64,000 nucleotides of DNA, taken from NCBI GenBank assembly GCA_026003215.1, contig BPGV01000001.1:337570-401569 (forward strand), given 5' to 3'. Origin of the DNA: Bacteroidia bacterium (GTDB lineage Bacteria; Bacteroidota; Bacteroidia; SpSt-205). The notes beneath the pieces were generated by a model, which was given only the letters and a program-made list of their open reading frames with translations, was not told the DNA's origin and did not search any database. Positions 1 through 64,000 of this stretch are shown one piece after another. How positions within the stretch are numbered: the stretch's first letter is position 1; every line of letters begins with the position of its first letter. Position numbers and translations under genes: made by a program.

Positions 1-104
1 CGGTAGAGCGGCTAAGGACTGCCTCTGTAGAAGCGCTGGCAGAAGTGCTTGGCCAGCGCCGAGCAGAGAAAATTCATGCTCTCTTGCAAAATGGCACAGC
101 CTAA
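1..104 (+). CDS. uvrC: UvrC C-terminal end (partial)
   Basis: The window opens inside a plus-strand reading frame with full codons from base 3, closing at a TAA ending at 104. The 33 visible residues include TASVEALAEVLGQRRAEKI, which resembles the last helix-hairpin-helix segment of the excinuclease subunit UvrC, where an A-S-x-x-E-L-A-x-V-x-G pattern precedes the C-terminus. UvrC makes the dual incisions in nucleotide excision repair. Only the tail is visible, so other helix-hairpin-helix proteins remain possible. The following gene starts inside this one. Confidence 0.6.
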   Translation, partial: VERLRTASVEALAEVLGQRRAEKIHALLQNGTA

Positions 105-372
105 GTCTATGGGAGAGCTCCTACGGGCGTTTTTAGCGGGCAAGCTCTCCGGTACCCTCCCCTTTGAAGCACGACTTCAAGAGACCTGGAAGCGCCTCAT
201 GGGGCCAGAGATTGCTGCAGCCACCGCCGCCGTACGGTATCGCCGAGGAAAAGTACTCGTGCAGCTTAACGACCCGCTTTTACGGGAAGAGCTTCGGTAC
301 CATGTAGAGCGGCTTGCCGAAATGCTCCAAGCTGCCGGTTTTCCTGAGGTAAAGAAGGTAGAGGTTTGTTAG
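91..372 (+). CDS. DUF721 (DciA-like) protein
   Basis: A 93-residue protein resembling the DUF721 family: a short N-terminal helix (MGELLRAFLAGKLSG), a W-x-x-x-x-G motif (WKRLMGPEIAAAT) and a KH-like end with the pattern VQLNDPLLREELRYH. Family members include DciA, which loads the replicative helicase; in Bacteroidota the gene often lies near replication and repair genes, and dnaN is close by here. ATG 91 overlaps the end of uvrC; TTG 49 and ATG 76 are in-frame alternatives, and ATG 109 lies just past the uvrC stop. The 3' end overlaps the convergent acyltransferase gene by 4 nt. Confidence 0.75.
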   Translation: MAQPKSMGELLRAFLAGKLSGTLPFEARLQETWKRLMGPEIAAATAAVRYRRGKVLVQLNDPLLREELRYHVERLAEMLQAAGFPEVKKVEVC

Positions 373-977
373 AGGTTAGGTTTTTGCTCTTGGGGGTGGG
401 CGGGGTGACCCCAGGCCCGGGTGAAAGGCGGGAGCGAGCGCAGTACTAAGCTACCCGCACCGACGATGCACCCTTCGCCCACTTCGGTGTAGGGGACCAC
501 GATAGCGCCCGCGCCTATGAAGCAACTATCCCCAATCCCACTGCGGCAGGCCGCGATGGCCCCCGGCGAGAGGTGACAGTACGCCCCTATCCGAGCAAAA
601 TGCTCTACGACAGCCCCGCTATTTATGATAGTATGGGGCCCGATTTCAGCACGGCTATGGACTACGGCTCCTGCGAGCACCACCACCCCCGGGGCCAATC
701 GGGCAGAGGAAGATACATACGCCCGCGGATGGACAAGCGCTTCGGCAATAGGGTGCTTCACGCGAAGGGAAAGGTTACGCCGTATGGTATTGTCGGTGAT
801 AGCTATGAGTAAAGGAACATCGGGCATGACGGAGGCGTCGTACGGGCCTAAGTGCTTTTCTTGGGGAAGGGTAAAAGGCCCCGGCCCATCGTCAAAAAAG
901 CCTTCTACGGGTATGCCTTGGAGCTGACAGATCTCCCAAAGCCCCAAGGCGTGGTCTCCTGCGCCGTAAAGGATCAC
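369..977 (-). CDS. NeuD-type sugar O-acyltransferase
   Basis: This 202-residue protein starts with a Rossmann-like N-terminal segment (MILYGAGDHALGLWEI) that binds nucleotide or sugar, followed by left-handed beta-helix hexapeptide repeats from about residue 80 (I-x-x-G-A-V-V, C-F-I-G-A-G-A-I-V-V). It matches the NeuD/PglD family, which moves acetyl groups from acetyl-CoA to amino sugars or sialic acid-like sugars in surface glycans. The ATG overlaps the dnaN stop as ATGA, so it is probably translated by coupling from dnaN. Its sugar substrate cannot be told from sequence. Confidence 0.8.
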   Translation of the reverse strand: MILYGAGDHALGLWEICQLQGIPVEGFFDDGPGPFTLPQEKHLGPYDASVMPDVPLLIAITDNTIRRNLSLRVKHPIAEALVHPRAYVSSSARLAPGVVVLAGAVVHSRAEIGPHTIINSGAVVEHFARIGAYCHLSPGAIAACRSGIGDSCFIGAGAIVVPYTEVGEGCIVGAGSLVLRSLPPFTRAWGHPAHPQEQKPNL

Positions 978-2095
978 ATCATCAGCGGCATGGCTAAGAA
1001 GAGCGCTTCTGTAGGAGGCACTTGGGGGTCCGGTTCAATCAAGGCAGCCCGGCCCGGTGCTTCCATTCGCATCACAAACTCCGCCGACTCGAGGTGCTCT
1101 ATTACCCCGCCAATCACATTCTCACGAAAGGCAATCCGGAAGTCCGGCCCCTCGTACTCACAAGGGAGGGTTTCTTGACCGGAACGATTATGGATAAGGT
1201 CCTCCGCCTGGAGGGTAAGGGTGTTTCCCTCAAAGTGCATGCGGATAACGCCGGTAGTTTTGTCGCTCAAAACCCGCAAGCGGCGCAGCGCTTTGTGGAA
1301 ACTTTCCGTATTTATGCGGGCAGCATGCGGTGGATTTTTGGGTATGACGCTTTGGTAGTCAGGGTATTTCGCATCAATCAGACGGCACACCATATCTAAC
1401 ACTGGGTGATGGAAGAGGGCTTGCCCCTCGCCGGGGTGGAGAGTGAGCACATCCCCCGAAGGAAGGCTTTTGAATGCTTGCTGAAGGGATTGAAGGGCTC
1501 GCACAGGGAGAAGGAGTTTAGGCGCATGAGGGAGTCGTATGTCTTCTCTTTTGAGGCGGACGAGGGTATGGGCATCCGTCGCGACGAAGTGCGTATGGGT
1601 GCCTTCAAAGTCAAAGTAGATGCCTGTCAAGGCTATGCGGGCATCATCCCGGCTGGCGGCAAACCCCGTGCGCGAGATTACCTCGTCCAGGAGTTCTATG
1701 GGAAAGGAAACGCCCTCGGCTTCTTCCAGGGCGGGAAAGGCCGGAAACTCTTCCGCAGCTACGCCCCCAAACTCATACCGTCCGTAGGCCGACCCCACCG
1801 TTAAGGTCTGGTCTTTTTGGCTGAGGATGAGGGTGTCGTCTTCAGAAAAGCCTTTCAAGAGGTCAGCCAAAGGCTTAGGGGCAAAGGCCAGCTGCACACT
1901 GTCCCCTTCTTCGGGCACCACAGACAAGACCGTCCGCATGCTTATCTCTAAGTCGGTAGCCCGCAGTTCTACGGTATCTCCACTTTGCCGTAAAAGGATA
2001 TTTTGGGTAATAGGATAAATAGGCCGTGTAGGTACAATCGGCAGTACCCGTCCTATTGCTTCTCTTAGCGCTTCCACGCGCACTCGAAAGGCCAT
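974..2095 (-). CDS. dnaN: DNA polymerase III sliding clamp (beta)
   Basis: The protein is 373 residues, the usual length for the beta clamp. It begins MAFRVRVEALREAIGRVLPI, has three tandem clamp domains and ends with FLAMPLMM, close to the conserved MP[MV]R-type terminus. It encircles DNA and tethers the replicative polymerase and repair enzymes. The reading frame is open for another 40 codons upstream, but ATG 2095 is chosen because a -7 box (TACCTTCG, 2100-2107) ends 4 nt before it and conserved sequence begins there. It is divergent from rsfS and heads a two-gene unit with the acyltransferase. Confidence 0.95.
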   Translation of the reverse strand: MAFRVRVEALREAIGRVLPIVPTRPIYPITQNILLRQSGDTVELRATDLEISMRTVLSVVPEEGDSVQLAFAPKPLADLLKGFSEDDTLILSQKDQTLTVGSAYGRYEFGGVAAEEFPAFPALEEAEGVSFPIELLDEVISRTGFAASRDDARIALTGIYFDFEGTHTHFVATDAHTLVRLKREDIRLPHAPKLLLPVRALQSLQQAFKSLPSGDVLTLHPGEGQALFHHPVLDMVCRLIDAKYPDYQSVIPKNPPHAARINTESFHKALRRLRVLSDKTTGVIRMHFEGNTLTLQAEDLIHNRSGQETLPCEYEGPDFRIAFRENVIGGVIEHLESAEFVMRMEAPGRAALIEPDPQVPPTEALFLAMPLMM

Positions 2096-2099
2096 GCGG

Positions 2100-2107
2100 C
2101 GAAGGTA
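2100..2107 (-). promoter_or_regulatory. -7 box of dnaN
   Basis: TACCTTCG, one mismatch to TAnnTTTG, ending 4 nt before the dnaN ATG. It predicts transcription starting at the start codon. Confidence 0.55.
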
Positions 2108-2185
2108 GCAAACTTCTATGGCTTCATTATGCCCGTTCTTTCCACAGGGGAACCTCTCCCCGACCTTTGCACGGCGGAAAAGCCC

Positions 2186-2193
2186 TATATTTG
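2186..2193 (+). promoter_or_regulatory. -7 box of rsfS
   Basis: TATATTTG matches TAnnTTTG exactly and lies 12 nt before ATG 2206. A TTTG at 2166-2169, 16 nt upstream, could serve as the -33 element. Confidence 0.6.
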
Positions 2194-2205
2194 TTCCTAC
2201 AAAAG

Positions 2206-2583
2206 ATGAGCACACAAAAGCCTGTAGCCCTCCTTTCCCCAGAAAAGCGGTTAGAATTGGTAGTACAAACCCTTTCGGACAAAAAAGCCGAAGCTATCGT
2301 AGTACTCGACCTGCAAGAGATTGGCTATCTTCTTTGTGATTACTTTGTAATAGCCACGGCAGAATCCGACCGGCAAGCTCAAGCTATCATAGACACCCTG
2401 CTGGAACGGCTCAAGGAAGCGGAAGGCCGCCAAGTCAGCTATCATGTAGAAGGCTACGAAGTAGGGCGGTGGGTCCTCTTAGATATAGGCGACATTGTCG
2501 TGCACGTACTCCTCCCCGAAGTGCGCGAATATTATAAACTGGAAGAGCTCTGGGGGGATGCCAAAGTACGCTCCTATGCTTGA
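2206..2583 (+). CDS. rsfS: Ribosomal silencing factor RsfS
   Basis: A 125-residue protein of the RsfS/YbeB/Iojap family. The core pattern VVLDLQ..GYLLCDYFVIATA, then a helix with the RQAQAI motif, then W-V-L-L-D-I-GDIVVHV is diagnostic. RsfS binds ribosomal protein uL14 and blocks subunit joining when nutrients are scarce. ATG 2206 follows a clear -7 box and gives the family length. The dedA gene starts inside its last codons. Confidence 0.93.
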   Translation: MSTQKPVALLSPEKRLELVVQTLSDKKAEAIVVLDLQEIGYLLCDYFVIATAESDRQAQAIIDTLLERLKEAEGRQVSYHVEGYEVGRWVLLDIGDIVVHVLLPEVREYYKLEELWGDAKVRSYA

Positions 2584-3205
2584 ACATTTCTCAGACCTGT
2601 TCAACCCTAAGACCATTATACACTTGGGGGGTATGGGCCTGCTCATGGCCGTGGTCTTTGCCGAGACAGGTCTTATGGTGGGGATTATTTTCCCGGGGGA
2701 CTCCCTCCTTTTTACGGCCGGGCTGCTTACCTCGGTGGGGGTCCTCCAGCTTCCTTTCTACGCTGTGGCAGGGCTTATAGCGTTAGCTGCTTTTTTAGGC
2801 GACCAAAGCGGCTATTGGATAGGATGGCGCGCCGGAAAAGCCCTCTTCCAGCGCCCCAAAAGCTTTTTCTTCCGACCTGAGTACATACAGCTTACCCGAG
2901 AATATTACCAAAAGTATGGCGCAGGCATATTGATATTAGGCAAGTTTTTGCCTATTGTGCGCACTTTTGCGCCTCTTTTAGCCGGAGTTATTGAAATGAC
3001 TTATCGACATTTTCTTATCGTCAGCCTGATAGGGGCGGTAGCCTGGCCCAGTGTCTTGGTAACAGCGGGGTATTTTTTAGGGAATATCCCCTGGGTGCAG
3101 ACGTACTATGAATGGATTATCGTCGGCATGGTCGTGGTCACCACAGGACCGATTATCTGGCGGATCATTCGGGAAAGCCGCCAAAAAGTCCAGATAAGTT
3201 CGTAG
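2576..3205 (+). CDS. DedA/SNARE-associated membrane protein
   Basis: This 209-residue inner-membrane protein of the DedA family carries the motif FAETGLMVGIIFPGDSLLF, then GDQSGYWIGWRAG, then KFLPIVRTFAPLLAG, in the family order, with four to five membrane segments. DedA proteins act in phospholipid flipping and recycling of lipid carriers such as undecaprenyl phosphate. ATG 2576 overlaps the rsfS stop by 8 nt, which suggests coupling; an in-frame ATG at 2558 is possible. The TAG stop lies inside the -7 box of the next gene. Confidence 0.88.
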   Translation: MLEHFSDLFNPKTIIHLGGMGLLMAVVFAETGLMVGIIFPGDSLLFTAGLLTSVGVLQLPFYAVAGLIALAAFLGDQSGYWIGWRAGKALFQRPKSFFFRPEYIQLTREYYQKYGAGILILGKFLPIVRTFAPLLAGVIEMTYRHFLIVSLIGAVAWPSVLVTAGYFLGNIPWVQTYYEWIIVGMVVVTTGPIIWRIIRESRQKVQISS

Positions 3206-3210
3206 CTTTG
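3203..3210 (+). promoter_or_regulatory. -7 box of the GAF gene
   Basis: TAGCTTTG fits TAnnTTTG. Its first three bases are the dedA stop codon, and it ends 5 nt before ATG 3216. Confidence 0.6.
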
Positions 3211-3215
3211 GACAG

Positions 3216-4569
3216 ATGGAAGCCCTCCAAGCCCTGGAAGAGTATCTTGTTCCCGTACCTGAGGAGGCTCTCAAGGTACTTTTTGAGGGCCTGCAAGAGC
3301 GCCTGTGCGCGCAGCTCCGCGTGCCCGTAAGCCTCCTATACATCGGCGACCCCACAGAAAAAGACCTCTACCGCTTTGAAGCCAGTGCAGGACTGTCCGG
3401 CGAACCTACTCCGGCAGCATTCCGCATCGGTGAAGGGTTTTTAGGGCAGGCTATCCAAGAAAAGAAACCGCTTACCCAGACCTTACCTGCAGAGCTACTG
3501 GGGACACGCACCCTCTCCCCACTCGTAGAAGTAGAAGAAACCACTCTCATAGCTATACCGCTCATTTACCAAGACAGCGTAGAAGGCTTGTGGGTGCTTG
3601 CGGCGCCCCAAGAGTCCCTTTTAGACACCCTCAGTACCTCCGAATGGAAAGATTTCCTCTACAGGTGGGCAGCTTACCTCCAAAGTGTGCGTTCTCGCAG
3701 GTACATCCAGGCCCTTTTGGAACAGTCCCAGATCCAGAACCAAGAACTTATTTCCCGAGAAGAGGAGCTTCGGCAAAACTTAGAGGAGCTGGCCGTGACC
3801 CAAGAGGAAATGCGGCGTACCCAGCAGCTCTTGGCGGAAAAGACCCGCTGGCAAGATTTTGTGATAGATCTTTTTACCCTCCTCACAGGGACCTCTAATG
3901 CACGCTTCAGCAGCACAGCCCGTATCTTTTTGGCGCAGCTTGGCCAATACGTAAATGCCACGGCTACCATAGCTGTAAAAATAACGGAAAAGGTAGGCCA
4001 TACCCTTTATAGCTGGACTTCACGCAAGATCGCATTTACCCCCCCGGAGGAATGGCCTCTCCCCGAAACGCTTCTGGAAACCTTATGGAGCAGTCGAAAC
4101 TGTACTACCCTCAGCAGCCAAGAGCTGAACCTCACCGAAGGCCCGCCTTTCTGGATAGTAGCCCCCTATTTCCTTCCCCAAGGGGTAGGCGGACTACTCC
4201 TTATTGGTTATCCCGAACCCGTACCCTTAGAGGCTGAAGCCGCTCGGGCCTTTCTGCATGCAGCTATTGGACTCTTTTCTTCTTATGAGCGGGTACTGGC
4301 AAACTACGCCATAAAACACCTTATAATGGAAAAAGTGGCGCAACTTACCCGCGCGTCCCTGCAAGAAGTGCCCCGCAAACTCATAGAAAAAGGCGACATT
4401 CCCTGGCTCTCAGAACTGCCTCTGGTACAGCGTGAGCTTTATGCAGAAGCCCTTCAAAAGGCGCTGCGGGGAAAACCTCTCTGTATGGCTCGCCCCCGCA
4501 GAGATCGCTTCAAAAGAGATTGTACTTTTCTTAGGTCCTTCCATCCTGCGCGTAAAATGGGAAAGTTAA
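3216..4569 (+). CDS. GAF-domain coiled-coil protein (frameshifted)
   Basis: A cytosolic sensor-like protein, 450 residues after correction. Residues about 15-140 form a GAF domain (RIGEGFLGQAIQEKKPL; LIAIPLIYQDSVEGLWVL), 165-210 a coiled coil (EEELRQNLEELAVTQEEM), and 215-370 a second, more diverged GAF-like domain. No kinase or other output domain is visible. The raw frame runs on into the next gene's lipoprotein. Removing one G from GGGG at 4468-4471 instead gives a natural end in another frame (ENLSVWLAPAEIAS..., TAA at 4567-4569) that overlaps the lipoprotein ATG by 13 nt. The ligand is unknown. Confidence 0.7.
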
Positions 4570-5021
4570 GCCTACTGAGCGTCGGCATACTGATAGGTAT
4601 TTTTATAGGATGCAAACGGGATTCCGTGATATTCCCGCCAGCTCCACAAATAGAGTTTGTCAAAATAACGCCTAAAACAGTACAAGAGTTTGGTACGTTT
4701 CAGATTACCCTGCGGTATAAAGATGGCGACGGGGATTTAGGGGGGCAACCCGATACGCTGTATGATTTGTTTTTGAAAGATTTACGGGATAGTACCCGAT
4801 TTCCTGCGGGGTATGATGGGCTTTTGCGCTACAACATGCCTCGCTTTTACGAAGGACCTCCCCAATCTATCCAAGGCACCATAGACATCCTTGTCCCTAA
4901 TATAGCGCGATTGGATCCAAATGCGCCCCAAGAGGCTGTCGTGTTTGAGGTGTATGTGGTGGACCGGGCTGGCCACGAAAGTAACCACGTCCGCACCGAT
5001 ACCGCCTATATCGTCCCATGA
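4557..5021 (+). CDS. Exported lipoprotein, unknown function
   Basis: This 154-residue protein has a lipoprotein signal (LLSVGILIGIFIGC, with Cys as the lipidation site near residue 19). The mature part is beta-rich: QEFGTFQITLRYKDGDGDLG has an acidic DGDGD loop, as in many Bacteroidota surface lipoproteins, and the end VYVVDRAGHESN resembles an immunoglobulin-like edge strand. It overlaps the end of the GAF gene and shares ATGA with the DUF2007 gene. No specific function can be given. Confidence 0.75.
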   Translation: MGKLSLLSVGILIGIFIGCKRDSVIFPPAPQIEFVKITPKTVQEFGTFQITLRYKDGDGDLGGQPDTLYDLFLKDLRDSTRFPAGYDGLLRYNMPRFYEGPPQSIQGTIDILVPNIARLDPNAPQEAVVFEVYVVDRAGHESNHVRTDTAYIVP

Positions 5022-5254
5022 AGGGATGGACTCCCTTGACAGAAGCCCCCAATGCTTTATGGGCAACGGTTTTGCGAGATTACCTGAGTGCGGCGGGTAT
5101 ACCCGCATGGATAGAAAATGAGCATATCCAACAAGTACTGGGGAGTGGCCTTACGGGAGCGCCTAATCCGGCCTTTGGCCCGCCACGCTTATGGGTCCCT
5201 GAAGCCTTGGCTGAGCAAGCCAGGCAGCTTATAGAAGATTTTTTCAGTCTCTGA
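5018..5254 (+). CDS. DUF2007-type small protein
   Basis: A 78-residue protein resembling DUF2007 (putative signal-transducing protein, a small alpha/beta domain). The pattern W-A-T-V-L-R-D-Y-L-S-A-A-G-I-P-A-W-I-E-N-E, then G-P-P-R-L-W-V-P-E-A-L-A-E-Q-A-R, is typical. Its biochemical role is unknown. It starts at ATGA on the lipoprotein stop, so the two are probably translated together, and it converges on gyrB with a 4-nt gap. Confidence 0.78.
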   Translation: MKGWTPLTEAPNALWATVLRDYLSAAGIPAWIENEHIQQVLGSGLTGAPNPAFGPPRLWVPEALAEQARQLIEDFFSL

Positions 5255-5258
5255 GGTA

Positions 5259-7241
<1,983 letters not shown>

Positions 7242-7242
7242 C

Positions 7243-7250
7243 TACCTTAG
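7243..7250 (+). promoter_or_regulatory. -7 box of cdd
   Basis: TACCTTAG has one mismatch to TAnnTTTG and ends 4 nt before ATG 7255. It lies back to back with the gyrB box. Confidence 0.45.
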
Positions 7251-7254
7251 AGGT

Positions 7255-7719
7255 ATGCAGCACCAGCTCATTCTGGCTTATGAGGAGATAGCTCGGAGCG
7301 ACCTGCTCCCCGAGGAAAAGGCACTCTTGGCGGCAGCAGAAGCTGCGGCTCGCCAAGCCTATGCGCCCTATTCGGGCTTCCCTGTGGGGGCAGCAGCACG
7401 CACCACGGACAAGCGCCTCTGGGCAAGCAATAACCAAGAAAATGCCGCCTACCCCAGCGGCCTTTGCGCCGAAAGAACCTTACTTTTCTACTTGGGAAGC
7501 CAGCAGCTTATCCCCGCAGTAGAAGCATTAGCGGTGTATGCGCCTCATTCCCCAGGCCCTGTGATGCCCTGCGGCGCTTGTAGGCAAGTAATGTACGAGT
7601 ATGAGCAGCTGGGTAATCAGCCTTGGCTGCTTATCTTTGCCGGAGCTACATCCGTTGTGTATCGCATTCGTGGTGTGCCTACGTTACTTCCTCTGGCTTT
7701 TGTATGGAAACCCTCCTGA
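7255..7719 (+). CDS. cdd: Cytidine deaminase
   Basis: A 154-residue protein of the homotetrameric cytidine deaminase family, which converts cytidine and deoxycytidine to uridine and deoxyuridine in pyrimidine salvage. The zinc site is complete: Cys and the catalytic Glu in GLCAERTLL, and the Cys pair in MPCGACRQVM. APYSGFPVGAA and NQENAAYPSG supply substrate contacts. It is divergent from gyrB, and the next gene starts inside its 3' end by 16 nt. Confidence 0.94.
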   Translation: MQHQLILAYEEIARSDLLPEEKALLAAAEAAARQAYAPYSGFPVGAAARTTDKRLWASNNQENAAYPSGLCAERTLLFYLGSQQLIPAVEALAVYAPHSPGPVMPCGACRQVMYEYEQLGNQPWLLIFAGATSVVYRIRGVPTLLPLAFVWKPS

Positions 7720-9053
7720 CGACAGATGTTAGCCAAGCCGCTACCCTCCTGCGAAAGGGCGCAGTAATAGCCATTCCCACGGAGACCGTCTATGGGTTAG
7801 CGGCTAACGCCTTAGAAGCTGAGGCGGTACGCAAGGTATTTGAACTTAAAAAGCGACCTTCCAGCGATCCGCTAATTGTACATGTACAGGGGCTTGAAGC
7901 GTTGGAGGGGATCGTAGCAGAAATACCTGATTGGGCCTACAAGCTAATGATGCGCTTTTGGCCGGGGCCCCTTACGCTTCTCCTACCCAAAGGGCCCGCT
8001 GTGCCCGAAGAAGTCACGGCCGGCTTGCCGCGGGTGGCGGTACGAGCGCCCGCGCATCCTCTCACGCAGGCGCTACTTCAAGCGGTGCCCTTTCCTTTAG
8101 CGGCTCCCAGCGCAAATCCTTTTGGCGGGGTAAGCCCTACTACCCCTGCCCATGTCTGGGACTACTTCGCCGGCCAAATACCGCTTATCTTGGATGGTGG
8201 TCCCTGCGCCGCTGGAATCGAATCTACCATCATCGGCGAAGAAAACGGCCGGCTCATTCTCTACCGCCCAGGGGCTATTCCCCGAGAGACCTTAGAAGAG
8301 GCCTTGGGCGAAAAACTCTATACCCGCACCCATGTCACCAGCACGCCGCCTGTTGCGCCCGGTCAGTTCCTCCGGCATTATGCGCCCCGTAAGCCTCTCC
8401 TTTATGGATGGCGCACCCCTCCCCCTGAAAAAAACGCTTCTATTGTGGTCTTTCAGCCGGTGCCGTTTTCGCACCCTTACCTCCACTACTTGCCCACAGC
8501 AGAAAATCTCGCAGACGCGGCCGCTCAGCTCTACCATACCCTCCTTGCTTGCGAAAAAGAACCTACTCACTACATCCTCGTTCAAGCAGTCTCTCCCTAT
8601 GGCTTAGGCGAAGCCCTGCACGACCGCCTGCGCCGAGCCTCCCTCCCTCATGTTTTCACAATTGGCCACAGCAATCACCCTTGGGCAGACTTTCAAGCGC
8701 TACTTCAAAAATATGAAATACACGCTATCTTAGACTTGCGTAAGCAGCCTTACTCACGGTACGTGCCCCATTTTTCGCAAGGACCCTTACAAAAAGCGCT
8801 TCATGAAGTTAACATTGCTTATGAATGGCAGCCTAATCCCAATCGTCTCCTGCCGACCATAGAAAAACTGCTCCGGGAACACCTCCATGTAGCGCTCCTT
8901 TGTGCCGAAGGCGACCCGAATCGGTGTCACCGTTTTTCGTTGTCAGATACGCTGAGTGAAAAAGGCTTTGCAATTTTTCACATTCTACCCACGGGAGAGC
9001 TTCATTTGCACCGTGCCCCGATTTCCCTCTCCTTGGAAGAAAAAGCTTCCTGA
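7704..9053 (+). CDS. Sua5/YrdC (TsaC) fused to DUF488
   Basis: This 449-residue fusion begins with a full Sua5 protein: the YrdC core (PTETVYGLAA, KKRPSSDPL, PSANPFGGVSPTT), which makes threonylcarbamoyl-AMP for tRNA t6A, then a Sua5 C-terminal domain ending L-H-D-R-L-R-R-A-S. From about residue 317 a DUF488 domain follows (FTIGHSN; LDLRKQPYSR; LCAEGDPNRCHR). No in-frame Met separates the two parts, so the join appears to be translated as one chain. DUF488 function is not established. ATG 7704 overlaps cdd. The 3' end overlaps the convergent ABC gene by 52 nt. Confidence 0.88.
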   Translation: METLLTTDVSQAATLLRKGAVIAIPTETVYGLAANALEAEAVRKVFELKKRPSSDPLIVHVQGLEALEGIVAEIPDWAYKLMMRFWPGPLTLLLPKGPAVPEEVTAGLPRVAVRAPAHPLTQALLQAVPFPLAAPSANPFGGVSPTTPAHVWDYFAGQIPLILDGGPCAAGIESTIIGEENGRLILYRPGAIPRETLEEALGEKLYTRTHVTSTPPVAPGQFLRHYAPRKPLLYGWRTPPPEKNASIVVFQPVPFSHPYLHYLPTAENLADAAAQLYHTLLACEKEPTHYILVQAVSPYGLGEALHDRLRRASLPHVFTIGHSNHPWADFQALLQKYEIHAILDLRKQPYSRYVPHFSQGPLQKALHEVNIAYEWQPNPNRLLPTIEKLLREHLHVALLCAEGDPNRCHRFSLSDTLSEKGFAIFHILPTGELHLHRAPISLSLEEKAS

Positions 9054-10705
9054 AGGCTTTCTGCCCATACATCCACAAAGGGCTTTACTTCTTGCCGATG
9101 GGTAAGCAGAAGCCAAGTAGCTGAACTAAAATACTTTTTAAGGTGGGTGAGGATTTCATGAATCTTTTCTGAGTCCAGGGGAGCGAAGGTTTCATCCAAG
9201 ATGAGGGCTTGGGGCTGCTTCAGGAGCACCATCGCCAAGGCAAGCCTTTGGCGCTGCCCCCCGGAGATTTGTTGTCCCCATAGGCCAATATCTGTACGGA
9301 GGCCTTGGGGGAGGGCTGCTACCTCATCGGCTAAACCTGCCCATTCTAACGCCTGCCAGAGTTCGTGGCGGGAGGCTTCGGGCCGTACCAGACGCAAGTT
9401 ATCGGCTATACTTCCACTCAGGAGGATAGGCTGCTGGGGTACATAGCCTATCCATCGCCGCAAATCCTCACGAGAAAGGGTTCGTAAAGGCACATCTCCA
9501 AAAAAGATTTCCCCGGAAACGGGATCCACCTGTCGCACCAGCAATCGCGCCAAAGTAGTCTTGCCTGTCCCCATGGGCAGGGAAAGGGCTATTTTTTCCC
9601 CCGTCTGAATCGTGCCCGAGAAACGCTCAAAGATCCAAGAGGCCTCCGGACCGTACCGAAAAGCGAGGTTTTCCCATCGCCACTGCGGGGCCTTAGGACA
9701 GCTCAGAGAGACAGGGGGATAGTGAAGCGCAGGCGTAAGCGCCTGTAAGTTCAAAAGCCTTTCGGCACTGGCTTTGGCTTGTTGTATAAGGCTCATTAGC
9801 CACCCCACCGCACCGAGGGGAAACATCAGTTGCAGCAAATACAGGCTAAAAGACCCTATAACCCCTAAGCTTATAGCGCCCGTAGCTGCACGAATGCCGC
9901 CATAGATGAGCACACCTGTAAGGCTTAGCCCCACTAAAAGCATTGTCAAGGGATGGAGGTACGCTTCTATACGAGCCACGGCGAGGCTGGCTTGGGCATG
10001 AGTTTCGGTAAGGGTTTGCCATCGCTTCATAAGCGCTGGGGGCTGGGCAACTGCTTTCAGCGGGCGTAAAAAGGGATATACCTGCTGTAAGAAAGCACTC
10101 AGACGCGCGAAAGCCTCTTGCTGGCGAAGGCCACGCCGCACAGCCTTCTGCCTGAGGAAGTACGTAAGTGGGGGTATTAGCGCCACAGGTGCCAGGCTCA
10201 CCGTCGCCAACCAAGGATCCGTATAAAACATCAGCACCGCCGTAAAAACCCCTAAAAACAGCGTTTGCAGGCCATAGAGCACCACAGGGCCAGTAAGGTT
10301 GCGCAGACGATTGAGGTCTTCTGTAAAATAAGTGAGCAGCTCGCCCGTAGAGTGTTTCTGGAAGGTGCTCAGGTCCCACTCCAGGAGCTTCTGCAAGAGA
10401 AAGCTGCGTTGATCTCTTTCCACACGCCGACTGAGAACCACTAAGGTGAGACGCATACCTACCATGAGCAGCGCTCGTAGCAGCGAAAAAACACCTACGC
10501 CCGCCAAATACTTGGCTACGGGCAGAAACACTTCTGCGTACGATGAGGCATTCGGTGCCGCTACCAGGGCATCTATAATGTGTCCTGTGGCCCAGCCCGG
10601 ATACAAAGCCAGCAGATTAGCCCCTGCCACACACAAAATCCCCAAGACCAGCAGGCCCCCATATCGCCTATAAAAAGGCCAAAGAAGCTGTATCAGGAGA
10701 CGCAC
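9002..10705 (-). CDS. ABC exporter, fused TMD-NBD
   Basis: The 567-residue protein has an N-terminal type I exporter membrane domain (about six segments, residues 1-300) and a C-terminal ATPase. The P-loop is LPMGTGKTTLARLL, the Q-loop YVPQQPILLSG, the signature ISGGQRQRLALA, Walker B ALILDETFAPLD and the H-loop LLLTHRQ. The D-loop region FAPLD departs from the usual SALD. It probably works as a homodimer in the inner membrane; the substrate is unknown. The start is GTG 10705, 7 nt after a -7 box. Confidence 0.88.
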   Translation of the reverse strand: MRLLIQLLWPFYRRYGGLLVLGILCVAGANLLALYPGWATGHIIDALVAAPNASSYAEVFLPVAKYLAGVGVFSLLRALLMVGMRLTLVVLSRRVERDQRSFLLQKLLEWDLSTFQKHSTGELLTYFTEDLNRLRNLTGPVVLYGLQTLFLGVFTAVLMFYTDPWLATVSLAPVALIPPLTYFLRQKAVRRGLRQQEAFARLSAFLQQVYPFLRPLKAVAQPPALMKRWQTLTETHAQASLAVARIEAYLHPLTMLLVGLSLTGVLIYGGIRAATGAISLGVIGSFSLYLLQLMFPLGAVGWLMSLIQQAKASAERLLNLQALTPALHYPPVSLSCPKAPQWRWENLAFRYGPEASWIFERFSGTIQTGEKIALSLPMGTGKTTLARLLVRQVDPVSGEIFFGDVPLRTLSREDLRRWIGYVPQQPILLSGSIADNLRLVRPEASRHELWQALEWAGLADEVAALPQGLRTDIGLWGQQISGGQRQRLALAMVLLKQPQALILDETFAPLDSEKIHEILTHLKKYFSSATWLLLTHRQEVKPFVDVWAESLQEAFSSKEREIGARCK

Positions 10706-10712
10706 AGGCCCG

Positions 10713-10720
10713 CAAAGTTA
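10713..10720 (-). promoter_or_regulatory. -7 box of the ABC exporter
   Basis: TAACTTTG matches TAnnTTTG and ends 7 nt before GTG 10705, supporting the non-ATG start. It overlaps the last codon of the flavin reductase gene. Confidence 0.55.
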
Positions 10721-11326
10721 GCTACGCTCTATGGGTTCCCGACCCAGAAAACCCAGTTCATAATAAGCATCGCACCCACTCCCGGCCACTAAACCTAACG
10801 CATGCAAAGGCAAATAGCCATCCTCCGCAGGCGGCTGGGTTGTCCACACTTTCTCCACACCAAATACCAAAAGGTGCGTCTGATTCACACTAATGAGATG
10901 CCCTTCTACCCATCGCAGGCGGGCAGTAAGCGGGCTATCCGCCACATAAGGCATATCCTCCCCTTCAGCCCAGCGCAAGGACAAGCCCAAGGCCGTTACC
11001 TCACTTTCCTCAGCGGGAAACTTTTTATGGGTCTTATGCGCTTGCTTATAAAAATCTCGTGATACGGCATTGAGTGTAGCATAGGGATATTTTTTGAGGT
11101 TTGCATACGTATGGCGAGGCACAGTAGTAGGCCTGAGTAAAAAACCTACATACGGCGGTGACGAACCCACATGAAGGCCTGAGTTAAAAATAGCGGCATT
11201 CCACAGGTTTTCACTCGTACGCGTGATGAGTACATGTAAGTTTTTAGGCCCAATCAGGGAGTTAATAAAGTTTATTCGCCAGGCCCTATCAGCCTCCAAG
11301 AGCCTGGCTAAGGGGTAAGCTTCCAT
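10718..11326 (-). CDS. Flavin reductase-like FMN-binding protein
   Basis: A 202-residue protein of the flavin reductase-like split-barrel family. Supporting patterns are I-G-P-K-N-L-H-V-L-I-T, NLWNAAIFNSG, PPYVGFLLRP, and the C-terminal LISVNQTHLLVFGVE. Members bind FMN and pass electrons from NAD(P)H or act as flavin-dependent oxidoreductases; the partner here is unknown. The frame is open to ATG 11341, but a TATGTTTG -7 box covers that codon, so ATG 11326 is chosen. It is divergent from the YhhN gene. Confidence 0.75.
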   Translation of the reverse strand: MEAYPLARLLEADRAWRINFINSLIGPKNLHVLITRTSENLWNAAIFNSGLHVGSSPPYVGFLLRPTTVPRHTYANLKKYPYATLNAVSRDFYKQAHKTHKKFPAEESEVTALGLSLRWAEGEDMPYVADSPLTARLRWVEGHLISVNQTHLLVFGVEKVWTTQPPAEDGYLPLHALGLVAGSGCDAYYELGFLGREPIERS

Positions 11327-11334
11327 CTCAAAGG

Positions 11335-11342
11335 CAAACATA
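11335..11342 (-). promoter_or_regulatory. -7 box of flavin reductase gene
   Basis: TATGTTTG matches TAnnTTTG and ends 8 nt before ATG 11326. Confidence 0.5.
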
Positions 11343-11346
11343 ATCC

Positions 11347-11354
11347 GAACTTTG
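11347..11354 (+). promoter_or_regulatory. -7 box of the YhhN gene
   Basis: GAACTTTG has one mismatch to TAnnTTTG and ends 4 nt before GTG 11359. It sits 4 nt from the divergent flavin reductase box. Confidence 0.45.
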
Positions 11355-11358
11355 GATT

Positions 11359-12090
11359 GTGCAGAATAGCCGGGTATTTTTTTCTCTATATGCTGGAGCG
11401 GTGCTGGCTGTCAGTATAGGGGAGCTTATCCCTGCCCCCCTTCTCGTCGCGCTATGCAAGCCGCTCAGTATGCCTCTCTTGGGCATAGCCTTATGGCGTA
11501 CGGGAAGGCTGTCTAAGCGTATCTCTAAGCTCTTCTTGATAGCGCTTGGGTTTGCTTGGATAGGGGACATACTTTTGCTTTTTGCGCCAGATCCCCACGG
11601 GCCAGAGGCCCTTTTGGGGGTCAAGCGCGACTTGACTTTTTTCCTCGCCGGGGTGGGCAGCTTCTTAGGCACCCAAGTCCTGTATGTCATCACTTTTATA
11701 CATGCGCCCAAACACTGGCCGGTTGGGGCTCCTAAGTGGGCTTATGGAGTGATCCTTCTCTACGGGGCGGGTATGCTGGGGTACTTGTGGCACGCCCTGG
11801 GGCACCCTCCCGATAAAGCGGTCTTACGCCTACCTGTATTGCTCTATGGCCTAACGCTGCTTAGTATGCTGGGGAGCGCTCTCACCCGAAAGGGCCATGT
11901 TCCGAAAAAAAGCTTCTGGGCTGTGCTCATTGGGGCTGTCTGTTTTGTCGTGTCAGATACGCTGATAGCGCTGAACCTTCTGGCTTGGGCCGAACCTTTA
12001 CCGGGGGCTGGGAGCTTGATATTCTTGTTATACGGTGTGGCTCAGTATCTCATAGGGGTAGGGCTATGCCAAGAGTCGGAGGGCACTTAG
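11359..12090 (+). CDS. YhhN/TMEM86-family membrane protein
   Basis: A 243-residue, very hydrophobic protein with about eight membrane segments. The pattern [13 protein letters not shown] followed by [19 protein letters not shown], and the later [15 protein letters not shown], fits the YhhN family. The human relative TMEM86 is a lysoplasmalogenase that cleaves the vinyl-ether bond of lysoplasmalogens; bacterial activity is not generally shown. The conserved Asp residues of the two G-D and S-D motifs are present. The start is GTG 11359. The 3' end overlaps the convergent SDR by 27 nt. Confidence 0.82.
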
Positions 12091-12756
12091 GCCGCCGTCT
12101 ACGGGGAGGATAGCGCCAGTAACCCAGCTGCTACGAGGAGAGAGCAGGAAAGCGAGGACTTCGGCTATATCTTCGGGCGTGCCTATGCGGCGCAGGGGAT
12201 GTCTAACCGCAGATTGGGTGGCTTTTTCAGGGGTAGAAAGAAGCTTTTTAGCCAGTGAGGTTTGGGTCAGGGAAGGGGCCACGGCGTTGACGCGTATGGT
12301 GGGGGCCCACTCTGCAGCGAGGCTACGCGTGAGGCCTTCCACAGCCCCCTTAGCTGCGGCGATACTTGCATGAAAAGGCATACCCGTTTGTACAGCTACT
12401 GTACTCACAAGCACTACGCTGGCATGGTCTGCTTCCTTTAGACGGGGATACGCTGCCTGCAAGCAGCGCACAGCCCCCCAAAAGTTGATACGCCAATCAC
12501 TGAGAAAGTCAGCTTCCTTGAGGCCTGAGAAGGGTTTCAGGGTAATGCTGCCAGGCAGATAGACCACCCCATGTAGGGGGCCTTGTGGTGGTGATGGCAG
12601 ACTCTCGGCAAGGATATCTACTTGCTGGAAGCGCACCGAAGGAGGTAAGTCGCCTGGCGTACGAGCCCATACTTCTATTTCGTGGCGCTCTGCCAGGAGG
12701 AGCTCTACCAGCTTGCGGCCAATCCCATGGCTACCGCCAATAAGCCAATAACGCAT
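12064..12756 (-). CDS. SDR oxidoreductase lacking the usual Tyr
   Basis: This 230-residue short-chain dehydrogenase/reductase has an NAD(P)-binding GGSHGIG turn near the N-terminus, the catalytic-type Ser region [11 protein letters not shown] and a C-terminal [11 protein letters not shown]. In the catalytic Y-x-x-x-K motif the sequence is IAAAK, so the Tyr position is Ile. The Lys and the fold-supporting residues remain. It may use an altered mechanism or act as a structural or regulatory protein. It is divergent from tRNA-Asn. Confidence 0.85.
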
Positions 12757-12778
12757 ATTTCCCTAAACAAAACACCCC

Positions 12779-12807
12779 TTGTATAAGTCGTAAAACCCGT
12801 ATCTTTG
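12779..12807 (+). promoter_or_regulatory. Promoter of tRNA-Asn
   Basis: TTG at 12779-12781, 18 nt, then TATCTTTG at 12800-12807: a complete Bacteroidota -33/-7 promoter. The -7 box ends exactly 4 nt before the tRNA 5' end. Confidence 0.75.
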
Positions 12808-12811
12808 CGGT

Positions 12812-12884
12812 GCCCGCTTAGCTCAGCGGTTAGAGCATCTGGCTGTTAACCAGAGGGTCGCAGGTTCGAATCCTGCAGCGGGCG
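12812..12884 (+). tRNA. tRNA-Asn (GTT)
   Basis: A 73-nt cloverleaf. The acceptor stem GCCCGCT pairs with AGCGGGC, followed by discriminator G. The anticodon stem TCTGG/CCAGA encloses loop CTGTTAA, anticodon GTT. The T-loop GTTCGAATC is normal. CCA is not encoded. The convergent haem lipoprotein gene ends 2 nt downstream. Confidence 0.96.
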
Positions 12885-12885
12885 C

Positions 12886-13473
12886 TTAGGGCCGAATAGT
12901 TCCTTTCCAGAGCCCTCGCAAATCTCCTATGGAAAAATCTCGCGCTTTATCACCCGGATAGTACTTGCGGATTTGCGCTAATGCTGGACCGTCTAAATCT
13001 TCGGGTTTGCCGTGGCATTTGAGACACTGCGGCATCTGGATATAAATAGGCCGATAATAGCGAAGCTCACCAGAGGGTAGCTCCCATAGAAGGCTTTCCT
13101 GGCTTTGGGTCTTCGCGTAATGCTCATACGCAAGATGATCCAGCGAGTCGGCGAGTTTATTTTGGGGATTACGATACCGCAGAGCCACCCGCCTAAGGAT
13201 AATCTGTGCCGTCTGATAACGGGTAAGCGTTTCAGCAGCTGCTTGACAGTAGCGTACAGCACCGGCCCACCCTTCGCGTTCAGCTATACTGAGCACCTTT
13301 TGTAGGATAGTTTGTTGTTTTTCCAAAGAAAGGCTGTCAGCCAGGAGGCGCCAGTGCTCAGCGGTACGCTGAGCAGGCACATTGTCTAAGGAAACCGGAG
13401 CCTGTTTCGGTGCCGTGTCGCGCGAGGAACATCCCGCTCCTATCAGGATGAGGACATAAGGAAGCCAGCGCAT
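12886..13473 (-). CDS. DUF3365-type haem c lipoprotein
   Basis: A 195-residue lipoprotein (signal LPYVLILIGAGC, lipidated Cys at residue 15) with a C-terminal DUF3365 (Tll0287-like) domain. It contains one c-type haem site, CLKCH, in a typical context (MPQCLKCHGKPED). DUF3365 domains are haem-binding PAS-like sensors or electron carriers, placed here outside the inner membrane. ATG 13473 follows a -7 box by 4 nt. It is a single-gene unit between tRNA-Asn and tRNA-Val. Confidence 0.82.
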   Translation of the reverse strand: MRWLPYVLILIGAGCSSRDTAPKQAPVSLDNVPAQRTAEHWRLLADSLSLEKQQTILQKVLSIAEREGWAGAVRYCQAAAETLTRYQTAQIILRRVALRYRNPQNKLADSLDHLAYEHYAKTQSQESLLWELPSGELRYYRPIYIQMPQCLKCHGKPEDLDGPALAQIRKYYPGDKARDFSIGDLRGLWKGTIRP

Positions 13474-13477
13474 GCAA

Positions 13478-13485
13478 CAAAGTTA
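13478..13485 (-). promoter_or_regulatory. -7 box of the haem lipoprotein gene
   Basis: TAACTTTG matches TAnnTTTG and ends exactly 4 nt before ATG 13473. Confidence 0.6.
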
Positions 13486-13523
13486 CACAACGCTTCTGGT
13501 GGAGCGTCTCTCGGCTACGAGGG

Positions 13524-13598
13524 TGGGCTGTGGAGGAGTCGAACCTCCGACCTCTGCTCTGTCAAAGCAGCGCTCTAAACCAACTGAGCTAACAGCCC
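13524..13598 (-). tRNA. tRNA-Val (GAC)
   Basis: A 75-nt cloverleaf on the minus strand. The acceptor stem GGGCTGT pairs with ACAGCCC, discriminator A. The anticodon stem CTGCT/AGCAG encloses TTGACAG, anticodon GAC. No CCA is encoded. It begins 11 nt after the rpsA stop with no promoter box between, so it is probably cut from the rpsA transcript. Confidence 0.96.
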
Positions 13599-13609
13599 AA
13601 GTAAGATTT

Positions 13610-15352
13610 TCAAGAAGACGGCGAAGATTGCTGAGAAAATAGCGCCTTAAGCTGAGCTATAGCCTCCAGGTCTCCCAGTTTTTGGCGAGAAGTAGGGCGG
13701 GTGCGCGGATCTACGGGGGTAGCTGCTGGGGCTTCTTCAGGAGCCTCTTCGCTCTTTTTACGTTTTTTTCGGGCAGAAGTAGGCCTATCGCCGATACGAG
13801 CTAAGACAATAGTACGGTTTTGTTCATCTAACTCTGAGACTTTGAATAAAGCCGATTCGCCTTCTTTGGGGATTTCTCCAGTGGAAGACTTTAGGTAATG
13901 CATAGGGCAAAAGCCCTCTACACCAAAGGCCAGCTCTACCTGAGCACCAGCATCGGTAATGCGGCTGATTATACCCTCATGGACGGAGTTAGGCTCAAAT
14001 ACCGAGCGAATCATATCCCACGGGTCTTCGGAGAGCTGTTTGTACCCTAAGCGCAACCGCTTATTTTCGGGGTCAATATCTAAAACCACTACTTCTATTT
14101 CTTGGCCACGCTGGAGAATTTCAGAAGGATGCCGCACCCGGCGTATCCAAGAAAGGTCCCGCACATTAATAAACCCTTCAATGCCCGGCTCTAACTCTAC
14201 AAAAGCGCCTATGGAAGTATAATTTTTGACGATGCCCTTATGGGTAGAACCCACCGGGTATTTTTCTCCTGCGGTGAGCCATGGGTCAGGCGAAAGTTGC
14301 TTCACACTCAGGGTAAGGCGCTGCGTCTCAGGGTCTAACTGGATAACCTTAGCCTGAATTTTATCGCCTACCTTATACAGCTTTTGCACATCTACGGGGG
14401 TTGTAGACCAGGAAAGTTCAAATACAGGCAGGAGTCCTTCTACGCCCGGAATGATTTCCACGGTGAGGCCATAATCTGCCACGGCTACGACAGTCCCCTC
14501 TACCACAGCGCCTACTTGTAACGATTCGGGCAGCACTTCCCAAGGATTCGGCTGGAGTTGCTTTACCCCTAAGGTTACCCGTCGGGTGTCAGGGTCATAG
14601 TCTAATACCACCACGCGCACTGTGTCGCCTGGTTTATACAACTCTTCGGGATGAGAAATCCGCCCCCACGATAAGTCACTAATATGCACTAACCCATCTA
14701 ATACCCCTCCTAAATCCACAAATATCCCAAAAGAAGCCACATTTTTGACGGTACCCTCCAAGATTTGGCCGCGCTCGAGAATATTAAGGATACGCTCTTT
14801 TTGCTTAGCCAGCTCTTCTTCCAGGAGCGCCTTATGGGAAACGACTACATTATATTGGGCGGGGTTAATCTTCACTACCTTGAAGCGCATGCGCCGACCC
14901 AAGAGGTCTTCGTACGAGTCGGTAGAACGCAAAGGTTTTACATCCACTTGGGAGCCAGGCAAGAAGGCTTCTATGCCGCCGATATCCACCACAAAGCCTC
15001 CTTTGGTACGACGGCGTATAACCCCTTCTATGGGGAGGTCTTTTTGCAGGGCTTCTTGGATAAGCTGCCAGGTGCGAAGCGAATGTGCTAAACGTCGAGA
15101 CACTTTTACCCCGCCGTCCTTACTCTCCAACGTCTCTACGAATACCTCTATCTCTTCTCCGACCTGAGGGGGAGGTTCATCCGGGGCCCATTCCGAGAGC
15201 GGGATGCGCCCTTCGGCTTTATGGCCAATAGACACCAATACTTCTCCTTTATCCACCGCCACGATGCGACCTTTGACGATGGCATTTTGTACCCGCGGCG
15301 GTGAATACGCTTCATACAACTGCTTGAGATCTATCTCTGGGGTAGCGCTCAT
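13610..15352 (-). CDS. rpsA: 30S ribosomal protein S1
   Basis: A 580-residue protein with six S1 RNA-binding repeats, for example G-T-V-K-N-V-A-S-F-G-I-F-V-D-L-G in repeat 3 and G-I-V-K-N-Y-T-S-I-G-A-F-V-E-L in repeat 5, then a charged tail (KKRKKSEEAPEEAP). S1 binds mRNA on the small subunit. Its role is of special interest here because Shine-Dalgarno sites are not evident and many mRNAs look leaderless. ATG 15352 follows a TACCTTTG box; six further in-frame codons upstream are unlikely to be used. Confidence 0.95.
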   Translation of the reverse strand: MSATPEIDLKQLYEAYSPPRVQNAIVKGRIVAVDKGEVLVSIGHKAEGRIPLSEWAPDEPPPQVGEEIEVFVETLESKDGGVKVSRRLAHSLRTWQLIQEALQKDLPIEGVIRRRTKGGFVVDIGGIEAFLPGSQVDVKPLRSTDSYEDLLGRRMRFKVVKINPAQYNVVVSHKALLEEELAKQKERILNILERGQILEGTVKNVASFGIFVDLGGVLDGLVHISDLSWGRISHPEELYKPGDTVRVVVLDYDPDTRRVTLGVKQLQPNPWEVLPESLQVGAVVEGTVVAVADYGLTVEIIPGVEGLLPVFELSWSTTPVDVQKLYKVGDKIQAKVIQLDPETQRLTLSVKQLSPDPWLTAGEKYPVGSTHKGIVKNYTSIGAFVELEPGIEGFINVRDLSWIRRVRHPSEILQRGQEIEVVVLDIDPENKRLRLGYKQLSEDPWDMIRSVFEPNSVHEGIISRITDAGAQVELAFGVEGFCPMHYLKSSTGEIPKEGESALFKVSELDEQNRTIVLARIGDRPTSARKKRKKSEEAPEEAPAATPVDPRTRPTSRQKLGDLEAIAQLKALFSQQSSPSS

Positions 15353-15359
15353 GTGGGCG

Positions 15360-15367
15360 CAAAGGTA
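15360..15367 (-). promoter_or_regulatory. -7 box of rpsA
   Basis: TACCTTTG matches TAnnTTTG and ends 7 nt before ATG 15352. Confidence 0.6.
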
Positions 15368-15373
15368 CAAAAA

Positions 15374-17089
15374 TCAACGCAAGTACAAACGTAGGCCGTA
15401 GTAAGTGCCCTGGGCTTCTGCCCGAAGGAAATACGCCCCTGGCGGTACCTGCGGGAGGTCTAAGTACTTTTGGGCTTTCCAATAAGTGCCTTCGGCAGAG
15501 GGGGTCTCCCATACTTTGCGCCCCTCTGAGTCGTACAAACAAAAAGCCAACCGCTGAGGCATCTTATTGGGCATTCGCCAACGCAGCTGATAACGCCGCT
15601 CGCCCGCGGGTCTTAAGTCAAACATCAATCCAATATTAGGGGCGCTTAGCCGCTCCCATAACGTCGGCGGAAGCGGCCGCATTCCCGCATCAAGACGTAT
15701 TTCGCTAAGGACGCCTTTTTGCACCCCTATAAGCCTAACATGGGCCGAGTCAGGATAAAAATCTATAAGTCCAAAAGCTGGCCGAAAATCATTAGCCGAT
15801 ATACCCTGCCCTCCCCTATTGAAAATACTTATACCTAAAAGTTTAGCCAGCTTGTAGGAACGCTTTTCTGTCTTACCCAGTCCACCCGTCATAAGCTCAG
15901 GAAAACCGCCCATCGTACCATCCTCTAAGGTGCCTACGTGGGTATCACCACTCACAAAAAGAACCCCTGGGATCCCTTCCCGCCAGCACCACGCCAGGAT
16001 ACTATCTTGGTCTGCTGGATACCCTGCCCACGTATCCGCAATAAACCCCGCAATAAATATGGCCGGCACCTTATACAATCCCATAGCTAAACGCAAGGTT
16101 TGGTCGGGAAGCGTGAGGGCTTGATGGATTAGCAGCTGCAAGTTTCTATTATAAGTTACTCCTGAAAGGATGACTTTCCACCGGGCAGTACTGCTCTTAA
16201 GAGCCTGTAAAAGCCACTCCCGCTGTTTCTTACCTAAGATAGAATATTCTGGCTTAGGCCGGAAATAATATCGTCCGAGTTCTCCGAGTTGAAAAACCCG
16301 CATCGTACCCGTGCGCGCGCTACGGTCGTCTATAAGAAAAAACTCCACGTCCCCCCAGCGAAACCGCTGAAAAATGCCTTCCGTAGAATCAACCAGCGGG
16401 TAATGCGGAAAGAAACGGGAATACGCTTTGAGGGCATTTTCCCGTTGGATAGGGTCAAAAGGATAATCGCCGACAGGCAGCTTTAGGGTCTTGTATTGGG
16501 CCCGATAGTCTCGTCCAGTATTATCTGCTACATAATCATGGTCATCATACGCATAAGCCCACGGGGCTATTTGAAAGAGCGGCTGCATGTAGGGGTCTTC
16601 ATGCCGCTGCTTGTATAATCGTACCAGATTTTCCCACCTTTGTGCAAAAAAATGGGTACTGGGTGGAAAGTTTGGCTCAGTAGTATCGGGATAACCCCAG
16701 TCTCCTAAATGTATAATCAAATGCGGCTGATAACGAGCTATTACGCCGTAAATAGCTTTTTGGTCTCGGCCAGCGGGGGCAAGGTCGTGACAGGAGATGA
16801 AAGCCACCCGAAGCGGGGAAAAGGGTGGGGTACGAAAACTTCCTGTGACTATTTTACCACTGGAGAGGCGCACTTCGTAGACATATTGGGTGCTGGGGGC
16901 AAGGCTATCTACTGTAAAGCCCATAGGCGGCTCTGCCGTGCTGTATCGGCGACCTATCCAATGGGCTACGGATATTTCCGCTTGCGTATCCCAAATACTA
17001 AAGCGCGCTGAAGTCTCCGTTACGCCCCCTACGACAACCTGTGCTATCACACAACCTACGCCTAAGAGTAGGGAGCCCCTGCGTATCAC
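15374..17089 (-). CDS. PhoD-like metallophosphatase with T9SS tail
   Basis: A 571-residue exported protein: signal peptide (LLLGVGCVIAQVVVG), an N-terminal fibronectin-like domain ending in GSFRTPPFSP, and a PhoD-like phosphatase or phosphodiesterase core. Metal-binding motifs include SCHDLAP, IHLGDWGYPD, YAYDDHDYVADNTG and FVSGDTHVG. The last 80 residues (LAFCLYDSEGRKVWET; GAYFLRAEAQG) look like a type A T9SS sorting domain. The start is GTG 17089, only 3 nt after the tRNA-Phe 3' end; no ATG is available before the signal peptide. Confidence 0.82.
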   Translation of the reverse strand: MIRRGSLLLGVGCVIAQVVVGGVTETSARFSIWDTQAEISVAHWIGRRYSTAEPPMGFTVDSLAPSTQYVYEVRLSSGKIVTGSFRTPPFSPLRVAFISCHDLAPAGRDQKAIYGVIARYQPHLIIHLGDWGYPDTTEPNFPPSTHFFAQRWENLVRLYKQRHEDPYMQPLFQIAPWAYAYDDHDYVADNTGRDYRAQYKTLKLPVGDYPFDPIQRENALKAYSRFFPHYPLVDSTEGIFQRFRWGDVEFFLIDDRSARTGTMRVFQLGELGRYYFRPKPEYSILGKKQREWLLQALKSSTARWKVILSGVTYNRNLQLLIHQALTLPDQTLRLAMGLYKVPAIFIAGFIADTWAGYPADQDSILAWCWREGIPGVLFVSGDTHVGTLEDGTMGGFPELMTGGLGKTEKRSYKLAKLLGISIFNRGGQGISANDFRPAFGLIDFYPDSAHVRLIGVQKGVLSEIRLDAGMRPLPPTLWERLSAPNIGLMFDLRPAGERRYQLRWRMPNKMPQRLAFCLYDSEGRKVWETPSAEGTYWKAQKYLDLPQVPPGAYFLRAEAQGTYYGLRLYLR

Positions 17090-17092
17090 TTG

Positions 17093-17165
17093 TGGTGACG
17101 GGCGGACTTGAACCGCCGACCCCCAGATTTTCAGTCTGGTGCTCTACCAACTGAGCTACATCACC
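17093..17165 (-). tRNA. tRNA-Phe (GAA)
   Basis: A 73-nt cloverleaf on the minus strand. The acceptor stem GGTGATG pairs with CGTCACC (one G-T pair), discriminator A. The anticodon stem CAGAC encloses the loop with anticodon GAA. No CCA is encoded. The PhoD-like gene starts 3 nt downstream, and the tRNA promoter appears to drive both. Confidence 0.96.
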
Positions 17166-17174
17166 AAGGCACCG

Positions 17175-17203
17175 CAAATATACGACAATGCCTACACTTA
17201 CAA
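17175..17203 (-). promoter_or_regulatory. Promoter of tRNA-Phe
   Basis: On the minus strand: TTG (17201-17203), 18 nt, TATATTTG (17175-17182), the same spacing as the tRNA-Asn promoter. The -33 element lies in the end of ftsK. The -7 box ends 9 nt before the tRNA. Confidence 0.72.
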
Positions 17204-19657
17204 GAGGGCTTGTAGCGCTTGCTCATCCTCTACGAGGACATCTCGGGGTTTGCTGCCCCGGGCCGGTCCTACTATACCTGCCCGCTCCAGCTGGTCCATG
17301 AGTCGCCCTGCTCGATTGAACCCAATCCCCAACTTCCGTTGCAGGAGGGAGGTAGAACCATACCGACTGCGCACCACCAAAAGCGCCGCCTCGTAGAACA
17401 AAGGATCGCGCTCTGTAAGAGCCTCGGCTTCTTCGGAGGTTTCTTTTTCTGGCGTAGGAGGCTCTGGTAGAACATACGGCTCAACAGGCGGCTGACCCGC
17501 AATAAATCGTACGACCCGCTCTATCTCCGAAGCGCTTACGTAGCCACTCTGTAGCCGTAAAACCTCCGTCCCCATCGCAAAGAGCATATCCCCGCGTCCA
17601 ATCAGCCGTTCTGCGCCATCCATATCCAAAATCACCCGCGAGTCTACGCGCGATACCACCCGGAAAGAGATACGCACAGGGAAGTTGGCCTTGATAAGGC
17701 CGGTAATCACATTTACCGAGGGACGTTGCGTAGCCACAATCAGGTGTATCCCCACAGCGCGCGCCAGTTGTGCCAGCCGGCAAATAGGCCCTTCTACTTC
17801 CTTCCCGGCCGTCATCATCAGGTCGGCCAGCTCATCTATAATCAATACGATATAAGGAAGGGGCTTATGGCCCTCCGGCACATCACCCCTCACACAGCGA
17901 CGATTATATTCGGCAATGTTGCGCACCTGGACCTCTTTCAGCAGCTCATACCGCATCTCCATCTCTAAAACTAAGCTTTGCAGCGCCGGCAAAGCATGAC
18001 GCACATCTGTGATTATACGCTCCGGCAAGCCCGGCACTTCCGCTAAGTAGTGCTTCTCCAGATCTTGGTACAAGCTCATCTCAACCTTCTTAGGGTCAAT
18101 CAGTACGAAGCGCACTTCTTGCGGGGAGAGGCGATATACAAGCGAAAGAAGCATACAGTTGAGCGCCACAGACTTACCCTGTCCAGTAGCCCCTGCTATG
18201 AGGAGGTGGGGCATCTGTGCAAGGTCCCGAATAAAAACTTCATTTGTAATAGTTTTTCCGAGGGCTAAGGGCAAAATCGCCGCAGTATGCTGAAACTCCT
18301 GTGAAGATATCAAGGAGCCTAAGGGCACCACTTGGGGACGGGCATGGGGCACCTCTATCCCAATCGTACCTTTGCCCGGCATCGGCGCAATAATCCGTAT
18401 CCCCAACGCCGCTAAACTCAGGGCAATATCATCCTCTAAGCTTTTGATTTTGCTGATGCGTACCCCTGGGGCCGGTATCAGTTCAAAGAGCGTCACGGTC
18501 GGGCCCACAGTCGCACTTATGCGCGTGATCTGAATCCCATAATGCTGCAAGGTCTGCACAATCTGATTTTTATGCGCTTCAAGTTCCTGAGCGGTTATGG
18601 GAGGAGCCCCCCCTTCTGTTTTCTGGACCAGAAGCTCTATGGGTGGAAGGGCCTGTTGGGCCGATAGCACCGCGGGTTTTGCTTCTCCTTCCGAGGACAC
18701 ATTTTCAGCCGAGACAGACACCTCTGGCTCCGAAAAACCCTCTATATGTATGGACAAACTATCCGAGACGCTGGGAATAATACTTTCTCCGACAGACTCT
18801 TTTTCATGTTCAAGTAGACCGCTAATAGCCATGACTATTTCCCTTACATCTCCGGCATTATGCGTTTTTTTATCTGATTCTCTTGGGATTTCTTTGGAAA
18901 GAAATTTAGAAACTTCATCAGAAGAAAGAGAGGATATATGTTTATCTTCTGCGGGTTCGGGTGGAAGTTCCTCGCTTGCCGGAGAGGGTTGCGGAGGAGG
19001 GCTTTCCGGGTAAGGAGAACGTACGACTTCGTACCAAGAGGGATGGCTTTCGGTGAGACCCTCCTGGGTGGCGTCTTCAATAGCGGAAGGACTTTCCTCT
19101 TGGGTGGGCGTTACAGCGTTATACCTCTGAGAGGCGAGAAGGAACTTCCTGAAAAGCCCAGAGAAATACCCTACTGCCCCGCCGAAAATCAGTATCCACA
19201 CCAAGATTAGGCCTACAGGACCAATATAAAGGCTCAAAAACGCAGCTAATCCTGCTCCTACACTTCCACACCATAAAAGGTCCTCTACCCAGCCTATCTG
19301 CACTAACCAGCCGCCTAAAGTAGAAAAAGCATATAAGACTAAAAGCCCCCACCCTAATACCTTTAGCCGAATTTTTTGTCCACGAGACCAACTCAGGGCT
19401 GCATATAGAAACATAAATGGAAATAATATACCTATCCAGCCAAAACCGTGATATATTAGCTGATGTGCAATTTTCGCTCCAATCCAACCTGTAGGATTAT
19501 TAAGAATAGTCGCTTGAGGTGCGCCTTCTAATGCTGGAAGATCCTCAGTATAATTAACAAAATAGGCCAAGACCGCTATAAGAACATACAATCCCATTAT
19601 CCCTACCGCTGCACTTAAAATAACCCGGCGGGTAGGGAGCGGAGCCTGTTCTGCCAT
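17198..19657 (-). CDS. ftsK: DNA translocase FtsK
   Basis: An 819-residue septal DNA pump. Four N-terminal membrane segments (to about residue 170) are followed by an acidic, Pro/Ser-rich linker (about 185-330). The motor domain has Walker A GATGQGKSVALNC, Walker B YIVLIIDELADLMM and VATQRPSVNVITGLIKAN. The gamma domain (LLQRKLGIGFNRAGRLMDQL) reads KOPS-like DNA signals and contacts XerD. It clears chromosome ends at division. ATG 19657 follows a -7 box by 4 nt, and the promoter overlaps the end of polX. Confidence 0.95.
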   Translation of the reverse strand: MAEQAPLPTRRVILSAAVGIMGLYVLIAVLAYFVNYTEDLPALEGAPQATILNNPTGWIGAKIAHQLIYHGFGWIGILFPFMFLYAALSWSRGQKIRLKVLGWGLLVLYAFSTLGGWLVQIGWVEDLLWCGSVGAGLAAFLSLYIGPVGLILVWILIFGGAVGYFSGLFRKFLLASQRYNAVTPTQEESPSAIEDATQEGLTESHPSWYEVVRSPYPESPPPQPSPASEELPPEPAEDKHISSLSSDEVSKFLSKEIPRESDKKTHNAGDVREIVMAISGLLEHEKESVGESIIPSVSDSLSIHIEGFSEPEVSVSAENVSSEGEAKPAVLSAQQALPPIELLVQKTEGGAPPITAQELEAHKNQIVQTLQHYGIQITRISATVGPTVTLFELIPAPGVRISKIKSLEDDIALSLAALGIRIIAPMPGKGTIGIEVPHARPQVVPLGSLISSQEFQHTAAILPLALGKTITNEVFIRDLAQMPHLLIAGATGQGKSVALNCMLLSLVYRLSPQEVRFVLIDPKKVEMSLYQDLEKHYLAEVPGLPERIITDVRHALPALQSLVLEMEMRYELLKEVQVRNIAEYNRRCVRGDVPEGHKPLPYIVLIIDELADLMMTAGKEVEGPICRLAQLARAVGIHLIVATQRPSVNVITGLIKANFPVRISFRVVSRVDSRVILDMDGAERLIGRGDMLFAMGTEVLRLQSGYVSASEIERVVRFIAGQPPVEPYVLPEPPTPEKETSEEAEALTERDPLFYEAALLVVRSRYGSTSLLQRKLGIGFNRAGRLMDQLERAGIVGPARGSKPRDVLVEDEQALQALL

Positions 19658-19661
19658 GAAG

Positions 19662-19669
19662 CGAAGTTA
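19662..19669 (-). promoter_or_regulatory. -7 box of ftsK
   Basis: TAACTTCG, one mismatch to TAnnTTTG, ending exactly 4 nt before ATG 19657. It overlaps the polX stop codon. Confidence 0.5.
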
Positions 19670-21298
19670 GGAGTTTAGCGGGAAGGGGGGAAAAGCGGCG
19701 GCATTCAGGAGCAAATCAGGGGGCAGTAATCCTTTTTGTAAAACAGCTAAGCCATTTTTCCAATAGGATAGTTCCTGTACGGAGTGAGCATCGGTCGTGA
19801 GGATTACACGCACGCCGAGTTCTGCGGCTCGGCGCACCCACCGCCAATCAATCTCCATGCGATAGGGATTAGCGTTAAACTCAATCGCTATGCCCCGCTC
19901 AGCACACACTTTGAGGATACGCTCTTCTTCAATAGGGTAGCCGGGGCGGGCGCGCAGTAGCCGGCCAGTCCAGTGCCCCAATACGCGCACGTAGGGGTTT
20001 CCCAACGCAGTAAGCAATCGCTGCGTGGCCTCTTCTCGGCTCATCCGAAGCTTTTCATGCACAGAAGCCACAATAAAATCGAGTCTCCTCCAAATAGCTT
20101 CTTCATAATCTACCCGCCCATCAGGTAAAATATCCGCTTCAATCCCCCTAAGCAATAAGAACGTCCCCTTATAAGAGGCATTCAGGCGAGCTATTTCTTC
20201 GCCCTGCTGGGCTAAGCGTTCGGGGGAAAGTCCACCGGCGTAGGCTGCTCGCTCACTATGATCAGCAATCCCGAGCCACTTCCACCCCATCTGCTGGGCT
20301 GTGGTAGCCATGGCTTCCAGGCTATCCCGCCCATCGGAGTACGTGGTATGCACATGCACAGACCCACGCACATGGGCTTCCGTGAGCGGCTCGGGGAGCT
20401 TCCCCGCCAAAGCTAAATCCACAATATCTGGCCAATCGCGCCACGCCGGCAAAATATAGGGTAAGCCTGCCCGAAAAAAGAGTGCCTCTTCTGTAGCAGG
20501 TATTTCCTTTACCTGGCTGAAAAGCCGCTGCAGTTTTTGCCGGTTTTCTTCTGAGAATCCTTCTAAGGCAAGGGTTTCTACCCAATGCTTGTCTGGGATA
20601 AGGTGTAGTTCTATGGGAAAGTCAGAGTGCTTGAGGCGGGTGGATTCTATGAGCTGCCAGCCGGCTTCCCTTGCATGGTCTTTTTGAGAAGCGGGAAGGG
20701 CGCCTTCAATGTGACTAAGTAAAGGCCATGCCCGACGCAACGCTCCCAAAGGCACCACCATAATGCCTCTCTCCCGCAGGGCATGAACGGCTTCTATCCA
20801 TAGGGCTTGCGCTTCCTGCAAAAGCCACTGATGAGCGGTGCTGCGGTAAAACTGAATACTTTCCTCTACTTTCTTGAGAAGGGCCGGCCCCCAGCCAGCA
20901 AGGTTTTGCAGTTTGCCACGAGCTATGGCCTGGTCCAAAGCATCTATGGAGGTAATGCGGGCTTCTTTCCACAGCTGGTGTATGCGCTTAGGGCCCAGCC
21001 CTGGCAGCCGCCGCAGCTCCAGAAGGCTATCGGGGACTTCAGCCCGAAGTTCTTCTAAGAGGGGTACGGTGCTATTTTCATAAAGCCCCACTGCGGTATT
21101 GAGTAACCCTTCCCCAATCCCCGGCTGCCCGTGTAGCGCCCGGATAAGCGCCTCCGCAGAAGCCCACGCCGTTTCCGGCAACCGACTAAGGGTATCCCAT
21201 AGCTTCTTATAGGCTTGTATGCGAAAGGATTGCGGTTCTCGTAACTCTAATCGCACGATAAGCTCCTCTAAAGCTTCCAAAACGGCGGCCGAACGCAT
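19667..21298 (-). CDS. PolX-family protein, degenerate polymerase, intact PHP
   Basis: A 543-residue PolX: helix-hairpin-helix repeats (LPGLGPKRIHQLW; LAGWGPALLKKVEE), a Pol beta-like region and a C-terminal PHP exonuclease. The PHP metal motifs are present: SVHVHTTYSDG, GIEADIL, ASVHEK, LGHWTGRLL, TTDAHS. The palm motif, normally G-S-x-R-R...G-D-I-D, reads GALRRAWPLLSHIEGAL, so both aspartates are lost, and the third Asp strand reads IELHLI. I infer 3'-5' exonuclease activity without polymerisation. ATG 21298 is chosen, 7 nt after the SDR stop; an upstream start at 21343 would overlap that gene. Confidence 0.85.
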   Translation of the reverse strand: MRSAAVLEALEELIVRLELREPQSFRIQAYKKLWDTLSRLPETAWASAEALIRALHGQPGIGEGLLNTAVGLYENSTVPLLEELRAEVPDSLLELRRLPGLGPKRIHQLWKEARITSIDALDQAIARGKLQNLAGWGPALLKKVEESIQFYRSTAHQWLLQEAQALWIEAVHALRERGIMVVPLGALRRAWPLLSHIEGALPASQKDHAREAGWQLIESTRLKHSDFPIELHLIPDKHWVETLALEGFSEENRQKLQRLFSQVKEIPATEEALFFRAGLPYILPAWRDWPDIVDLALAGKLPEPLTEAHVRGSVHVHTTYSDGRDSLEAMATTAQQMGWKWLGIADHSERAAYAGGLSPERLAQQGEEIARLNASYKGTFLLLRGIEADILPDGRVDYEEAIWRRLDFIVASVHEKLRMSREEATQRLLTALGNPYVRVLGHWTGRLLRARPGYPIEEERILKVCAERGIAIEFNANPYRMEIDWRWVRRAAELGVRVILTTDAHSVQELSYWKNGLAVLQKGLLPPDLLLNAAAFPPFPLNS

Positions 21299-21305
21299 AT
21301 ATTGG

Positions 21306-22154
21306 TCAAGTGCTCCCGCGAGTGGCTTCTTTGAGGGCGGCAAAAGCTGCTTTGAGGGTTTCCCTATCGGCTACCTGCGCCAGGTAGTTAAACATGGCTC
21401 CTTGAAGCCGCTCCGCTCCATCAATAGGGATTACGGCGCCGGTGAGATAGGGCGCAAGGTCAGAAAGCAAGAAAGCCGCTAAGGCGCCCAACTCCTCGGG
21501 ACGACCATAGCGCTTGGTCGGCAGACGGTTTTTGTACATCTCTTCAAAGTTTGCATTCGGCATAAGGCGTGACCAGGCGCCTTCAGTAGGAAAAGGCCCC
21601 GGCGCGATAGCATTTACTCGGATATGGTAGGGGGCCCATTCATATGCGAGGGAGAGGGTAAGCGCCTGTACCCCTGCCTTAGCCGCTGCGGAAGGAAGCA
21701 CAAACGCACAGCCCGTATCCGTATAAGTGGTGACGATATTCAGGATGTGCCCCGGCCGACGATGTTCTATCCAATACGCGCCTGCCCACCGGCTCACATG
21801 AAAGGTGCCCGTAAGCACAATATCCACCACCGCCCGAAAGGCCCGAGGCGATAGGGTCTCTGAGGCAGCTAAGAAGTTTCCGGCCGCATTATTGACCACA
21901 GCATCTATTTTACCTAAATCATTTACGACCCTTTCCAGGAAGGCAGAGACACTTTCCCACTCTCGCACATCACAGGGGTAAGCATGTACCGCAGGACCGA
22001 GTTCCTGAGCTGTAGCTTCTATGATGGCCTGGCGACGCCCACATATAGCCACTTGCGCACCACAGGCCGCGAAAGTCTTGGCCATAGCTTTGCCTAAACC
22101 GGTACCGCCCCCAGTGACGACGATAACTTTACCTGTCAAATCTACTTGCAGCAT
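21306..22154 (-). CDS. 2,4-dienoyl-CoA reductase-like SDR
   Basis: A 282-residue SDR with cofactor turn GGGTGLGKAM, VNNAAGNFLA and the segment ending PSAAAKAGVQAL. The Ser/Lys arrangement P-S-A-x-A-K-A-G is that of NADPH-dependent 2,4-dienoyl-CoA reductases (DECR type) rather than Y-x-x-x-K dehydrogenases. Such enzymes reduce dienoyl-CoA intermediates when unsaturated fatty acids are degraded. The gap to the LysM gene is 5 nt, within the seven-gene operon. The exact substrate is not certain. Confidence 0.83.
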   Translation of the reverse strand: MLQVDLTGKVIVVTGGGTGLGKAMAKTFAACGAQVAICGRRQAIIEATAQELGPAVHAYPCDVREWESVSAFLERVVNDLGKIDAVVNNAAGNFLAASETLSPRAFRAVVDIVLTGTFHVSRWAGAYWIEHRRPGHILNIVTTYTDTGCAFVLPSAAAKAGVQALTLSLAYEWAPYHIRVNAIAPGPFPTEGAWSRLMPNANFEEMYKNRLPTKRYGRPEELGALAAFLLSDLAPYLTGAVIPIDGAERLQGAMFNYLAQVADRETLKAAFAALKEATRGST

Positions 22155-22159
22155 AGTTT

Positions 22160-22996
22160 TTAGAAGTTATATTCCGGATTATCGCGCGAAAAATCTTTAT
22201 CTGTGAGGGCTGGATCCACTTCCACCTTATAATACTCGTAACGCTCATAGATCCCATTTTCATCCTCCACCTCCACCACTAAGGGAATATGTCGCTCACT
22301 ATCTACAGTGAGCCGTATAACCTTTCCGTAATCTGAAGGTACTTTAAGCACTTGTCCCGGCTTGAGAGAAACATTTGGGCTTTTGAAGCCATTCAGCTCC
22401 ATGATTTTATACCAACCTACTTTGAGTTTATCGCCGATTCGGAAGAGATTATCTCCCGCCTGTACCGTATAGGTGGTAAGGGTATACTTTGGGGGAGTGA
22501 GGGTGAGCTTATGGCAGCGACGACCATCCCACACCAGGCTACCCTCATACCGCACCAACTGGGGTATTTGCCCTTTGTACCGCTCCCTCGCCGCCAGAAG
22601 AAGGGTGCGTATCTGGTCATACCCCACAGCAAAAATGGTCTGATGCTGATTCTCTAACACCATGTCTCCATGGGGGTCTAAGGTAACGGCTAAATAAGGA
22701 AAAGTATTAGGCTTTACTAAGAGGCGATTACTATTTTTTTCGGCGGGATAGAGGACCTCTACGCCTTTGCGCGGGCTATGTTGATACCCATACACCGCAA
22801 AAGGTCTGCGCCTGAGCTTGAAACGCATGTGTTCTAAAAGGAGCTTACCTTGGACTCGTTCATATTTTTTCAGCTCGTAGCGGAGCGTCTTTATCTCTCC
22901 CGTACGCTCTAACATGGTGTTGAGCAACGCTACGGGGTCCGGATTTTGCGCGAGAAGGCCGACCGCACCTAAAAGGCCCAAGTACTTACGCAGCAT
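22160..22996 (-). CDS. Exported DUF1571/LysM protein
   Basis: A 278-residue exported protein with a short signal peptide (YLGLLGAVGLLAQ). Residues 25-170 resemble DUF1571, a lipoprotein-carrier-like beta region (LRYELKKYERVQGKLL). A LysM domain follows at about 175-225 (YTVQAGDNLFRIGDKLKV, then LKPGQVLKVP), which binds peptidoglycan. It probably works at the periplasmic face of the wall. It overlaps the end of the ABC ATPase by 11 nt. Confidence 0.75.
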   Translation of the reverse strand: MLRKYLGLLGAVGLLAQNPDPVALLNTMLERTGEIKTLRYELKKYERVQGKLLLEHMRFKLRRRPFAVYGYQHSPRKGVEVLYPAEKNSNRLLVKPNTFPYLAVTLDPHGDMVLENQHQTIFAVGYDQIRTLLLAARERYKGQIPQLVRYEGSLVWDGRRCHKLTLTPPKYTLTTYTVQAGDNLFRIGDKLKVGWYKIMELNGFKSPNVSLKPGQVLKVPSDYGKVIRLTVDSERHIPLVVEVEDENGIYERYEYYKVEVDPALTDKDFSRDNPEYNF

Positions 22997-23603
22997 ACGC
23001 CGCTAAAGATACGACCTGCGAAAAAAGCGCAGCCTCTGCAGGGTCATTTGTCGCACAGAGAAGTATCCGCTCTGGATAAGCTTCTTGGGCCTTAAGAGCT
23101 TCCCAGACAATAGATTTATATCTATGGTCTAAAAAAGCGGTCGGTTCATCTAAAAGTACGAGGCCTTTGTGCATGGATAAAGCCAACCCCACCATAAGCC
23201 GATGACGCATACCTGAAGAGAGCGTATAGAGCGGGGCTTTGCGAGGCAAGTCTTCTACAAGCGTGGGGACGGGCTGTATCAGGGCGCCTTTCCACCTAAG
23301 CACATCGGAAAGCACATCTTCTACCCGTAGATCAGGCGGTGGCTGCACATGAGGGGACTGCCAGAAAAACCCATATACCGATGGAAGAGATAAGCACGGT
23401 GTACCGTGTATGGTATAGCATATTTTCCCCTCGGAGGGCATCTTATATCCTGCCAGAAGGGCTAAAAGAGAGGACTTGCCACTGCCGTTAGGTCCTGTGA
23501 CTGCCCAGGCTTGCCCTGCGCGTATATCCAACGAAATACCCCGAAAGAGCCACTTATTGCTGTACCTCAGTCCGAGATTCTCTACTTGGAGCCTTAGCGG
23601 CAT
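22986..23603 (-). CDS. ABC transporter ATPase subunit
   Basis: A compact 205-residue ATPase with P-loop GPNGSGKSSLLALLAG, Q-loop FFWQSPH, an ABC signature read as LSSGMRHRLMVGLAL and Walker B GLVLLDEPTAFLD. Its small size resembles CcmA-like subunits. No membrane partner is encoded beside it, so the substrate is unknown; the setting in a lipid A operon suggests an envelope role. ATG 23603 lies inside the 3' end of lpxC/fabZ (50-nt overlap). Confidence 0.82.
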   Translation of the reverse strand: MPLRLQVENLGLRYSNKWLFRGISLDIRAGQAWAVTGPNGSGKSSLLALLAGYKMPSEGKICYTIHGTPCLSLPSVYGFFWQSPHVQPPPDLRVEDVLSDVLRWKGALIQPVPTLVEDLPRKAPLYTLSSGMRHRLMVGLALSMHKGLVLLDEPTAFLDHRYKSIVWEALKAQEAYPERILLCATNDPAEAALFSQVVSLAAYAA

Positions 23604-25008
23604 AGGCCGTCTTGAGGGAACTTTTCGGCACGAGGCTGGCGGTAAGCTCGGCTTCACAGACGAGTTTATCTTCCACATACGCTTTGCCGGCCATCTTACA
23701 GATACCCCGCCGCAGCTGAAGCATATCTAACTTGAAAACCAACTGATCCCCCGGCACCACCGGCTTTTTGAAGCGAGCACCGTCTATCGCTAAGAAATAC
23801 ACCCAATAGTCTTGCGGATTTTCTACGATATTCAAAAAGAGTATGCCCCCTACTTGAGCCATGGCTTCCAAGATGAGCACGCCAGGCATAATGGGATTAT
23901 CCTCAAAGTGTCCGACAAAGAAGGGTTCATTTATGGTAACATTTTTTATACCTACGATGCTATCTTCACTAAAATGCGTAATCCTATCCACTAAAAGGAA
24001 AGGATAGCGATGGGGTAAGATTTGCCGGATAGCATGAATATCAAAGACGACCCCTCCCGGCGTAGGGGTTTTTTGGAAGCGTTGGATGATTTGCCGTTTT
24101 TGTATGAGCTTGTGGAGGGTACGAATAAAGGCGATATTCGCGGCATGGCCGGGACGCATAGCCATAATCTGGCCTCGTAAAGGCGCCCCTAAGAGCGCCA
24201 GATCCCCAATCAGGTCCAATAGCTTGTGGCGAGCAGGCTCATTATCAAAACGAAGCGGCGTGTTATTGAGGACGCCCTGTTCTACCACTTGTACATTGGG
24301 ATAGCCAAAGAGCGAACCGATACGTCTCAGTTCTTCAGGGGTATATTGCCTGTCTACAATGACGATAGCGTTATCCAGGGTGCCCCCCCGGATAAGACCC
24401 AACCTATGAAGCTCTTCCAGCTCATACAAAAGGCAAAAAGTACGGGCGGGGGCTATCTCTGTGGGAAAGTCTTCCCACCGCACCAAGGTAGCGGGCTGTA
24501 TCCCTAAAACCTGCGAGTTATAATCTACGATGACCGTAGCCCGAAAACCATCAAAAGGAAAAGCCGCAATATCTACCCCACGCTCTTTATCCTGATAATG
24601 CACCGGCTCCTCTATGTGGTAAAACTGCTGGGGCTCTTTTTGGGCCACAAGGCCTACCCGTTGAATAGCCTCTACAAAAGAAAGGGCACTCCCATCCAAG
24701 ATAGGAACTTCTGGCCCTTCTACTTCTATGCGCGCATTAGAAACGCCCATTCCAGAAAGAGCCGCCAAAAGGTGTTCCACCGTATGAATGCGTGCCTCCT
24801 CCTTCCCTAAAGTAGTAGAACGCATAAGATCCACCACGTACTCTACCCGAGCAGGTATCTCTACGGCGGGCGTGTAGTCGGTGCGTATAAACACATACCC
24901 GTAGTTTTCCGGCGCAGGTCGTACACGCAGACGGACACTCTCTCCTGTATGTAAGCCTATGCCTTCAAAAAAGAAATCTTCTTTAAGGGTGTGTTGTTTT
25001 TGGAACAT
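23554..25008 (-). CDS. lpxC/fabZ: Bifunctional LpxC/FabZ
   Basis: A 484-residue fusion typical of Bacteroidota. Residues 1-310 are LpxC, the zinc deacetylase of UDP-3-O-acyl-GlcNAc and the committed step of lipid A synthesis (HTVEHLLAALSGMGVSNA; FDNEPARHKLLDLIGDL). Residues 325-480 are FabZ, the 3-hydroxyacyl-ACP dehydratase (ILPHRYPFLLVDRI; GHFEDNPIMPGVLILEAMAQ). Joining the two may balance lipid A against phospholipid synthesis. It starts 5 nt after lpxD. No lpxA follows, unlike many relatives. Confidence 0.96.
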   Translation of the reverse strand: MFQKQHTLKEDFFFEGIGLHTGESVRLRVRPAPENYGYVFIRTDYTPAVEIPARVEYVVDLMRSTTLGKEEARIHTVEHLLAALSGMGVSNARIEVEGPEVPILDGSALSFVEAIQRVGLVAQKEPQQFYHIEEPVHYQDKERGVDIAAFPFDGFRATVIVDYNSQVLGIQPATLVRWEDFPTEIAPARTFCLLYELEELHRLGLIRGGTLDNAIVIVDRQYTPEELRRIGSLFGYPNVQVVEQGVLNNTPLRFDNEPARHKLLDLIGDLALLGAPLRGQIMAMRPGHAANIAFIRTLHKLIQKRQIIQRFQKTPTPGGVVFDIHAIRQILPHRYPFLLVDRITHFSEDSIVGIKNVTINEPFFVGHFEDNPIMPGVLILEAMAQVGGILFLNIVENPQDYWVYFLAIDGARFKKPVVPGDQLVFKLDMLQLRRGICKMAGKAYVEDKLVCEAELTASLVPKSSLKTAYAAKAPSRESRTEVQQ

Positions 25009-25013
25009 AGTTT

Positions 25014-26051
25014 CTACGGTTGAGATAAGGCTTTTTCCAACTCTCTGAGACGAGGATAGAGTTCAGGTAGTTTGCGCATAAGAGCCTCCATGAGGAGCTG
25101 CTGGCGCACTTCTTGGGCAGGGGCACCCCGCCAGGCTTTTCCTGGCACCAAAATAGACTTAGAAATACCGCTTTGAGCCGCGATAGAGGTATTATCGGCA
25201 ATATGGACGTGGTCGACAATACCGACTTGACCCCCAATCCGACAATAGGCCCCTATGGTAGAGCTTCCCGCAATACCCGTTTGGGCGGCGATGGCGGTAT
25301 GTGCGCCAATGCGTACATTATGGCCCACTTGGATAAGGTTATCTAACTTCACCCCGTGGGCCAAGTGCGTCGCCCCTAAGGTAGCCCTATCTACACACGT
25401 ATTAGCGCCTATTTCTACGTCATCTTCTATGACTACATGGCCGATTTGGGGTATACGTTCATAAGGACGATTTTCCCCTTTGTAGAAACCAAACCCATCT
25501 GCCCCGATAATAGCCCCTGGATGGACAATACAGTTTCGCCCTATCTTGGTGCCGGGCATAATCACTGCGTGCGGATAAACAACCGTCCCTGCGCCTATCT
25601 CCACCTCAGGCCCGATATACGCAAAAGGAAATATCCATACACTCTCCGCTATGTGACTTCGCTCTCCTACATAGGCAAAAGCACCTATGTAGCTTTTTTC
25701 AGATACTACGGCCGTAGGATGTATAAAAGCTTGGGCCTCCCGTCCCCACCCAGGGAGGGAAGGGGCCTTATAGCGCTGAACCAACATATAAAAAGCCTGC
25801 TCGGGCTTATCTACATAAATCCACGTAGGACCTGGGGGAAGGGGATGCTTAGGTTTATATTGAGGCGAAAGAAGCACCACACCCGCTTGTGTAGCGTACA
25901 ACTCATTTTCATACCGCGGGTCAGCAAAAAAAGCTATGTCGGTCTCTTGGGCTTCCCCTAAGCGGGCAAAACCCGTGAGCCACTTCTCCTGAAGGCCTTC
26001 TACATGGCGGGCCTGCACCAGCTGAGCTATTTCTTGAGGTGTCAGCTTCAT
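25014..26051 (-). CDS. lpxD: UDP-3-O-acylglucosamine N-acyltransferase
   Basis: A 345-residue LpxD. The N-terminal uridine-binding domain (about 1-100) is followed by a left-handed beta helix of hexapeptide repeats ([20 protein letters not shown]) and a C-terminal helix. The active site region contains [13 protein letters not shown], with the catalytic His. It adds the second 3-hydroxyacyl chain in lipid A synthesis. It shares ATGA with the upstream ftcD gene. Confidence 0.95.
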
Positions 26052-27508
26052 ATACGCACCTTATTGAGTATTTCTTCTCGGAAAAATCGCCCTTGGAGCT
26101 CTATATCATGCTTCTCCTGCTCAAAACTCACAGACCCATTTTGAAAAGGCACATAAGCCGCAGCTAAACTCTCTATCGCTCCGTGAAATAACTCTACCAA
26201 GAGAGGCAGTTGAGGGGCCCTATCTACGGCGAGCGATTCAGATATCTGTCTCAATAGCGCGAAACCTCGTAAAACCCTTTTTGAAAGCTGCCTAAGTAGC
26301 TCTACATCTACGGGATTATTACGCAGGAAACTCAGCGTATCTTGCAGGAGTTGCATGTATTCTCCATGAGCAAAAGCATGTCGCGCAGGCAGCCCCGCTG
26401 AGATACGGGCTGCCACACTCAAAGCCAAAGCCGCTTGTACTACCACCGACAAAACAGGAGAAAGGGCCTTTTCTTTATCCGCAAAATGCCAGAGAAGCTC
26501 CCGCAACGAAAGCTCTCCCATATCCGAGGCCAATTCTTCTGCTGGACCAAAAACCCATTCAGGTAGGCGCTCCTCAGGACGGAAACCTTCTACCATAAGA
26601 GAACGAAGCGCTACTTTCACCAGCTCTTCAGGAGAAACCCCTTCGACTTTTTCTCCCATCCGACTAAGGAAATAGCGGCCTGCTTCGATGAGGGCCCACT
26701 CCGGCACTATGCCGATAATCTCGGTACCTGTCACGCGCACACCTTGGGTTCGGGCGATTTCCTCAACAGCCTCAAATGCTGCATGCAGGGGCGTTTGCCG
26801 TAGATTCGTAATATTCAAACTCACTTGAGCAAACCCTAACTCGGGCAAAAACCACCCTATGGCTTGCACATGCGGAATACCCCCCTCTTTTTCCCGCACT
26901 TTCTGCGCAATCTGATGCGCTATCGCCTCAGAGCGCGTATTGAGAGTAAGGTTAAAAGCCGCAATATAATCTCTTACCCCTATCACAGTCGCGCCTATAC
27001 GAGGATTAGGCACTACTGGCCCAAAGTCTGGGGTCCATTGCGGATCTTTAAGCTTTTCTGCCAGCTTTTCGTATCCTCCCTTACGAATGTCGGGCAAGCG
27101 CCGACGCTGCTCCACCCGCGCCGACTCTGCATACAAATAGACCGGCAGCCGAAAAGTGTCGCCTATCTCCCGAGCAAAACGCTCTACCTCAGCCTTAAGC
27201 CATTCCCTCTCCACACCCCGGTAAGGCGTAAAAGGACATACATCCACGGCCCCAATACGCGGATGGGCCCCCTGATGCTGACGCATGTCTATGTGCTTGA
27301 GAGCTACCTCGTAAGCGGCACGGGCTGCCTGAAAGACCGCTTCGGGTGGCCCGCCAAAAGCTACCACTGTACGATTCACGGTGAAACCCCGATCCACCCC
27401 CAAAACCTTTATGCCCTCCACACCCTGAATAGCCCCCACGATAGCCCCTATGACTTCCTCGCGCCGCCCTTCGCTAAAATTAGGCGTACACAGAAGCACC
27501 GGCTCCAT
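26048..27508 (-). CDS. ftcD: FtcD-like formimidoyltransferase, degenerate C-domain
   Basis: A 486-residue protein. Residues 1-300 form a glutamate formimidoyltransferase ([42 protein letters not shown]), the last step of histidine degradation, moving a formimino group to tetrahydrofolate. Residues about 325-486 align with the all-helical cyclodeaminase, but the P-G-G-G-S loop is replaced ([15 protein letters not shown]), so that activity is doubtful. No other histidine-degradation gene is nearby. ATG 27508 heads the seven-gene operon and follows a -7 box by 5 nt. Confidence 0.85.
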
Positions 27509-27513
27509 GCAGG

Positions 27514-27521
27514 CAAACTTA
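27514..27521 (-). promoter_or_regulatory. -7 box of the ftcD-lpx operon
   Basis: TAAGTTTG matches TAnnTTTG and ends 5 nt before ATG 27508. No comparable box was noted between the following six genes. Confidence 0.6.
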
Positions 27522-27537
27522 CAAAATCTCCTTCCGC

Positions 27538-29073
27538 TTAGAGACGGAAGCCCAGCACTAAAATATCATCTACTTGGGGATATTCCCCTTTCCACCCATC
27601 CAGTTCTACCACCAAGGCCTCCGCCTGAGCCTCAGCGGAAAGCGACGCTATCTGCCGTAAAAAGCGTTTAAAACGCTTCGCCATGTATTTTTTCCCGTGC
27701 GGCCCCCCAAACTGGTCCGCATACCCATCCGAAGCTGCATACACCCACGTCCCCGGCGGAAGGTCCAGAACATGCAGCGTAAAAAATAGCTCCGCCGGCG
27801 CGGAGGCCCCCCCTATACCCCGCCGATCGGCTTCTACTTCTACTATCTCGGCTTCGCCGGGATACGCCAGCCACAAAGGCCTATTCGCGCCGGCATACCA
27901 AAGCTGCTGAGTGCCCTTGTCATACACCATGAGCGCGATATCCATACCATCCTGGGAGGTAGCCCCCGGGACATCCTGCCGTAAAGCCCGACGAATAAGG
28001 CGGTGCGTCGCCGCCAAAATAGCATCGGGCTGCGTATGCCCCTCTACCAAAAGCGCTTGCGTCAGCATCGCCGAGGAAATCATCGTCATAAGCGCCCCCG
28101 GCACCCCGTGCCCCGTACAATCAGCCGCAGCAATATAAACCTTCTCCTCGCGCACTTGAAACCAATAAAAATCCCCACTCACCACATCTCTGGGACGCCA
28201 AAAGACAAAACTTTCTGACAGATGCTCGCGCATCTGCGCCACAGAAGCTACCATCCCTTGTTGGATACGAGCCGCATACTGCAAGCTCTCCTGTATGTCT
28301 CGGTTTTTTTGCTCTATGATGCGATAGGCTTCCTCCAGCTGGCGCTTGCTTTGTTCGATGAGGTTTTTCTCGTACTCAGCCCGTTCTCGCTCTATGGCGA
28401 GGCGCAAAGCTGTGGCTTCTTTTTCGCGGCGCTGTGCCTCTTCCCGCTGGCGGTCAGTGACATCCCGGAGCGTCAGGAGGTACCCCCCAATCATGGCGTC
28501 AGAAAAAAGCGGCTGCCCTACGGCCTCGTAATACCGCCAGTTGCCCTCCCGATGCTGCAGCCGCACCGTAAAGAAAGCCGAACTCTGCCGTAGTAAAGCC
28601 GTCTCTACCAAAGCCCGGTCTTCTGGATGCACATACTCCCGCAGAAATGTTCCTTCCATTTGGCCCGGCGCATAACCCAATACCCGCTGACTGGAAGGGC
28701 TAACATATTCCACCCGTCCCTCCTTGCTCAAAATCAAAAACACATCCGACGCATACTGTATCAGGGCCTTGTAGCGCCCTTCCAACCGAAGCACCTCCTC
28801 ACGCGCTTTTAGGACCACCTCTTCTTTATAGCGGTGCGTCCCCGTTAAGAAGCGCCACGCTGCGTAGCCCCCCCCTACCGCCAATGCTCCCCATACTCCA
28901 GCAAGCAGCCCTCCGCGCCAATCAAAACTCAACATCAGCGATGAGAATATCCCGACAAGACCTATCCCTCCCACTATGCCTATGAGCCACCAAGCCCACT
29001 TTGTGGGCTGAGGCAGGGAAGAACGTCCTTCGGGGCGCATCGCAGCTAAAACCACGGCCATTTCCCGAGCCAT
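27538..29073 (-). CDS. PAS/SpoIIE-type PP2C phosphatase
   Basis: A 511-residue membrane signalling protein. Two N-terminal membrane segments (about residues 27-75) precede a PAS domain (about 100-215; FLILSKEGRVEYVSPSSQ), a coiled coil (215-275) and a SpoIIE/RsbU phosphatase domain. The metal motifs are RDVVSGDFYWF, AAADCTGHGVPGALMT and ASDGYADQFGG. Such enzymes dephosphorylate anti-anti-sigma factors or similar proteins. It starts 1 nt after the PorP/SprF gene and may share its mRNA. Its target is not visible here. Confidence 0.88.
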   Translation of the reverse strand: MAREMAVVLAAMRPEGRSSLPQPTKWAWWLIGIVGGIGLVGIFSSLMLSFDWRGGLLAGVWGALAVGGGYAAWRFLTGTHRYKEEVVLKAREEVLRLEGRYKALIQYASDVFLILSKEGRVEYVSPSSQRVLGYAPGQMEGTFLREYVHPEDRALVETALLRQSSAFFTVRLQHREGNWRYYEAVGQPLFSDAMIGGYLLTLRDVTDRQREEAQRREKEATALRLAIERERAEYEKNLIEQSKRQLEEAYRIIEQKNRDIQESLQYAARIQQGMVASVAQMREHLSESFVFWRPRDVVSGDFYWFQVREEKVYIAAADCTGHGVPGALMTMISSAMLTQALLVEGHTQPDAILAATHRLIRRALRQDVPGATSQDGMDIALMVYDKGTQQLWYAGANRPLWLAYPGEAEIVEVEADRRGIGGASAPAELFFTLHVLDLPPGTWVYAASDGYADQFGGPHGKKYMAKRFKRFLRQIASLSAEAQAEALVVELDGWKGEYPQVDDILVLGFRL

Positions 29074-29074
29074 A

Positions 29075-30094
29075 TCACCAAATCGGAAAAGGATATACTA
29101 CACCGCGTTCGCGATAAGCATAGCCCAACTGATACTGAAGCATCAGCTGTATTCCTCCAAAAGCCGTAGGCGTCGTAGCTCTGCGAGTCAAGAGGCTGTA
29201 GGCTACCCCAGCCGCTAAGCCTTTTTGCAGCGTAAAACCCGCCATGAGCGCATATTGGTCACGCGCCCGCAGCGCCCCCCCTACTATCACTGAGCCCACC
29301 GGCCGAGTAAACCAATAGCCGCCTTCATATATCACAAACTCTGCCTGCAAGCTTCCCCCTATCCAGGTACTTTGGTTAGAACGAGCATAGGAAAAAGTAC
29401 CTACAAACTGAAAAGGCGTGCGTGTAAAAAGCCGTGCACCCCCATACCCACTCCAAAAGAGAGAAAGCCTGTCTGTATTACGCACCATGAAACCAATAGA
29501 AGGACGATTAAGATGCGCTACAGAAAAGCCCGCAAAAGGGGCTATCTCTACATTGCCGGGGACTTTTTGGGTGCGGTAATACAAAACGCCTATGGCGTAA
29601 TCCGCATGCCATACAGCTGTACGGGTAAGGTTTTCTGTGGTAGGCAAGGTAAAACTGCGCCCGTCAAACTGGTCTTCGTAGTACAGGTCATTAGGTTCTA
29701 TGCTACGCTGAACTATGCCGGCGGCTACGCCTGCACGCAAGTGGTCATACCGCACCCGCGAGCCCAGAGGGGCCTCATACGCAAAACTCACCATCCCCTT
29801 AGTGGTACGCCATCCCCCCGCCACATCCGAGAAAAAGTAGGCCCCGGCCCCGGCCGAAAGATTGGCCAGCGTAAAGGGAGCCTCCACACTGGCCCAAGTA
29901 GAAGAAAAGCCCACAAAGCCCGTAGCCGGCCGAAATCCATGGGTCACCGACGCCCGAAACCGCCCATCCAATAGCCCTACCAACGCGGGGCTTAGCGCTT
30001 GCGGCTGAGACCATTGTCCCACCGGCAGAATCTCTTGGGCGTGAAGCTCAACGAGTAATATGCACCACGCCAGTATAAGTAACCACACCTTCAT
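29075..30094 (-). CDS. PorP/SprF-family T9SS membrane protein
   Basis: A 339-residue outer-membrane protein with signal peptide (MKVWLLILAWCILLVELHAQ) and the family hallmarks P-Q-A-L-S-P-A-L-V-G-L near residue 33, repeated beta strands and an aromatic end. PorP/SprF proteins cap PorK/GldK-type T9SS complexes and help export type B cargo, such as SprB by SprF. The gene just upstream encodes a type B cargo protein and overlaps it by 47 nt, which supports a cargo-partner pair. Confidence 0.85.
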   Translation of the reverse strand: MKVWLLILAWCILLVELHAQEILPVGQWSQPQALSPALVGLLDGRFRASVTHGFRPATGFVGFSSTWASVEAPFTLANLSAGAGAYFFSDVAGGWRTTKGMVSFAYEAPLGSRVRYDHLRAGVAAGIVQRSIEPNDLYYEDQFDGRSFTLPTTENLTRTAVWHADYAIGVLYYRTQKVPGNVEIAPFAGFSVAHLNRPSIGFMVRNTDRLSLFWSGYGGARLFTRTPFQFVGTFSYARSNQSTWIGGSLQAEFVIYEGGYWFTRPVGSVIVGGALRARDQYALMAGFTLQKGLAAGVAYSLLTRRATTPTAFGGIQLMLQYQLGYAYRERGVVYPFPIW

Positions 30095-32780
30095 CGGGAA
30101 GTACAATAATAGCTCTATACGAATACGCGCCAGGATCCAAAGATTGGCTGTTTTTTCCGCGGCCATCCCATTCGGCTATGTTATCAGCCGCAAATACTAC
30201 CTGCCCCCACCGATCAAATACCTCAAGCCGCGTAAAACGCAAGCCTTCTTCCAAGGGTAAAATACGGAAAACATCGTTCTTTCCATCGCCATTGGGCGAA
30301 AAGGCATTAGGCAAAAAGACCCGTCGCGGAAGCACCTGTATGCAATTTGTACAAACATAAAAATCGGAACAGCCCTGGGCATTTTGCACAAAGAGTACCA
30401 CAGTGTAGGTTCCTGGTGCCGAGTATGTAAATGTAGGATTAGGAACGCTATCTTGAACTGGATTATTAGGATCACCGAAGTTCCACACGTACACGTTGGC
30501 TCCTTGGCTCTGAGAGCTAAACTGAACGGTGGGATTGTTCATATTGGTGATGCGTGGGATAGCGTCAAAAGCCGCTGTGGGCGCTGGCAAAACTTCCACC
30601 ACCTGCTGGTCAAAACTCTCACAACTGCCAGAACGCCCATACAAGAGAAAGGTATCCTGCCCTACCGGGCGCAAACCACCCTCATAGATAGAAGAGTCGG
30701 TCAAAAAACGCGGATTAGCCGAAGAAAGTGGACCAGCTGCTAACACAGAAGCCAAGCTCCCCTGAAACCATAGCACGCTATCAAACCCCGTAGAAGGTAC
30801 CGCTTGAAGTACTAAAGGAACATTGGCACAGAGCTGATTAGGCCCTTGTATGGTAGCAGCAGTACCCAGCTCCACATACACCGAGTCGGTATAACGCTGC
30901 TCCCCACAACTGCCCACCACATGCCAGGTGATATGGATCCAACGGCCGGCATCTGCCTGGGCACTCACATAGCTGGCCTGGGGATCCCGCTCAGAAGGCG
31001 AAAAGAAGCCTGCCCCATCCGAAGTCCAGTAGCCCCCAGTACCTGAGATAATCTGCCCATTCAAAGGAACCGTCCGCCCCCCAGTACAAACCGTATCTTG
31101 CCCAGCTGGTAGGGCAAACGCGCCCTGGGCATCCGTAGGTAAAACCGTCAACGTCAAACAGAGCGTGTCTGTGCCCGGTGCCCGACAACGCATAAGGTCC
31201 TGTGAACGGATGACCCAGCATATCTGCACCGTACTCGGGTCCGTAGGACTGCTAATGTACCCTGCTTCAGGATCAAGAGTATCCGTGAAAGTGCCCTGCC
31301 CATCTGGGGTATACCACACCCCTGGCCCCGTAGCTACCATCCAGGCTGTATCCCCCGCACACACCGGCGAAGTAAGACTTAAAAAGTTCCGGTCGATCAC
31401 ATCGGAGGCTACCCGCACTGTGTCCGAGGCAGAGGTATCCACACACTGCATATAATGCACCCGTGCCCGAAATATAGCAGGTCCTGTCGTCAGCGGCGGA
31501 GAAATATACACGGTTGCTGTAGCCCCTATCCCTACCCCATCAGGGATGTCCACCCAAGCACTACCATTCCATACTTGCCACCGCAGGCTATCCCACCCCG
31601 GTGTGTAACCTTGTAGCTCTACCACAGCTCTTTGTCCCCTGCATATGCCCGGAGATAGGGCTTTTGCATAGCTCCCATCTGGACAGGGCAATACCGTTAT
31701 AAGTTGCTCAGCTACTCCCCCACAAGGCCCTCCCACCGGGTAGGTTGCCCGCAAAGTATCTACCCGAGGGCTGCTCGCAGGAGAAATAGAGACACTCACG
31801 GACGAGCCACTCCCCACATTTTGCGCGCTCCCGCCCTGCGGCGTATAGGTCCATGAGGCACTGGCGGCTGCGCCTCCTGCGGTATAGGTATAGCTCCCCC
31901 CCCCATACACCGTAGCCGGCCCCAAAATAGGATAAGCCGGCGGCGGTGCATAAATACGAAAACGACTGGTATCCGAAAGACCTTTCGGACAGCTGCACTT
32001 CCTATCCACTGCCTCTACCCAGACATGATAGCTATCCGCTACCCCAAAACTCAGCGTAAAACTGCAGCTTCCCCCCGCACAGGTTACAGTGCCAGGGTAA
32101 GCCGCCGACGGCCCCGTAGGAGGATTTTGGCGCACCCATACTACAAAGCTATCCGTAGAAGCACCCGAGAAGGTCCAAGTAAGCCCACTCCCCACACAAG
32201 GCGTCCCAGTAGGCCCGCTAAGAGAGGAGGAAAAAGACGCCGAAGGGCACAGCGATAGGGTATCCGGACTGCTCCAATCTATGCGGGGTTTCATGTCTTG
32301 GAGCAGGGAGTTCAGTACTGCAGCCGGCACACTATCCCAGATGAGCACGCTCTTATAGGCGGGCCCACAGCCATACACCGGCACCCGCAGCCCAAAGATC
32401 GTATCTACGGAAGCAATAATATCCCCAGGATTAGCCCAGCCTATCCTACGGCGTATGGTTACATTCACTCGTCCTACTACATAGCTCCACGAGATAGCGT
32501 CATAATAATTGGGCCGGGATTGATTGCTGAACTTCCGCATGTGAATCACGCGGGCGCCGACCATATTGAGTAAGGTCGCGTTATACAAAAAGGGGAAGTT
32601 AGACGATGCCAGGGTATCCGGGCTCCCACCCGAGGACTGGCGTAGGATGAGGTAAATATCCACCGAGTCTGGAGCGGATGGGGTACTGCTGACCGTGTAG
32701 CCCTGTACAAACTCCACGACATACTGCGGTTGTGCCCACACCAGCGCCAGAAAACCTATCATACCCCCTTTAGCGCGCAT
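30048..32780 (-). CDS. Large T9SS type B cargo protein with PKD domain
   Basis: A 910-residue secreted protein. A signal peptide (MIGFLALVWAQ region) is followed by multiple immunoglobulin-like repeats rich in Cys, Pro and Ser, a PKD domain near 745-815 (YVWNFGDPNNP; SAPGTYTVVLFVQ) and a gliding-motility-type C-terminal domain (FLPNAFSPNGDGKNDVF; EVFDRWGQVVF), which marks type B T9SS cargo. It probably sits on the cell surface as an adhesin or structural protein. ATG 32780 is used; ATG 32762 is an alternative. It overlaps the next upstream gene by 11 nt. Confidence 0.85.
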   Translation of the reverse strand: MRAKGGMIGFLALVWAQPQYVVEFVQGYTVSSTPSAPDSVDIYLILRQSSGGSPDTLASSNFPFLYNATLLNMVGARVIHMRKFSNQSRPNYYDAISWSYVVGRVNVTIRRRIGWANPGDIIASVDTIFGLRVPVYGCGPAYKSVLIWDSVPAAVLNSLLQDMKPRIDWSSPDTLSLCPSASFSSSLSGPTGTPCVGSGLTWTFSGASTDSFVVWVRQNPPTGPSAAYPGTVTCAGGSCSFTLSFGVADSYHVWVEAVDRKCSCPKGLSDTSRFRIYAPPPAYPILGPATVYGGGSYTYTAGGAAASASWTYTPQGGSAQNVGSGSSVSVSISPASSPRVDTLRATYPVGGPCGGVAEQLITVLPCPDGSYAKALSPGICRGQRAVVELQGYTPGWDSLRWQVWNGSAWVDIPDGVGIGATATVYISPPLTTGPAIFRARVHYMQCVDTSASDTVRVASDVIDRNFLSLTSPVCAGDTAWMVATGPGVWYTPDGQGTFTDTLDPEAGYISSPTDPSTVQICWVIRSQDLMRCRAPGTDTLCLTLTVLPTDAQGAFALPAGQDTVCTGGRTVPLNGQIISGTGGYWTSDGAGFFSPSERDPQASYVSAQADAGRWIHITWHVVGSCGEQRYTDSVYVELGTAATIQGPNQLCANVPLVLQAVPSTGFDSVLWFQGSLASVLAAGPLSSANPRFLTDSSIYEGGLRPVGQDTFLLYGRSGSCESFDQQVVEVLPAPTAAFDAIPRITNMNNPTVQFSSQSQGANVYVWNFGDPNNPVQDSVPNPTFTYSAPGTYTVVLFVQNAQGCSDFYVCTNCIQVLPRRVFLPNAFSPNGDGKNDVFRILPLEEGLRFTRLEVFDRWGQVVFAADNIAEWDGRGKNSQSLDPGAYSYRAIIVLPDEGVVTYTGVVHITR

Positions 32781-33762
32781 AAACAAAAGGCATAGATTGT
32801 ACCTCAGCGCCTATACTGAGGGTCAAACTATATACGCCGTTAGGTAAAGCCGGTAAGGCGAGCCCCTGTGGATGAGACGCCGTAGCTACGTAAGTTGTTT
32901 CATACAAAGTCCGCCCCAAGGCATCTTTTAAGCAGAAACGGACCACCCCAGAGGAAGGAGCTTCTACCCATACTTCGCCGGAGGAAGGTTGCGGGTATAC
33001 TCGCCAAGCTCCTTTCTGGACATACGATTGGGTAGCTGTACGCCAAGAAAGCGTATCCGTATAAGCTATGCTGCCGCAACGATGCCTAATCTCTGCCCAG
33101 TAACTACCCGGCAGCACCGCTGGGTGCGTCAGTCCTTGCCCTATTTCTACGCCATCGCGGAACCAGCGCACCGTGAGGTTTTCCGACCGAAAAGGCGCAG
33201 GTAGGTCTATCCCAAGCTGCGTGCCCATAGCCGTTAGCCGACTATCTGCGAGTGAAGGGCATACATACACAGGCGCTATGGGCATAAAGACAAAGGAACC
33301 CTTGGCCCGTTCAAAAGGCGCCAACACAATCTCTCCCGTCTCCATCCCCCACCGACTGCGCAGCGTATCCCCAAACTGCCCAATAGGCACCCGCCACCGA
33401 CCGATGAACTCCCGCTGGCCGCCAAAGGCGTCGCCTATGGAAGGATCATTGGCTAAGAGATTCACGCTCACCCGACGGGCTCCGCCTTCTTCAGGCCGAT
33501 GCGTAAGGTACAACGGCCGATACCGAGGGGACTGGGTAGCATCCCACCGCCCAGCCGTCACCACCGCCGCCGAGTCCCACCATAGCGCAGCAGCAGGCGC
33601 CGTCACCACGACAAAGTTGGCCCCTAAGGGGACCTGACGGGTAAGACCCCGCCAGAAAAAAGCCATCTCCACATAATCGCCCCATACACGCGCTTCCGCC
33701 CACACGGTATCTTGTCCCCACACCAAGCAAGCCATAGCCGTTATGACCCTGAGCCATTTCAT
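32770..33762 (-). CDS. T9SS type A cargo protein, unknown function
   Basis: A 330-residue exported protein with signal peptide (LRVITAMACLVWG). The middle is beta-rich with an immunoglobulin-like part (NLTVRWFRDGVEIGQGL; GSYWAEIRHRCG). The last 80 residues resemble a type A sorting domain (WRVYPQPSSGEVWVEAP; LPNGVYSLTLSIG). No enzyme motif is visible. It shares an overlap with the upstream small gene and lies in the PorP/SprF cluster. Confidence 0.75.
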   Translation of the reverse strand: MKWLRVITAMACLVWGQDTVWAEARVWGDYVEMAFFWRGLTRQVPLGANFVVVTAPAAALWWDSAAVVTAGRWDATQSPRYRPLYLTHRPEEGGARRVSVNLLANDPSIGDAFGGQREFIGRWRVPIGQFGDTLRSRWGMETGEIVLAPFERAKGSFVFMPIAPVYVCPSLADSRLTAMGTQLGIDLPAPFRSENLTVRWFRDGVEIGQGLTHPAVLPGSYWAEIRHRCGSIAYTDTLSWRTATQSYVQKGAWRVYPQPSSGEVWVEAPSSGVVRFCLKDALGRTLYETTYVATASHPQGLALPALPNGVYSLTLSIGAEVQSMPFVYAR

Positions 33763-34283
33763 AGTTCAGTACGAAGAAGTAATGTTTGATTTTTGAGCAG
33801 AAAGTCTAAGTCCTTCTCATCCACGCGTCTATCCCCATTATAGTCTGCCTGCAAATCTTGACTTTTTTGTGCCAGCAAAAAAAGCTCGTAATCGTAAGCG
33901 TTGATGACAGGATGTTTTTCGCTGAGGAGGCTACCCAACTCCCCTGCCGCCAGAAACACTTTCCCCTCTTTTTCCACAAACCCACTCTGAGGATGGAGGT
34001 TTTGTGAATGAGCGAGGTCCAAAACAACCCCTGGCCTGAGAGAAACCGCTCCCCGGGTACGCACAGGCAAATAGCCAGGGACATAGATACACACTACCCC
34101 TTCTACGGGCCGGGGTAAAGAAAAAACGGCTTTACCCTCGGATAAAGTACCAGAAAGCTCCAGCACTTCGCCCCCCGCACCAAGTACCCTGGCTTCGATA
34201 GGGCTATACGCTTTCCCCCCTTCCAAAAAAACTTGCACGGCAAAACTTTGCGCCCACACATACCCGATAAAGAGTCCCTTCAT
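33759..34283 (-). CDS. Small exported protein with dockerin-like loop
   Basis: A 174-residue protein with signal peptide (MKGLFIGYVWAQ). Near the C-terminus it has one EF-hand-like calcium loop, DYNGDRRVDEKDLDFLL, as in type I dockerin repeats, but only one copy. The N-terminal part looks like an immunoglobulin-like carrier domain. ATG 34283 gives a clean signal peptide; ATG 34295 is only 3 nt past the -7 box and probably lies before the transcript start. It heads the cluster of T9SS genes. Confidence 0.65.
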   Translation of the reverse strand: MKGLFIGYVWAQSFAVQVFLEGGKAYSPIEARVLGAGGEVLELSGTLSEGKAVFSLPRPVEGVVCIYVPGYLPVRTRGAVSLRPGVVLDLAHSQNLHPQSGFVEKEGKVFLAAGELGSLLSEKHPVINAYDYELFLLAQKSQDLQADYNGDRRVDEKDLDFLLKNQTLLLRTEL

Positions 34284-34298
34284 GGTGTGCAACATGCC

Positions 34299-34306
34299 CA
34301 AATATA
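34299..34306 (-). promoter_or_regulatory. -7 box of the T9SS cluster
   Basis: TATATTTG matches TAnnTTTG and lies 15 nt before ATG 34283. Confidence 0.55.
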
Positions 34307-34375
34307 CTACCTTTTGGGTAGTCCAGAGAAAACACAACCATAGGTTGGAAATAGGACAGTGCCGGGACTTTTCTA

Positions 34376-34383
34376 TACATTTG
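34376..34383 (+). promoter_or_regulatory. -7 box of the esterase gene
   Basis: TACATTTG matches TAnnTTTG and ends exactly 4 nt before ATG 34388. Confidence 0.6.
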
Positions 34384-34387
34384 GGGC

Positions 34388-35824
34388 ATGCGGTACTTTA
34401 CCCTCCTTTTGGGTAGCTTCTGGCTTTGGGCACAAACAGGACAGCGCTTTATAGACCCCGTCTTCTCGCAAATCAAGCTCACCAAAAATGTCCAATACGG
34501 TAGTAACCTCAGCTTCACGCAAGCTCCAGTAGATCTACTCATGGATGTGTACGAACCGCTGAATGACACCATGCAGCGACGGCCCGTCATAGTGCTCATT
34601 CATGCCGGGAGTTTTCTGCCCCCTTCTATTGCTTCAGCCGCATTTGGGCGCTCTCCCATAGGCACGAAAGAAGACTCTGGGATTGTAGCGTTGTGCATTG
34701 CGTTTGCCCGGCGCGGGTATGTGGCTATCTCCGCAAATCATCGCGTAGGATGGAATGCCCAAGCCACCACCCAAGAAGCCCTGGCCCAAAGCATCATTCA
34801 AGCGGTATGGCGCGCTATGCAAGACGGCCGTGCCTTAGTGCGCTTTCTCCGAAAAGACGCGGCTACCACCAATCAGTTCCGCATAGACCCTAACCGTATC
34901 GTCATGGGCGGCTCCTCCTCCGGCGCCTATGTAGGCCTTCATGTAGCCTACCTAAACCTACCCCAAGAGTTAGACAATCCTAAGTTCAAAACCCAAAATG
35001 GTACCCCGTTTGTGGATACTACTGCCCCAGGCTTAGACAAAGGCACCGGCCCCGAAGCTGGCCCTAATGCCTTTGAAGGGGGCAGCGGTAACCCCGGCTA
35101 CCCCTCCCATATCCAAGCCGTACTCAACTTGGGCGGCGCTTTAGGGGACACCTCCTTTATCCAAAATGAAGACATTGCCGTCATTTCTTTGCACGGCGTC
35201 CAAGATCCCTCCACGCCTTATACCAGTGGTGTAGTCGTGACAGCTGTCGGTAACTACCCCATCATCGAGGTTTTTGGCAGCTACGCCCTCACCCAAAACC
35301 TTATCCAAAAAGGCAACCAAACGGCCCTTCTCCCCGACTTCGCCAGTGACAATCCTTTTCCTGGACTATATCCCCTCCAAGGCGCTGGCTTTGAACCGTT
35401 TGGCTGGTACAGTAATAGCTCGGATGCCGACAAAGCTCGCGCGCGCCTTTACGTAGATACGGTGCTGTGGTTTAGTGCGCCCCGCCTTTTTAAAGTTTTG
35501 GGGTTACCGACTATCAATCAACCCTATGAGCCGGGCGGGGTTCAAGTCGTAGCCCTTACCCCGGCAGAACTTAGGGGGCTTTTCTCGGTCTATCCTTCCC
35601 CGGCGACTGAACCCCTCCTCCGAGTAGAGCATCCTACCCTCTTCCTGCATAAACTTGAACTCTATACCCCCCTCGGTTATAAAGTCGCCGAAGTTTATCC
35701 TCCTCAGGGCGCGTCCAGCTATACCTGGCTTTTACCTCCTTCCCTTCCCACAGGCCTATACCTTTTGAACCTACACACATCCGAGGGTAGTTTCACTGTG
35801 CGTTGGACTTACGTGCACCCGTAA
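34388..35824 (+). CDS. Secreted alpha/beta-hydrolase with T9SS tail
   Basis: A 478-residue exported hydrolase with signal peptide (YFTLLLGSFWLWAQ). The alpha/beta-hydrolase core has an oxyanion region VLIHAGSF, nucleophile elbow GGSSSGAY and a late SLHGVQDPSTPY that may hold the Asp or His. This is the carboxylesterase or acyl-ester hydrolase type, and its substrate is unknown. The last 80 residues (LFSVYPSPATEPLLRVEH; LPTGLYLLNLHTSEG) form a type A sorting domain. The next gene starts 49 nt downstream. Confidence 0.82.
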   Translation: MRYFTLLLGSFWLWAQTGQRFIDPVFSQIKLTKNVQYGSNLSFTQAPVDLLMDVYEPLNDTMQRRPVIVLIHAGSFLPPSIASAAFGRSPIGTKEDSGIVALCIAFARRGYVAISANHRVGWNAQATTQEALAQSIIQAVWRAMQDGRALVRFLRKDAATTNQFRIDPNRIVMGGSSSGAYVGLHVAYLNLPQELDNPKFKTQNGTPFVDTTAPGLDKGTGPEAGPNAFEGGSGNPGYPSHIQAVLNLGGALGDTSFIQNEDIAVISLHGVQDPSTPYTSGVVVTAVGNYPIIEVFGSYALTQNLIQKGNQTALLPDFASDNPFPGLYPLQGAGFEPFGWYSNSSDADKARARLYVDTVLWFSAPRLFKVLGLPTINQPYEPGGVQVVALTPAELRGLFSVYPSPATEPLLRVEHPTLFLHKLELYTPLGYKVAEVYPPQGASSYTWLLPPSLPTGLYLLNLHTSEGSFTVRWTYVHP

Positions 35825-35873
35825 GTTCCCCTTTGTAGGCCTACCCTGTAAGGCCTCTCTGCCCTGTTCGTAC

Positions 35874-37412
35874 ATGCGCGTAGGAAATTACCGCCTGTTG
35901 CATTCCTTAGGCGAAGGAGGAATGGGGCAGGTTTGGCTGGCCGAACATATCGCCTTAGGCACCCACGCTGTAGTCAAATCCCTGCACCCATCCTACGCCC
36001 AGGTAGAAGTGGTCTGCCAACGCTTTTACACAGAAGCGCGCCTCTTAGCCGAGCTGGACCACCCCGCTATTGTGCGCTTATACGACTTCGTGATCCAGGA
36101 GGAAGTGCCCTACCTCATCATGGAGTATGTCCAAGGCACCCCCTTGGATAAATACATAGCCCAAAAAGGCTCTCTCTCCTTAGAAGAAACGTTAGCCATC
36201 CTCCGCCCTATCTGGGATGCGCTCGAGTACATCCACAAAAAAGGGATTATCCACAGAGACATAAAGCCGGCCAATATCATGGTCTTGCCCCAAGGCGGGG
36301 CCAAGCTCATAGACTTTGGCATAGCCAAAGCCTTAGACATAGACCTTCACCTTACAAAGACGGGCACCCAAGTAGGCACAGCACTCTACATGGCCCCAGA
36401 ACAAATCCAAGGACAACCCGTCTCACCCGCTACTGACCTGTACGGCATGGGATTGGTGGTATATGAATGCCTGATAGGACGATACCCCTGGGATTGGCAA
36501 GGACTAACAGCCTTTCAAATCTATCAGAAACTCCTTACGGAACCTCCCCCCGTCCCTGCCTGGTGTCCTGGACCCTGGAAAGGTTTCATCGAAAAAGCCC
36601 TGGCAAAAGACCCCCAGCAGCGATTTCGTACCGCAAAAGAAATGCAAAATGCCTTAGAGAGCCTAACCTTCTCTCCACAAGTTGCTGAGGCACAGTCTTT
36701 TTCATCAGAATATACCCTTCCCAAAGAAAGCATAGCTACCAAAGAAGCCCCCTACTCCACCGCTCAAAAAAATAGCTCTTCCGACTCTCCTCCCACAGCT
36801 TCCTCTACAAGCCCCAAGCGTACAGGCACCACCCCTTTGTCATACCTCTTTGGCGTGGCATTGGGGATCGTAGTAATCACAATAGCTTTTGCTGTGGGGA
36901 TATACCTAAGAAATAAGCGCTTACAAGCAGAAAAGGAAGCTCTTTCTGCCCAAATACGCCAAGCCTTAGAAGCCGAACTCCAAGCGTATGCCGCTCAGCA
37001 AATAGGCACATTTGAGTGGGAACCGCTCCCCCAAGGACCTTATCTCGTAAGAGGCACTCTGACATTATCGTGCCGCCACTTTTACACCACTACCTCAACC
37101 GAATCAGAGACCTACGAAGAAAGTTGCTATCTTTCTCTTATCCCTTTGGGGCCACCCAGGGGAATAAGAAAAATTACCCGCTATTACCAAATAACTCATG
37201 AATGCACGCGTTCTGGCAAGGCAATCATACATTATGGGTATGACCCATCGCAAAATAAACTGACGCTCACACACATGGATTTGCCCGAGCCTACTTGCCA
37301 AAGTAGCCGCCGCTTCTCTCATGAAGAAAAGGAAGAGTGCCACGAAAAAAGTTTTGAGGACTTTTATGAGCCTGAGGGAAGCAGCCCATCAAACGAAGAG
37401 GAAGATTGGTGA
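35874..37412 (+). CDS. Membrane Ser/Thr protein kinase
   Basis: A 512-residue kinase of the bacterial PknB/Hanks type. The N-terminal kinase domain (about 1-270) is complete: GEGGMGQVWLA, the ATP-binding Lys in AVVKSLHP, catalytic HRDIKPANIM, DFGIAKA and MAPEQIQGQ. A Ser/Thr-rich linker, one membrane segment (about 322-344) and a C-terminal outer domain with several cysteines (LSCRHFYTTT; THECTRSG; PTCQSS) follow. No -7 box is clear, so it may be read through from the esterase gene. The ligand and targets are unknown. Confidence 0.88.
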   Translation: MRVGNYRLLHSLGEGGMGQVWLAEHIALGTHAVVKSLHPSYAQVEVVCQRFYTEARLLAELDHPAIVRLYDFVIQEEVPYLIMEYVQGTPLDKYIAQKGSLSLEETLAILRPIWDALEYIHKKGIIHRDIKPANIMVLPQGGAKLIDFGIAKALDIDLHLTKTGTQVGTALYMAPEQIQGQPVSPATDLYGMGLVVYECLIGRYPWDWQGLTAFQIYQKLLTEPPPVPAWCPGPWKGFIEKALAKDPQQRFRTAKEMQNALESLTFSPQVAEAQSFSSEYTLPKESIATKEAPYSTAQKNSSSDSPPTASSTSPKRTGTTPLSYLFGVALGIVVITIAFAVGIYLRNKRLQAEKEALSAQIRQALEAELQAYAAQQIGTFEWEPLPQGPYLVRGTLTLSCRHFYTTTSTESETYEESCYLSLIPLGPPRGIRKITRYYQITHECTRSGKAIIHYGYDPSQNKLTLTHMDLPEPTCQSSRRFSHEEKEECHEKSFEDFYEPEGSSPSNEEEDW

Positions 37413-37420
37413 AGACTATA

Positions 37421-38737
37421 TCAAGAAAGATTAGGTACAGATAGGGAAAGCCTATAAGCTTTCCTCACACGCCTATAAAATATAAGCCCTAATACAATGG
37501 CGGAAGGAACCCAATAGACCCATTCGGCGGTCCAAAGCCAAGTAAGGCTGACCTTCGCCCTATCTAAGAAAAAAACATAGCATACATAGAGCGCAATAAT
37601 ACCTACTTCCGTCACGAAAGCCGCTAAAACTTGGTCCACCGCTACCACAGCTGATATAAGAATCGCTGATAAAGGCATAAATCCCAAAGAAACCGCGACA
37701 ATGTAGAGGTCCTTTTGAGCCTGCATTTGAAGGGATACATCTTCTGTAAAAATCTTGACCCCAAAAGAAGAAAATAAAACTAAGAGAAGGGCTAAAACTA
37801 CATTAAGCCCTTGGCTCAGAAACCAAGTACGGCGAAAAACGCGCCAAAGCTCCTGATATGCTCGCGCCGCCCAAAAGTAGGCCACTAACGTCCCGGCTGC
37901 CGTGGAAAATGCCCATGCCGGTAGCATGCAAAAGCTATATAAGCTCCGCACTACATTTGCTGCAGCAAGCGCCATAGGCCCCCTCCGCTCAATAACCAAA
38001 AAGAATATAAGCCAGCCTGTCATGCCGACCAGATTCTGCAAGATAGAAGGACCTGCATATCGAAAAAGCGGCCCTATCCACTTTTGGAAGCTCACAGCGG
38101 TCAGATCATACTTCTGACTTCTCAGCCCAACGAAAAGGTAGAAAGTAGCTACATATTGCGCTAAGACGGAACCGGCCACTACGCCATATAATCCCCACCC
38201 GAGTCCTAAAACAAAAATGGCATTAAGGAGCAGATTAGTACCCGATAAGAGTAGGTTTGCTTGCAAGATATAGGTAGTCTGAGCAGTTCCGCTATAGAAC
38301 CCACGTAACGCCCCAAAAAGTATGAGTGGGAAAAGCTCTAAGCTTCTCCCTTTCAGGAAAAGGACGGTAGGTGCGCGCACAGCTGGGTCATGTAGGATAA
38401 GGGCGAGGAGAGGCTCTATGCCCAGGGCTACGGCCAAGGTGAGAAAGGCGCCTATGGCTGCGCTAATCCAGAGAGATTGACGCAGGATAGCGCCGAGCTG
38501 GTGAGGCTGATTCTCTCCTAAGCTATGAGCAGTAAGTACTTGGACCCCTGTACCCAATCCCAAGCCTATAAAGCCAATCGTGAGAAACACCACCACGCCG
38601 ATACCGCCGGCGGCCAACTCCACTGCGCCTAAGAGCCCCAAAAAGAAGGTGTCTATCAAAGAGACCGCATTTTGAGCGAGACTTGCGGCCATGACCGGCC
38701 ACGCAATACGCCATATTTGCCGATAGGTACTTTCCAT
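37421..38737 (-). CDS. MATE family efflux transporter
   Basis: A 438-residue, 12-helix inner-membrane protein of the MATE type. The N-terminal bundle begins WRIAWPVMAASLAQNAVSLI and DTFFLGLLG, typical of family members that swap drugs or metabolites for Na+ or H+. The start shares TAATG with the stop of the upstream ATPase gene. It converges on the kinase with an 8-nt gap. The substrate is unknown. Confidence 0.86.
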   Translation of the reverse strand: MESTYRQIWRIAWPVMAASLAQNAVSLIDTFFLGLLGAVELAAGGIGVVVFLTIGFIGLGLGTGVQVLTAHSLGENQPHQLGAILRQSLWISAAIGAFLTLAVALGIEPLLALILHDPAVRAPTVLFLKGRSLELFPLILFGALRGFYSGTAQTTYILQANLLLSGTNLLLNAIFVLGLGWGLYGVVAGSVLAQYVATFYLFVGLRSQKYDLTAVSFQKWIGPLFRYAGPSILQNLVGMTGWLIFFLVIERRGPMALAAANVVRSLYSFCMLPAWAFSTAAGTLVAYFWAARAYQELWRVFRRTWFLSQGLNVVLALLLVLFSSFGVKIFTEDVSLQMQAQKDLYIVAVSLGFMPLSAILISAVVAVDQVLAAFVTEVGIIALYVCYVFFLDRAKVSLTWLWTAEWVYWVPSAIVLGLIFYRRVRKAYRLSLSVPNLS

Positions 38738-39435
38738 TAGATAGGCGCAGGCACTTGGCGTTTATCCTCTACTACCTGTCCATCGCGCAAGGTGATTACT
38801 CGGCGGGCATAAGCCGCAATATCCGGCTCATGGGTAACTATCACAACCGTATGACCCCGTGCGTGTAACTCCAAAAAAAGCTTCATGATTTCCTCACTAG
38901 TTGCGGAGTCTAAGTTTCCTGTGGGCTCATCAGCCAAGAGGAGCGCGGGATTATTGACCAGGGCGCGGGCGATCGCTACACGCTGACGCTGACCGCCAGA
39001 AAGCTCGTTAGGGCGGTGATGCAAGCGGTCGCCTAAGCCTACGGCTTCCAGCATGGCCTGAGCTCGCCTGAGCCGTTCTCGCTTAGACACACCCGCATAT
39101 ACTAAGGGTAATGCGACATTCTCCAGCGCTGTATATCGGGGCAAAAGATGGAAAGTCTGGAAGACAAAGCCGATCTCTTGATTACGTAGATGAGCCAGCT
39201 CGCTATCCGAAAGTAAGGTGGTCTCGCGTCCTGCCAGGCGATAGCGCCCTTCCGTGGGCACATCTAAGCAGCCCAGAATATGCATGAGCGTGCTTTTCCC
39301 CGAACCTGAGGGCCCAATAATCGCTACCAGCTCCCCCTGCGCTATCTCAAACGATACGCCCCGCAAAGCCCATACGCCTTCTTTACCTAAGGGATAAAAC
39401 TTTTTTATCCCCTCTAAGGAAATAACAGTACTCAT
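38737..39435 (-). CDS. LolD/MacB-type ABC ATPase
   Basis: A 232-residue ATPase of the LolD/MacB class, with P-loop [19 protein letters not shown]-loop [10 protein letters not shown], signature [15 protein letters not shown], Walker [13 protein letters not shown] and VTHEPDIA. In this class it powers lipoprotein release or envelope efflux with a permease not found here. ATG 39435 overlaps the ferredoxin stop by 1 nt (TGATG). Confidence 0.88.
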
Positions 39436-39839
39436 CAAGCCCGCTCTAAATCCTCCAAGTAGACTTGAATAATATCTGGGGCTGGTGGCTGATTATCGTG
39501 CAAGAAAGCCTTTTTAGCCAAAAGCTGGGCCGGCGTTTCTACATGGTCAGGGTCAGGGAGGCAGCAGTCCACTGGGCAAACCGCTGCACACTGAGGCTCC
39601 TCATGGAAGCCGGTACATTCTGTGCACTTGCTGGGCACAATATAGTAATACTCCGTAGCAATAGGCGGATGTGCCGCTTCGGCATCTAAGGATAGGCCAT
39701 TCGGTAAGAGTATTTGTCCCGAAAGATGAGTGCCATCTTTGTATCGCCATTGAACCCCCCCTTCATAAATGGCATTATTGGGGCATTCGGGTTCGCAAGC
39801 GCCGCAGTTGATGCAGTCGTCTGTAATGCGGATGGCCAT
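39435..39839 (-). CDS. 2[4Fe-4S] ferredoxin
   Basis: A 134-residue ferredoxin with the two cluster motifs [12 protein letters not shown] and a split second motif, [20 protein letters not shown]. The inserted sequence between the second motif's cysteines resembles Allochromatium-type ferredoxins that carry a longer loop. It moves low-potential electrons in the cytosol. It heads a three-gene unit with the LolD-type ATPase and MATE genes. Confidence 0.9.
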
Positions 39840-39846
39840 GGTTCAG

Positions 39847-39854
39847 CGAAGGTA
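39847..39854 (-). promoter_or_regulatory. -7 box of the ferredoxin gene
   Basis: TACCTTCG, one mismatch to TAnnTTTG, ending 7 nt before ATG 39839. Confidence 0.45.
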
Positions 39855-39871
39855 GCAAAGAGTTATAACAT

Positions 39872-39897
39872 AAAAGGGGCAGCCGCACGGCTGCCCC
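39872..39897 (-). terminator. Terminator of the ompA-like gene
   Basis: Perfect 9-bp stem GGGGCAGCC/GGCTGCCCC with a 4-nt loop; on the minus strand it is followed by a T tract. It sits between the OmpA-like stop and the ferredoxin promoter. Confidence 0.75.
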
Positions 39898-39929
39898 AAG
39901 GAGAGAATACGGCGCAGTCGTTTTACCCT

Positions 39930-42473
39930 TTATTCAAACACCACCTTCATTTCCACCCGACGATTGCGGGCGCGTCCTTGCGGCGTAGCATTAGAAGCTA
40001 TCGGACGCAAAGGACCAAAGTACTCCACAATAAACCTATCCGCTGAAACCCCTTTAGATACGAGATAGTTACGCACTGCCTCAGCCCGCGCCTTGGAAAG
40101 TCGCATGTTGTGTTCTAACTTCCCTTGGTTATCTGTATGTCCAGAGATTTTCAGCTTATACGAAGGGTTCTCTATCAGCAGCTGCGCCAAGGTATCCAAA
40201 TAAGGCAAAGAGCGATCTCTGATGATAGCCTTTCCGGTTTCAAACTCTAAGTTTCGGAAGGCCATATCCAAGATGCGTTTTTGTTCTTTGGGGATTTCGG
40301 GACAGCCTCGGTTAGTCTTAGGCCCAGGCGTGAAGGGGCAATCGTCTTCTTTATCCAGCACCCCGTCATTATCTTGGTCAGCATAAGGACAACCTTTGTT
40401 TTCTTGGGGCCCTGGCTTATCCGGACATCGGTCTTGGTTATCCGCTAAACCATCCCCATCACTGTCCGGACAACCTTTGAAGGCCTGCGGCCCGGGCTGC
40501 GTAGGACAATCATCCTCTTTGTCGGGCAAGCCATCGCCATCACTATCTGGACAGCCCTGGAAGGCCACTAAGCCCGCAAGCTGCGGACAGGCATCTTCTT
40601 TATCCGGCACACCATCGCCGTCTGCATCGGGACATCCTTGGAAACGCGCTAAGCCCCTTGCATCTGGACAAGCATCTTCTTTATCCGGCACATCATCCCC
40701 ATCCCGGTCCGGACAGCCTTGAAACTTCGCTAAGCCCTTTTCGTCCGGGCACGAATCCTCCTTATCCGGAATATCATCGGCATCTCGGTCCGGACACCCC
40801 TTAAACTTCGCCAAACCACTCTCCGTCGGACAAGAATCCTCTTTGTCCGGAATATCATCCCCATCGGTGTCTGGACACCCTTGAAACTTAGGCACACCCG
40901 GATCTAACGGGCAGAGGTCATCCTTGTCGGGAATATGGTCGCCATCGCTATCCGGACATCCCTGGAAAGCCCACACGCCCGGCGTGGTGGGGCAGAAATC
41001 CTTTTTGTCAGAGACCGCATCTTTATCTTTATCGCGAGGCGCTCGGTAAGGAATGCCCGACTTGAACATCACATAAAAATCCAGCGTACGCGTCACCCGC
41101 TGCCCAAGAAGCCAACCCAAACTATTGGTTCCCACCACAAACGGCCCCAACTTTATTGCGGCACCCCATAGCTTTTCCCCTAAGTCATTTACCGTGAAGG
41201 GTATGCCCAGCGTCACATACGGAGTCTCTATGCGCGGATAAATGGTGTAAGTCCGAGGCGCGCGCAAAACTTCCACCTTCTTCCCAAAAGGGAAGTAGCC
41301 CATGCCACCCAAGTACAACGGCCCCGCAATATGCCAATCTACCTGGATATTCAAGAGTGTGGGCATCCGCAAGATAAAATCCGGATTTGAATCCGCTATC
41401 CCGAATCGCTGTCGAAGGGTATCGTTGAAATCCCGAATAGAACTAATTCGCACAGGACGCAGGTTCCACTCATGCACCGCAGCGGCTAAGTTATTGGGGG
41501 TAATCTCTATTTGATTGCTGAGCGGGCCTTTCACAAAACGCATCCGAGAACGAATATCCTGTACCGCTACCCCGAGCCGCAGCGTGTATCTATCCCTATC
41601 TCGCCGCTCTAATCCTACTTCTCCATCCATGTCGTACACATATTTGCCGTAGCGCGGCCGAAACTCATACACTACCCCAATATCTCCCCCCAAAGAAAAA
41701 CGAGTCTGATGGTCAAACGGCCTATCAACAATCTTTTCGTAAATGTTATAATCTACATTTGCTGCGTGCCCCCAATAAAAACGAGACCCGGGCTCTATGG
41801 CCAAACTATCATCATTATAAAACTGATAGCGAAATCGCACCTTATCTACATAAAAGTATGCCCCATACACCCCATGCAGATACTTGAGAGTAATACCTGC
41901 CTTGAGGAGGTGATTTCCCTTGTTCAGAAGCACGCGGGCATAGCTAAGCGCTACATCATAGTAGGTCACATACTGAAAGCTCAAATCCTGCCCCTCTATC
42001 CAGGTACGCCAATACGGCGGATAAACCAGCTCCTCATAAGCAAGTTTGGCCAAGCGGTAATCTACATTATTTAGGCTCAGGCGATTCCTCATACGAAAGT
42101 TAAACGCGATCGCCGAGCGGCGTCCTAAGGTCAATAAAAAACTCGGCAAAAGCACCTGCTGCTCAAAACGCACTTGCTTAAGAGAGGGGTTCGTATAATC
42201 GTCTTCTAAATAAACCCGCCGAAAATCTGCCGTATCATTTAGCCTTCCTTGTAGAAAATCCCAGAGAAGCTCTCTTTTAGCTCCTACATAGTTATTGGTC
42301 AAGTTCAAACTGGTGCCCAGAAAAAGTAAGTCAAACCGATACCGGCTGTCTGCAATAAGGGCAGGATTTACTTGAGCGCCCAATACGCCAGCGGAGTGTC
42401 CCATCGCAAAAGGATAATACTGCTGCGCTTGCAGGAGCATCACACCGCCCAGCAGATACCCTAAGCATCGCAT
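39930..42473 (-). CDS. OmpA protein with thrombospondin type 3 repeats
   Basis: An 847-residue outer-membrane protein. Signal peptide (LGYLLGGVMLLQAQ), a large beta-barrel-like N-terminal region (to about 480) similar to Bacteroidota surface barrels, nine calcium-binding thrombospondin type 3 repeats of the form D-x-D-x-D-x-x-P-D-K-x-D, and a C-terminal OmpA domain that binds peptidoglycan (LKISGHTDNQG; NMRLSKARAEAV; ARNRRVEMKV). It links the outer membrane to the wall. ATG 42473 follows a -7 box by 6 nt. Confidence 0.9.
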   Translation of the reverse strand: MRCLGYLLGGVMLLQAQQYYPFAMGHSAGVLGAQVNPALIADSRYRFDLLFLGTSLNLTNNYVGAKRELLWDFLQGRLNDTADFRRVYLEDDYTNPSLKQVRFEQQVLLPSFLLTLGRRSAIAFNFRMRNRLSLNNVDYRLAKLAYEELVYPPYWRTWIEGQDLSFQYVTYYDVALSYARVLLNKGNHLLKAGITLKYLHGVYGAYFYVDKVRFRYQFYNDDSLAIEPGSRFYWGHAANVDYNIYEKIVDRPFDHQTRFSLGGDIGVVYEFRPRYGKYVYDMDGEVGLERRDRDRYTLRLGVAVQDIRSRMRFVKGPLSNQIEITPNNLAAAVHEWNLRPVRISSIRDFNDTLRQRFGIADSNPDFILRMPTLLNIQVDWHIAGPLYLGGMGYFPFGKKVEVLRAPRTYTIYPRIETPYVTLGIPFTVNDLGEKLWGAAIKLGPFVVGTNSLGWLLGQRVTRTLDFYVMFKSGIPYRAPRDKDKDAVSDKKDFCPTTPGVWAFQGCPDSDGDHIPDKDDLCPLDPGVPKFQGCPDTDGDDIPDKEDSCPTESGLAKFKGCPDRDADDIPDKEDSCPDEKGLAKFQGCPDRDGDDVPDKEDACPDARGLARFQGCPDADGDGVPDKEDACPQLAGLVAFQGCPDSDGDGLPDKEDDCPTQPGPQAFKGCPDSDGDGLADNQDRCPDKPGPQENKGCPYADQDNDGVLDKEDDCPFTPGPKTNRGCPEIPKEQKRILDMAFRNLEFETGKAIIRDRSLPYLDTLAQLLIENPSYKLKISGHTDNQGKLEHNMRLSKARAEAVRNYLVSKGVSADRFIVEYFGPLRPIASNATPQGRARNRRVEMKVVFE
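40305..41035 (-). repeat. Thrombospondin type 3 repeat array in the ompA-like gene
   Basis: Nine in-frame repeats of about 80 nt encoding the unit D-x-D-G-D-x-x-P-D-K-E-D-x-C-P plus a Q-G-C-P link. The units differ by several codons each, so the array is old and not a recent copy-number event. Confidence 0.85.
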
Positions 42474-42479
42474 ACGCCG

Positions 42480-42487
42480 CAAAAGTA
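42480..42487 (-). promoter_or_regulatory. -7 box of the ompA-like gene
   Basis: TACTTTTG matches TAnnTTTG and ends 6 nt before ATG 42473. Confidence 0.55.
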
Positions 42488-42593
42488 CGCAGTATCACTT
42501 CATACCCAACGTCCCTTACCGCATTTGCAAAGAAAAGTTAGTATTTCCGCACCCTCCCAGACGTAGAGGAGGCTTCTTACCCTTCCCCCTTTG

Positions 42594-42601
42594 TACCTTC
42601 G
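42594..42601 (+). promoter_or_regulatory. -7 box of htpG
   Basis: TACCTTCG, one mismatch to TAnnTTTG, ending exactly 4 nt before ATG 42606. Confidence 0.5.
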
Positions 42602-42605
42602 CCTT

Positions 42606-44363
42606 ATGCGCACTGGCACCTTAGGTGTCCATCTCTCCGGCCTCCTACCCATCATCCGAAAGTACCTTTATACGCACACCGATGTTTTTTTACGAGAACT
42701 TATCGCTAATGGCGTGGATGCTTGCCAAAAGCTTATCACCATAGCCCCCAGCGAAGGCATAACCTTAGCCTCTGATGAAGTAAAGGTAGAAATATTTTGC
42801 TATCCTACTAAGCGGCAGCTGATCATCCAAGACAACGGCATCGGCATGACCGAAGAGGAAGTAGAAAAGTTCCTTACCGTCATTGCCGCCTCCAGCGCCA
42901 AAGAATTTGCCGAAAAGTACAAAGAAACAGACATTATTGGCTTTTTCGGGATGGGTTTTTATTCGGCTTTCATGGTAGCTGAGAAGGTAGAGGTGCTAAC
43001 CCAATCCTACAAATCTGGCGTCCAAGCTGTACGATGGCTCAGCGATGGCAGCGAAACTTACACCATAGAACCGGCCCAGCGGCCGCAGGGCCGAGGCACG
43101 ACTATCACCCTCCACCTAAGCAAAGAATACGAAGAGTACGCCCAAACTTGGAAAGTACGCCAAATCACCGAAAAATACGCCCGCTTCCTCCCTATTCCCA
43201 TCCTGGTCGAAGGAAGCCCCATCAACCAAAAGCCCCTTTGGCGTGAGCAACCGCTCCAAGTCTCCGAGGAAGTGTATAAAAAGTTTTATAAACTCCTATT
43301 CCCCGACGACCCCGAACCCGTATTTTACATCCACCTGAATGCCGATTATCCCGTTCATCTCCAAGGCATCTTGTATTTCCCACCCCTCCGTCCGGAAGTA
43401 GTAACCCGCCCTGGAACCCTCTCGCTCTACGTGCGCGGCATGTTCATCACCGACGAACTGGAAGGCCTCATCCCCGAATACTTCCGCCTACTGCACGGGG
43501 TCATAGAGTCTTCGGACATACCCCTCAACGTCTCCCGCAGCCAACTGCAGGTAGATCCTAACCTGCGAAAAATAAGTCAGTATATCGTCCGAAAAGTCAC
43601 AGAAAAACTAAAAGAAATATATTCTTCTGACAGAAAGCGATACGAAAGCCTTTGGGAACATATAGGGCCTTTTGTAAAGTATGGTATGGTTCGGGATGAG
43701 GACTTTGCCCGTAAAGCCCGTGACCTGGCCCTGGTAGAAACGACGACCGGCGAGTGCTTAACTTTGCCCGAATATGAAGCCCGTATAAGTACCGTCAAAA
43801 ATCCCCGAGGCTTCTCTGTAGGCTTCTACCTCAACGACCCTGCCCAGCATCAGGTTTTGGCCAAGCTCTTTGAAGCCAAAGGCTATCCTATCATCAAAGC
43901 GGATACGCTCATTGACCCTTACTGGCTCTCTTACATAGAAAGAGAAGGCAAGATACGTTTTGCGCGCGTAGATAGCGAAGAAGCCGCTAAATGGCTGGAA
44001 AGTAACGAAAAAGACTCAGGTTTTACCCTTGAAGAGGAAAAAACTATCAAAGAAGCTTTGGAAAGGCTGACGCAGCTGCGGGTAGAAAAACAGCTTATGG
44101 GGGCTGAGGGACCCGCTGCCCTGCTCCTGAGAGATGAGAGCCAACGCCGCTACCAAGAAACCTTATACCAAAGCGGCAAAAATCCTCCTTCCCGTTTGGT
44201 ATTTAACCCGCAGCACCCCATTTACCGGCGCTACCTCCTTACGCAGGATGTACGGTGGCTCGAGCATGCCATAGATTGGGCCCGGCTCCTGAGTGGAGAC
44301 CTGACAGAAGAAACCCTGCAAAACTTCCTCCGACGGGACCAACAGCTTCTCTTAGAAAGGTGA
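42606..44363 (+). CDS. htpG: Molecular chaperone HtpG (Hsp90)
   Basis: A 585-residue Hsp90 chaperone. The N-terminal GHKL ATPase has FLRELIANGVDACQKL, IQDNGIGMT and GFFGMGFYSAFM; the middle domain has LNVSRSQLQVDP. It works as an ATP-driven dimer to mature client proteins. ATG 42606 follows a -7 box by 4 nt. Its stop overlaps the start of the next gene as GTGA, so the two are probably one unit. Confidence 0.95.
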   Translation: MRTGTLGVHLSGLLPIIRKYLYTHTDVFLRELIANGVDACQKLITIAPSEGITLASDEVKVEIFCYPTKRQLIIQDNGIGMTEEEVEKFLTVIAASSAKEFAEKYKETDIIGFFGMGFYSAFMVAEKVEVLTQSYKSGVQAVRWLSDGSETYTIEPAQRPQGRGTTITLHLSKEYEEYAQTWKVRQITEKYARFLPIPILVEGSPINQKPLWREQPLQVSEEVYKKFYKLLFPDDPEPVFYIHLNADYPVHLQGILYFPPLRPEVVTRPGTLSLYVRGMFITDELEGLIPEYFRLLHGVIESSDIPLNVSRSQLQVDPNLRKISQYIVRKVTEKLKEIYSSDRKRYESLWEHIGPFVKYGMVRDEDFARKARDLALVETTTGECLTLPEYEARISTVKNPRGFSVGFYLNDPAQHQVLAKLFEAKGYPIIKADTLIDPYWLSYIEREGKIRFARVDSEEAAKWLESNEKDSGFTLEEEKTIKEALERLTQLRVEKQLMGAEGPAALLLRDESQRRYQETLYQSGKNPPSRLVFNPQHPIYRRYLLTQDVRWLEHAIDWARLLSGDLTEETLQNFLRRDQQLLLER

Positions 44364-47212
44364 AAAAAGGAAGCTTAGGGCTTATAGTTCTGTGGCTCAG
44401 TGCGCAAAAAGCGCCGCCTTTTTTACGCGCAGATAGCCACTGGGTTGCTGAGCAGCTGCACCGCATGAGCTTAGAAGAAAAAATAGGACAGCTCTTCATG
44501 GTGCCCGCTTACAGTAGCCCTACCCGCCTCAATAAAACCGAAATAGAAAAGTGGATTATCCAATATCACATCGGGGGGATTATCTTTATGCAAGGCTCCC
44601 CTGAACGGCAAGTAGCCCTCACCAATCACTACCAGTCCCTCAGCCGCATACCGCTGGTGATAGCCATGGATGCCGAATGGGGGCCGGCTATGCGGCTGGA
44701 TAGCTTACCGCGGTATCCAAATGCCCTTACCCTTGGGGCCGTTCCGGAAGATTCCCTCGTATATAAGGTAGCTCGGGCGATAGCGCGTCAGTGTCGCCGC
44801 CTCGGGGTCCATATCAACTTCGCGCCTGTGGCTGATATAAACAGTAATCCCGAGAATCCCGTGATCGGGTTTCGGGCTTTTGGCGCTAATCGCCATCGTG
44901 TCACGCAGCTAAGCCTCCTTTTCATGCACGGTCTCCAGGATGAAGGGATCGTCGCCGTAGCCAAACACTTCCCTGGCCATGGCGATACTTACATAGACTC
45001 CCACTTTGACCTTCCTACGCTTCCCCATGCCCTCCCTCGTTTAGACAGCGTGGAACTCTACCCTTTCCGCCACCTTATCCGCGAGGGGGTAATGGGCATT
45101 ATGATAGGTCATCTCTTAGTACCAGCCTTAGATACTTTCACCGCCACAGTCTCCTATCAAATACAAGCTGGCCTCCTTCGCGAGAAGTTAGGTTTTCAAG
45201 GGCTTATTTTTTCAGATGCTCTAAATATGAAGGCCGTATCGTTATACTTCCCGCCCGGAGAGTTAGAGATACGCGCCTTAGAAGCTGGGGCCGATATGCT
45301 CCTGTATGTAGAAAATGTACCTGTGGTCTTTAACGCCATCCATCAAGCGGTCATGGAAGGCCGCCTCTCCGAAGAACTCCTTACCGAAAAAGTACGACGC
45401 CTCCTCCTCCTCAAAGCCTACTTAGGCCTTACAGCTCGCCCCTACATACGCCCGTACAACCTCCTCCAAGACCTCTGGGCTGAAGAAAACCTCGCTCCCT
45501 TGCGAGAAGCCTACATCCAGGCCGTGACCCTCCTACAAAACCGTAAAAATATCCTCCCCCTCGGACACTTAGGGCAAAAAAAGCCTCTCTATATCCAAAT
45601 AGGCTATGAAAAAACCGCCCCCTTTTACCGTTATATCAGTAACTACTGCGCTATGGATGCGCTTGTTTTACCCTCCTTAGACGCTTCTGTGCCTGACTCC
45701 TTAGCGGAAGCCCTCTCACCGTATAACCTTTTCATCGTAGGTCTTTTCAATCTCTCAAACAATCCGAAAAAATCTTTTGGTATTCGGCCAAAGGTGTTAG
45801 ATTTCCTATGTGCCATCCAAGGCACTAAAGGAGATGTGGTACTCGCTGTCTTTGGGAATCCTTATGCGCTCTCTTATTTGGGTGAGGAGACCGCTACAAT
45901 CCTGGCCTACCAGGAAGATACCCTTTGTCAGTGGCAAGCGGCCAATATCATTTTCGGCAGTGCCCCCCCTCGTGGTAAGCTCCCCATACCTATTCCCATG
46001 CGCTATCCCTGCACCGTTACCTACGACCTTAGTCTCTATCGGCCACTTTTTCCTTATCGCTTACCTTATGCTTTTACAAAGACCGACTCACTTTTACAAG
46101 CAGTGATTCAGGAAAAGCTCACGCCGGGGTTGGTACTTACGGTTATTTATCGGGATACGGTGGTGTACGCACAGGGCTGGGGCCAGCTAAGCTATACAGA
46201 CCTAAGGACACCTTCACCAAGCCATACGCTGTATGATGTAGCTTCTCTGACCAAGGTATTCGCTACGACCCTAATGGCTATGGACCTGTATGAACGGGGT
46301 AAGCTCCCTCTACAGGCCTCCTTAGGCGAGTTGGTGCCCAGCTGGGATACGCTTCCCTTAAAGAAGCTTACGCCCTATAAGCTTCTTACGCATACCGCCG
46401 GCTATCCCCCGGTACTGCCCCTCCTGAGCGAAGCTCAAGACGCCCAAGCTTTTTCTGACAGCCTCACCCCTACCCACGCCCTGCCCCTGAGCCGGCATCT
46501 CTTTTTAGAAACTGCATACCCCAAGAAAGTTTGGCAACGCATACGCACCTATACCCCCACACCTACCCGAAAACCCGTCTATAGCGATATAGGCTTTGTC
46601 GTTTTGTATAAGCTGCTTAGTCGCCTCGCCGGCGAAACCCCCGAAACCTACCTTACCCGAAACTTTTACTATCCCATGGGCTTGTATCGTATGATCTTTC
46701 ATCCAGCCTTATCTTGTTTGGATACCTTATGCGCCCCTACTGAGATAGACACTACTTGGCGGAAAGACACTTTGCGGGGCTTTGTGCATGATCCCACTGC
46801 TGCCCTACTGGGCGGCAGTTCTGGAAATGCCGGCTTATTTGCTTCGGCTAATGACCTGGCAAAACTTTTATGGATGCTACAAAAAGGGGGAGAATACGCC
46901 GGATATTGCTACTTCTCCGCTTCCACGATTGCTACTTTTACAGAGGAAGCCGACCGACTGGGCCGAGGGTTAGGGTGGGACAAACCCAGCCGAGATAAAA
47001 CCAGTACCGTACCTTCTACTTTTTCTCCGGCTACTTATGGACACTTAGGCTTTACGGGCACGGCAGCCTGGTGTGACCCTTCTCGTGAGCTTGTCGTCGT
47101 ATTCCTATCCAATAGAATACATCCTACCGGCGCGAACACCCGCTTTGTGAAAGAAAATATACGTCGGCAGGTCTTAGAAGCTGTAGAAAAAGATTTAGGC
47201 CTAACCCGATAA
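44360..47212 (+). CDS. GH3 N-acetylglucosaminidase fused to beta-lactamase-type hydrolase
   Basis: A 950-residue exported protein with a GTG start (44360) sharing GTGA with htpG; the signal peptide is LGLIVLWLSAQKA. Residues about 30-370 are GH3 (NagZ-like): the KHFPGHGDTYIDSH dyad loop and nucleophile Asp in FSDALNMKAV. A GH3 C-terminal domain follows. Residues about 570-940 are a serine hydrolase of the beta-lactamase fold: S-x-x-K in ASLTKVFA, YSDIGFV in the Y-x-N place and GHLGFTGTA. This matches a Bacteroidota two-domain family probably acting on peptidoglycan fragments. Confidence 0.85.
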   Translation: MKKGSLGLIVLWLSAQKAPPFLRADSHWVAEQLHRMSLEEKIGQLFMVPAYSSPTRLNKTEIEKWIIQYHIGGIIFMQGSPERQVALTNHYQSLSRIPLVIAMDAEWGPAMRLDSLPRYPNALTLGAVPEDSLVYKVARAIARQCRRLGVHINFAPVADINSNPENPVIGFRAFGANRHRVTQLSLLFMHGLQDEGIVAVAKHFPGHGDTYIDSHFDLPTLPHALPRLDSVELYPFRHLIREGVMGIMIGHLLVPALDTFTATVSYQIQAGLLREKLGFQGLIFSDALNMKAVSLYFPPGELEIRALEAGADMLLYVENVPVVFNAIHQAVMEGRLSEELLTEKVRRLLLLKAYLGLTARPYIRPYNLLQDLWAEENLAPLREAYIQAVTLLQNRKNILPLGHLGQKKPLYIQIGYEKTAPFYRYISNYCAMDALVLPSLDASVPDSLAEALSPYNLFIVGLFNLSNNPKKSFGIRPKVLDFLCAIQGTKGDVVLAVFGNPYALSYLGEETATILAYQEDTLCQWQAANIIFGSAPPRGKLPIPIPMRYPCTVTYDLSLYRPLFPYRLPYAFTKTDSLLQAVIQEKLTPGLVLTVIYRDTVVYAQGWGQLSYTDLRTPSPSHTLYDVASLTKVFATTLMAMDLYERGKLPLQASLGELVPSWDTLPLKKLTPYKLLTHTAGYPPVLPLLSEAQDAQAFSDSLTPTHALPLSRHLFLETAYPKKVWQRIRTYTPTPTRKPVYSDIGFVVLYKLLSRLAGETPETYLTRNFYYPMGLYRMIFHPALSCLDTLCAPTEIDTTWRKDTLRGFVHDPTAALLGGSSGNAGLFASANDLAKLLWMLQKGGEYAGYCYFSASTIATFTEEADRLGRGLGWDKPSRDKTSTVPSTFSPATYGHLGFTGTAAWCDPSRELVVVFLSNRIHPTGANTRFVKENIRRQVLEAVEKDLGLTR

Positions 47213-47214
47213 GC

Positions 47215-49236
47215 TTACGCTAAGCGCTGCTTTTCCCTTTCCAAAGCGCTCCATAAGTCTGGAAGTGTATCTACCGGCGGAAGACAAACCCCATAGGTAC
47301 AAAGAAACCACTTTTCTGGGGGATAACTTGCATAACTTTTGAATGCAGGCACCTCAGTTTCTGCGTGCAAAAGCCACCCTGTCCAACCGATAGCTGGTTC
47401 ATAACGCTGCCAAAAAGGATGAAAGTGCTCTCCACGATAGATTACCGAAAATGTAGCTTTCTCCTCCAATAGGGCTACTTGTAGAAAATGCGAAGCTAAG
47501 GTGGGATTTTCAGCCATCTGCCTACGCAATCGAGCTAAAATAATCTGTACCTTTTCTTCAAAATCAGCACGCTGGAAATATTTGCTCAATCGCCAGAGCG
47601 CTTCTGCAAAAAGAGAGTTAGAGGAAGGGGTACTGGTATCAAAAATATCCTTACGACGAACCGGATAGATGCGGAGGTTTTTAGCGGTAAAACAAAAAAC
47701 CCCCTCTTTAGGCTCATAAAAAAGTTCTATACTTTTCTCTACGATAGCCAAAGCTTTATGGAGGTAAAGTTCATTTCCAGTGACGGTATACAGGTGAATA
47801 AGAGCCACAGCCAACGCAGCATAATCTTCTGCAAAAGCTTCTCCATACCAGTGATCTTCTTTGTGTATGCGATTAAGGTCAGATGTATTTCCGGGTAAAA
47901 GGGCGTGTATAGCTTGGCGAGCCGCATATAGGTAAGCTTTTTCCCCGAGGGTTTTATACGCTTCTACCAATCCTATTACAGCGTAGCTATTCCAAGAAAT
48001 GATGGCGGCCTCATCGCGGGGGGGAGCTGGACGGGCTTGTCGACGCGTACGGAGCCGCTCATGTGCCGCTTCTAAAAGGGCTCTAACTTTGTCAGGAGCT
48101 ATACCCAATCGCTCTGCTACCGCTTCATCCTCCAGCGCTCTATAGAGAAGGTTATAGCCCTCCATCCAGTTTCCCTCAGGGCTCACCTCATAAGCCGTAA
48201 AAAATACCTTTTGAAGTTCAGTCTCGGGAAGGATTTCTTTTAGCTCATCAAAGGACCATGCATAATAAGTTCCCTCTTCACCTTCACTTTCTGCACTCAA
48301 AGACGCCGCGAAGAGTCCATCAGATAAACGCATTTTCTCTAAAAGAAACTGGGCTGTTTTTTCAATAACAGATTTATACAAGGGGAGGGGGGTTTGGCGG
48401 TAAGCCTCACTATATAGGGCGAGGAGTAAGCCATTATCATAGAGCATTTTTTCAAAGTGCGGGACTCGCCACTGTCTATCCGTGCTATAGCGCATAAAGC
48501 CCCCCTCTATGGGGTCAAAAAGGGCTCCTGAGGCCATTTTTTGGAGGGTAAGGTGGGTCGCGCGCACAAGCTCTGGTTTATTCAAAAGAATACCGACTCT
48601 AAGCGAGAAAATCCAACGACTGGGCGTAGGAAACTTCGTTTGGCTCCACTCTCCGCCCCATATCCAATCTATATCACGTAAAAGGTTTTGAAAAACTTCT
48701 TCCCAAAGAATCTGGGGAGGAGTAGGCTTTGGCGGCAGCTCCGCCAAGAGCGTACTATCTAACTGCTGCATAGCTTGTGAAAGCTTAGTAGCCATTTCAC
48801 GCACTTCATCCGGCTTTTCATGATATAAACGAGCGATTCGTTCTAATAAAGCTACCCACTGTTTCTTAGGTAGATAGGTCACTCCATAAAAAGGCCGTCC
48901 ATCCGGCAATGCAAAGCAGTTGAGCGGCCATCCCCCCGCACGCCCTGTAAGCAAAATGGAATCCATATAAAGCTGGTCTACATCCGGCCGTTCTTCCCTA
49001 TCTACTTTGATACAGACAAAATGCTGATTCATGATCTTAGCCACGGCGGGGTCTTCAAAGCATTCTCGCGCCATGACATGGCACCAATGACAAGAACTAT
49101 AACCTATGCTGATGATAATAGGCTTATTTTCATTCCATGCTTTTTGGAAGGCATCTTCACCCCAAGGGTACCAATCTACGGGTTGATGCGCATGAGCCCG
49201 TAAGTAATCACTTTTCTCGGTAATGAGGTGATTCAT
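47215..49236 (-). CDS. DUF255 thioredoxin-domain protein (YyaL-like)
   Basis: A 673-residue protein of the DUF255/SPATA20 family. The N-terminal thioredoxin-like domain has [20 protein letters not shown] and [14 protein letters not shown], and the C-terminal two thirds form an (alpha/alpha)6 barrel-like region. The C-H-W-C motif replaces the usual C-x-x-C pair arrangement. The biochemical role is not established. It starts inside the end of the exonuclease gene's 3' region (29-nt overlap) and converges on the GH3 gene with a 2-nt gap. Confidence 0.85.
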
Positions 49237-50023
49237 ATCCTAAGATGTTTAGAAAGGTTTCATATCCTTCAGGCTGCTGCATTAAGAGGTATATTTCCGC
49301 TACAACACGCACATCTTCCATGCAATATTTCACCACAGGATCAAACTCTCCTCTATCGCCTGAGTCTTCCCAGCGATAAAATGCCTCTCTAATCTCAGTA
49401 TGACTGAGAGACTTTGAAAAAGGAAGACCTAAGGCACCGGCTAATACTTCCAGCGGGATAAAGCTATTCTCATAAGCAGTGAAGTTCCAGAGAAGCATTG
49501 TATCTATGACGAGAGGGTCTTCTAATTGCCAAGGCTTTTTATATTGATTATCTTTCCAAAAATCAGGTAGAGGAATACTGTTTAGAAGAAAACGCCTACC
49601 TAAAAAAGGGATATCAAAAGACATGATGTTATGTCCGCATAGACCATAAACAGGGAACTTTACAATATCCAAAAGCCCTCTACGACTATACTGCTTGAAC
49701 CTATCCCAAAATGTTATAAAGTCTAAAAGTATTTTCTTTTCTAAGAGGTCAGTTAGCACTTGAGTCCTCCATTTATACCCGTTTTCCTCTCGAGCAAAAA
49801 ACCCCATTCCTATGCATACCACGCGGCTATACAGGGCATGTATGCCGCTTTTTTCTAAGAAATATTCCTCCTCCATTATACTGGCGGTATCTTTGAGCCT
49901 CTTCTTGTCATATCGTCTCAGCCAATACTCCCTGAGGTATTCCGGGAGGTTCTCCAAAGAACGAAACAGAGGGGCCGTTTCAATATCTAAAAATAAGATT
50001 TTATCTATGGGTATATTCTTCAT
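49208..50023 (-). CDS. DEDDy 3'-5' exonuclease
   Basis: A 271-residue nuclease of the DnaQ-like fold. The motifs are Exo [10 protein letters not shown], Exo [14 protein letters not shown] and Exo III YCMEDV (Y-x-x-x-D), giving the DEDDy set of four metal-binding acids. It resembles predicted PolB-like stand-alone 3'-5' exonucleases in Bacteroidota. It starts at ATG 50023, 13 nt after the stop of the large upstream gene. Confidence 0.85.
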
Positions 50024-50036
50024 AGTTGCATAGGTT

Positions 50037-53000
50037 TTACCGCAGGAGATAACCAGAAAAGCGCTGCAAGAAATCATCTTTCTCGGAAGGGTCAGCTAAG
50101 ATAAGCTGGAGCTTAGGCTTGCTGGGGTCCTTATTGTAGTCTTTTTGCTTATCTGCGACTTGCTTTATTTGACGATTTAAGCCGACATCGCTGGTAACTA
50201 TACGCACTACGTAGCCGGAGTATAAAATAAATAGCCAGTTTCCTTCGGTAGGTTCTAAGTAGATAGTAAGCACATCTGGAGCCCGGGTTCTTTCAGCAGG
50301 GTTATACGGGCCGAAGCTATATTCTATTTTAGCCGGGCAATATTTGGCGATACCTATACCTCCGATACCTGCGACTCCTACGTCGGCACTTACAAAAAGA
50401 GCACCAGTGGAGTCGCTTCGGCGGAAAGGCACACGCGCCAAAAGAAGGGTTACAGGGAGTTTTTTCGCAAACGGTACATTTTTAGCCAAAGCTGTTCGCT
50501 GGGCTACTTGAAGGATCTCGCGGGTATTGGTTTCCGGCTGGGTAGTATCTGGATCTACCAGCTCTGCAATAGCTTCTATAAATCTTGGCTCCGTATATTC
50601 CATATCTTGGAGCGCTAAAGCCCAAAGATTAAATCGAGTACCAATAGCTTCGGCTAAGGAAGAAGGTATATTGGGCAAATGGAAAGCAAAGATAAGATCC
50701 GTAGAAAGTTTCTGGAAGCGCTGCTCTTCCCGCCACATGCCGGAGACGGCCAGCTCGGCTCCCCCCGGCGGAAAAGAAGCCGGAAAGTTGAGCCGGCCAT
50801 AAGCCGTCGTAATCCGCGTGGCGTCATTATATTCCACCCAGTTGCCGCGATAGCTTTCTCCGTTCAGCTTTTTCATAGGACCTATGCGGAAAGATTTGCT
50901 CGCTCTATCCACAGATAAGCCCCCTTCGGCTAAAAGGACATCTATATCATCTTGATTTTTCTTAGGCTGAAGGAAGTTTGTATAAAAAGAACGATACACC
51001 TGCACAAAATGTAGGCCCACCGTGAGCTGTTGCCCTTTGCGATTCTTGGGATCCTTAATAGGAATAAAAACAGTGTCAGGATTTACGATGCCTTCAAAAG
51101 AAAACCAGGAGTCCCGCAAAAAGTCATTATCGGATTGGATACGAACTTCTCCTTTAAAGTAAAGGAAGCGTCTATCGGCTTTTAGCTCTACTTCATCTCT
51201 AAAGAGGATGCGATCTGTCAAAAGAAACTCATCTTCAGAGCGTATTTTAGCACGAGCTGTAGTAACGCCATTTTGTACATAAATACTGTCCATCGTGATA
51301 AATTGAGGTTTCCCCTCAATGTCAGTGTATTTATACCGACCTTTCCCCACATACTCCGATCCAGAACGAATAACTACCTGGGCTTCTTGGATAACATGAT
51401 GATTTAATCGAGTGGGTGCTTTGATAACGGCATTTTCTAATGGAGCAATACCCCCATCAGGTTGAAACTCTACCCGCCCTCCTTCGGGGAAAATGGTGGC
51501 ATCCGCTACAATAATAGAATCCACTTTGTTTGCCTCTATGCGGCCTGTATTTAGATTATATAAGAGCACTTGGGTGTTAAAGGTTACATCACGACCCGAT
51601 TTGGTATGTTTTACAACGAAATTTTTACTTTCATCCGGCACATGTGGATTAAGAAAAACCTCGCCTGTCTCCCGATTATAGGTGCCTTTACCTAAGGAAG
51701 TGGAAATAGCTTGCTTAGGAAAGTGTATATTGGGTTCGCCCACTCGCATGGAAACAAAATCCCCCTGGTGGGCTTTTATGCTATAATCTAACTCTATGCT
51801 TTCAGCTAAAAAAAGTGTATCCTTTTTATTTTTTGGGTTTATAATGGCAAAAGTTGCCTCTACTGCTTTGAAAGTTTCGGGGGGAGAAGGCAAAAGAACT
51901 ACTGGTTATACGCACATCGCCTGTTTCTAAGTGACCATTTGCTTTGAGTCCCTCAGGCGTATATACCAGTTGGCCCCGGAAAGTTGCTTCCCCTCCATAC
52001 AAAATAGCTGGTTTATTACCTGTCTCTAAAACCATACGGCCTTCATACGGATACCATTTAAATCGCAGTTCCTCTGCTTCCACTTTGGGATATTTAGTTA
52101 ATGCATATTGGCTTTGGGGAAGGATAAGCCGGGCTTTTTCAGCCATACACGAGTCAAAATGAAAAATAAATGTATCAGCTTGCACTTGACTGGTTAGGTA
52201 ATGCACTTCACCTTTTCCATGCAAGCCAAAGTTATCCATGGCCACTCGGCCGAAAAACTTTCCTTTCCCCTTATATAGCGGCATCCCCTGAGCAAAAACT
52301 TCTTGCACGCCATAGCTACCATCAGGAACAATCTTAAGAGTATCTCTAAAGGGAGGAAACACACTGTCTGTATAAAATACCCCATGAAACTCTAACCCCA
52401 ATAAGCTAAACGTTTCCAAGCTATCTATCATGAATGGGTCCAACTCAAAATACAATCTATCTCTTGCATATTGTCTATTTTGGATGAAGTTAGCCTCCCA
52501 ATACTTATAAGATTCCGAATAGCAATCCAGTATGCTGTAATAAGGAATAACTTTCTTCCCACTTTTATTAGAGGGTAGATCTATGTATATGCACCCGCTT
52601 ACATTTTCAATCCGTAGGGAAGCCAAAGAACGCGCCAGGCGCGGGTATCGGCCTTGCTGGAAGAGTGGATCTCTATCTGGTTTGAACTTGAGCGAATCTA
52701 CATTAAAGAAAAGTATCTTGAAATTTTCATAGTCAAACTGCATACGCGGCTCAGGCCAAGCATACAAGTCCGTCTTTCCCGCTGCCAAGCGTCCCGCCAT
52801 CCGAATAGAACGGTTTTCCCCCAGATAAATGGTGCGCTTATAAGGAGCAATCTCTACAATATGCGAGTCAGCAAAAACAACTACTTCTACCCCTTTTAGG
52901 GTAATTTCTTTGTTTTGCAAGTCTAAACGAGCGTTTTCACCATCAGGTGTATTCGAGAATATCCGCAGAGCATCATAATCTTTTTCTCCCCATGCCGCTT

Positions 53001-54610
53001 GGGCCCACCGATATAGCTTAGGAAGGGGTTTCTACTGTGCCCAGTTCTTTGTCATATTTGATAAAACCGTATGTTTCTATATCTTCAAGGCGTATTTGGA
53101 AAGGCTTCATATAAGTTTTTGCATCTAAACCTTGACTTTTAAGTATATCTGTATCCAAAATGTAACTGCGTATAGCCCTTCGGCGGCGAGATTTCATTTG
53201 GGCTTCTCTTTCTTTGATAAGGCGATAAATAGCACCAATCGGATTTATAGGAAGAATATCCTTATAGCTCTCGTACTCTCTTTGATTGAAAAAATCTATA
53301 GATTGTACTACGCCATACTTGCCCTTAGGGTCAATAATAGCGGTAAAACGCATGACTGTATCCCGTACGGGATTCCATTGTATGGCATCAAAAAGCATTT
53401 CCATTTTATGATAAGTGCTATAAAAGCCTTGACGTGTCCTTGGGTTTTTGCGGTTTCTATTGAGAAGTATCTCTTGTGAAGCCACATCGTATATCAAATC
53501 TGTGACGGGATAATAAATCGTATCTCCAAAGGGCAAATACAGTTCTACGCTTACTTCGTTGGCCACCAGTTTTTTAGGGCTAAACTCTAACCTTTGCAAA
53601 AACACCCGCATAACTTCTTTTCCTTTAGCATATACACTAAGTTCAGCCAAAGTATCGCCAACAGCTGAACCATATTTTGTAAGTCCATACAAACCAAATC
53701 CCCCTCTGTAGGTAGTGTTAGGAATAAACTCTTTTATTTCTATGCTTCCTTCTGTCATTTCAAAAACAGGCGAGTGGGCCTGGGCAGGGTCCTTTGTGAC
53801 GGTGAAATCATCATAAAATCTCCCTTTGACAGGGTGAGGCAGAAAAGAAGCATAATACAAGGTAGCTTTGGGCGCCTCCAGGCGACGAATATTCATATCC
53901 ACCACAAAACTGTCTAGATCGCAGTATAACTCTGTAAAGCCTACCCCTAAACGGCTCCAATCTGCTTTTCCCTCTGTACCTATGAATCGCCGATTAGTAA
54001 GGTTAAGCACACCGTTGGCCTCTCGGATAGTAATGTCTATCCCACCTGTACTACAAATTAGATTGGTTCCGCGAAAGAAAAGAGCCGGCACCCGCTTTTC
54101 TACAAAGTTTGCGCTATCCCAATAGGTAAAAAAACCCAGCCGAGCTTCACTTTTGTCTATCCGCCATGTAAAAATGGAGGTTTGGTTGACAATACCTTGA
54201 GGCGCAAACTTGGCGATAATCTCCCAAAATCGGGGCAAATACGTAGGATTTTCTTGAGCCAGCGTTTCAGAAAGCGCGATAAACTGCGGTACGGGTACCC
54301 GAACCCGCGTTTCAGGATTTTTCAAGATAAGCGCTGCTTCTACAAAGGTAAGCAAATCAGGATAAACCTTGAAGCCCTTTTTGTACAGCCGGCTGGCTAA
54401 TCTGGCGATGGATTTTTTCTCGGGCACCGAGAGATCCCCCGTCTCCCAAGAAGAGAAAAAAGCTTGTGCTCGCTGGGAAATGTCTGGCCGCTTGAACCGG
54501 TCGAGTGCTTCTTTGAACGCTACGCCAAATTCATCCGGCGACTCAGGCAAAGTAATCCCTTGAGCCCTGAGCCCAAGTAAGCTGACTCCAAACAGAAGCA
54601 GTTTTCGCAC
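50037..54610 (-). CDS. Very large exported protein, unknown (two frameshifts)
   Basis: As written this locus reads as three frames that join into one 1,523-residue protein when one G is removed from each of two plus-strand G runs: GGGGGG at 51879-51884 and GGGG at 53025-53028. After correction the gene length is a multiple of 3. The signal peptide begins at GTG 54610 (LLLFGVSLLGLRAQG), 5 nt after a -7 box. The rest is almost all beta-rich with short repeated-looking modules such as VKGRFYDDFTVT, MAGRLAAG and FRGQLVYTPEGLKANG, reminiscent of OstA/LptA folds, but I do not recognise the family. It probably works in the periplasm or outer membrane. Confidence 0.65.
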
Positions 54611-54615
54611 GCCCC

Positions 54616-54623
54616 CAAATCTA
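54616..54623 (-). promoter_or_regulatory. -7 box of the very large gene
   Basis: TAGATTTG matches TAnnTTTG and ends 5 nt before GTG 54610, which decides this start. Confidence 0.6.
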
Positions 54624-54672
54624 CTGCTTCTCGGACAAAAATCCACTTTACTTCGGATTTACAGCTAAGCTG

Positions 54673-54680
54673 TACCTTTG
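54673..54680 (+). promoter_or_regulatory. -7 box of the T9SS cargo gene
   Basis: TACCTTTG matches TAnnTTTG, ending 10 nt before ATG 54691 and 16 nt before ATG 54697. Confidence 0.5.
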
Positions 54681-54690
54681 AAGAAACTTA

Positions 54691-56782
54691 ATGCCTATGC
54701 GATACTCGGTAGGATTTGGCTTGCTAATGGCTCTCGTCTGGGGGCAATCCCCTTCCTGGGGAAGAGCACAGGTTGATTCGGCCCGGAGTGTCATTCCGCG
54801 CTACATGGTCAGTCCCGTCGCTCAAACAAACACTCGGTTACCCTACTTTGCTATCCTGCGTGTTACTGGCTTAGAGCCCAACCGCTGGTATCGTTATGTG
54901 AGCCGCATGGATAACGCCACAGCAGCTCCACCCAGCCTAAACATCAACTTAGGGGCGGGCAACCCCATCTACTATAATGTCACCGCAGGCACTTATAGCC
55001 GGACTACTGCGCCAAGCCTATATACTGCTGGCGGCTATGATAGCGTCCTCACCGATGGTAACGGAGAGGCTGAGCTGCGCTTCGGCTTAGAACCCACAGG
55101 GAATCAGCGTTTCCGTACCGATGGAGGCAATCAAGTGTATATTAAAGTATTCCTTCTAAGCGTAGCTCCCTCCATAGACAGCGCGTATGTAATAGGGGAT
55201 AAGACCCCCATTCAACCGCTGGCTTTGCGTACCCCTAATCAGTGCACCGCTGGGACAGACACGTGTGGGTCGTTTATTTATGATACCAGCTCGGCTGTGC
55301 CGGGGACTTTGGTTTTCCTGTATGACCAATACGGTCCGCGGCAGCTCGGGGAACGCCCGCTTGCTGGCGCCGTCGTGGAAAGTATCGGGATAACCTGGCC
55401 AAATAGCGTCCTGGCGGCCTATACTACTCATGTAAGCACCTCTACGCGCCGCTATGGTACGCTTATTCCGAATACCTGCACCGGGGTAAAAGCCATTTAC
55501 TATGGAACGCCCGGGGGATGTGAGACAGCCCAAGCGATTTTTGACCAGGACGGAAACTGGCCTTCGGGGATTAGCACCGTGAGTCCTACCAATGGCCCGG
55601 CCGCCGTCGGTTTATTGAATAGCCTTTATTACCCGCTCTTACCTGACCCCGGCAATAGCTGCTTGAATGTTAGCTCCTCTGCTATCAACCCTTCCACGGG
55701 GAGTATTTACATAGGGGGATACACCGTACAACCTACGCAAGGATTCTTGTATGGATTTACCACCCGTTTGCCTGGCGGTGCTGTGGGATGCGCAGAGGGA
55801 GTAGGTCCCCATAATGTCCCTGCCAACATACCTTGGGCTGATAGCTCCGCTCCCCCCCCTTTCATGGGAGGAGACTATATCTATGGGCTATGTTATCCGT
55901 CTGCCCAGTGGGGACAGCCTATCTCCCCAGACTCTATCCCTGGGACGGAATGGCCCGAATACGGATGGAGCATGAGTAACTGCCAGCCCTGCAGCTATTA
56001 TAGCCCGGTAGAAGGAACCTTTTATTGGCGGTGCTTTAGCGGTGAGGCCGGCTTTCTGGTACAGAACTTTACTTATTACGGTGACGAAACTAACCCTAAC
56101 CCGGGAAGCTTTTACAGTACGGCTACGGTGACTTTGCCGATTCGCCGGGTGCCTAAGAAGGTAACGTGGCAAACGCCCCCTCCCCCAGCGGTGAATCCAG
56201 GAGATCCCTTCACGGTAGAAGGTGTCTTGGTAGATAGTCTGACCCCCGCGTCGTGGGGTGGCGCTTGGGGGCCTAATTTTAGCAACTGCGGCTCAGGATG
56301 GAGTACCGTGAATTTGTATGTCTTGGACCAAAATAACACACTTGTAAGCACCTTTACGAGCATGCCTTCTATACCAAGCCCGGGTATGATGCCTATTATA
56401 CAGTTTGTGGGGGACTTGGCCTTCCACCCCTGGACAGTATAAAGTAGTGATTGGAGATGTGCCCTTCCCGAGCTGTCCTTGTACCATGGGTATGGGTTCG
56501 CTAACCTGGCGTCATAGTGATACCTTGCAAGTCACTATTTCTTCTTCAACGAGCCTACCTATGCAGGTACTGGCCCAGCCCTCGGCCTGGGAAGTACATT
56601 TGCCTGCCAGGGAAGGGCAGCTCCTCCTGTACGACAGCCGCGGCCAGCTCCTCTGGCATGCCACTGTACAAGGGACAAGCACCCTCTCGGTGCCTCGCCA
56701 AGGCCTACCGGCAGGGATTTATACCTTGGTGTGGCGCTCCTTTACAGGCATAACTACCCAAAAAGTGCTCCACTTAGAATAA
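54691..56782 (+). CDS. T9SS type A cargo protein (one frameshift)
   Basis: The gene is broken by a single extra G in GGGGG at 56409-56413. Removing one G gives 696 residues and restores the frame. The signal peptide is VGFGLLMALVWGQ. The long central region is Cys-, Pro- and Gly-rich (CSYYSPVEGTFYWRCF) with no enzyme motif. The last 80 residues are a type A sorting domain (LLLYDSRGQLLWHATV; LPAGIYTLVWRSF). It is probably a cell-surface protein of unknown role. A strong terminator follows. Confidence 0.75.
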
Positions 56783-56806
56783 GCTACCCCGCCCACCGCA
56801 TAGCAA

Positions 56807-56840
56807 AGCCGGGTAGGAAGTTTTCCTATCCGGCTTTTTC
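56807..56840 (+). terminator. Rho-independent terminator of the T9SS gene
   Basis: A 13-bp stem (AGCCGGGTAGGAA/TTCCTATCCGGCT, one G-T pair) with a 3-nt loop, followed by TTTTTC. It lies just before the thrS promoter. Confidence 0.85.
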
Positions 56841-56845
56841 TTTTG

Positions 56846-56853
56846 TAGCTTTG
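56846..56853 (+). promoter_or_regulatory. -7 box of thrS
   Basis: TAGCTTTG matches TAnnTTTG and ends 6 nt before ATG 56860. No T-box or long leader precedes the gene. Confidence 0.6.
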
Positions 56854-56859
56854 CTCGCC

Positions 56860-58785
56860 ATGAAAAACCTTACCCTCACATGGAAGGGCCAATCCTGGAC
56901 CACAACGGCCTCGCCAGATGAACCCCTATACGCCATCCTTAGCCGGCTCGGGCTACCCGCCGGCGAAGTTATCCTCGCAGCCAAAGAAAATGGACATATC
57001 CACGAGCTGAGCGCTCCGGTCGGAGAGGCTAAGATTCTTACCCTCTTAGATTGGGATACTCCAGAGGGAAAAGCCGTTTTTTGGCAACTCCAGCGCCCAT
57101 ATCTTAGCGGAAGCGCTGCTCTCCTTCTGGCCCGAAGCTAAACTTACCATTGGCCCCCCGATTGAAAATGGATTTCTACTACGATGTGGATTTCGGGGAA
57201 AGCGGCCCTACCCCCGAGGACTCTCCCTAAAATAGAACAAAAGTTCTTAGAGTTAGCTCGTACGCCCGAGTACTTTGTACGCAAAAAAGTTTCCCAAGAA
57301 GAAGCTCTCCTGTTTTTCGCGCACAATCCCTACAAAAAAGAACTTATTCAGGAGCTACCACCCGAAGAGATTATCTTTTATGAGTCGGGCAACTTCGTAG
57401 ATTTATGCAAGGGGGCCGCATTTGTGGCACTCAGGGCCTATCCGAGCGGTGAAAGTGCTCTCCTTGGCTGGGGCTTACTGGCGCGGAGATAGCCGTAATC
57501 CGCAACTCACGCGGGTATATGCGATTAGTTTCCCTACCCCCGACCAACTGCAAGAATACCTCCACACCCTTGAAGAAGCGGCGCGCCGAGACCATCGCCT
57601 CCTGGGTAAGCAGTTAGACCTTTTTTCCTTCCACGAAGAAGGACCCGGGCTTCCCCCTTCTGGCACCCCAAAGGCATGCTGCTCATGAATACCCTCCAGG
57701 ATTGGCTCCGAAGAAAGCTACTCAAGTACGGCTACAAAGAAATAAAAACTCCCATCATACTCACACAAAAGCTATGGGAACAGTCTGGTCACTACGAAAA
57801 CTACCGAGAAAACATGTACTTCACGCAAATAGATGAAGCACCCTTTGCGGTCAAACCGATGAACTGCCCGGGCAGTACGATAGTGTATCGGACCCAGCTG
57901 CGTTCGTATAGGGGACCTGCCCCTACGCCTCTTTGAATACGGCCTGGTACACCCGCCATGAACTTTCCGGCGTGCTTACGGGGCTTTTCCGGGTGCGCGC
58001 TTTCACCCAAGATGACGCCCATATTTTCTGCACGCCCGACCAAATCCAATCAGAGATCACTACTTTACTCCGCCTTATTGAAGAAGTGTATGGCGCATTT
58101 GGCTTCACGGAGAAAGAAATCTACCTCTCTACCCGCCCCCGAAAAGTATATCGGCTCGCTGGAGCTGTGGAATCAAGCAGAGAGCGGTTTAGAAGCCGCG
58201 CTGAAAGCTGCTCGCCTTCCTTATCAGGTCAATCCCGGCGATGGGAGCCTTTTTACGGGCCTAAGATAGACTTCGTGGTACGAGACAGCTTGCGGCGCCG
58301 ATGGCAAACTCGGCACCATCCAGCTGGATTTCTCCATGCCTAAACGGTTTGGCTTAGAATACATTGGCCCGGATGGCCAGCCACACCCCCCCGTTATGAT
58401 TCACCGAGCCCTCTTAGGGTCCTTTGAACGATTTATCGGCGTTCTTTTAGAGCACACCGCTGGAGAACTGCCCTTGTGGCTGAGCCCCGTTCAAGTAAAA
58501 GTCATCCCTGTGAGCGAAAAGTTCTTTGACTATGCACAGCGTGTAGGTCAAGCTTTAGAGGAAAGAGAGGTGCGCTACGAGATAGATTATACCGACGAGA
58601 AGCTGGGGAAGAAGATACGACAAGTCGAACAAGAGAAGGTGCCGCTGATATGGGTGGTAGGGGCGCGCGAAGCGGAGACCCAGACGGTAGCCATACGCGA
58701 TAGGCGAGACAGGACCCAAAAAGAGGGGGTTCCGCTCAGGGTGGCGGTAGAAGAGGTGGCACGGGCGGCAGGTTGGCCGGCGTGA
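56860..58785 (+). pseudogene. thrS: Threonyl-tRNA synthetase with 12 single-base insertions
   Basis: As written, thrS is split by twelve apparent +1 insertions between 57086 and 58308. Removing them yields exactly 638 codons (637 residues), the normal ThrRS length. All functional parts are then present: the TGS domain, editing site HSSAH and CKGPH, catalytic motifs [28 protein letters not shown] (the usual His is Ser here), RHELSG, QDDAHIFC, FYGPKIDF and VMIHRALLGSFERF, and an anticodon domain. The zinc ligands Cys, His and His can be placed. I see no in-frame stops or missense-type decay beyond the insertions. It is either a sequencing artefact over a working gene, or a very recent unusual pseudogene. 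The last 475 nt are clean. Confidence 0.85.
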
Positions 58786-58894
58786 GGGGGCCGGCGGGGC
58801 CTTTGGCCCCGCCGGCCCCCTGGGGGCGCGCCAGCGCCTTTGGCGCTGGCGCGCCCGGATAGGCGGCGCGGCCGCCTTTGGCGGCCGCGCCGCC
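58785..58894. repeat. Three tandem perfect GC hairpins with TTT loops
   Basis: Three perfect inverted repeats sit in a row after the thrS stop. Stem 1: 58786-58801 with 58805-58820 (16 bp, plus an A-T pair using the last base of the stop codon). Stem 2: 58824-58838 with 58842-58856 (15 bp). Stem 3: 58862-58876 with 58880-58894 (15 bp). Each apex is GCC-TTT-GGC and the listed stems are all G and C. No T tract follows stem 3 on the plus strand, so they are not ordinary intrinsic terminators. Confidence 0.9.
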
Positions 58895-58898
58895 CCAT

Positions 58899-58923
58899 AA
58901 AAAAGGCCTACTCCCGCAGGCCC
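58899..58923 (-). terminator. Possible minus-strand terminator
   Basis: A short stem GGCCT/AGGCC with an 8-nt loop is followed on the minus strand by six Ts. It overlaps the stop codon of the small ORF. The stem is weak. Confidence 0.35.
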
Positions 58924-59057
58924 CTACTGCCTACAAAAACGACTCCACTTCCGACACTTACCCCACGTTCAAAGTACGACTGCGCCAGCTTCGCCCGATA
59001 GTTTTTACCAGGGCCCAAAGCCAGCGTAACTGTTGCAAAAATCACGAGTAGCTCCAT
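58908..59057 (-). CDS. Possible small hydrophobic protein (49 residues)
   Basis: A minus-strand frame encoding 49 residues, starting MELLVIFATVTLALGPGKNY, with a hydrophobic N-terminus and a Gly/Arg-rich end. It ends inside a possible terminator. No TAnnTTTG box is seen upstream, and an AGGAGG near the start is simply the reverse of gmk's promoter region. It might be chance, since the region lies between the thrS hairpins and gmk. Confidence 0.25.
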   Translation of the reverse strand: MELLVIFATVTLALGPGKNYRAKLAQSYFERGVSVGSGVVFVGSRGLRE

Positions 59058-59066
59058 CGCTCCTCC

Positions 59067-59074
59067 TACCTTTG
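59067..59074 (+). promoter_or_regulatory. -7 box of gmk
   Basis: TACCTTTG matches TAnnTTTG and ends exactly 4 nt before GTG 59079, deciding this non-ATG start. Confidence 0.65.
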
Positions 59075-59078
59075 CCCC

Positions 59079-59636
59079 GTGAAAGCCCTCCTCCTTACCG
59101 GACCCAGCGGATCCGGCAAAACTACTCTCGCCCACACCCTCCTCCAGCGCTATCCTGAGCTTACCTTCTCCATCTCGGCCACCACCCGCCCCCCACGCCC
59201 CGGAGAAACCCATGGTAAAGACTATTACTTCCTCGCCGAGGCCGAGTTTGACCGCTTCCTCGCCCAAAATGCCTTCTTAGAATGGGAAAGGCTCTTTTCT
59301 GGGCACCGCTACGGCACCCTCCGCCAAGAGCTGGAACGCATCCGAGACCTCAACCAAGTCCCCCTTTTCGTCAAGGATGTAAAAGGAACCTTAGCTCTAA
59401 AAAACCTTCTTGGTCCGGGGGCTATCACCGTCTTTTTACTCCCTCCCTCGCTGGAAACGCTCAGAGAACGGCTTATCCAAAGGGGGGAAAATGCCCCAGC
59501 CGATATTGAGGAAAGACTTCTCGGCGCCAAAGAGGAAATACGGCGCATAGCCGAGTTTGACTTCGTATTATACAACGACGAACTCCCTAAGGCAGCTGCC
59601 CGAATAGAGCGCATCATCCAACGGTATTTATTATGA
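59079..59636 (+). CDS. gmk: Guanylate kinase
   Basis: A 185-residue protein that phosphorylates GMP to GDP. The P-loop is GPSGSGKTTLAHTLLQRY, with the GMP-binding region SATTRPPRPGETHGKDYYF and the lid region RLIQRGENAPADIEERL. The start is GTG, 4 nt after the -7 box, with no leader. It begins a unit with nadD and pssA: its stop overlaps nadD as ATGA. Confidence 0.94.
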   Translation: MKALLLTGPSGSGKTTLAHTLLQRYPELTFSISATTRPPRPGETHGKDYYFLAEAEFDRFLAQNAFLEWERLFSGHRYGTLRQELERIRDLNQVPLFVKDVKGTLALKNLLGPGAITVFLLPPSLETLRERLIQRGENAPADIEERLLGAKEEIRRIAEFDFVLYNDELPKAAARIERIIQRYLL

Positions 59637-60220
59637 AGATTGGGTTGTTATTTGGGTCCTTCAACCCTATCCATATGGGCCACCTTATCTTAGCACGCTA
59701 CTGGCTGAATGAGACTGACTTAGCGGAGATATGGCTTATTGTATCCCCTCACAATCCGCACAAGTCTCCCGCAGAACTCGCCCCGGCTGTCCATCGCCTC
59801 ACGATGGCCCGCTTAGCCATAGCAGAAGACACCGATGTGCGTGTGTGTGACATAGAGTTTCATTTGCCTGAGCCTTCTTATACCATAGATACGTTACAGG
59901 TTTTGCAGACGGCCTATCCGCATGAATGGGTAGTTTTACTGGGGGCGGATACCGCAGCGACGGTTCCCACCTGGAAAGAAGGTCATGTAATCCTCCAAAA
60001 CTGGACCATGTGGGTCTATCCCCGCAAAAACACCTCTGAGCTTCACTTACCTATTAGCCCTCGCCTACGGTTTTTTGCAGAAGCGCCTCGCATAGACCTC
60101 TCTGCCACGCAGATACGCACTTATCTTGCGCAGAAGCGCTCCATTCGGTACTTAGTGCCCCCAGCGGTGGAAGCTTATATTCAGACCCACAACCTGTATG
60201 TTCCGTCGGCTACTTCCTAA
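59633..60220 (+). CDS. nadD: Nicotinate-nucleotide adenylyltransferase
   Basis: A 195-residue NadD: the nucleotidyltransferase motif GSFNPIHMGHL, VSPHNPHK and the C-terminal S-A-T-Q-I-R (LSATQIRTYL) that stands for I-S-S-T-x-I-R. It joins ATP to nicotinate mononucleotide in NAD synthesis. It starts at ATGA over the gmk stop. The pssA gene starts inside its end (23-nt overlap), so the three are probably co-translated. Confidence 0.94.
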   Translation: MKIGLLFGSFNPIHMGHLILARYWLNETDLAEIWLIVSPHNPHKSPAELAPAVHRLTMARLAIAEDTDVRVCDIEFHLPEPSYTIDTLQVLQTAYPHEWVVLLGADTAATVPTWKEGHVILQNWTMWVYPRKNTSELHLPISPRLRFFAEAPRIDLSATQIRTYLAQKRSIRYLVPPAVEAYIQTHNLYVPSATS

Positions 60221-60878
60221 CCTCCTTACGCTGGGCAACTTAGCGGCAGGGAGCTGGGCCATCGCCCTGAGTTATAGGCAAGCCTGGGACCTCTTCGCAG
60301 GAGCTATCCTTGTAGCGATGCTGTGCGATTGGTTAGATGGATTTATTGCGCGCTGGCTCAAAGCCGAAAGCCCTATCGGTAAAGAACTGGATTCTTTGGC
60401 TGACTTAGTAAGCTTTGGTATAGCACCTGCTTTCGGACTGTATAACTACCTAAAAGAACCCCTTCCTACCCTTCCTTACGGAAATGAAGCGCGTTTCTGG
60501 ATGGTAATGGCGCCCTTTCTCCTGCCACTTTTAGCGGCCTGGCGCCTTGCTCGTTTTAATGTAGAAGCCCCCTCTTCTATGCGCTTTTTTGAAGGGTTAC
60601 CTACCCCTGCCCATGGCGCTTTTTGGGCGGCGTGGTTGCTTACCCATCCGACTGGCCTATGGATCCATCCCCTTGTTTGGATAGGACAAGTGCTCCTTGT
60701 GGGCATGCTCATGGTGAGTCGTTGGCCTTTCCTTTCCCTCAAAAGCCGGAAAAACCTTAGAGGAGTAGGGGGGCTACTCCTTCTGAGCCTGGGACTACTG
60801 TTTTTGCCGCCTTCTTTTTGGCCTCTCGGGGTATTAGTACTCTATGCAGCGATAAGTCGCCTCTTCCTCTCCTGGTGA
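60198..60878 (+). CDS. pssA: CDP-diacylglycerol-serine O-phosphatidyltransferase
   Basis: A 226-residue membrane enzyme of the CDP-alcohol phosphatidyltransferase family with motif D-x-x-D-G-x-x-A-R-x8-G-x3-D-x3-D complete (DWLDGFIAR, then GKELDSLAD). It makes phosphatidylserine from CDP-diacylglycerol and serine, the route to phosphatidylethanolamine. About seven hydrophobic segments are seen. It overlaps nadD at the start. Confidence 0.92.
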   Translation: MFRRLLPNLLTLGNLAAGSWAIALSYRQAWDLFAGAILVAMLCDWLDGFIARWLKAESPIGKELDSLADLVSFGIAPAFGLYNYLKEPLPTLPYGNEARFWMVMAPFLLPLLAAWRLARFNVEAPSSMRFFEGLPTPAHGAFWAAWLLTHPTGLWIHPLVWIGQVLLVGMLMVSRWPFLSLKSRKNLRGVGGLLLLSLGLLFLPPSFWPLGVLVLYAAISRLFLSW

Positions 60879-60883
60879 AACGC

Positions 60884-60891
60884 TATTTTTG
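60884..60891 (+). promoter_or_regulatory. -7 box of the T9SS cargo gene
   Basis: TATTTTTG matches TAnnTTTG and ends exactly 4 nt before ATG 60896. Confidence 0.6.
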
Positions 60892-60895
60892 CAAA

Positions 60896-62062
60896 ATGCG
60901 TCTTTTCTTAGTAGGCTTTATAGCCATAGGCCTACTGGCCCAACCGCTCCCTGATAGTCTTTGGTATAAGGACACCGCTGGGGATACAACCCTGCGTGTG
61001 TTTTTTCAGACTTTTTCGGAAGGATGGGCAGCCTCTACCTTCAATAAAGAGAATGGCACCTGGCGAGTGCTCGGCACAGACACCCTCTGGATAGACGCTC
61101 AAGAGCGCCTTCTGAAGCACCTAAGGTATATAGACACAGCCTCCCCCCCCGCCAATCCAAGCTTAGCGCCTTTCAGCCAAACGCTTTTTTCCTATCCTAC
61201 TGGGGCCTCTGTGCTTTTTACTACTTATGACTACCTCCCCGAGTCTACGTCTTTTGTACCTCGGCGGCGCTTCCACCTATGGAATACCGCTACTCGCTGG
61301 GACTCTGTACTAAGCAGTCAGGCGGCCGTCTTTGCTTTGGGGTGGAACTTCTACTTGGGCGAGAGACTCTGGCCTTTTCCTGGGCTCACCGACAGGGCTT
61401 TATGGGGAGATAGCTTATTGATAGAAGAGTTTGACCCGTCTTTTGCGCTCTTTGTAGAGGCGGGAGGATACCTCTTCACGAATGCTGCCCTTACCTGCGA
61501 TAGCTTGATGATTTATAATCCTCCCCGCCTATCCCCTATTCCCATGGGGTATTACACCCTATGCCAGGATCCGCAAGGACGCCTCCTGAGCGAACAGGAC
61601 TCCCTCTGCTCGCCCGCAGAGTGCTACGCACAAGAGCGGTTCTTCACCTATGACCCCACAGGTAACCTCACGCAGGATAGCATGGAAATCCGGTTCTACA
61701 CGCCTCAGGGACAATCTTTAGGCAGTGTCACCTGGGTCAGACGCTATCAGTGGTCATCTGCGGGCAGGTTGGCGCGTGCAGAGTATCCCGGGGGCACCTA
61801 TCTTTTATGGTACGGCTCACAGGTAGTGAACCTTGAACACGGGCAGCCTTCTCCGCCGCAGCTTTTGCAGCGAGGGAAAGAAATAACTCTCACAGGCCTT
61901 CGCGCCGGCACTCCTCTACGCCTATACAACGTTCATAGTCAGCTACTCTGGGAAGAGATTTTAGGCCCAGAAGGGAAGATTAGCTTGCCGGAGAACCTCC
62001 CCTGGGGCATATATATCCTCATGGGAGGTGCACACGTATGGAAGCTCTTCCTCCATCCGTGA
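60896..62062 (+). CDS. T9SS cargo protein, unknown function
   Basis: A 388-residue exported protein. The signal peptide is RLFLVGFIAIGLLAQ. The middle has strand-turn repeats of the kind RLLSEQDSLC and FTYDPTGNLTQDS, similar to RHS/YD-like linear repeats but not typical, with Cys pairs. The last 75 residues (GTPLRLYNVHSQLLWEE; LPWGIYILMGG) look like a type A sorting domain. No enzymatic motif is seen. It converges on the TPR-CHAT gene with a 13-nt gap. Confidence 0.72.
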   Translation: MRLFLVGFIAIGLLAQPLPDSLWYKDTAGDTTLRVFFQTFSEGWAASTFNKENGTWRVLGTDTLWIDAQERLLKHLRYIDTASPPANPSLAPFSQTLFSYPTGASVLFTTYDYLPESTSFVPRRRFHLWNTATRWDSVLSSQAAVFALGWNFYLGERLWPFPGLTDRALWGDSLLIEEFDPSFALFVEAGGYLFTNAALTCDSLMIYNPPRLSPIPMGYYTLCQDPQGRLLSEQDSLCSPAECYAQERFFTYDPTGNLTQDSMEIRFYTPQGQSLGSVTWVRRYQWSSAGRLARAEYPGGTYLLWYGSQVVNLEHGQPSPPQLLQRGKEITLTGLRAGTPLRLYNVHSQLLWEEILGPEGKISLPENLPWGIYILMGGAHVWKLFLHP

Positions 62063-62075
62063 AAGAAGGGCTGTA

Positions 62076-64000
62076 TCACCGCATCAGCACAAAAGCCCCC
62101 CAATAGTACGGCTCCCTATACCGCTCTCTAAACTCCCGCACTACCGCCTCGTATGCTTGGTCTATCCTCTCGGCTTTCCAGCCAGCTTCACCCCAGCGCT
62201 GGTAAAAACGCTCCATAAATGCCCGTGTCGCCGCATCATCCACTTGCCATAACGCCGCCATCACCCGAGACGCTCCCGCTTCCAAAAACGCCCGCTGCAA
62301 ACCATACAAACCCTCCCCCTTTATCTCCCCGAGACCTGTCTCACACGCCGACAATACCACCAAGTCCGTGCCGAGGAGGTTCATCCCGCTGGCCTCCTTG
62401 GCCGTCAGGCGGCCGTCCTCTACCCCCGCCGGCGGATACACACTATCCCACACCGCCGCCTGCGCAAATAACAAACCCGATCCCAACAAGCCACTCTCCA
62501 CAGTAGGATCATAATACCCATGCGTCGCTATATGTAGTACGCGCGGGGATACTGTCCCTTTCACCACCTCCTCCTGGGCTCCGGCCCCTGTCACCGCCTC
62601 CACGCCTAAAAGTGCTGCCACCCTCTGTGCCTCGGCCTCTGCCCCGGGAAGTGGCGGTATCCCATAGGCAAAAAAACGACTACCACGCACCGGCTGTCCC
62701 GACGGCACCTGCCCACCAAAATCCGGACCCCCTACCACCACGGACCTTTTGCCTTCAAGCCGTCGCTTATTCCCTATTAGACGACGACTGCTTGCCACAT
62801 AGCTCACCCCATACCGCTCTATCACATACCGCCGCCCATCATACAGCGTACCTACATTCACTCGATAATACACCCCGTCCGACGACACATACACCCGCTT
62901 GACTCCCCTCGGAAGGAGGCTATCCACCGGCGCCCACAGCGCCTCGTACGCCTTCCCACTCACCTGTGCGCCCGGCGAGCGCAGTAACTCATACACTCTC
63001 TCCCACCGTTCCTCTTCCGCCTCCTCCATCCGTCGTACCAACAGCCGCACATCTACCCCCCGCCGCCCCGGCGTCAAAATATAGTACAGGTACCACACCG
63101 TGTCCTTCTGGGCCAAGCGCACTACCTCCACCACCGCCTCTCCCCGCCGCAGCGCAGGCTCCCCTTCCCGCTCTACATCCGGCAAAAAGCTCCGCACCTC
63201 CGGCAAACGCCGGGCCAGCTCCCCCTCTACTGCCTCTGACTCCCGCTGCACGCTGCTGGCCTGCTCGTAGTCTTCCCGTAGCATCAGCGCCGCATACTGC
63301 TGCGTGAGCCGTAGCCACCGTCTATACAAACCCTGCGTAACGCTATCTCCACTCTGCTCCGCCAAGTACCTAAGTCCCTCCGTAGAACTGAGCACCAGGC
63401 CTTTCACGCTCCGAGCTGTACGATACCCCAGCCGCAAGAGCACAGGATTAGCTACGCCTCGTGACGCCACATATCGCTGAAACACCCCAAAATGCCACAT
63501 AAGCTCATTCTCTAAGAAAGTTAGCTGATGAGCTCCAGCCAGCCCTACAAACTCTCGCCGGATAAGACGAAATACACTCATTATCACCTGATACCACAAA
63601 TCATCCGCAAGCTCATACTTCCCCAACAAAGCATATGTCTCCGCCGCATTATGAAGGTACCGCAGATAGTCTGAATGATCTTTGCCTAAAACTCCATAAG
63701 AGATATCTAAGACTATTTTGTATAAACTCTCCGCTTCTACATATCTACCCTGACTTTTATATACATTTGCCAAATTAAATAGAGAACCTAAATAATCTGG
63801 ATGTTTAGGTCCAAGAGAGCGGTATCTTATCTGAACTACCATCTTCTGCAAACTCTCAGCTTCTTCATACCGACCTTGAGCACGATATCCTGTGGCTAAG
63901 TTATTGAGAGAGTTCAAGTAATCTGGATGCTCTCCACCCAGCAGAACATATCTTTTAGCTACTATGTGTTTATTTAAGCTTTCAGCCTCTGCATATTTAC
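62076..64000 (-). CDS. TPR-CHAT caspase-like protein (partial)
   Basis: The gene runs off the window end; 641 residues are visible. The N-terminal visible part is a run of tetratricopeptide repeats of the kinesin light chain type (unit G-Y/R-Y-x-E-A-E-S-L, for example NLANVYKSQGRYVEAESL). The C-terminal CHAT domain has the likely catalytic His in HIATHGYYD and Cys in VVLSACETGLGE, then GLQRAFLEAGA and ALWQVDD. CHAT proteases cut proteins on activation by a partner; other TPR-CHAT proteins pair with type III-E CRISPR effectors, but no CRISPR is seen here. The target is unknown. Confidence 0.88.
   Translation of the reverse strand, partial: KYAEAESLNKHIVAKRYVLLGGEHPDYLNSLNNLATGYRAQGRYEEAESLQKMVVQIRYRSLGPKHPDYLGSLFNLANVYKSQGRYVEAESLYKIVLDISYGVLGKDHSDYLRYLHNAAETYALLGKYELADDLWYQVIMSVFRLIRREFVGLAGAHQLTFLENELMWHFGVFQRYVASRGVANPVLLRLGYRTARSVKGLVLSSTEGLRYLAEQSGDSVTQGLYRRWLRLTQQYAALMLREDYEQASSVQRESEAVEGELARRLPEVRSFLPDVEREGEPALRRGEAVVEVVRLAQKDTVWYLYYILTPGRRGVDVRLLVRRMEEAEEERWERVYELLRSPGAQVSGKAYEALWAPVDSLLPRGVKRVYVSSDGVYYRVNVGTLYDGRRYVIERYGVSYVASSRRLIGNKRRLEGKRSVVVGGPDFGGQVPSGQPVRGSRFFAYGIPPLPGAEAEAQRVAALLGVEAVTGAGAQEEVVKGTVSPRVLHIATHGYYDPTVESGLLGSGLLFAQAAVWDSVYPPAGVEDGRLTAKEASGMNLLGTDLVVLSACETGLGEIKGEGLYGLQRAFLEAGASRVMAALWQVDDAATRAFMERFYQRWGEAGWKAERIDQAYEAVVREFRERYREPYYWGAFVLMR

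Follow-up and report, generated by a model that had tools for sequence, protein, structure and literature searches.

We studied the gene starts of a 64-kb window (the whole stretch of DNA analysed here) and found boxes of the TAnnTTTG type, as in the -7 element of Bacteroidota promoters, a few nucleotides before many of them. A sequence-only reading of the window had reported such boxes 4-8 nt before start codons, and our re-reading confirmed them at every named start that could be identified. Nine boxes lie exactly 4 nt 5' of the start codon: in the negative strand those of dnaN (TACCTTCG, 2100..2107; ATG 2095), a Tll0287-like haem protein gene (TAACTTTG, 13478..13485; ATG 13473) and ftsK (TAACTTCG, 19662..19669; ATG 19657), and in the positive strand those of the cytidine deaminase gene cdd (TACCTTAG, 7243..7250; ATG 7255), YhhN (GAACTTTG, 11347..11354; GTG 11359), the BD-FAE esterase (TACATTTG, 34376..34383; ATG 34388), htpG (TACCTTCG, 42594..42601; ATG 42606), gmk (TACCTTTG, 59067..59074; GTG 59079) and a gene starting at ATG 60896 (TATTTTTG, 60884..60891). 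The reported spacing held for all nine, but the box is a perfect TAnnTTTG in only four of them; those of dnaN, cdd, YhhN, ftsK and htpG have one mismatch. At 5 nt we found the boxes of the GAF-domain gene (TAGCTTTG, 3203..3210, positive strand; ATG 3216) and, in the negative strand, of gyrB (TAGCTTTG, 7226..7233; ATG 7220), ftcD (TAAGTTTG, 27514..27521; ATG 27508) and a 530-aa ORF (TAGATTTG, 54616..54623; GTG 54610). Spacings were 6 nt for the OmpA-family gene (TACTTTTG, 42480..42487, negative strand; ATG 42473) and for ATG 56860 (TAGCTTTG, 56846..56853, positive strand), and, all in the negative strand, 7 nt for the ABC exporter (TAACTTTG, 10713..10720; GTG 10705), rpsA (TACCTTTG, 15360..15367; ATG 15352) and the ferredoxin gene (TACCTTCG, 39847..39854; ATG 39839; one mismatch), and 8 nt for the flavin reductase (TATGTTTG, 11335..11342; ATG 11326). 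Divergent from the esterase gene, a box at 34299..34306 of the negative strand (TATATTTG) is located 3 nt from ATG 34295 and 6 nt from TTG 34292. Two tRNA genes are likewise preceded by a box: tRNA-Asn (12812-12885), our promoter calibrator, at 4 nt from its mature 5' end (TATCTTTG, 12800..12807, positive strand), and tRNA-Phe (17092-17165) at 9 nt (TATATTTG, 17175..17182, negative strand).

The GTG starts previously chosen by means of the box at 59079, 11359 and 54610 showed it again at 4, 4 and 5 nt, respectively. For gmk, the Pfam match starts at residue 1 from GTG 59079, and both the GTG start and the box spacing are identical in the orthologue of G298, a genome from a second genus (see below). 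Some of the earlier gene descriptions had to be dropped: no thrS was present among the Pfam-scanned ORFs, the ORF after tRNA-Phe being PhoD-like, and the supposedly very large gene at 54610 is the 530-aa ORF, for which no Pfam family was found. The gene at 60896, formerly assigned to the T9SS, retained its box but matched no Pfam family.

The number of boxes in the window (49 observed, 36 expected) was barely over chance; it is their position that is exceptional. The sequence-only reading had proposed a count of box positions over the whole genome, and this count revealed a clear peak; the refuting outcome named by that reading, a genome-wide lack of such a peak, did not occur. TANNTTTGN4ATG was present 223 times, whereas the reversed pattern was found 16 times and a spacing of 14 gave 13, and TANNTTTGN4GTG occurred 79 times against 10 in the control. 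Gene starts were considered in a sample of 864 kb (38% of the genome), made up of the window and 40 stretches of 20 kb each, with genes called by a simple hexamer method. Of the 95 spacing-4 ATGs in this sample, 79 were no more than 90 nt away from a called gene's coding-best start, as against two of the seven ATGs with a spacing of 14, and 161 of 615 genes (26%) had a perfect box. The box peaked at the purine-starting codons ATG and GTG, and no peak was found at TTG codons of the sample. Among the 170 divergent heads, i.e., genes preceded by a gene in the opposite strand, 83 (49%) presented an in-frame ATG or GTG with a perfect box 3-6 nt upstream, against a background of 6.6 (binomial p ~1e-69 to 2e-69); start choice here was made from sequence and was lenient, any in-frame ATG or GTG near the coding-best start being allowed, and the background was equally lenient. 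With a promoter matrix the figures were 104/170 (61%) at 3-6 nt and 124/170 at 3-14 nt. Internal operon genes had the box in 26 of 283 cases, about five times more rarely than heads.

The sigma factor sigma-ABfr is known across the phylum Bacteroidota. Mapped F. johnsoniae promoters are of the form T-12 A-11 ... T-8 T-7 T-6 G-5, and their box is separated from the start site by 4-5 nt (PMC6847099), so that a spacing of 4 nt would place +1 on the start codon; the enrichment of ATG and GTG but not TTG is what would be expected if +1 were the start codon purine. Several features of 107 heads match those promoters. The middle positions of the box were C or T in 83% (-10) and 86% (-9) of heads, with G in 8% and 6%, which fits TAHHTTTG; the unconstrained positions give TAYC, as in F. 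johnsoniae. An A-rich patch was present at -18 to -20 (A 39%), and these heads had no motif and no information at -33, again as in F. johnsoniae. The same box precedes almost every tRNA unit head of the sample, at a distance of 4-18 nt and never closer than 4 nt, indicating that the box is a promoter and that it sets a limit on the start site.

The trait was present in all 12 genomes of the family that we compared: this one, ten genus-mates and G298 from the second genus. Boxes were found at 24 of 40 heads in G298 and at 2 of 80 in the outgroup G313. For 21 genes with a box, a G298 orthologue was available (median amino acid identity 61%): 15 of these orthologues had a perfect box, and a further one had a box with one mismatch; spacing was mostly the same (4/4 in most pairs), the start codon was kept along with the box, and the upstream DNA had diverged. 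None of 17 G313 counterparts had a perfect box at 3-6 nt. The gyrB box was kept in four genus-mates and was missing from an outgroup, L026. The trait was absent in the same-order outgroup and weak elsewhere among 297 Bacteroidota genomes. Three genomes that ranked among the highest outside the family in the pattern survey, G041, G144 and G115, had a perfect box at 3-6 nt in no more than 4 of 24 divergent heads (17%), and are therefore partial cases at best. The sequence-only reading had generalised from the phylum-wide sigma-ABfr: the promoter type is indeed that of the phylum, but the trait is confined to one family.

All sequence-level predictions of leaderlessness that could be examined were borne out. 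Taken from the sequence, these data make it very probable that the boxes belong to normal sigma-ABfr promoters, as their -7 elements, and that most unit-head mRNAs in this family have no leader or almost none. From the spacing, some 50% of messages or more would start right at the start codon, and the percentages for divergent heads given above fit the earlier proposal that leaderless translation is the main mode for unit heads. A possible variant, to which we give distinctly less credit, is that start sites are spread over the 1-10 nt preceding the start codon, yielding very short leaders on mRNAs that the ribosome treats as leadered. Shoulders at spacings 5, 6, 7 and 8 (20, 9, 9 and 5 heads, as compared with 44 at 4 nt) and the boxes 7-8 nt from rpsA, the ABC exporter, the ferredoxin and the flavin reductase are in line with it; some starts (rpsA, rpsL, exporters) are 7-12 nt from the box and short leaders are expected there. 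However, spacings peak at precisely 4 nt and drop off sharply below that value, the 4/4 spacing is conserved in most orthologue pairs, and the enrichment of ATG and GTG but not TTG fits a start codon purine at +1.

It seems improbable that the boxes are real but secondary promoters, the main transcripts coming from farther upstream with ordinary leaders. Between roughly one third and one half of heads lack a clear box at 3-6 nt, and leaders of 20-60 nt are usual in mapped Bacteroidota, as this explanation would have it; yet no second positional peak was observed out to ~60 nt upstream of heads, and the arrangement of divergent genes speaks against it. Boxes were present on both sides of 46 of 85 divergent pairs, with start codons as close as 26 nt, which leaves no room for leaders, and in 35 of the 46 the start codons are 26-66 nt apart, so an upstream promoter would fall inside the neighbouring gene. 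The gyrB and cdd promoters are an example, lying back to back with start codons 34 nt apart. A back-to-back box pattern occurred 35 times in the genome and never in the control; these boxes showed no helical phasing, i.e., no periodicity near 10 bp. The median gap of divergent heads was 51 nt, as opposed to 229 nt in G313, and same-strand neighbours were separated by a median of 5 nt, with overlaps of exactly 4 nt in 66 of 445 cases. Genome compaction may have driven the proposed change to leaderless mRNAs.

Still less probable is that the TTTG box acts in translation, as a Kozak-like or non-Shine-Dalgarno ribosome site: Bacteroidota lack Shine-Dalgarno sites and use other start-proximal features (PMC6847099), but the same box precedes tRNA genes, is scarce at internal operon genes, and agrees in its unconstrained positions with the mapped sigma-ABfr promoter. 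Chance or base composition, for which only the slight excess of boxes in the window could be cited, is refuted by the reversed (16) and shifted-spacing (13) counts against 223, and by the recurrence of the pattern in 11 related genomes and its lack in outgroups.

In the leaderless reading, a sigma-ABfr -7 box close to the gene would cause transcription to start at the start codon or a few nucleotides away, polymerase presumably starting 5 nt beyond the box as in the F. johnsoniae map, and 70S ribosomes, or 30S subunits with initiator tRNA, would load directly on the 5'-terminal AUG or GUG. We found no enrichment of Shine-Dalgarno sites (purine-rich motifs 5-15 nt before starts) at heads (20/170, with 14.2 in shuffled sequences) or at internal genes (19/283, with 22.5 in shuffled sequences). 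The internal genes, often overlapping the preceding stop by 4 nt, would be reached through termination-reinitiation or read-through. The anti-Shine-Dalgarno core is retained (the 16S gene was masked and only its 3' end readable) and IF3, bS1 and bS21 are all kept in the genome, so leadered initiation would still be possible. Tentatively, the whole family might be nearly devoid of 5' leaders, with heads translated from a 5'-terminal AUG or GUG, internal genes by termination-reinitiation, the anti-Shine-Dalgarno, IF3 and bS21 kept, and some tRNAs transcribed from their mature first nucleotide; if true, hardly any start codon would be picked from within a leader.

Bacteroidota do without Shine-Dalgarno sites, which raises the question of how their start codons are chosen. 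As a general explanation, leaderlessness has been considered and set aside, since leaders are present in the three species with mapped transcripts: in F. johnsoniae 87% exceed 10 nt, with a mean of 33 nt (PMC6847099), and of the other two, F. psychrophilum and B. thetaiotaomicron, one has 5.5% leaderless transcripts and a median leader of 24 nt, and the other 3.7% of leaders under 10 nt. These species and B. fragilis share with the family studied here the -7 TAnnTTTG, the A-rich -18 patch, a weak or absent -33 element and the lack of Shine-Dalgarno sites, but leaders are usual in them, the opposite of what is predicted here. In a 2011 survey of 37 Bacteroidetes/Chlorobi genomes, leaderless genes were found in one; its authors maintained that a large number of such genes would not have gone unnoticed, with the caveat, their own, that the search was limited to Pribnow-like boxes. 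We found no report of leaderless-dominant Bacteroidota in the literature, GeneMarkS-2 group assignments not being directly covered. It appears that one branch of the Bacteroidota has switched to leaderless expression by means of the phylum's own promoter. It offers a natural comparison of related leaderless and leadered genomes with the same promoter type, both without Shine-Dalgarno sites, and a rule for gene finders in genomes of the family: the box marks the start codon, GTG starts included.

Similar arrangements are known in other phyla. In D. radiodurans and Deinococcus-Thermus a promoter element a few nucleotides before the start codon is also read as the sign of a leaderless mRNA, and ~30% of D. 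radiodurans ORFs are of this kind (PMC12340547), near the 26% of genes with a perfect box here; that system, of another phylum, uses a sigma-70 TATAAT-type -10 instead of the sigma-ABfr TAYCTTTG, transcription data are available for it, ours being a prediction from sequence, and, unlike there, no Shine-Dalgarno use was detected in the remaining genes here. In Actinobacteria (Mycobacterium, Streptomyces), as here, about a fifth or more of genes are expected to be leaderless (PMC9031893), but their promoters are of the sigma-70 type and their coexisting leadered genes use Shine-Dalgarno sites. The divergent pairs recall the bidirectional promoters of E. coli (PMC12825309), in which two opposed elements in a very short stretch also give divergent transcripts; in E. 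coli the usual distance between opposed start sites is 18 bp, with 10 and 23 bp also occurring, and the two promoters can have elements in common, whereas in the present pairs each promoter has a -7 box of its own and the predicted start sites, both at start codons, are at least 27 bp apart.

The sequence-only reading had reported TAnnTTTG-like boxes, resembling the -7 element of sigma-ABfr promoters, at distances of 4-8 nt upstream of some twenty start codons of the window, and had concluded that leaderless mRNA is pervasive here. Re-reading confirmed every box that could be placed. The 4-nt spacing was exact for dnaN, cdd, YhhN, the haem protein, ftsK, the esterase, htpG, gmk and the gene at 60896, although five of these nine boxes had one mismatch to TAnnTTTG; the groups placed at 5 nt and at 6-8 nt were correct as described. 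Two gene labels did not hold: no thrS was present among the ORFs scanned in the window, and the "very large gene" starting at GTG 54610 was an ORF of 530 aa. By number alone, boxes were ordinary in the window (49 vs 36 expected), and what is exceptional about them is their position only.

The genome, a single contig of 2,268,343 bp, showed the positional peak that had been set beforehand as the check: TANNTTTGN4ATG occurred 223 times vs 16 for the reversed pattern, and the same box and ATG at a spacing of 14 nt occurred 13 times. The corresponding counts for TANNTTTGN4GTG were 79 vs 10. Gene starts were analyzed in the window plus 40 stretches of 20 kb (864 kb), where a simple caller based on hexamer content, with the box left out of calling, yielded 660 genes. 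Genes whose upstream neighbour lies on the opposite strand (divergent heads, n = 170) must begin a transcript, and in 83 of the 170 (49%) a perfect box stood 3-6 nt ahead of an in-frame ATG or GTG near the start, vs a mean of 6.6 in equally wide windows further upstream (binomial p ~2e-69); start choice was lenient in the head count and equally so in the background. Allowing one mismatch raised the count to 112/170, and a promoter matrix (false-positive rate 0.001 per position) found 104/170 at 3-6 nt and 124/170 at 3-14 nt. Among all genes, the perfect box was found in 161/615. In roughly half of unit heads or more, a sigma-ABfr-type -7 box is fixed about 4 nt before the start codon.

Judged from sequence, the box is a promoter on four grounds. 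First, the free positions in the 107 strict cases (TAYC, G at -13, an A-rich patch from -18 to -20, and -33 empty) agree with the mapped promoter of Flavobacterium johnsoniae, in which a G at -5 is followed by the start site after 4-5 nt (PMC6847099). Second, the same box preceded tRNA unit heads: measured to the first base of the mature tRNA, the distances were 4, 4, 4, 7, 7, 7, 8, 9, 9, 9, 11, 11, 15 and 18 nt, none shorter than 4 nt, with a single mismatch in one of the boxes at 4 nt. Transcription has to begin no later than that first base, so the start site lies at most 5 nt past the box, an independent bound. Third, only 26 of 283 internal operon genes had a box, a scarcity that argues against its being a ribosome signal. 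Fourth, the codons found 4 nt past the box were ATG or GTG, able to serve as a purine +1, and TTG starts showed no peak in box spacing. The spacing from box to mature 5' end is precisely 4 nt for tRNA-Asn (window 12800-12885), tRNA-Ser (L015:600-688) and, with one mismatch in the box, tRNA-Lys (L017:2599-2671); these three are predicted to be made without a 5' leader, though the genome has RNase P RNA.

The alternative that these units carry leaders of ordinary length was confronted by the divergent gene pairs, 46/85 of which in the 864-kb sample had a box on both sides. Their shortest start-to-start distances were 26, 27, 28 and 29 nt, as in CAT|cggctcaaagatagggcatacctttgggc|ATG, where two boxes set back to back, each with a 4-nt spacer, fill nearly the whole gap. 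An ordinary-length leader in such a gap would require the promoter to fall inside the neighbouring gene. In the sample, 35 of the pairs with back-to-back divergent promoters had start codons 26-66 nt apart. Across the whole genome, the back-to-back pattern was counted 35 times vs 0 for the control; the divergent gyrB and cytidine deaminase genes of the window (starts 7220 and 7255) are such a back-to-back pair, 34 nt apart. No helical phasing of back-to-back boxes was found. The two polymerases at such a pair must exclude each other.

We favor leaderless transcripts: transcription would begin on the start codon itself or only a few nt away, ribosomes would load on the 5'-terminal AUG or GUG, and downstream genes would be reached through coupling. 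The box-to-start-site distance is taken from F. johnsoniae and is bounded in this genome by tRNAs only, and leaders of 1-5 nt would be indistinguishable from no leader by box spacing. Shine-Dalgarno enrichment was absent from both heads and internal genes of the 864-kb sample. Operons were tight (median same-strand gap 5 nt; 66/445 same-strand gaps were 4-nt overlaps). At internal operon starts, which overlap the preceding gene by 4 nt or follow it after 2-4 nt, C was favored at -2 and T at -1 (CT-ATG), a bias that suggests a coupling signal. Genes for IF3, bS1 and bS21 and the anti-Shine-Dalgarno core CCTCC are kept, so the translation machinery is not visibly specialised. The 16S rRNA (L136), readable only at its 3' end, ends in GGCTGGATTACCTCCTTT, where T replaces the usual C (GGATCACCTCC) and the anti-Shine-Dalgarno core is intact.

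Mapped Bacteroidota differ in having leaders: 87% of leaders exceed 10 nt in F. johnsoniae, 5.5% of F. psychrophilum is leaderless, and 3.7% of Bacteroides thetaiotaomicron leaders are under 10 nt. A survey of 953 bacterial genomes found one with leaderless genes among its 37 from Bacteroidetes/Chlorobi, remarking itself that only Pribnow-like boxes were recognised. The closest functioning counterpart is found in Deinococcus-Thermus, in which ~30% of ORFs have a -10 motif next to them (PMC12340547). We found no report of leaderless-dominant Bacteroidota in the literature; the kind of mechanism is known, and its dominance in Bacteroidota with a sigma-ABfr promoter appears to be new.

The arrangement was conserved within the family. 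G298, from another genus, shared 58 reciprocal-best orthologues (median identity 61%); in the window genome the box was perfect for 21, and 15 of these, gmk among them, were also perfect in G298, with 1 more having one mismatch. Spacing was usually 4 in both, GTG usually stayed GTG, and the sequence upstream of the box had diverged. Of the named genomes, the four nearest kept the gyrB box, and L026, from the same-order outgroup G313, whose GyrB is 73% identical, lacked it. In G313, a perfect box 3-6 nt from the start was missing from all 17 orthologues of box-bearing genes, 15 of which lacked even a one-mismatch box. Genomes of the family are compact as well: the median divergent-head gap was 51 nt here vs 229 nt in G313, no more than a correlation, which suggests genome compaction as the driver of leaderlessness.

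Among 297 members of the phylum, box enrichment was by far highest in the window genome. The pattern was common to all ten genus-mates and the only genome of a second genus (133-192 vs 2-23); the only genome representing the order outside this family did not share it (50 vs 39). Of the named genomes, four "Bacteroidia bacterium" MAGs (CALKJV/N1_Bin, SKW103, SKYB95 and SKYB116) had the pattern, Pontibacter had a weak excess (75 vs 37 and 58 vs 26) and two Chitinophaga genomes little or none (111 vs 94 and 143 vs 126). Counted by divergent heads, the share with a perfect box 3-6 nt away was 83/170 in the window genome, 24/40 in G298, 2/80 in G313, 2/30 in G041, 4/24 in G144, 4/40 in G115 and 2/30 in G293 and G017 combined. 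Outside the family, weaker box-ATG enrichment was seen in G041, G115, G319 (the genome of L040) and family f25 (e.g., G144), perhaps independent partial shifts, with low head counts in G041, G115 and G144.

Two other window genes were composite: the ORF at 44360-47212 (+) joins a family 3 glycosyl hydrolase to a beta-lactamase-family serine hydrolase domain, and that at 7704-9053 (+) encodes threonylcarbamoyl-AMP synthase (Sua5) followed by a DUF488 domain.

Follow-up and report, generated by a model that had tools for sequence, protein, structure and literature searches.

The noncanonical PolX enzymes, found mainly in Bacteroidetes and Deinococcus, were defined as a class by Prostova et al. 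in 2022 (PMC9226535). In the sections of that paper drawn on here, the class is recognized by an altered catalytic triad, a deletion in the palm, the loss of residues of the dNTP site (named as GS, the steric gate, and the equivalent of Asn279), and a deletion in the fingers, the PHP domain remaining intact. A palm of fewer than 77 residues was counted as truncated, and the fingers were considered deleted below 35 residues in the colouring of Figure 2 and below 55 residues in the 'double-truncated' count. Altered enzymes amount to 27.5% of PolX, with a main cluster in which Bacteroidetes and Deinococcus-Thermus predominate. Two enzymes, one with an A-E-E and the other with an A-R-E triad, were inactive as polymerases and displayed a strong Mn2+-dependent 3'-5' exonuclease. 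The exonuclease of the A-E-E enzyme was abolished by mutating the PHP domain but withstood mutation of the palm, and the palm structure of this enzyme contained no bound metal. An older claim of short-patch synthesis by the A-E-E enzyme, told in the same paper, was not reproduced by its authors. They linked noncanonical PolX to Ku/LigD end joining (NHEJ), which is encoded by about 49% of the PolX-bearing Bacteroidetes genomes (PMC9226535). In the part of a 2026 survey that we used (PMC12926913), the polymerase site was kept in 75% of PolX1 and the PHP site in 95%, in keeping with this trend.

The window analysed here is a stretch of 64,000 nucleotides from the genome of a Bacteroidia bacterium (assembly GCA_026003215.1, contig BPGV01000001.1), and its polX gene encodes a noncanonical PolX, hereafter the query. 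All four features listed above (triad, palm deletion, lost dNTP residues, and fingers deletion) are found in the query, as is the fifth trait of the class, a complete PHP nonad HHHEHHEDH (9 of 9 ligands).

The polX gene and its neighbourhood

The open reading frame list, the Pfam and NCBIfam profiles, and the alignment place polX at 19667..21298 on the minus strand, where it encodes 543 amino acids from an ATG. The frame itself is free of stops over 19667-21343(-) and would yield 558 amino acids if started at the TTG at 21343; the PolX frames of relatives, whose starts were picked by script, begin at or near the column of the ATG at 21298. The span given in the initial annotation is this ATG-started form, and every motif quoted there (GALRRAWPLLSHIEGAL, IELHLI, HVHTTYSDG, GIEADIL, and TTDAHS) was found in the translation. 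The genome (2.27 Mb, one contig, 99% complete) matched polX once, and no second PolX was found in the 2.27 Mb. The NCBIfam PolX equivalog model NF006375 scored 301.8 bits, under its curated cut-off of 426, while the Pfam families HHH_8 (38.8 bits) and PHP (36.8 bits) were over their cut-offs. By sequence, the nearest solved structures are the PolX enzymes of T. thermophilus and D. radiodurans; the sequence search retrieved five named relatives, all MAGs, one of which is labelled Sphingobacterium and the others Bacteroidia.

Four regions follow each other in the protein, all encoded on the minus strand. The N-terminal 8-kDa helix-hairpin-helix (HhH) domain (residues 1-75; 21074..21298) was recognized from HHH_8 and the alignment. 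It is followed by a thumb-type HhH region (residues 76-155; 20834..21073) that aligns with the T. thermophilus and D. radiodurans enzymes and matches HHH_5 at 20.4 bits, below the cut-off of 27. The degenerate palm and fingers (residues 166-268; 20495..20803) are shortened and poorly conserved, and matched no Pfam family at E values up to 1. The predicted PHP nuclease domain (19694..20371) is the region of the Pfam PHP match and lies at the C terminus.

Immediately around polX, four genes are arranged head to tail on the minus strand (17198-22996): a gene for a protein with DUF1571 and LysM domains (22160-22996; Pfam), a short-chain dehydrogenase gene (21306..22154; Pfam adh_short_C2) ending 7 nt upstream of the polX ATG, polX itself, and, 9 nt downstream, a gene for an FtsK/SpoIIIE DNA translocase (17198..19657; Pfam FtsK_SpoIIIE, alpha, gamma, and 4TM). 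The DUF1571/LysM and dehydrogenase genes are 5 nt apart; the common strand and the gaps of only 5, 7, and 9 nt suggest that all four genes are co-transcribed. The dehydrogenase gene lies upstream of polX in four of 10 relative genomes (G001, G006, G009, and G011), and ftsK follows polX in G001, G004, G006, G008, and G009; neither was present at the polX loci of G002, G003, G005, and G010, within flanks of at least 1.5 kb unless the contig ended. Elsewhere in the window (23554-25008, minus strand) LpxC is fused to a FabA-like dehydratase domain (Pfam), and the 3' end of this frame overlaps the next frame, for an ABC ATPase, by 125 nt if the latter starts at its first ATG.

Palm triad, fingers, and lyase lysine

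Thirty-eight PolX sequences were aligned: the query, 10 relatives from its genus and family, 19 other Bacteroidia, two noncanonical enzymes from Alphaproteobacteria, and six canonical enzymes. The last two groups were taken from named records of a plasmid collection, of which 8 of 39 matches were used. L003, L004, and L006 were omitted as presumed copies of L007, L013, and L011, whose contigs have equal lengths, and L002 and L005 were dropped because their contigs match those of L008 and L016 in length. The other Bacteroidia represent the 19, among the 25 PolX-bearing genomes of the class outside the family, for which loci were obtained (G014, G029, G038, G039, G051, and G059 were left out). 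The L017 row has a gap at the third triad site, and the PolX frame of L042 (Nonomuraea), a record without an annotated gene, was picked by script. In L039, a plasmid of Mesorhizobium sp. B2-1-1, a noncanonical PolX with an A-A-R triad is encoded between ligD and dinB, an order that accords with the link to LigD reported for Alphaproteobacteria.

The query sequences S-H-I-E and IELH align with the canonical G-D-[LIV]-D and VDLR. Its triad reads H196-E198-E230 (numbering of the 543-residue form) where all six canonical rows read D-D-D: His196 (20711..20713), Glu198 (20705..20707), and Glu230 (20609..20611), all on the minus strand, each take the place of an Asp. Aligning the PolX proteins revealed no Asp displaced to other positions, the canonical motifs falling on these same three residues, and displaced acids were rejected as an explanation. 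The initial annotation, which held the catalytic acids of the polymerase to be lost, is thus right that the three Asp are absent, but two of the sites carry Glu and 'lost' is too strong a word.

The triads of the 11 genus and family sequences are HEE, PEK, QER, PQE, KEQ, SEK, QEK, REH, PRE, RET, and REV. In the 10 relatives, site 1 holds P, Q, P, K, S, Q, R, P, R, and R, and with the query included it is acidic in none of 11; site 2 holds E in eight, and Q and R in one each; site 3 holds K, R, E, Q, K, K, H, E, T, and V, which with the query makes Glu in 3 of 11. A triad of three acids occurs in none of the 32 noncanonical rows, the query among them (its His at site 1 breaks the three-acid requirement of canonical PolX), and the triad is altered in all 19 of the other Bacteroidia. 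Both E198 and E230 sit within predicted strands of the AlphaFold model (197-202 and 229-234). Since the relatives vary at all three sites, the two Glu residues are, on sequence grounds, probably not catalytic; the Glu at site 2 (9 of 11 in the genus and family) may be structural. Frameshift or assembly error was rejected because the frame is open and the 10 relatives each carry an altered triad of their own, and the same observations bear out the earlier statement that the region is in frame. Chance was likewise rejected as the source of the altered triad, which is altered in 10 of 10 aligned relatives too.

The palm and fingers are eroded well beyond the triad. From the GSxRR motif to the N column of the fingers, the palm counts 69 residues in the query versus 78-80 in the canonical enzymes, and the fingers 23 versus 37-49 (both measured with our own landmarks, and not with the script of PMC9226535). 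The GS of GSxRR has become GA, both Arg being kept, and the fingers motif FTGSKxHN is unrecognizable in the alignment. Constraint across this part is relaxed: mean pairwise identity among the 11 genus and family sequences is 0.45 in the 8-kDa domain, 0.58 in the thumb, 0.34 in the palm and fingers, and 0.71 in the linker and PHP domain, and invariant positions number 8 of 103 in the palm and fingers versus 119 of 267 in the linker and PHP domain. A further residue concerns the lyase. Lys72 of Pol beta is the dRP-lyase nucleophile (as described in the part of PMC5537341 used here); at this position, as matched by our own alignment, the query has lost the Lys and carries Thr68 (21095..21097, minus strand). 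The lyase-type Lys is missing from all 11 genus and family sequences; it is kept by all six canonical enzymes and, among the other Bacteroidia, by 17 of 19. By our own reading of a printed alignment, D. radiodurans PolX appears to have Glu there, so the loss is not unique to this genus and family, and its claim to novelty is weakened.

PHP domain, structure model, and phylogeny

The PHP nonad of the query consists of H315, H317, H347, E387, H414, H442, E473, D503, and H505. None of the 38 sequences in the alignment, the 19 other Bacteroidia among them, departs from these nine ligands, and the complete nonad agrees with the initial description of an intact PHP nuclease. The enzyme of B. subtilis was compared through published descriptions alone. 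Its DNA-binding residues R469, R474, N498, R503, and K545 (PMC6616362) all have equivalents in the query according to the alignment, in which the placement of R474 and N498 is our own. The equivalent of its Phe440 is Leu. In B. subtilis PolX, whose PHP domain is an AP endonuclease and a 3'-phosphodiesterase, the F440A mutation lowered the efficiency of the AP endonuclease 480-fold and that of the exonuclease 32-fold; a Phe-to-Leu change at this position does not appear in the portion of PMC6616362 drawn on here.

An AlphaFold model of the query, built from an input of six sequences, has a mean pLDDT of 83.1 and a pTM of 0.65, with low pLDDT in the PHP part at residues 318-320 and 444-452. It matches T. 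thermophilus PolX 3au6 (Z 35.0, rmsd 5.3, 522 residues), D. radiodurans PolX 2w9m (Z 31.3, rmsd 3.4, 375 residues), and, through the PHP domain, YcdX 1m65 (Z 24.5, 216 residues). In the tree of the 38 rows, a branch at 100/100 separates the six canonical sequences from the 32 noncanonical sequences, the query included. The family (11 rows) forms one side of another 100/100 branch, and its stem is long, at 1.26 to the root as drawn; the tree does not order the noncanonical groups, and 19 of the 38 rows are of unusual composition. Going by this tree, which has no Deinococcus row, the query likely belongs to the published main noncanonical cluster.

Repair genes, proposed function, and known systems

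Repair genes were surveyed by profile searches in a sample of 60 genomes, 12 of which (G000-G011) represent the genus and family; 8 of these 12 are at least 90% complete. PolX was found in 11 of the 12, the exception being G007 (81% complete). Ku and the LigD polymerase domain (LigD-pol) were each found in 0 of the 12 by these searches, which matched each in 5 of the 60 genomes overall and both in the B. subtilis control; an NHEJ partner for the query was rejected on this account. Over the whole sample, Ku occurs in 3 of 36 PolX-bearing and 2 of 24 PolX-free genomes, and the published association with Ku was not seen. Nfo was found in none of the 12 genus and family genomes, and Xth scored over its cut-off in none of the 12 compared to 42 of the 48 other genomes; matches to Xth below the cut-off occur in G000 (25.9 bits versus 99.05), G002, and G011.

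Five models (PF03372, TIGR01083, PF03167, PF02811, and PF01261) were searched in nine of the 12 genomes (G000-G008) and in four others. EEP-fold proteins and the UDG family were present in all nine genus genomes, Nth (TIGR01083) was matched in all nine and over the cut-off in eight, and AP_endonuc_2 (PF01261) was matched in 0 of 9. G000 encodes two EEP-fold proteins, both with hydrophobic N-terminal segments; one is the 25.9-bit match to Xth and the other does not match it. Judging from these N-termini and the weak or missing match, we did not count them as AP endonucleases, a judgement that covers G000. The PHP matches of G000 are two, PolX and one in a frame of 1167 amino acids, and G007 shows neither. 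Outside the family, the class genome G020 (3.7 Mb, 99% complete) has no PolX match, no Nfo, and no Xth over the cut-off.

Abasic sites are produced by UDG and other glycosylases, and Nth leaves 3' blocks. With UDG and Nth both present, this lineage should continue to form both kinds of lesion, and because Ku, LigD-pol, Nfo, and Xth over the cut-off were not found, the PHP domain of PolX would be the best candidate for 3'-end cleaning, perhaps cutting abasic sites as well. The query is very probably a polymerase-dead family X DNA polymerase whose PHP domain would serve as a Mn2+-type 3'-end nuclease, as judged from its residues and from its studied homologues. The two HhH regions may bind gapped, nicked, or broken DNA, and the shortened palm and fingers would act as a scaffold unable to hold two catalytic metals or to bind dNTP. 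A putative Mn2+-type nuclease centre, the C-terminal PHP domain would trim DNA at its 3' termini, taking off nucleotides or blocked ends; published homologues make 3'-phosphodiesterase, 3'-phosphatase, or AP-endonuclease activities possible too. From the gene content, the enzyme may act in base-excision or single-strand-break repair, for example in cleaning 3' ends after Nth, while gap filling would fall to another polymerase and a role in Ku/LigD end joining is not expected. Sequence anatomy, ligand conservation, the relaxed palm and fingers, and the side of the tree were observed directly; for the lack of polymerase activity and the 3'-5' exonuclease of the query itself we infer by analogy. 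An exonuclease or 3'-end repair nuclease, as first proposed for this gene, is the best-supported reading and would match the biochemistry of two other noncanonical PolX enzymes (PMC9226535).

Could H-E-E be a working, altered polymerase centre, with Glu198 and Glu230 binding metals and short patches being made? Two of the three sites do carry Glu, and polymerase activity was once ascribed to the A-E-E PolX of D. radiodurans (as PMC9226535 relates), but this is very unlikely: within the genus and family Glu occurs at site 3 in 3 of 11 and an acid at site 1 in none, the GS and FTGSKxHN motifs for dNTP are gone and the fingers shortened, and the A-E-E enzyme was found without polymerase activity and without a palm metal (PMC9226535). 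The heavy erosion of the palm and fingers, along with the loss of the lyase-type Lys, could also be taken as decay of the whole gene to a relic under no selected function. This is scarcely credible for a gene that 10 of the 11 genus genomes carry, in a gene order common to several relatives, and that keeps its nine ligands, its DNA-binding residues, and the 119 of 267 invariant linker and PHP positions across 11 divergent sequences.

The role published for noncanonical PolX, an accessory nuclease of Ku/LigD end joining, can draw on the genome-level association with NHEJ (about 49% of PolX-bearing Bacteroidetes; PMC9226535), yet for the query it is extremely improbable given Ku and LigD-pol in 0 of 12 genus and family genomes and Ku in 3 of 36 genomes with PolX versus 2 of 24 without. 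A 3'-end nuclease thus stays the preferred explanation, and a sharper form of it would make the PHP domain the lineage's sole hydrolytic AP endonuclease and 3'-block remover, replacing the missing Xth and Nfo. We regard this as possible, with low confidence. It would fit the counts for Nfo (0 of 12), Xth over the cut-off (0 of 12 versus 42 of 48 elsewhere), and PF01261 (0 of 9), the character of the EEP-fold pair in G000 (hydrophobic N-termini, weak or no Xth match), the presence of just two PHP matches in G000, the near-constant presence of PolX (11 of 12, the missing G007 being 81% complete and lacking both PHP matches), and the AP-endonuclease and 3'-phosphodiesterase activities of the B. 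subtilis PHP domain (PMC6616362). Against it, PolX outside the family occurs in 1 of the 3 genomes that lack both enzymes and in 24 of the 45 that have one or both (Fisher p 0.60), so that a general replacement of Xth by PolX across the class is unsupported. G020 indicates that PolX, Nfo, and Xth can all be absent or that some of them escape the models; all nine genus genomes searched encode EEP-fold proteins, of which those of G000 were looked at; the aromatic Phe440 of the AP site is Leu in the query; and one lineage amounts to one event.

Stated in full, the idea is that in an apparently free-living lineage devoid of Xth, Nfo, and Ku/LigD, a PolX that has given up both its polymerase centre and its predicted lyase centre may supply all of the cell's hydrolytic AP-endonuclease activity and 3'-end cleaning, which we consider doubtful. 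If true, it would be a PHP-based solution to the AP-incision and 3'-cleaning step, used alone; no report of PolX as the sole AP endonuclease was found among the matches listed from open-licence PMC texts. The lineage would offer a natural test case for whether a PHP domain suffices by itself for the repair of abasic sites and 3' ends.

Among known systems, the A-E-E PolX of D. radiodurans (2w9m) resembles the query in having Glu at sites 2 and 3, a short palm and fingers, lost dNTP motifs, and a complete nonad; at site 1 it has Ala where the query has His. The published noncanonical enzymes are tied to Ku/LigD, whereas no Ku or LigD-pol was found in the query genome; the published cellular role does not carry over for this reason, and the lineage uncouples the PHP nuclease from end joining. 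The twist of the present case is confined to these repair genes missing around PolX. Canonical PolX (T. thermophilus 3au2/3auo and the six aligned sequences) has the domain order, the fold, and the PHP motifs in common with the query, but possesses D-D-D, GS, the lyase-type Lys (6 of 6), and the FTGSK fingers, all absent here. YcdX and the stand-alone PHP phosphatases (1m65) have the PHP fold in common with it and lack the HhH and Pol-beta-like part. The 19 other Bacteroidia enzymes, 32-36% identical to the query, are like it in their altered triads and complete nonads, and differ in the lyase-type Lys, kept in 17 of 19 and lost in the query genus. PolX of this kind is common in Bacteroidetes, and the query is a fresh example of a class already described, not new in kind, which adds one lineage to the polymerase-dead PolX enzymes defined in 2022.
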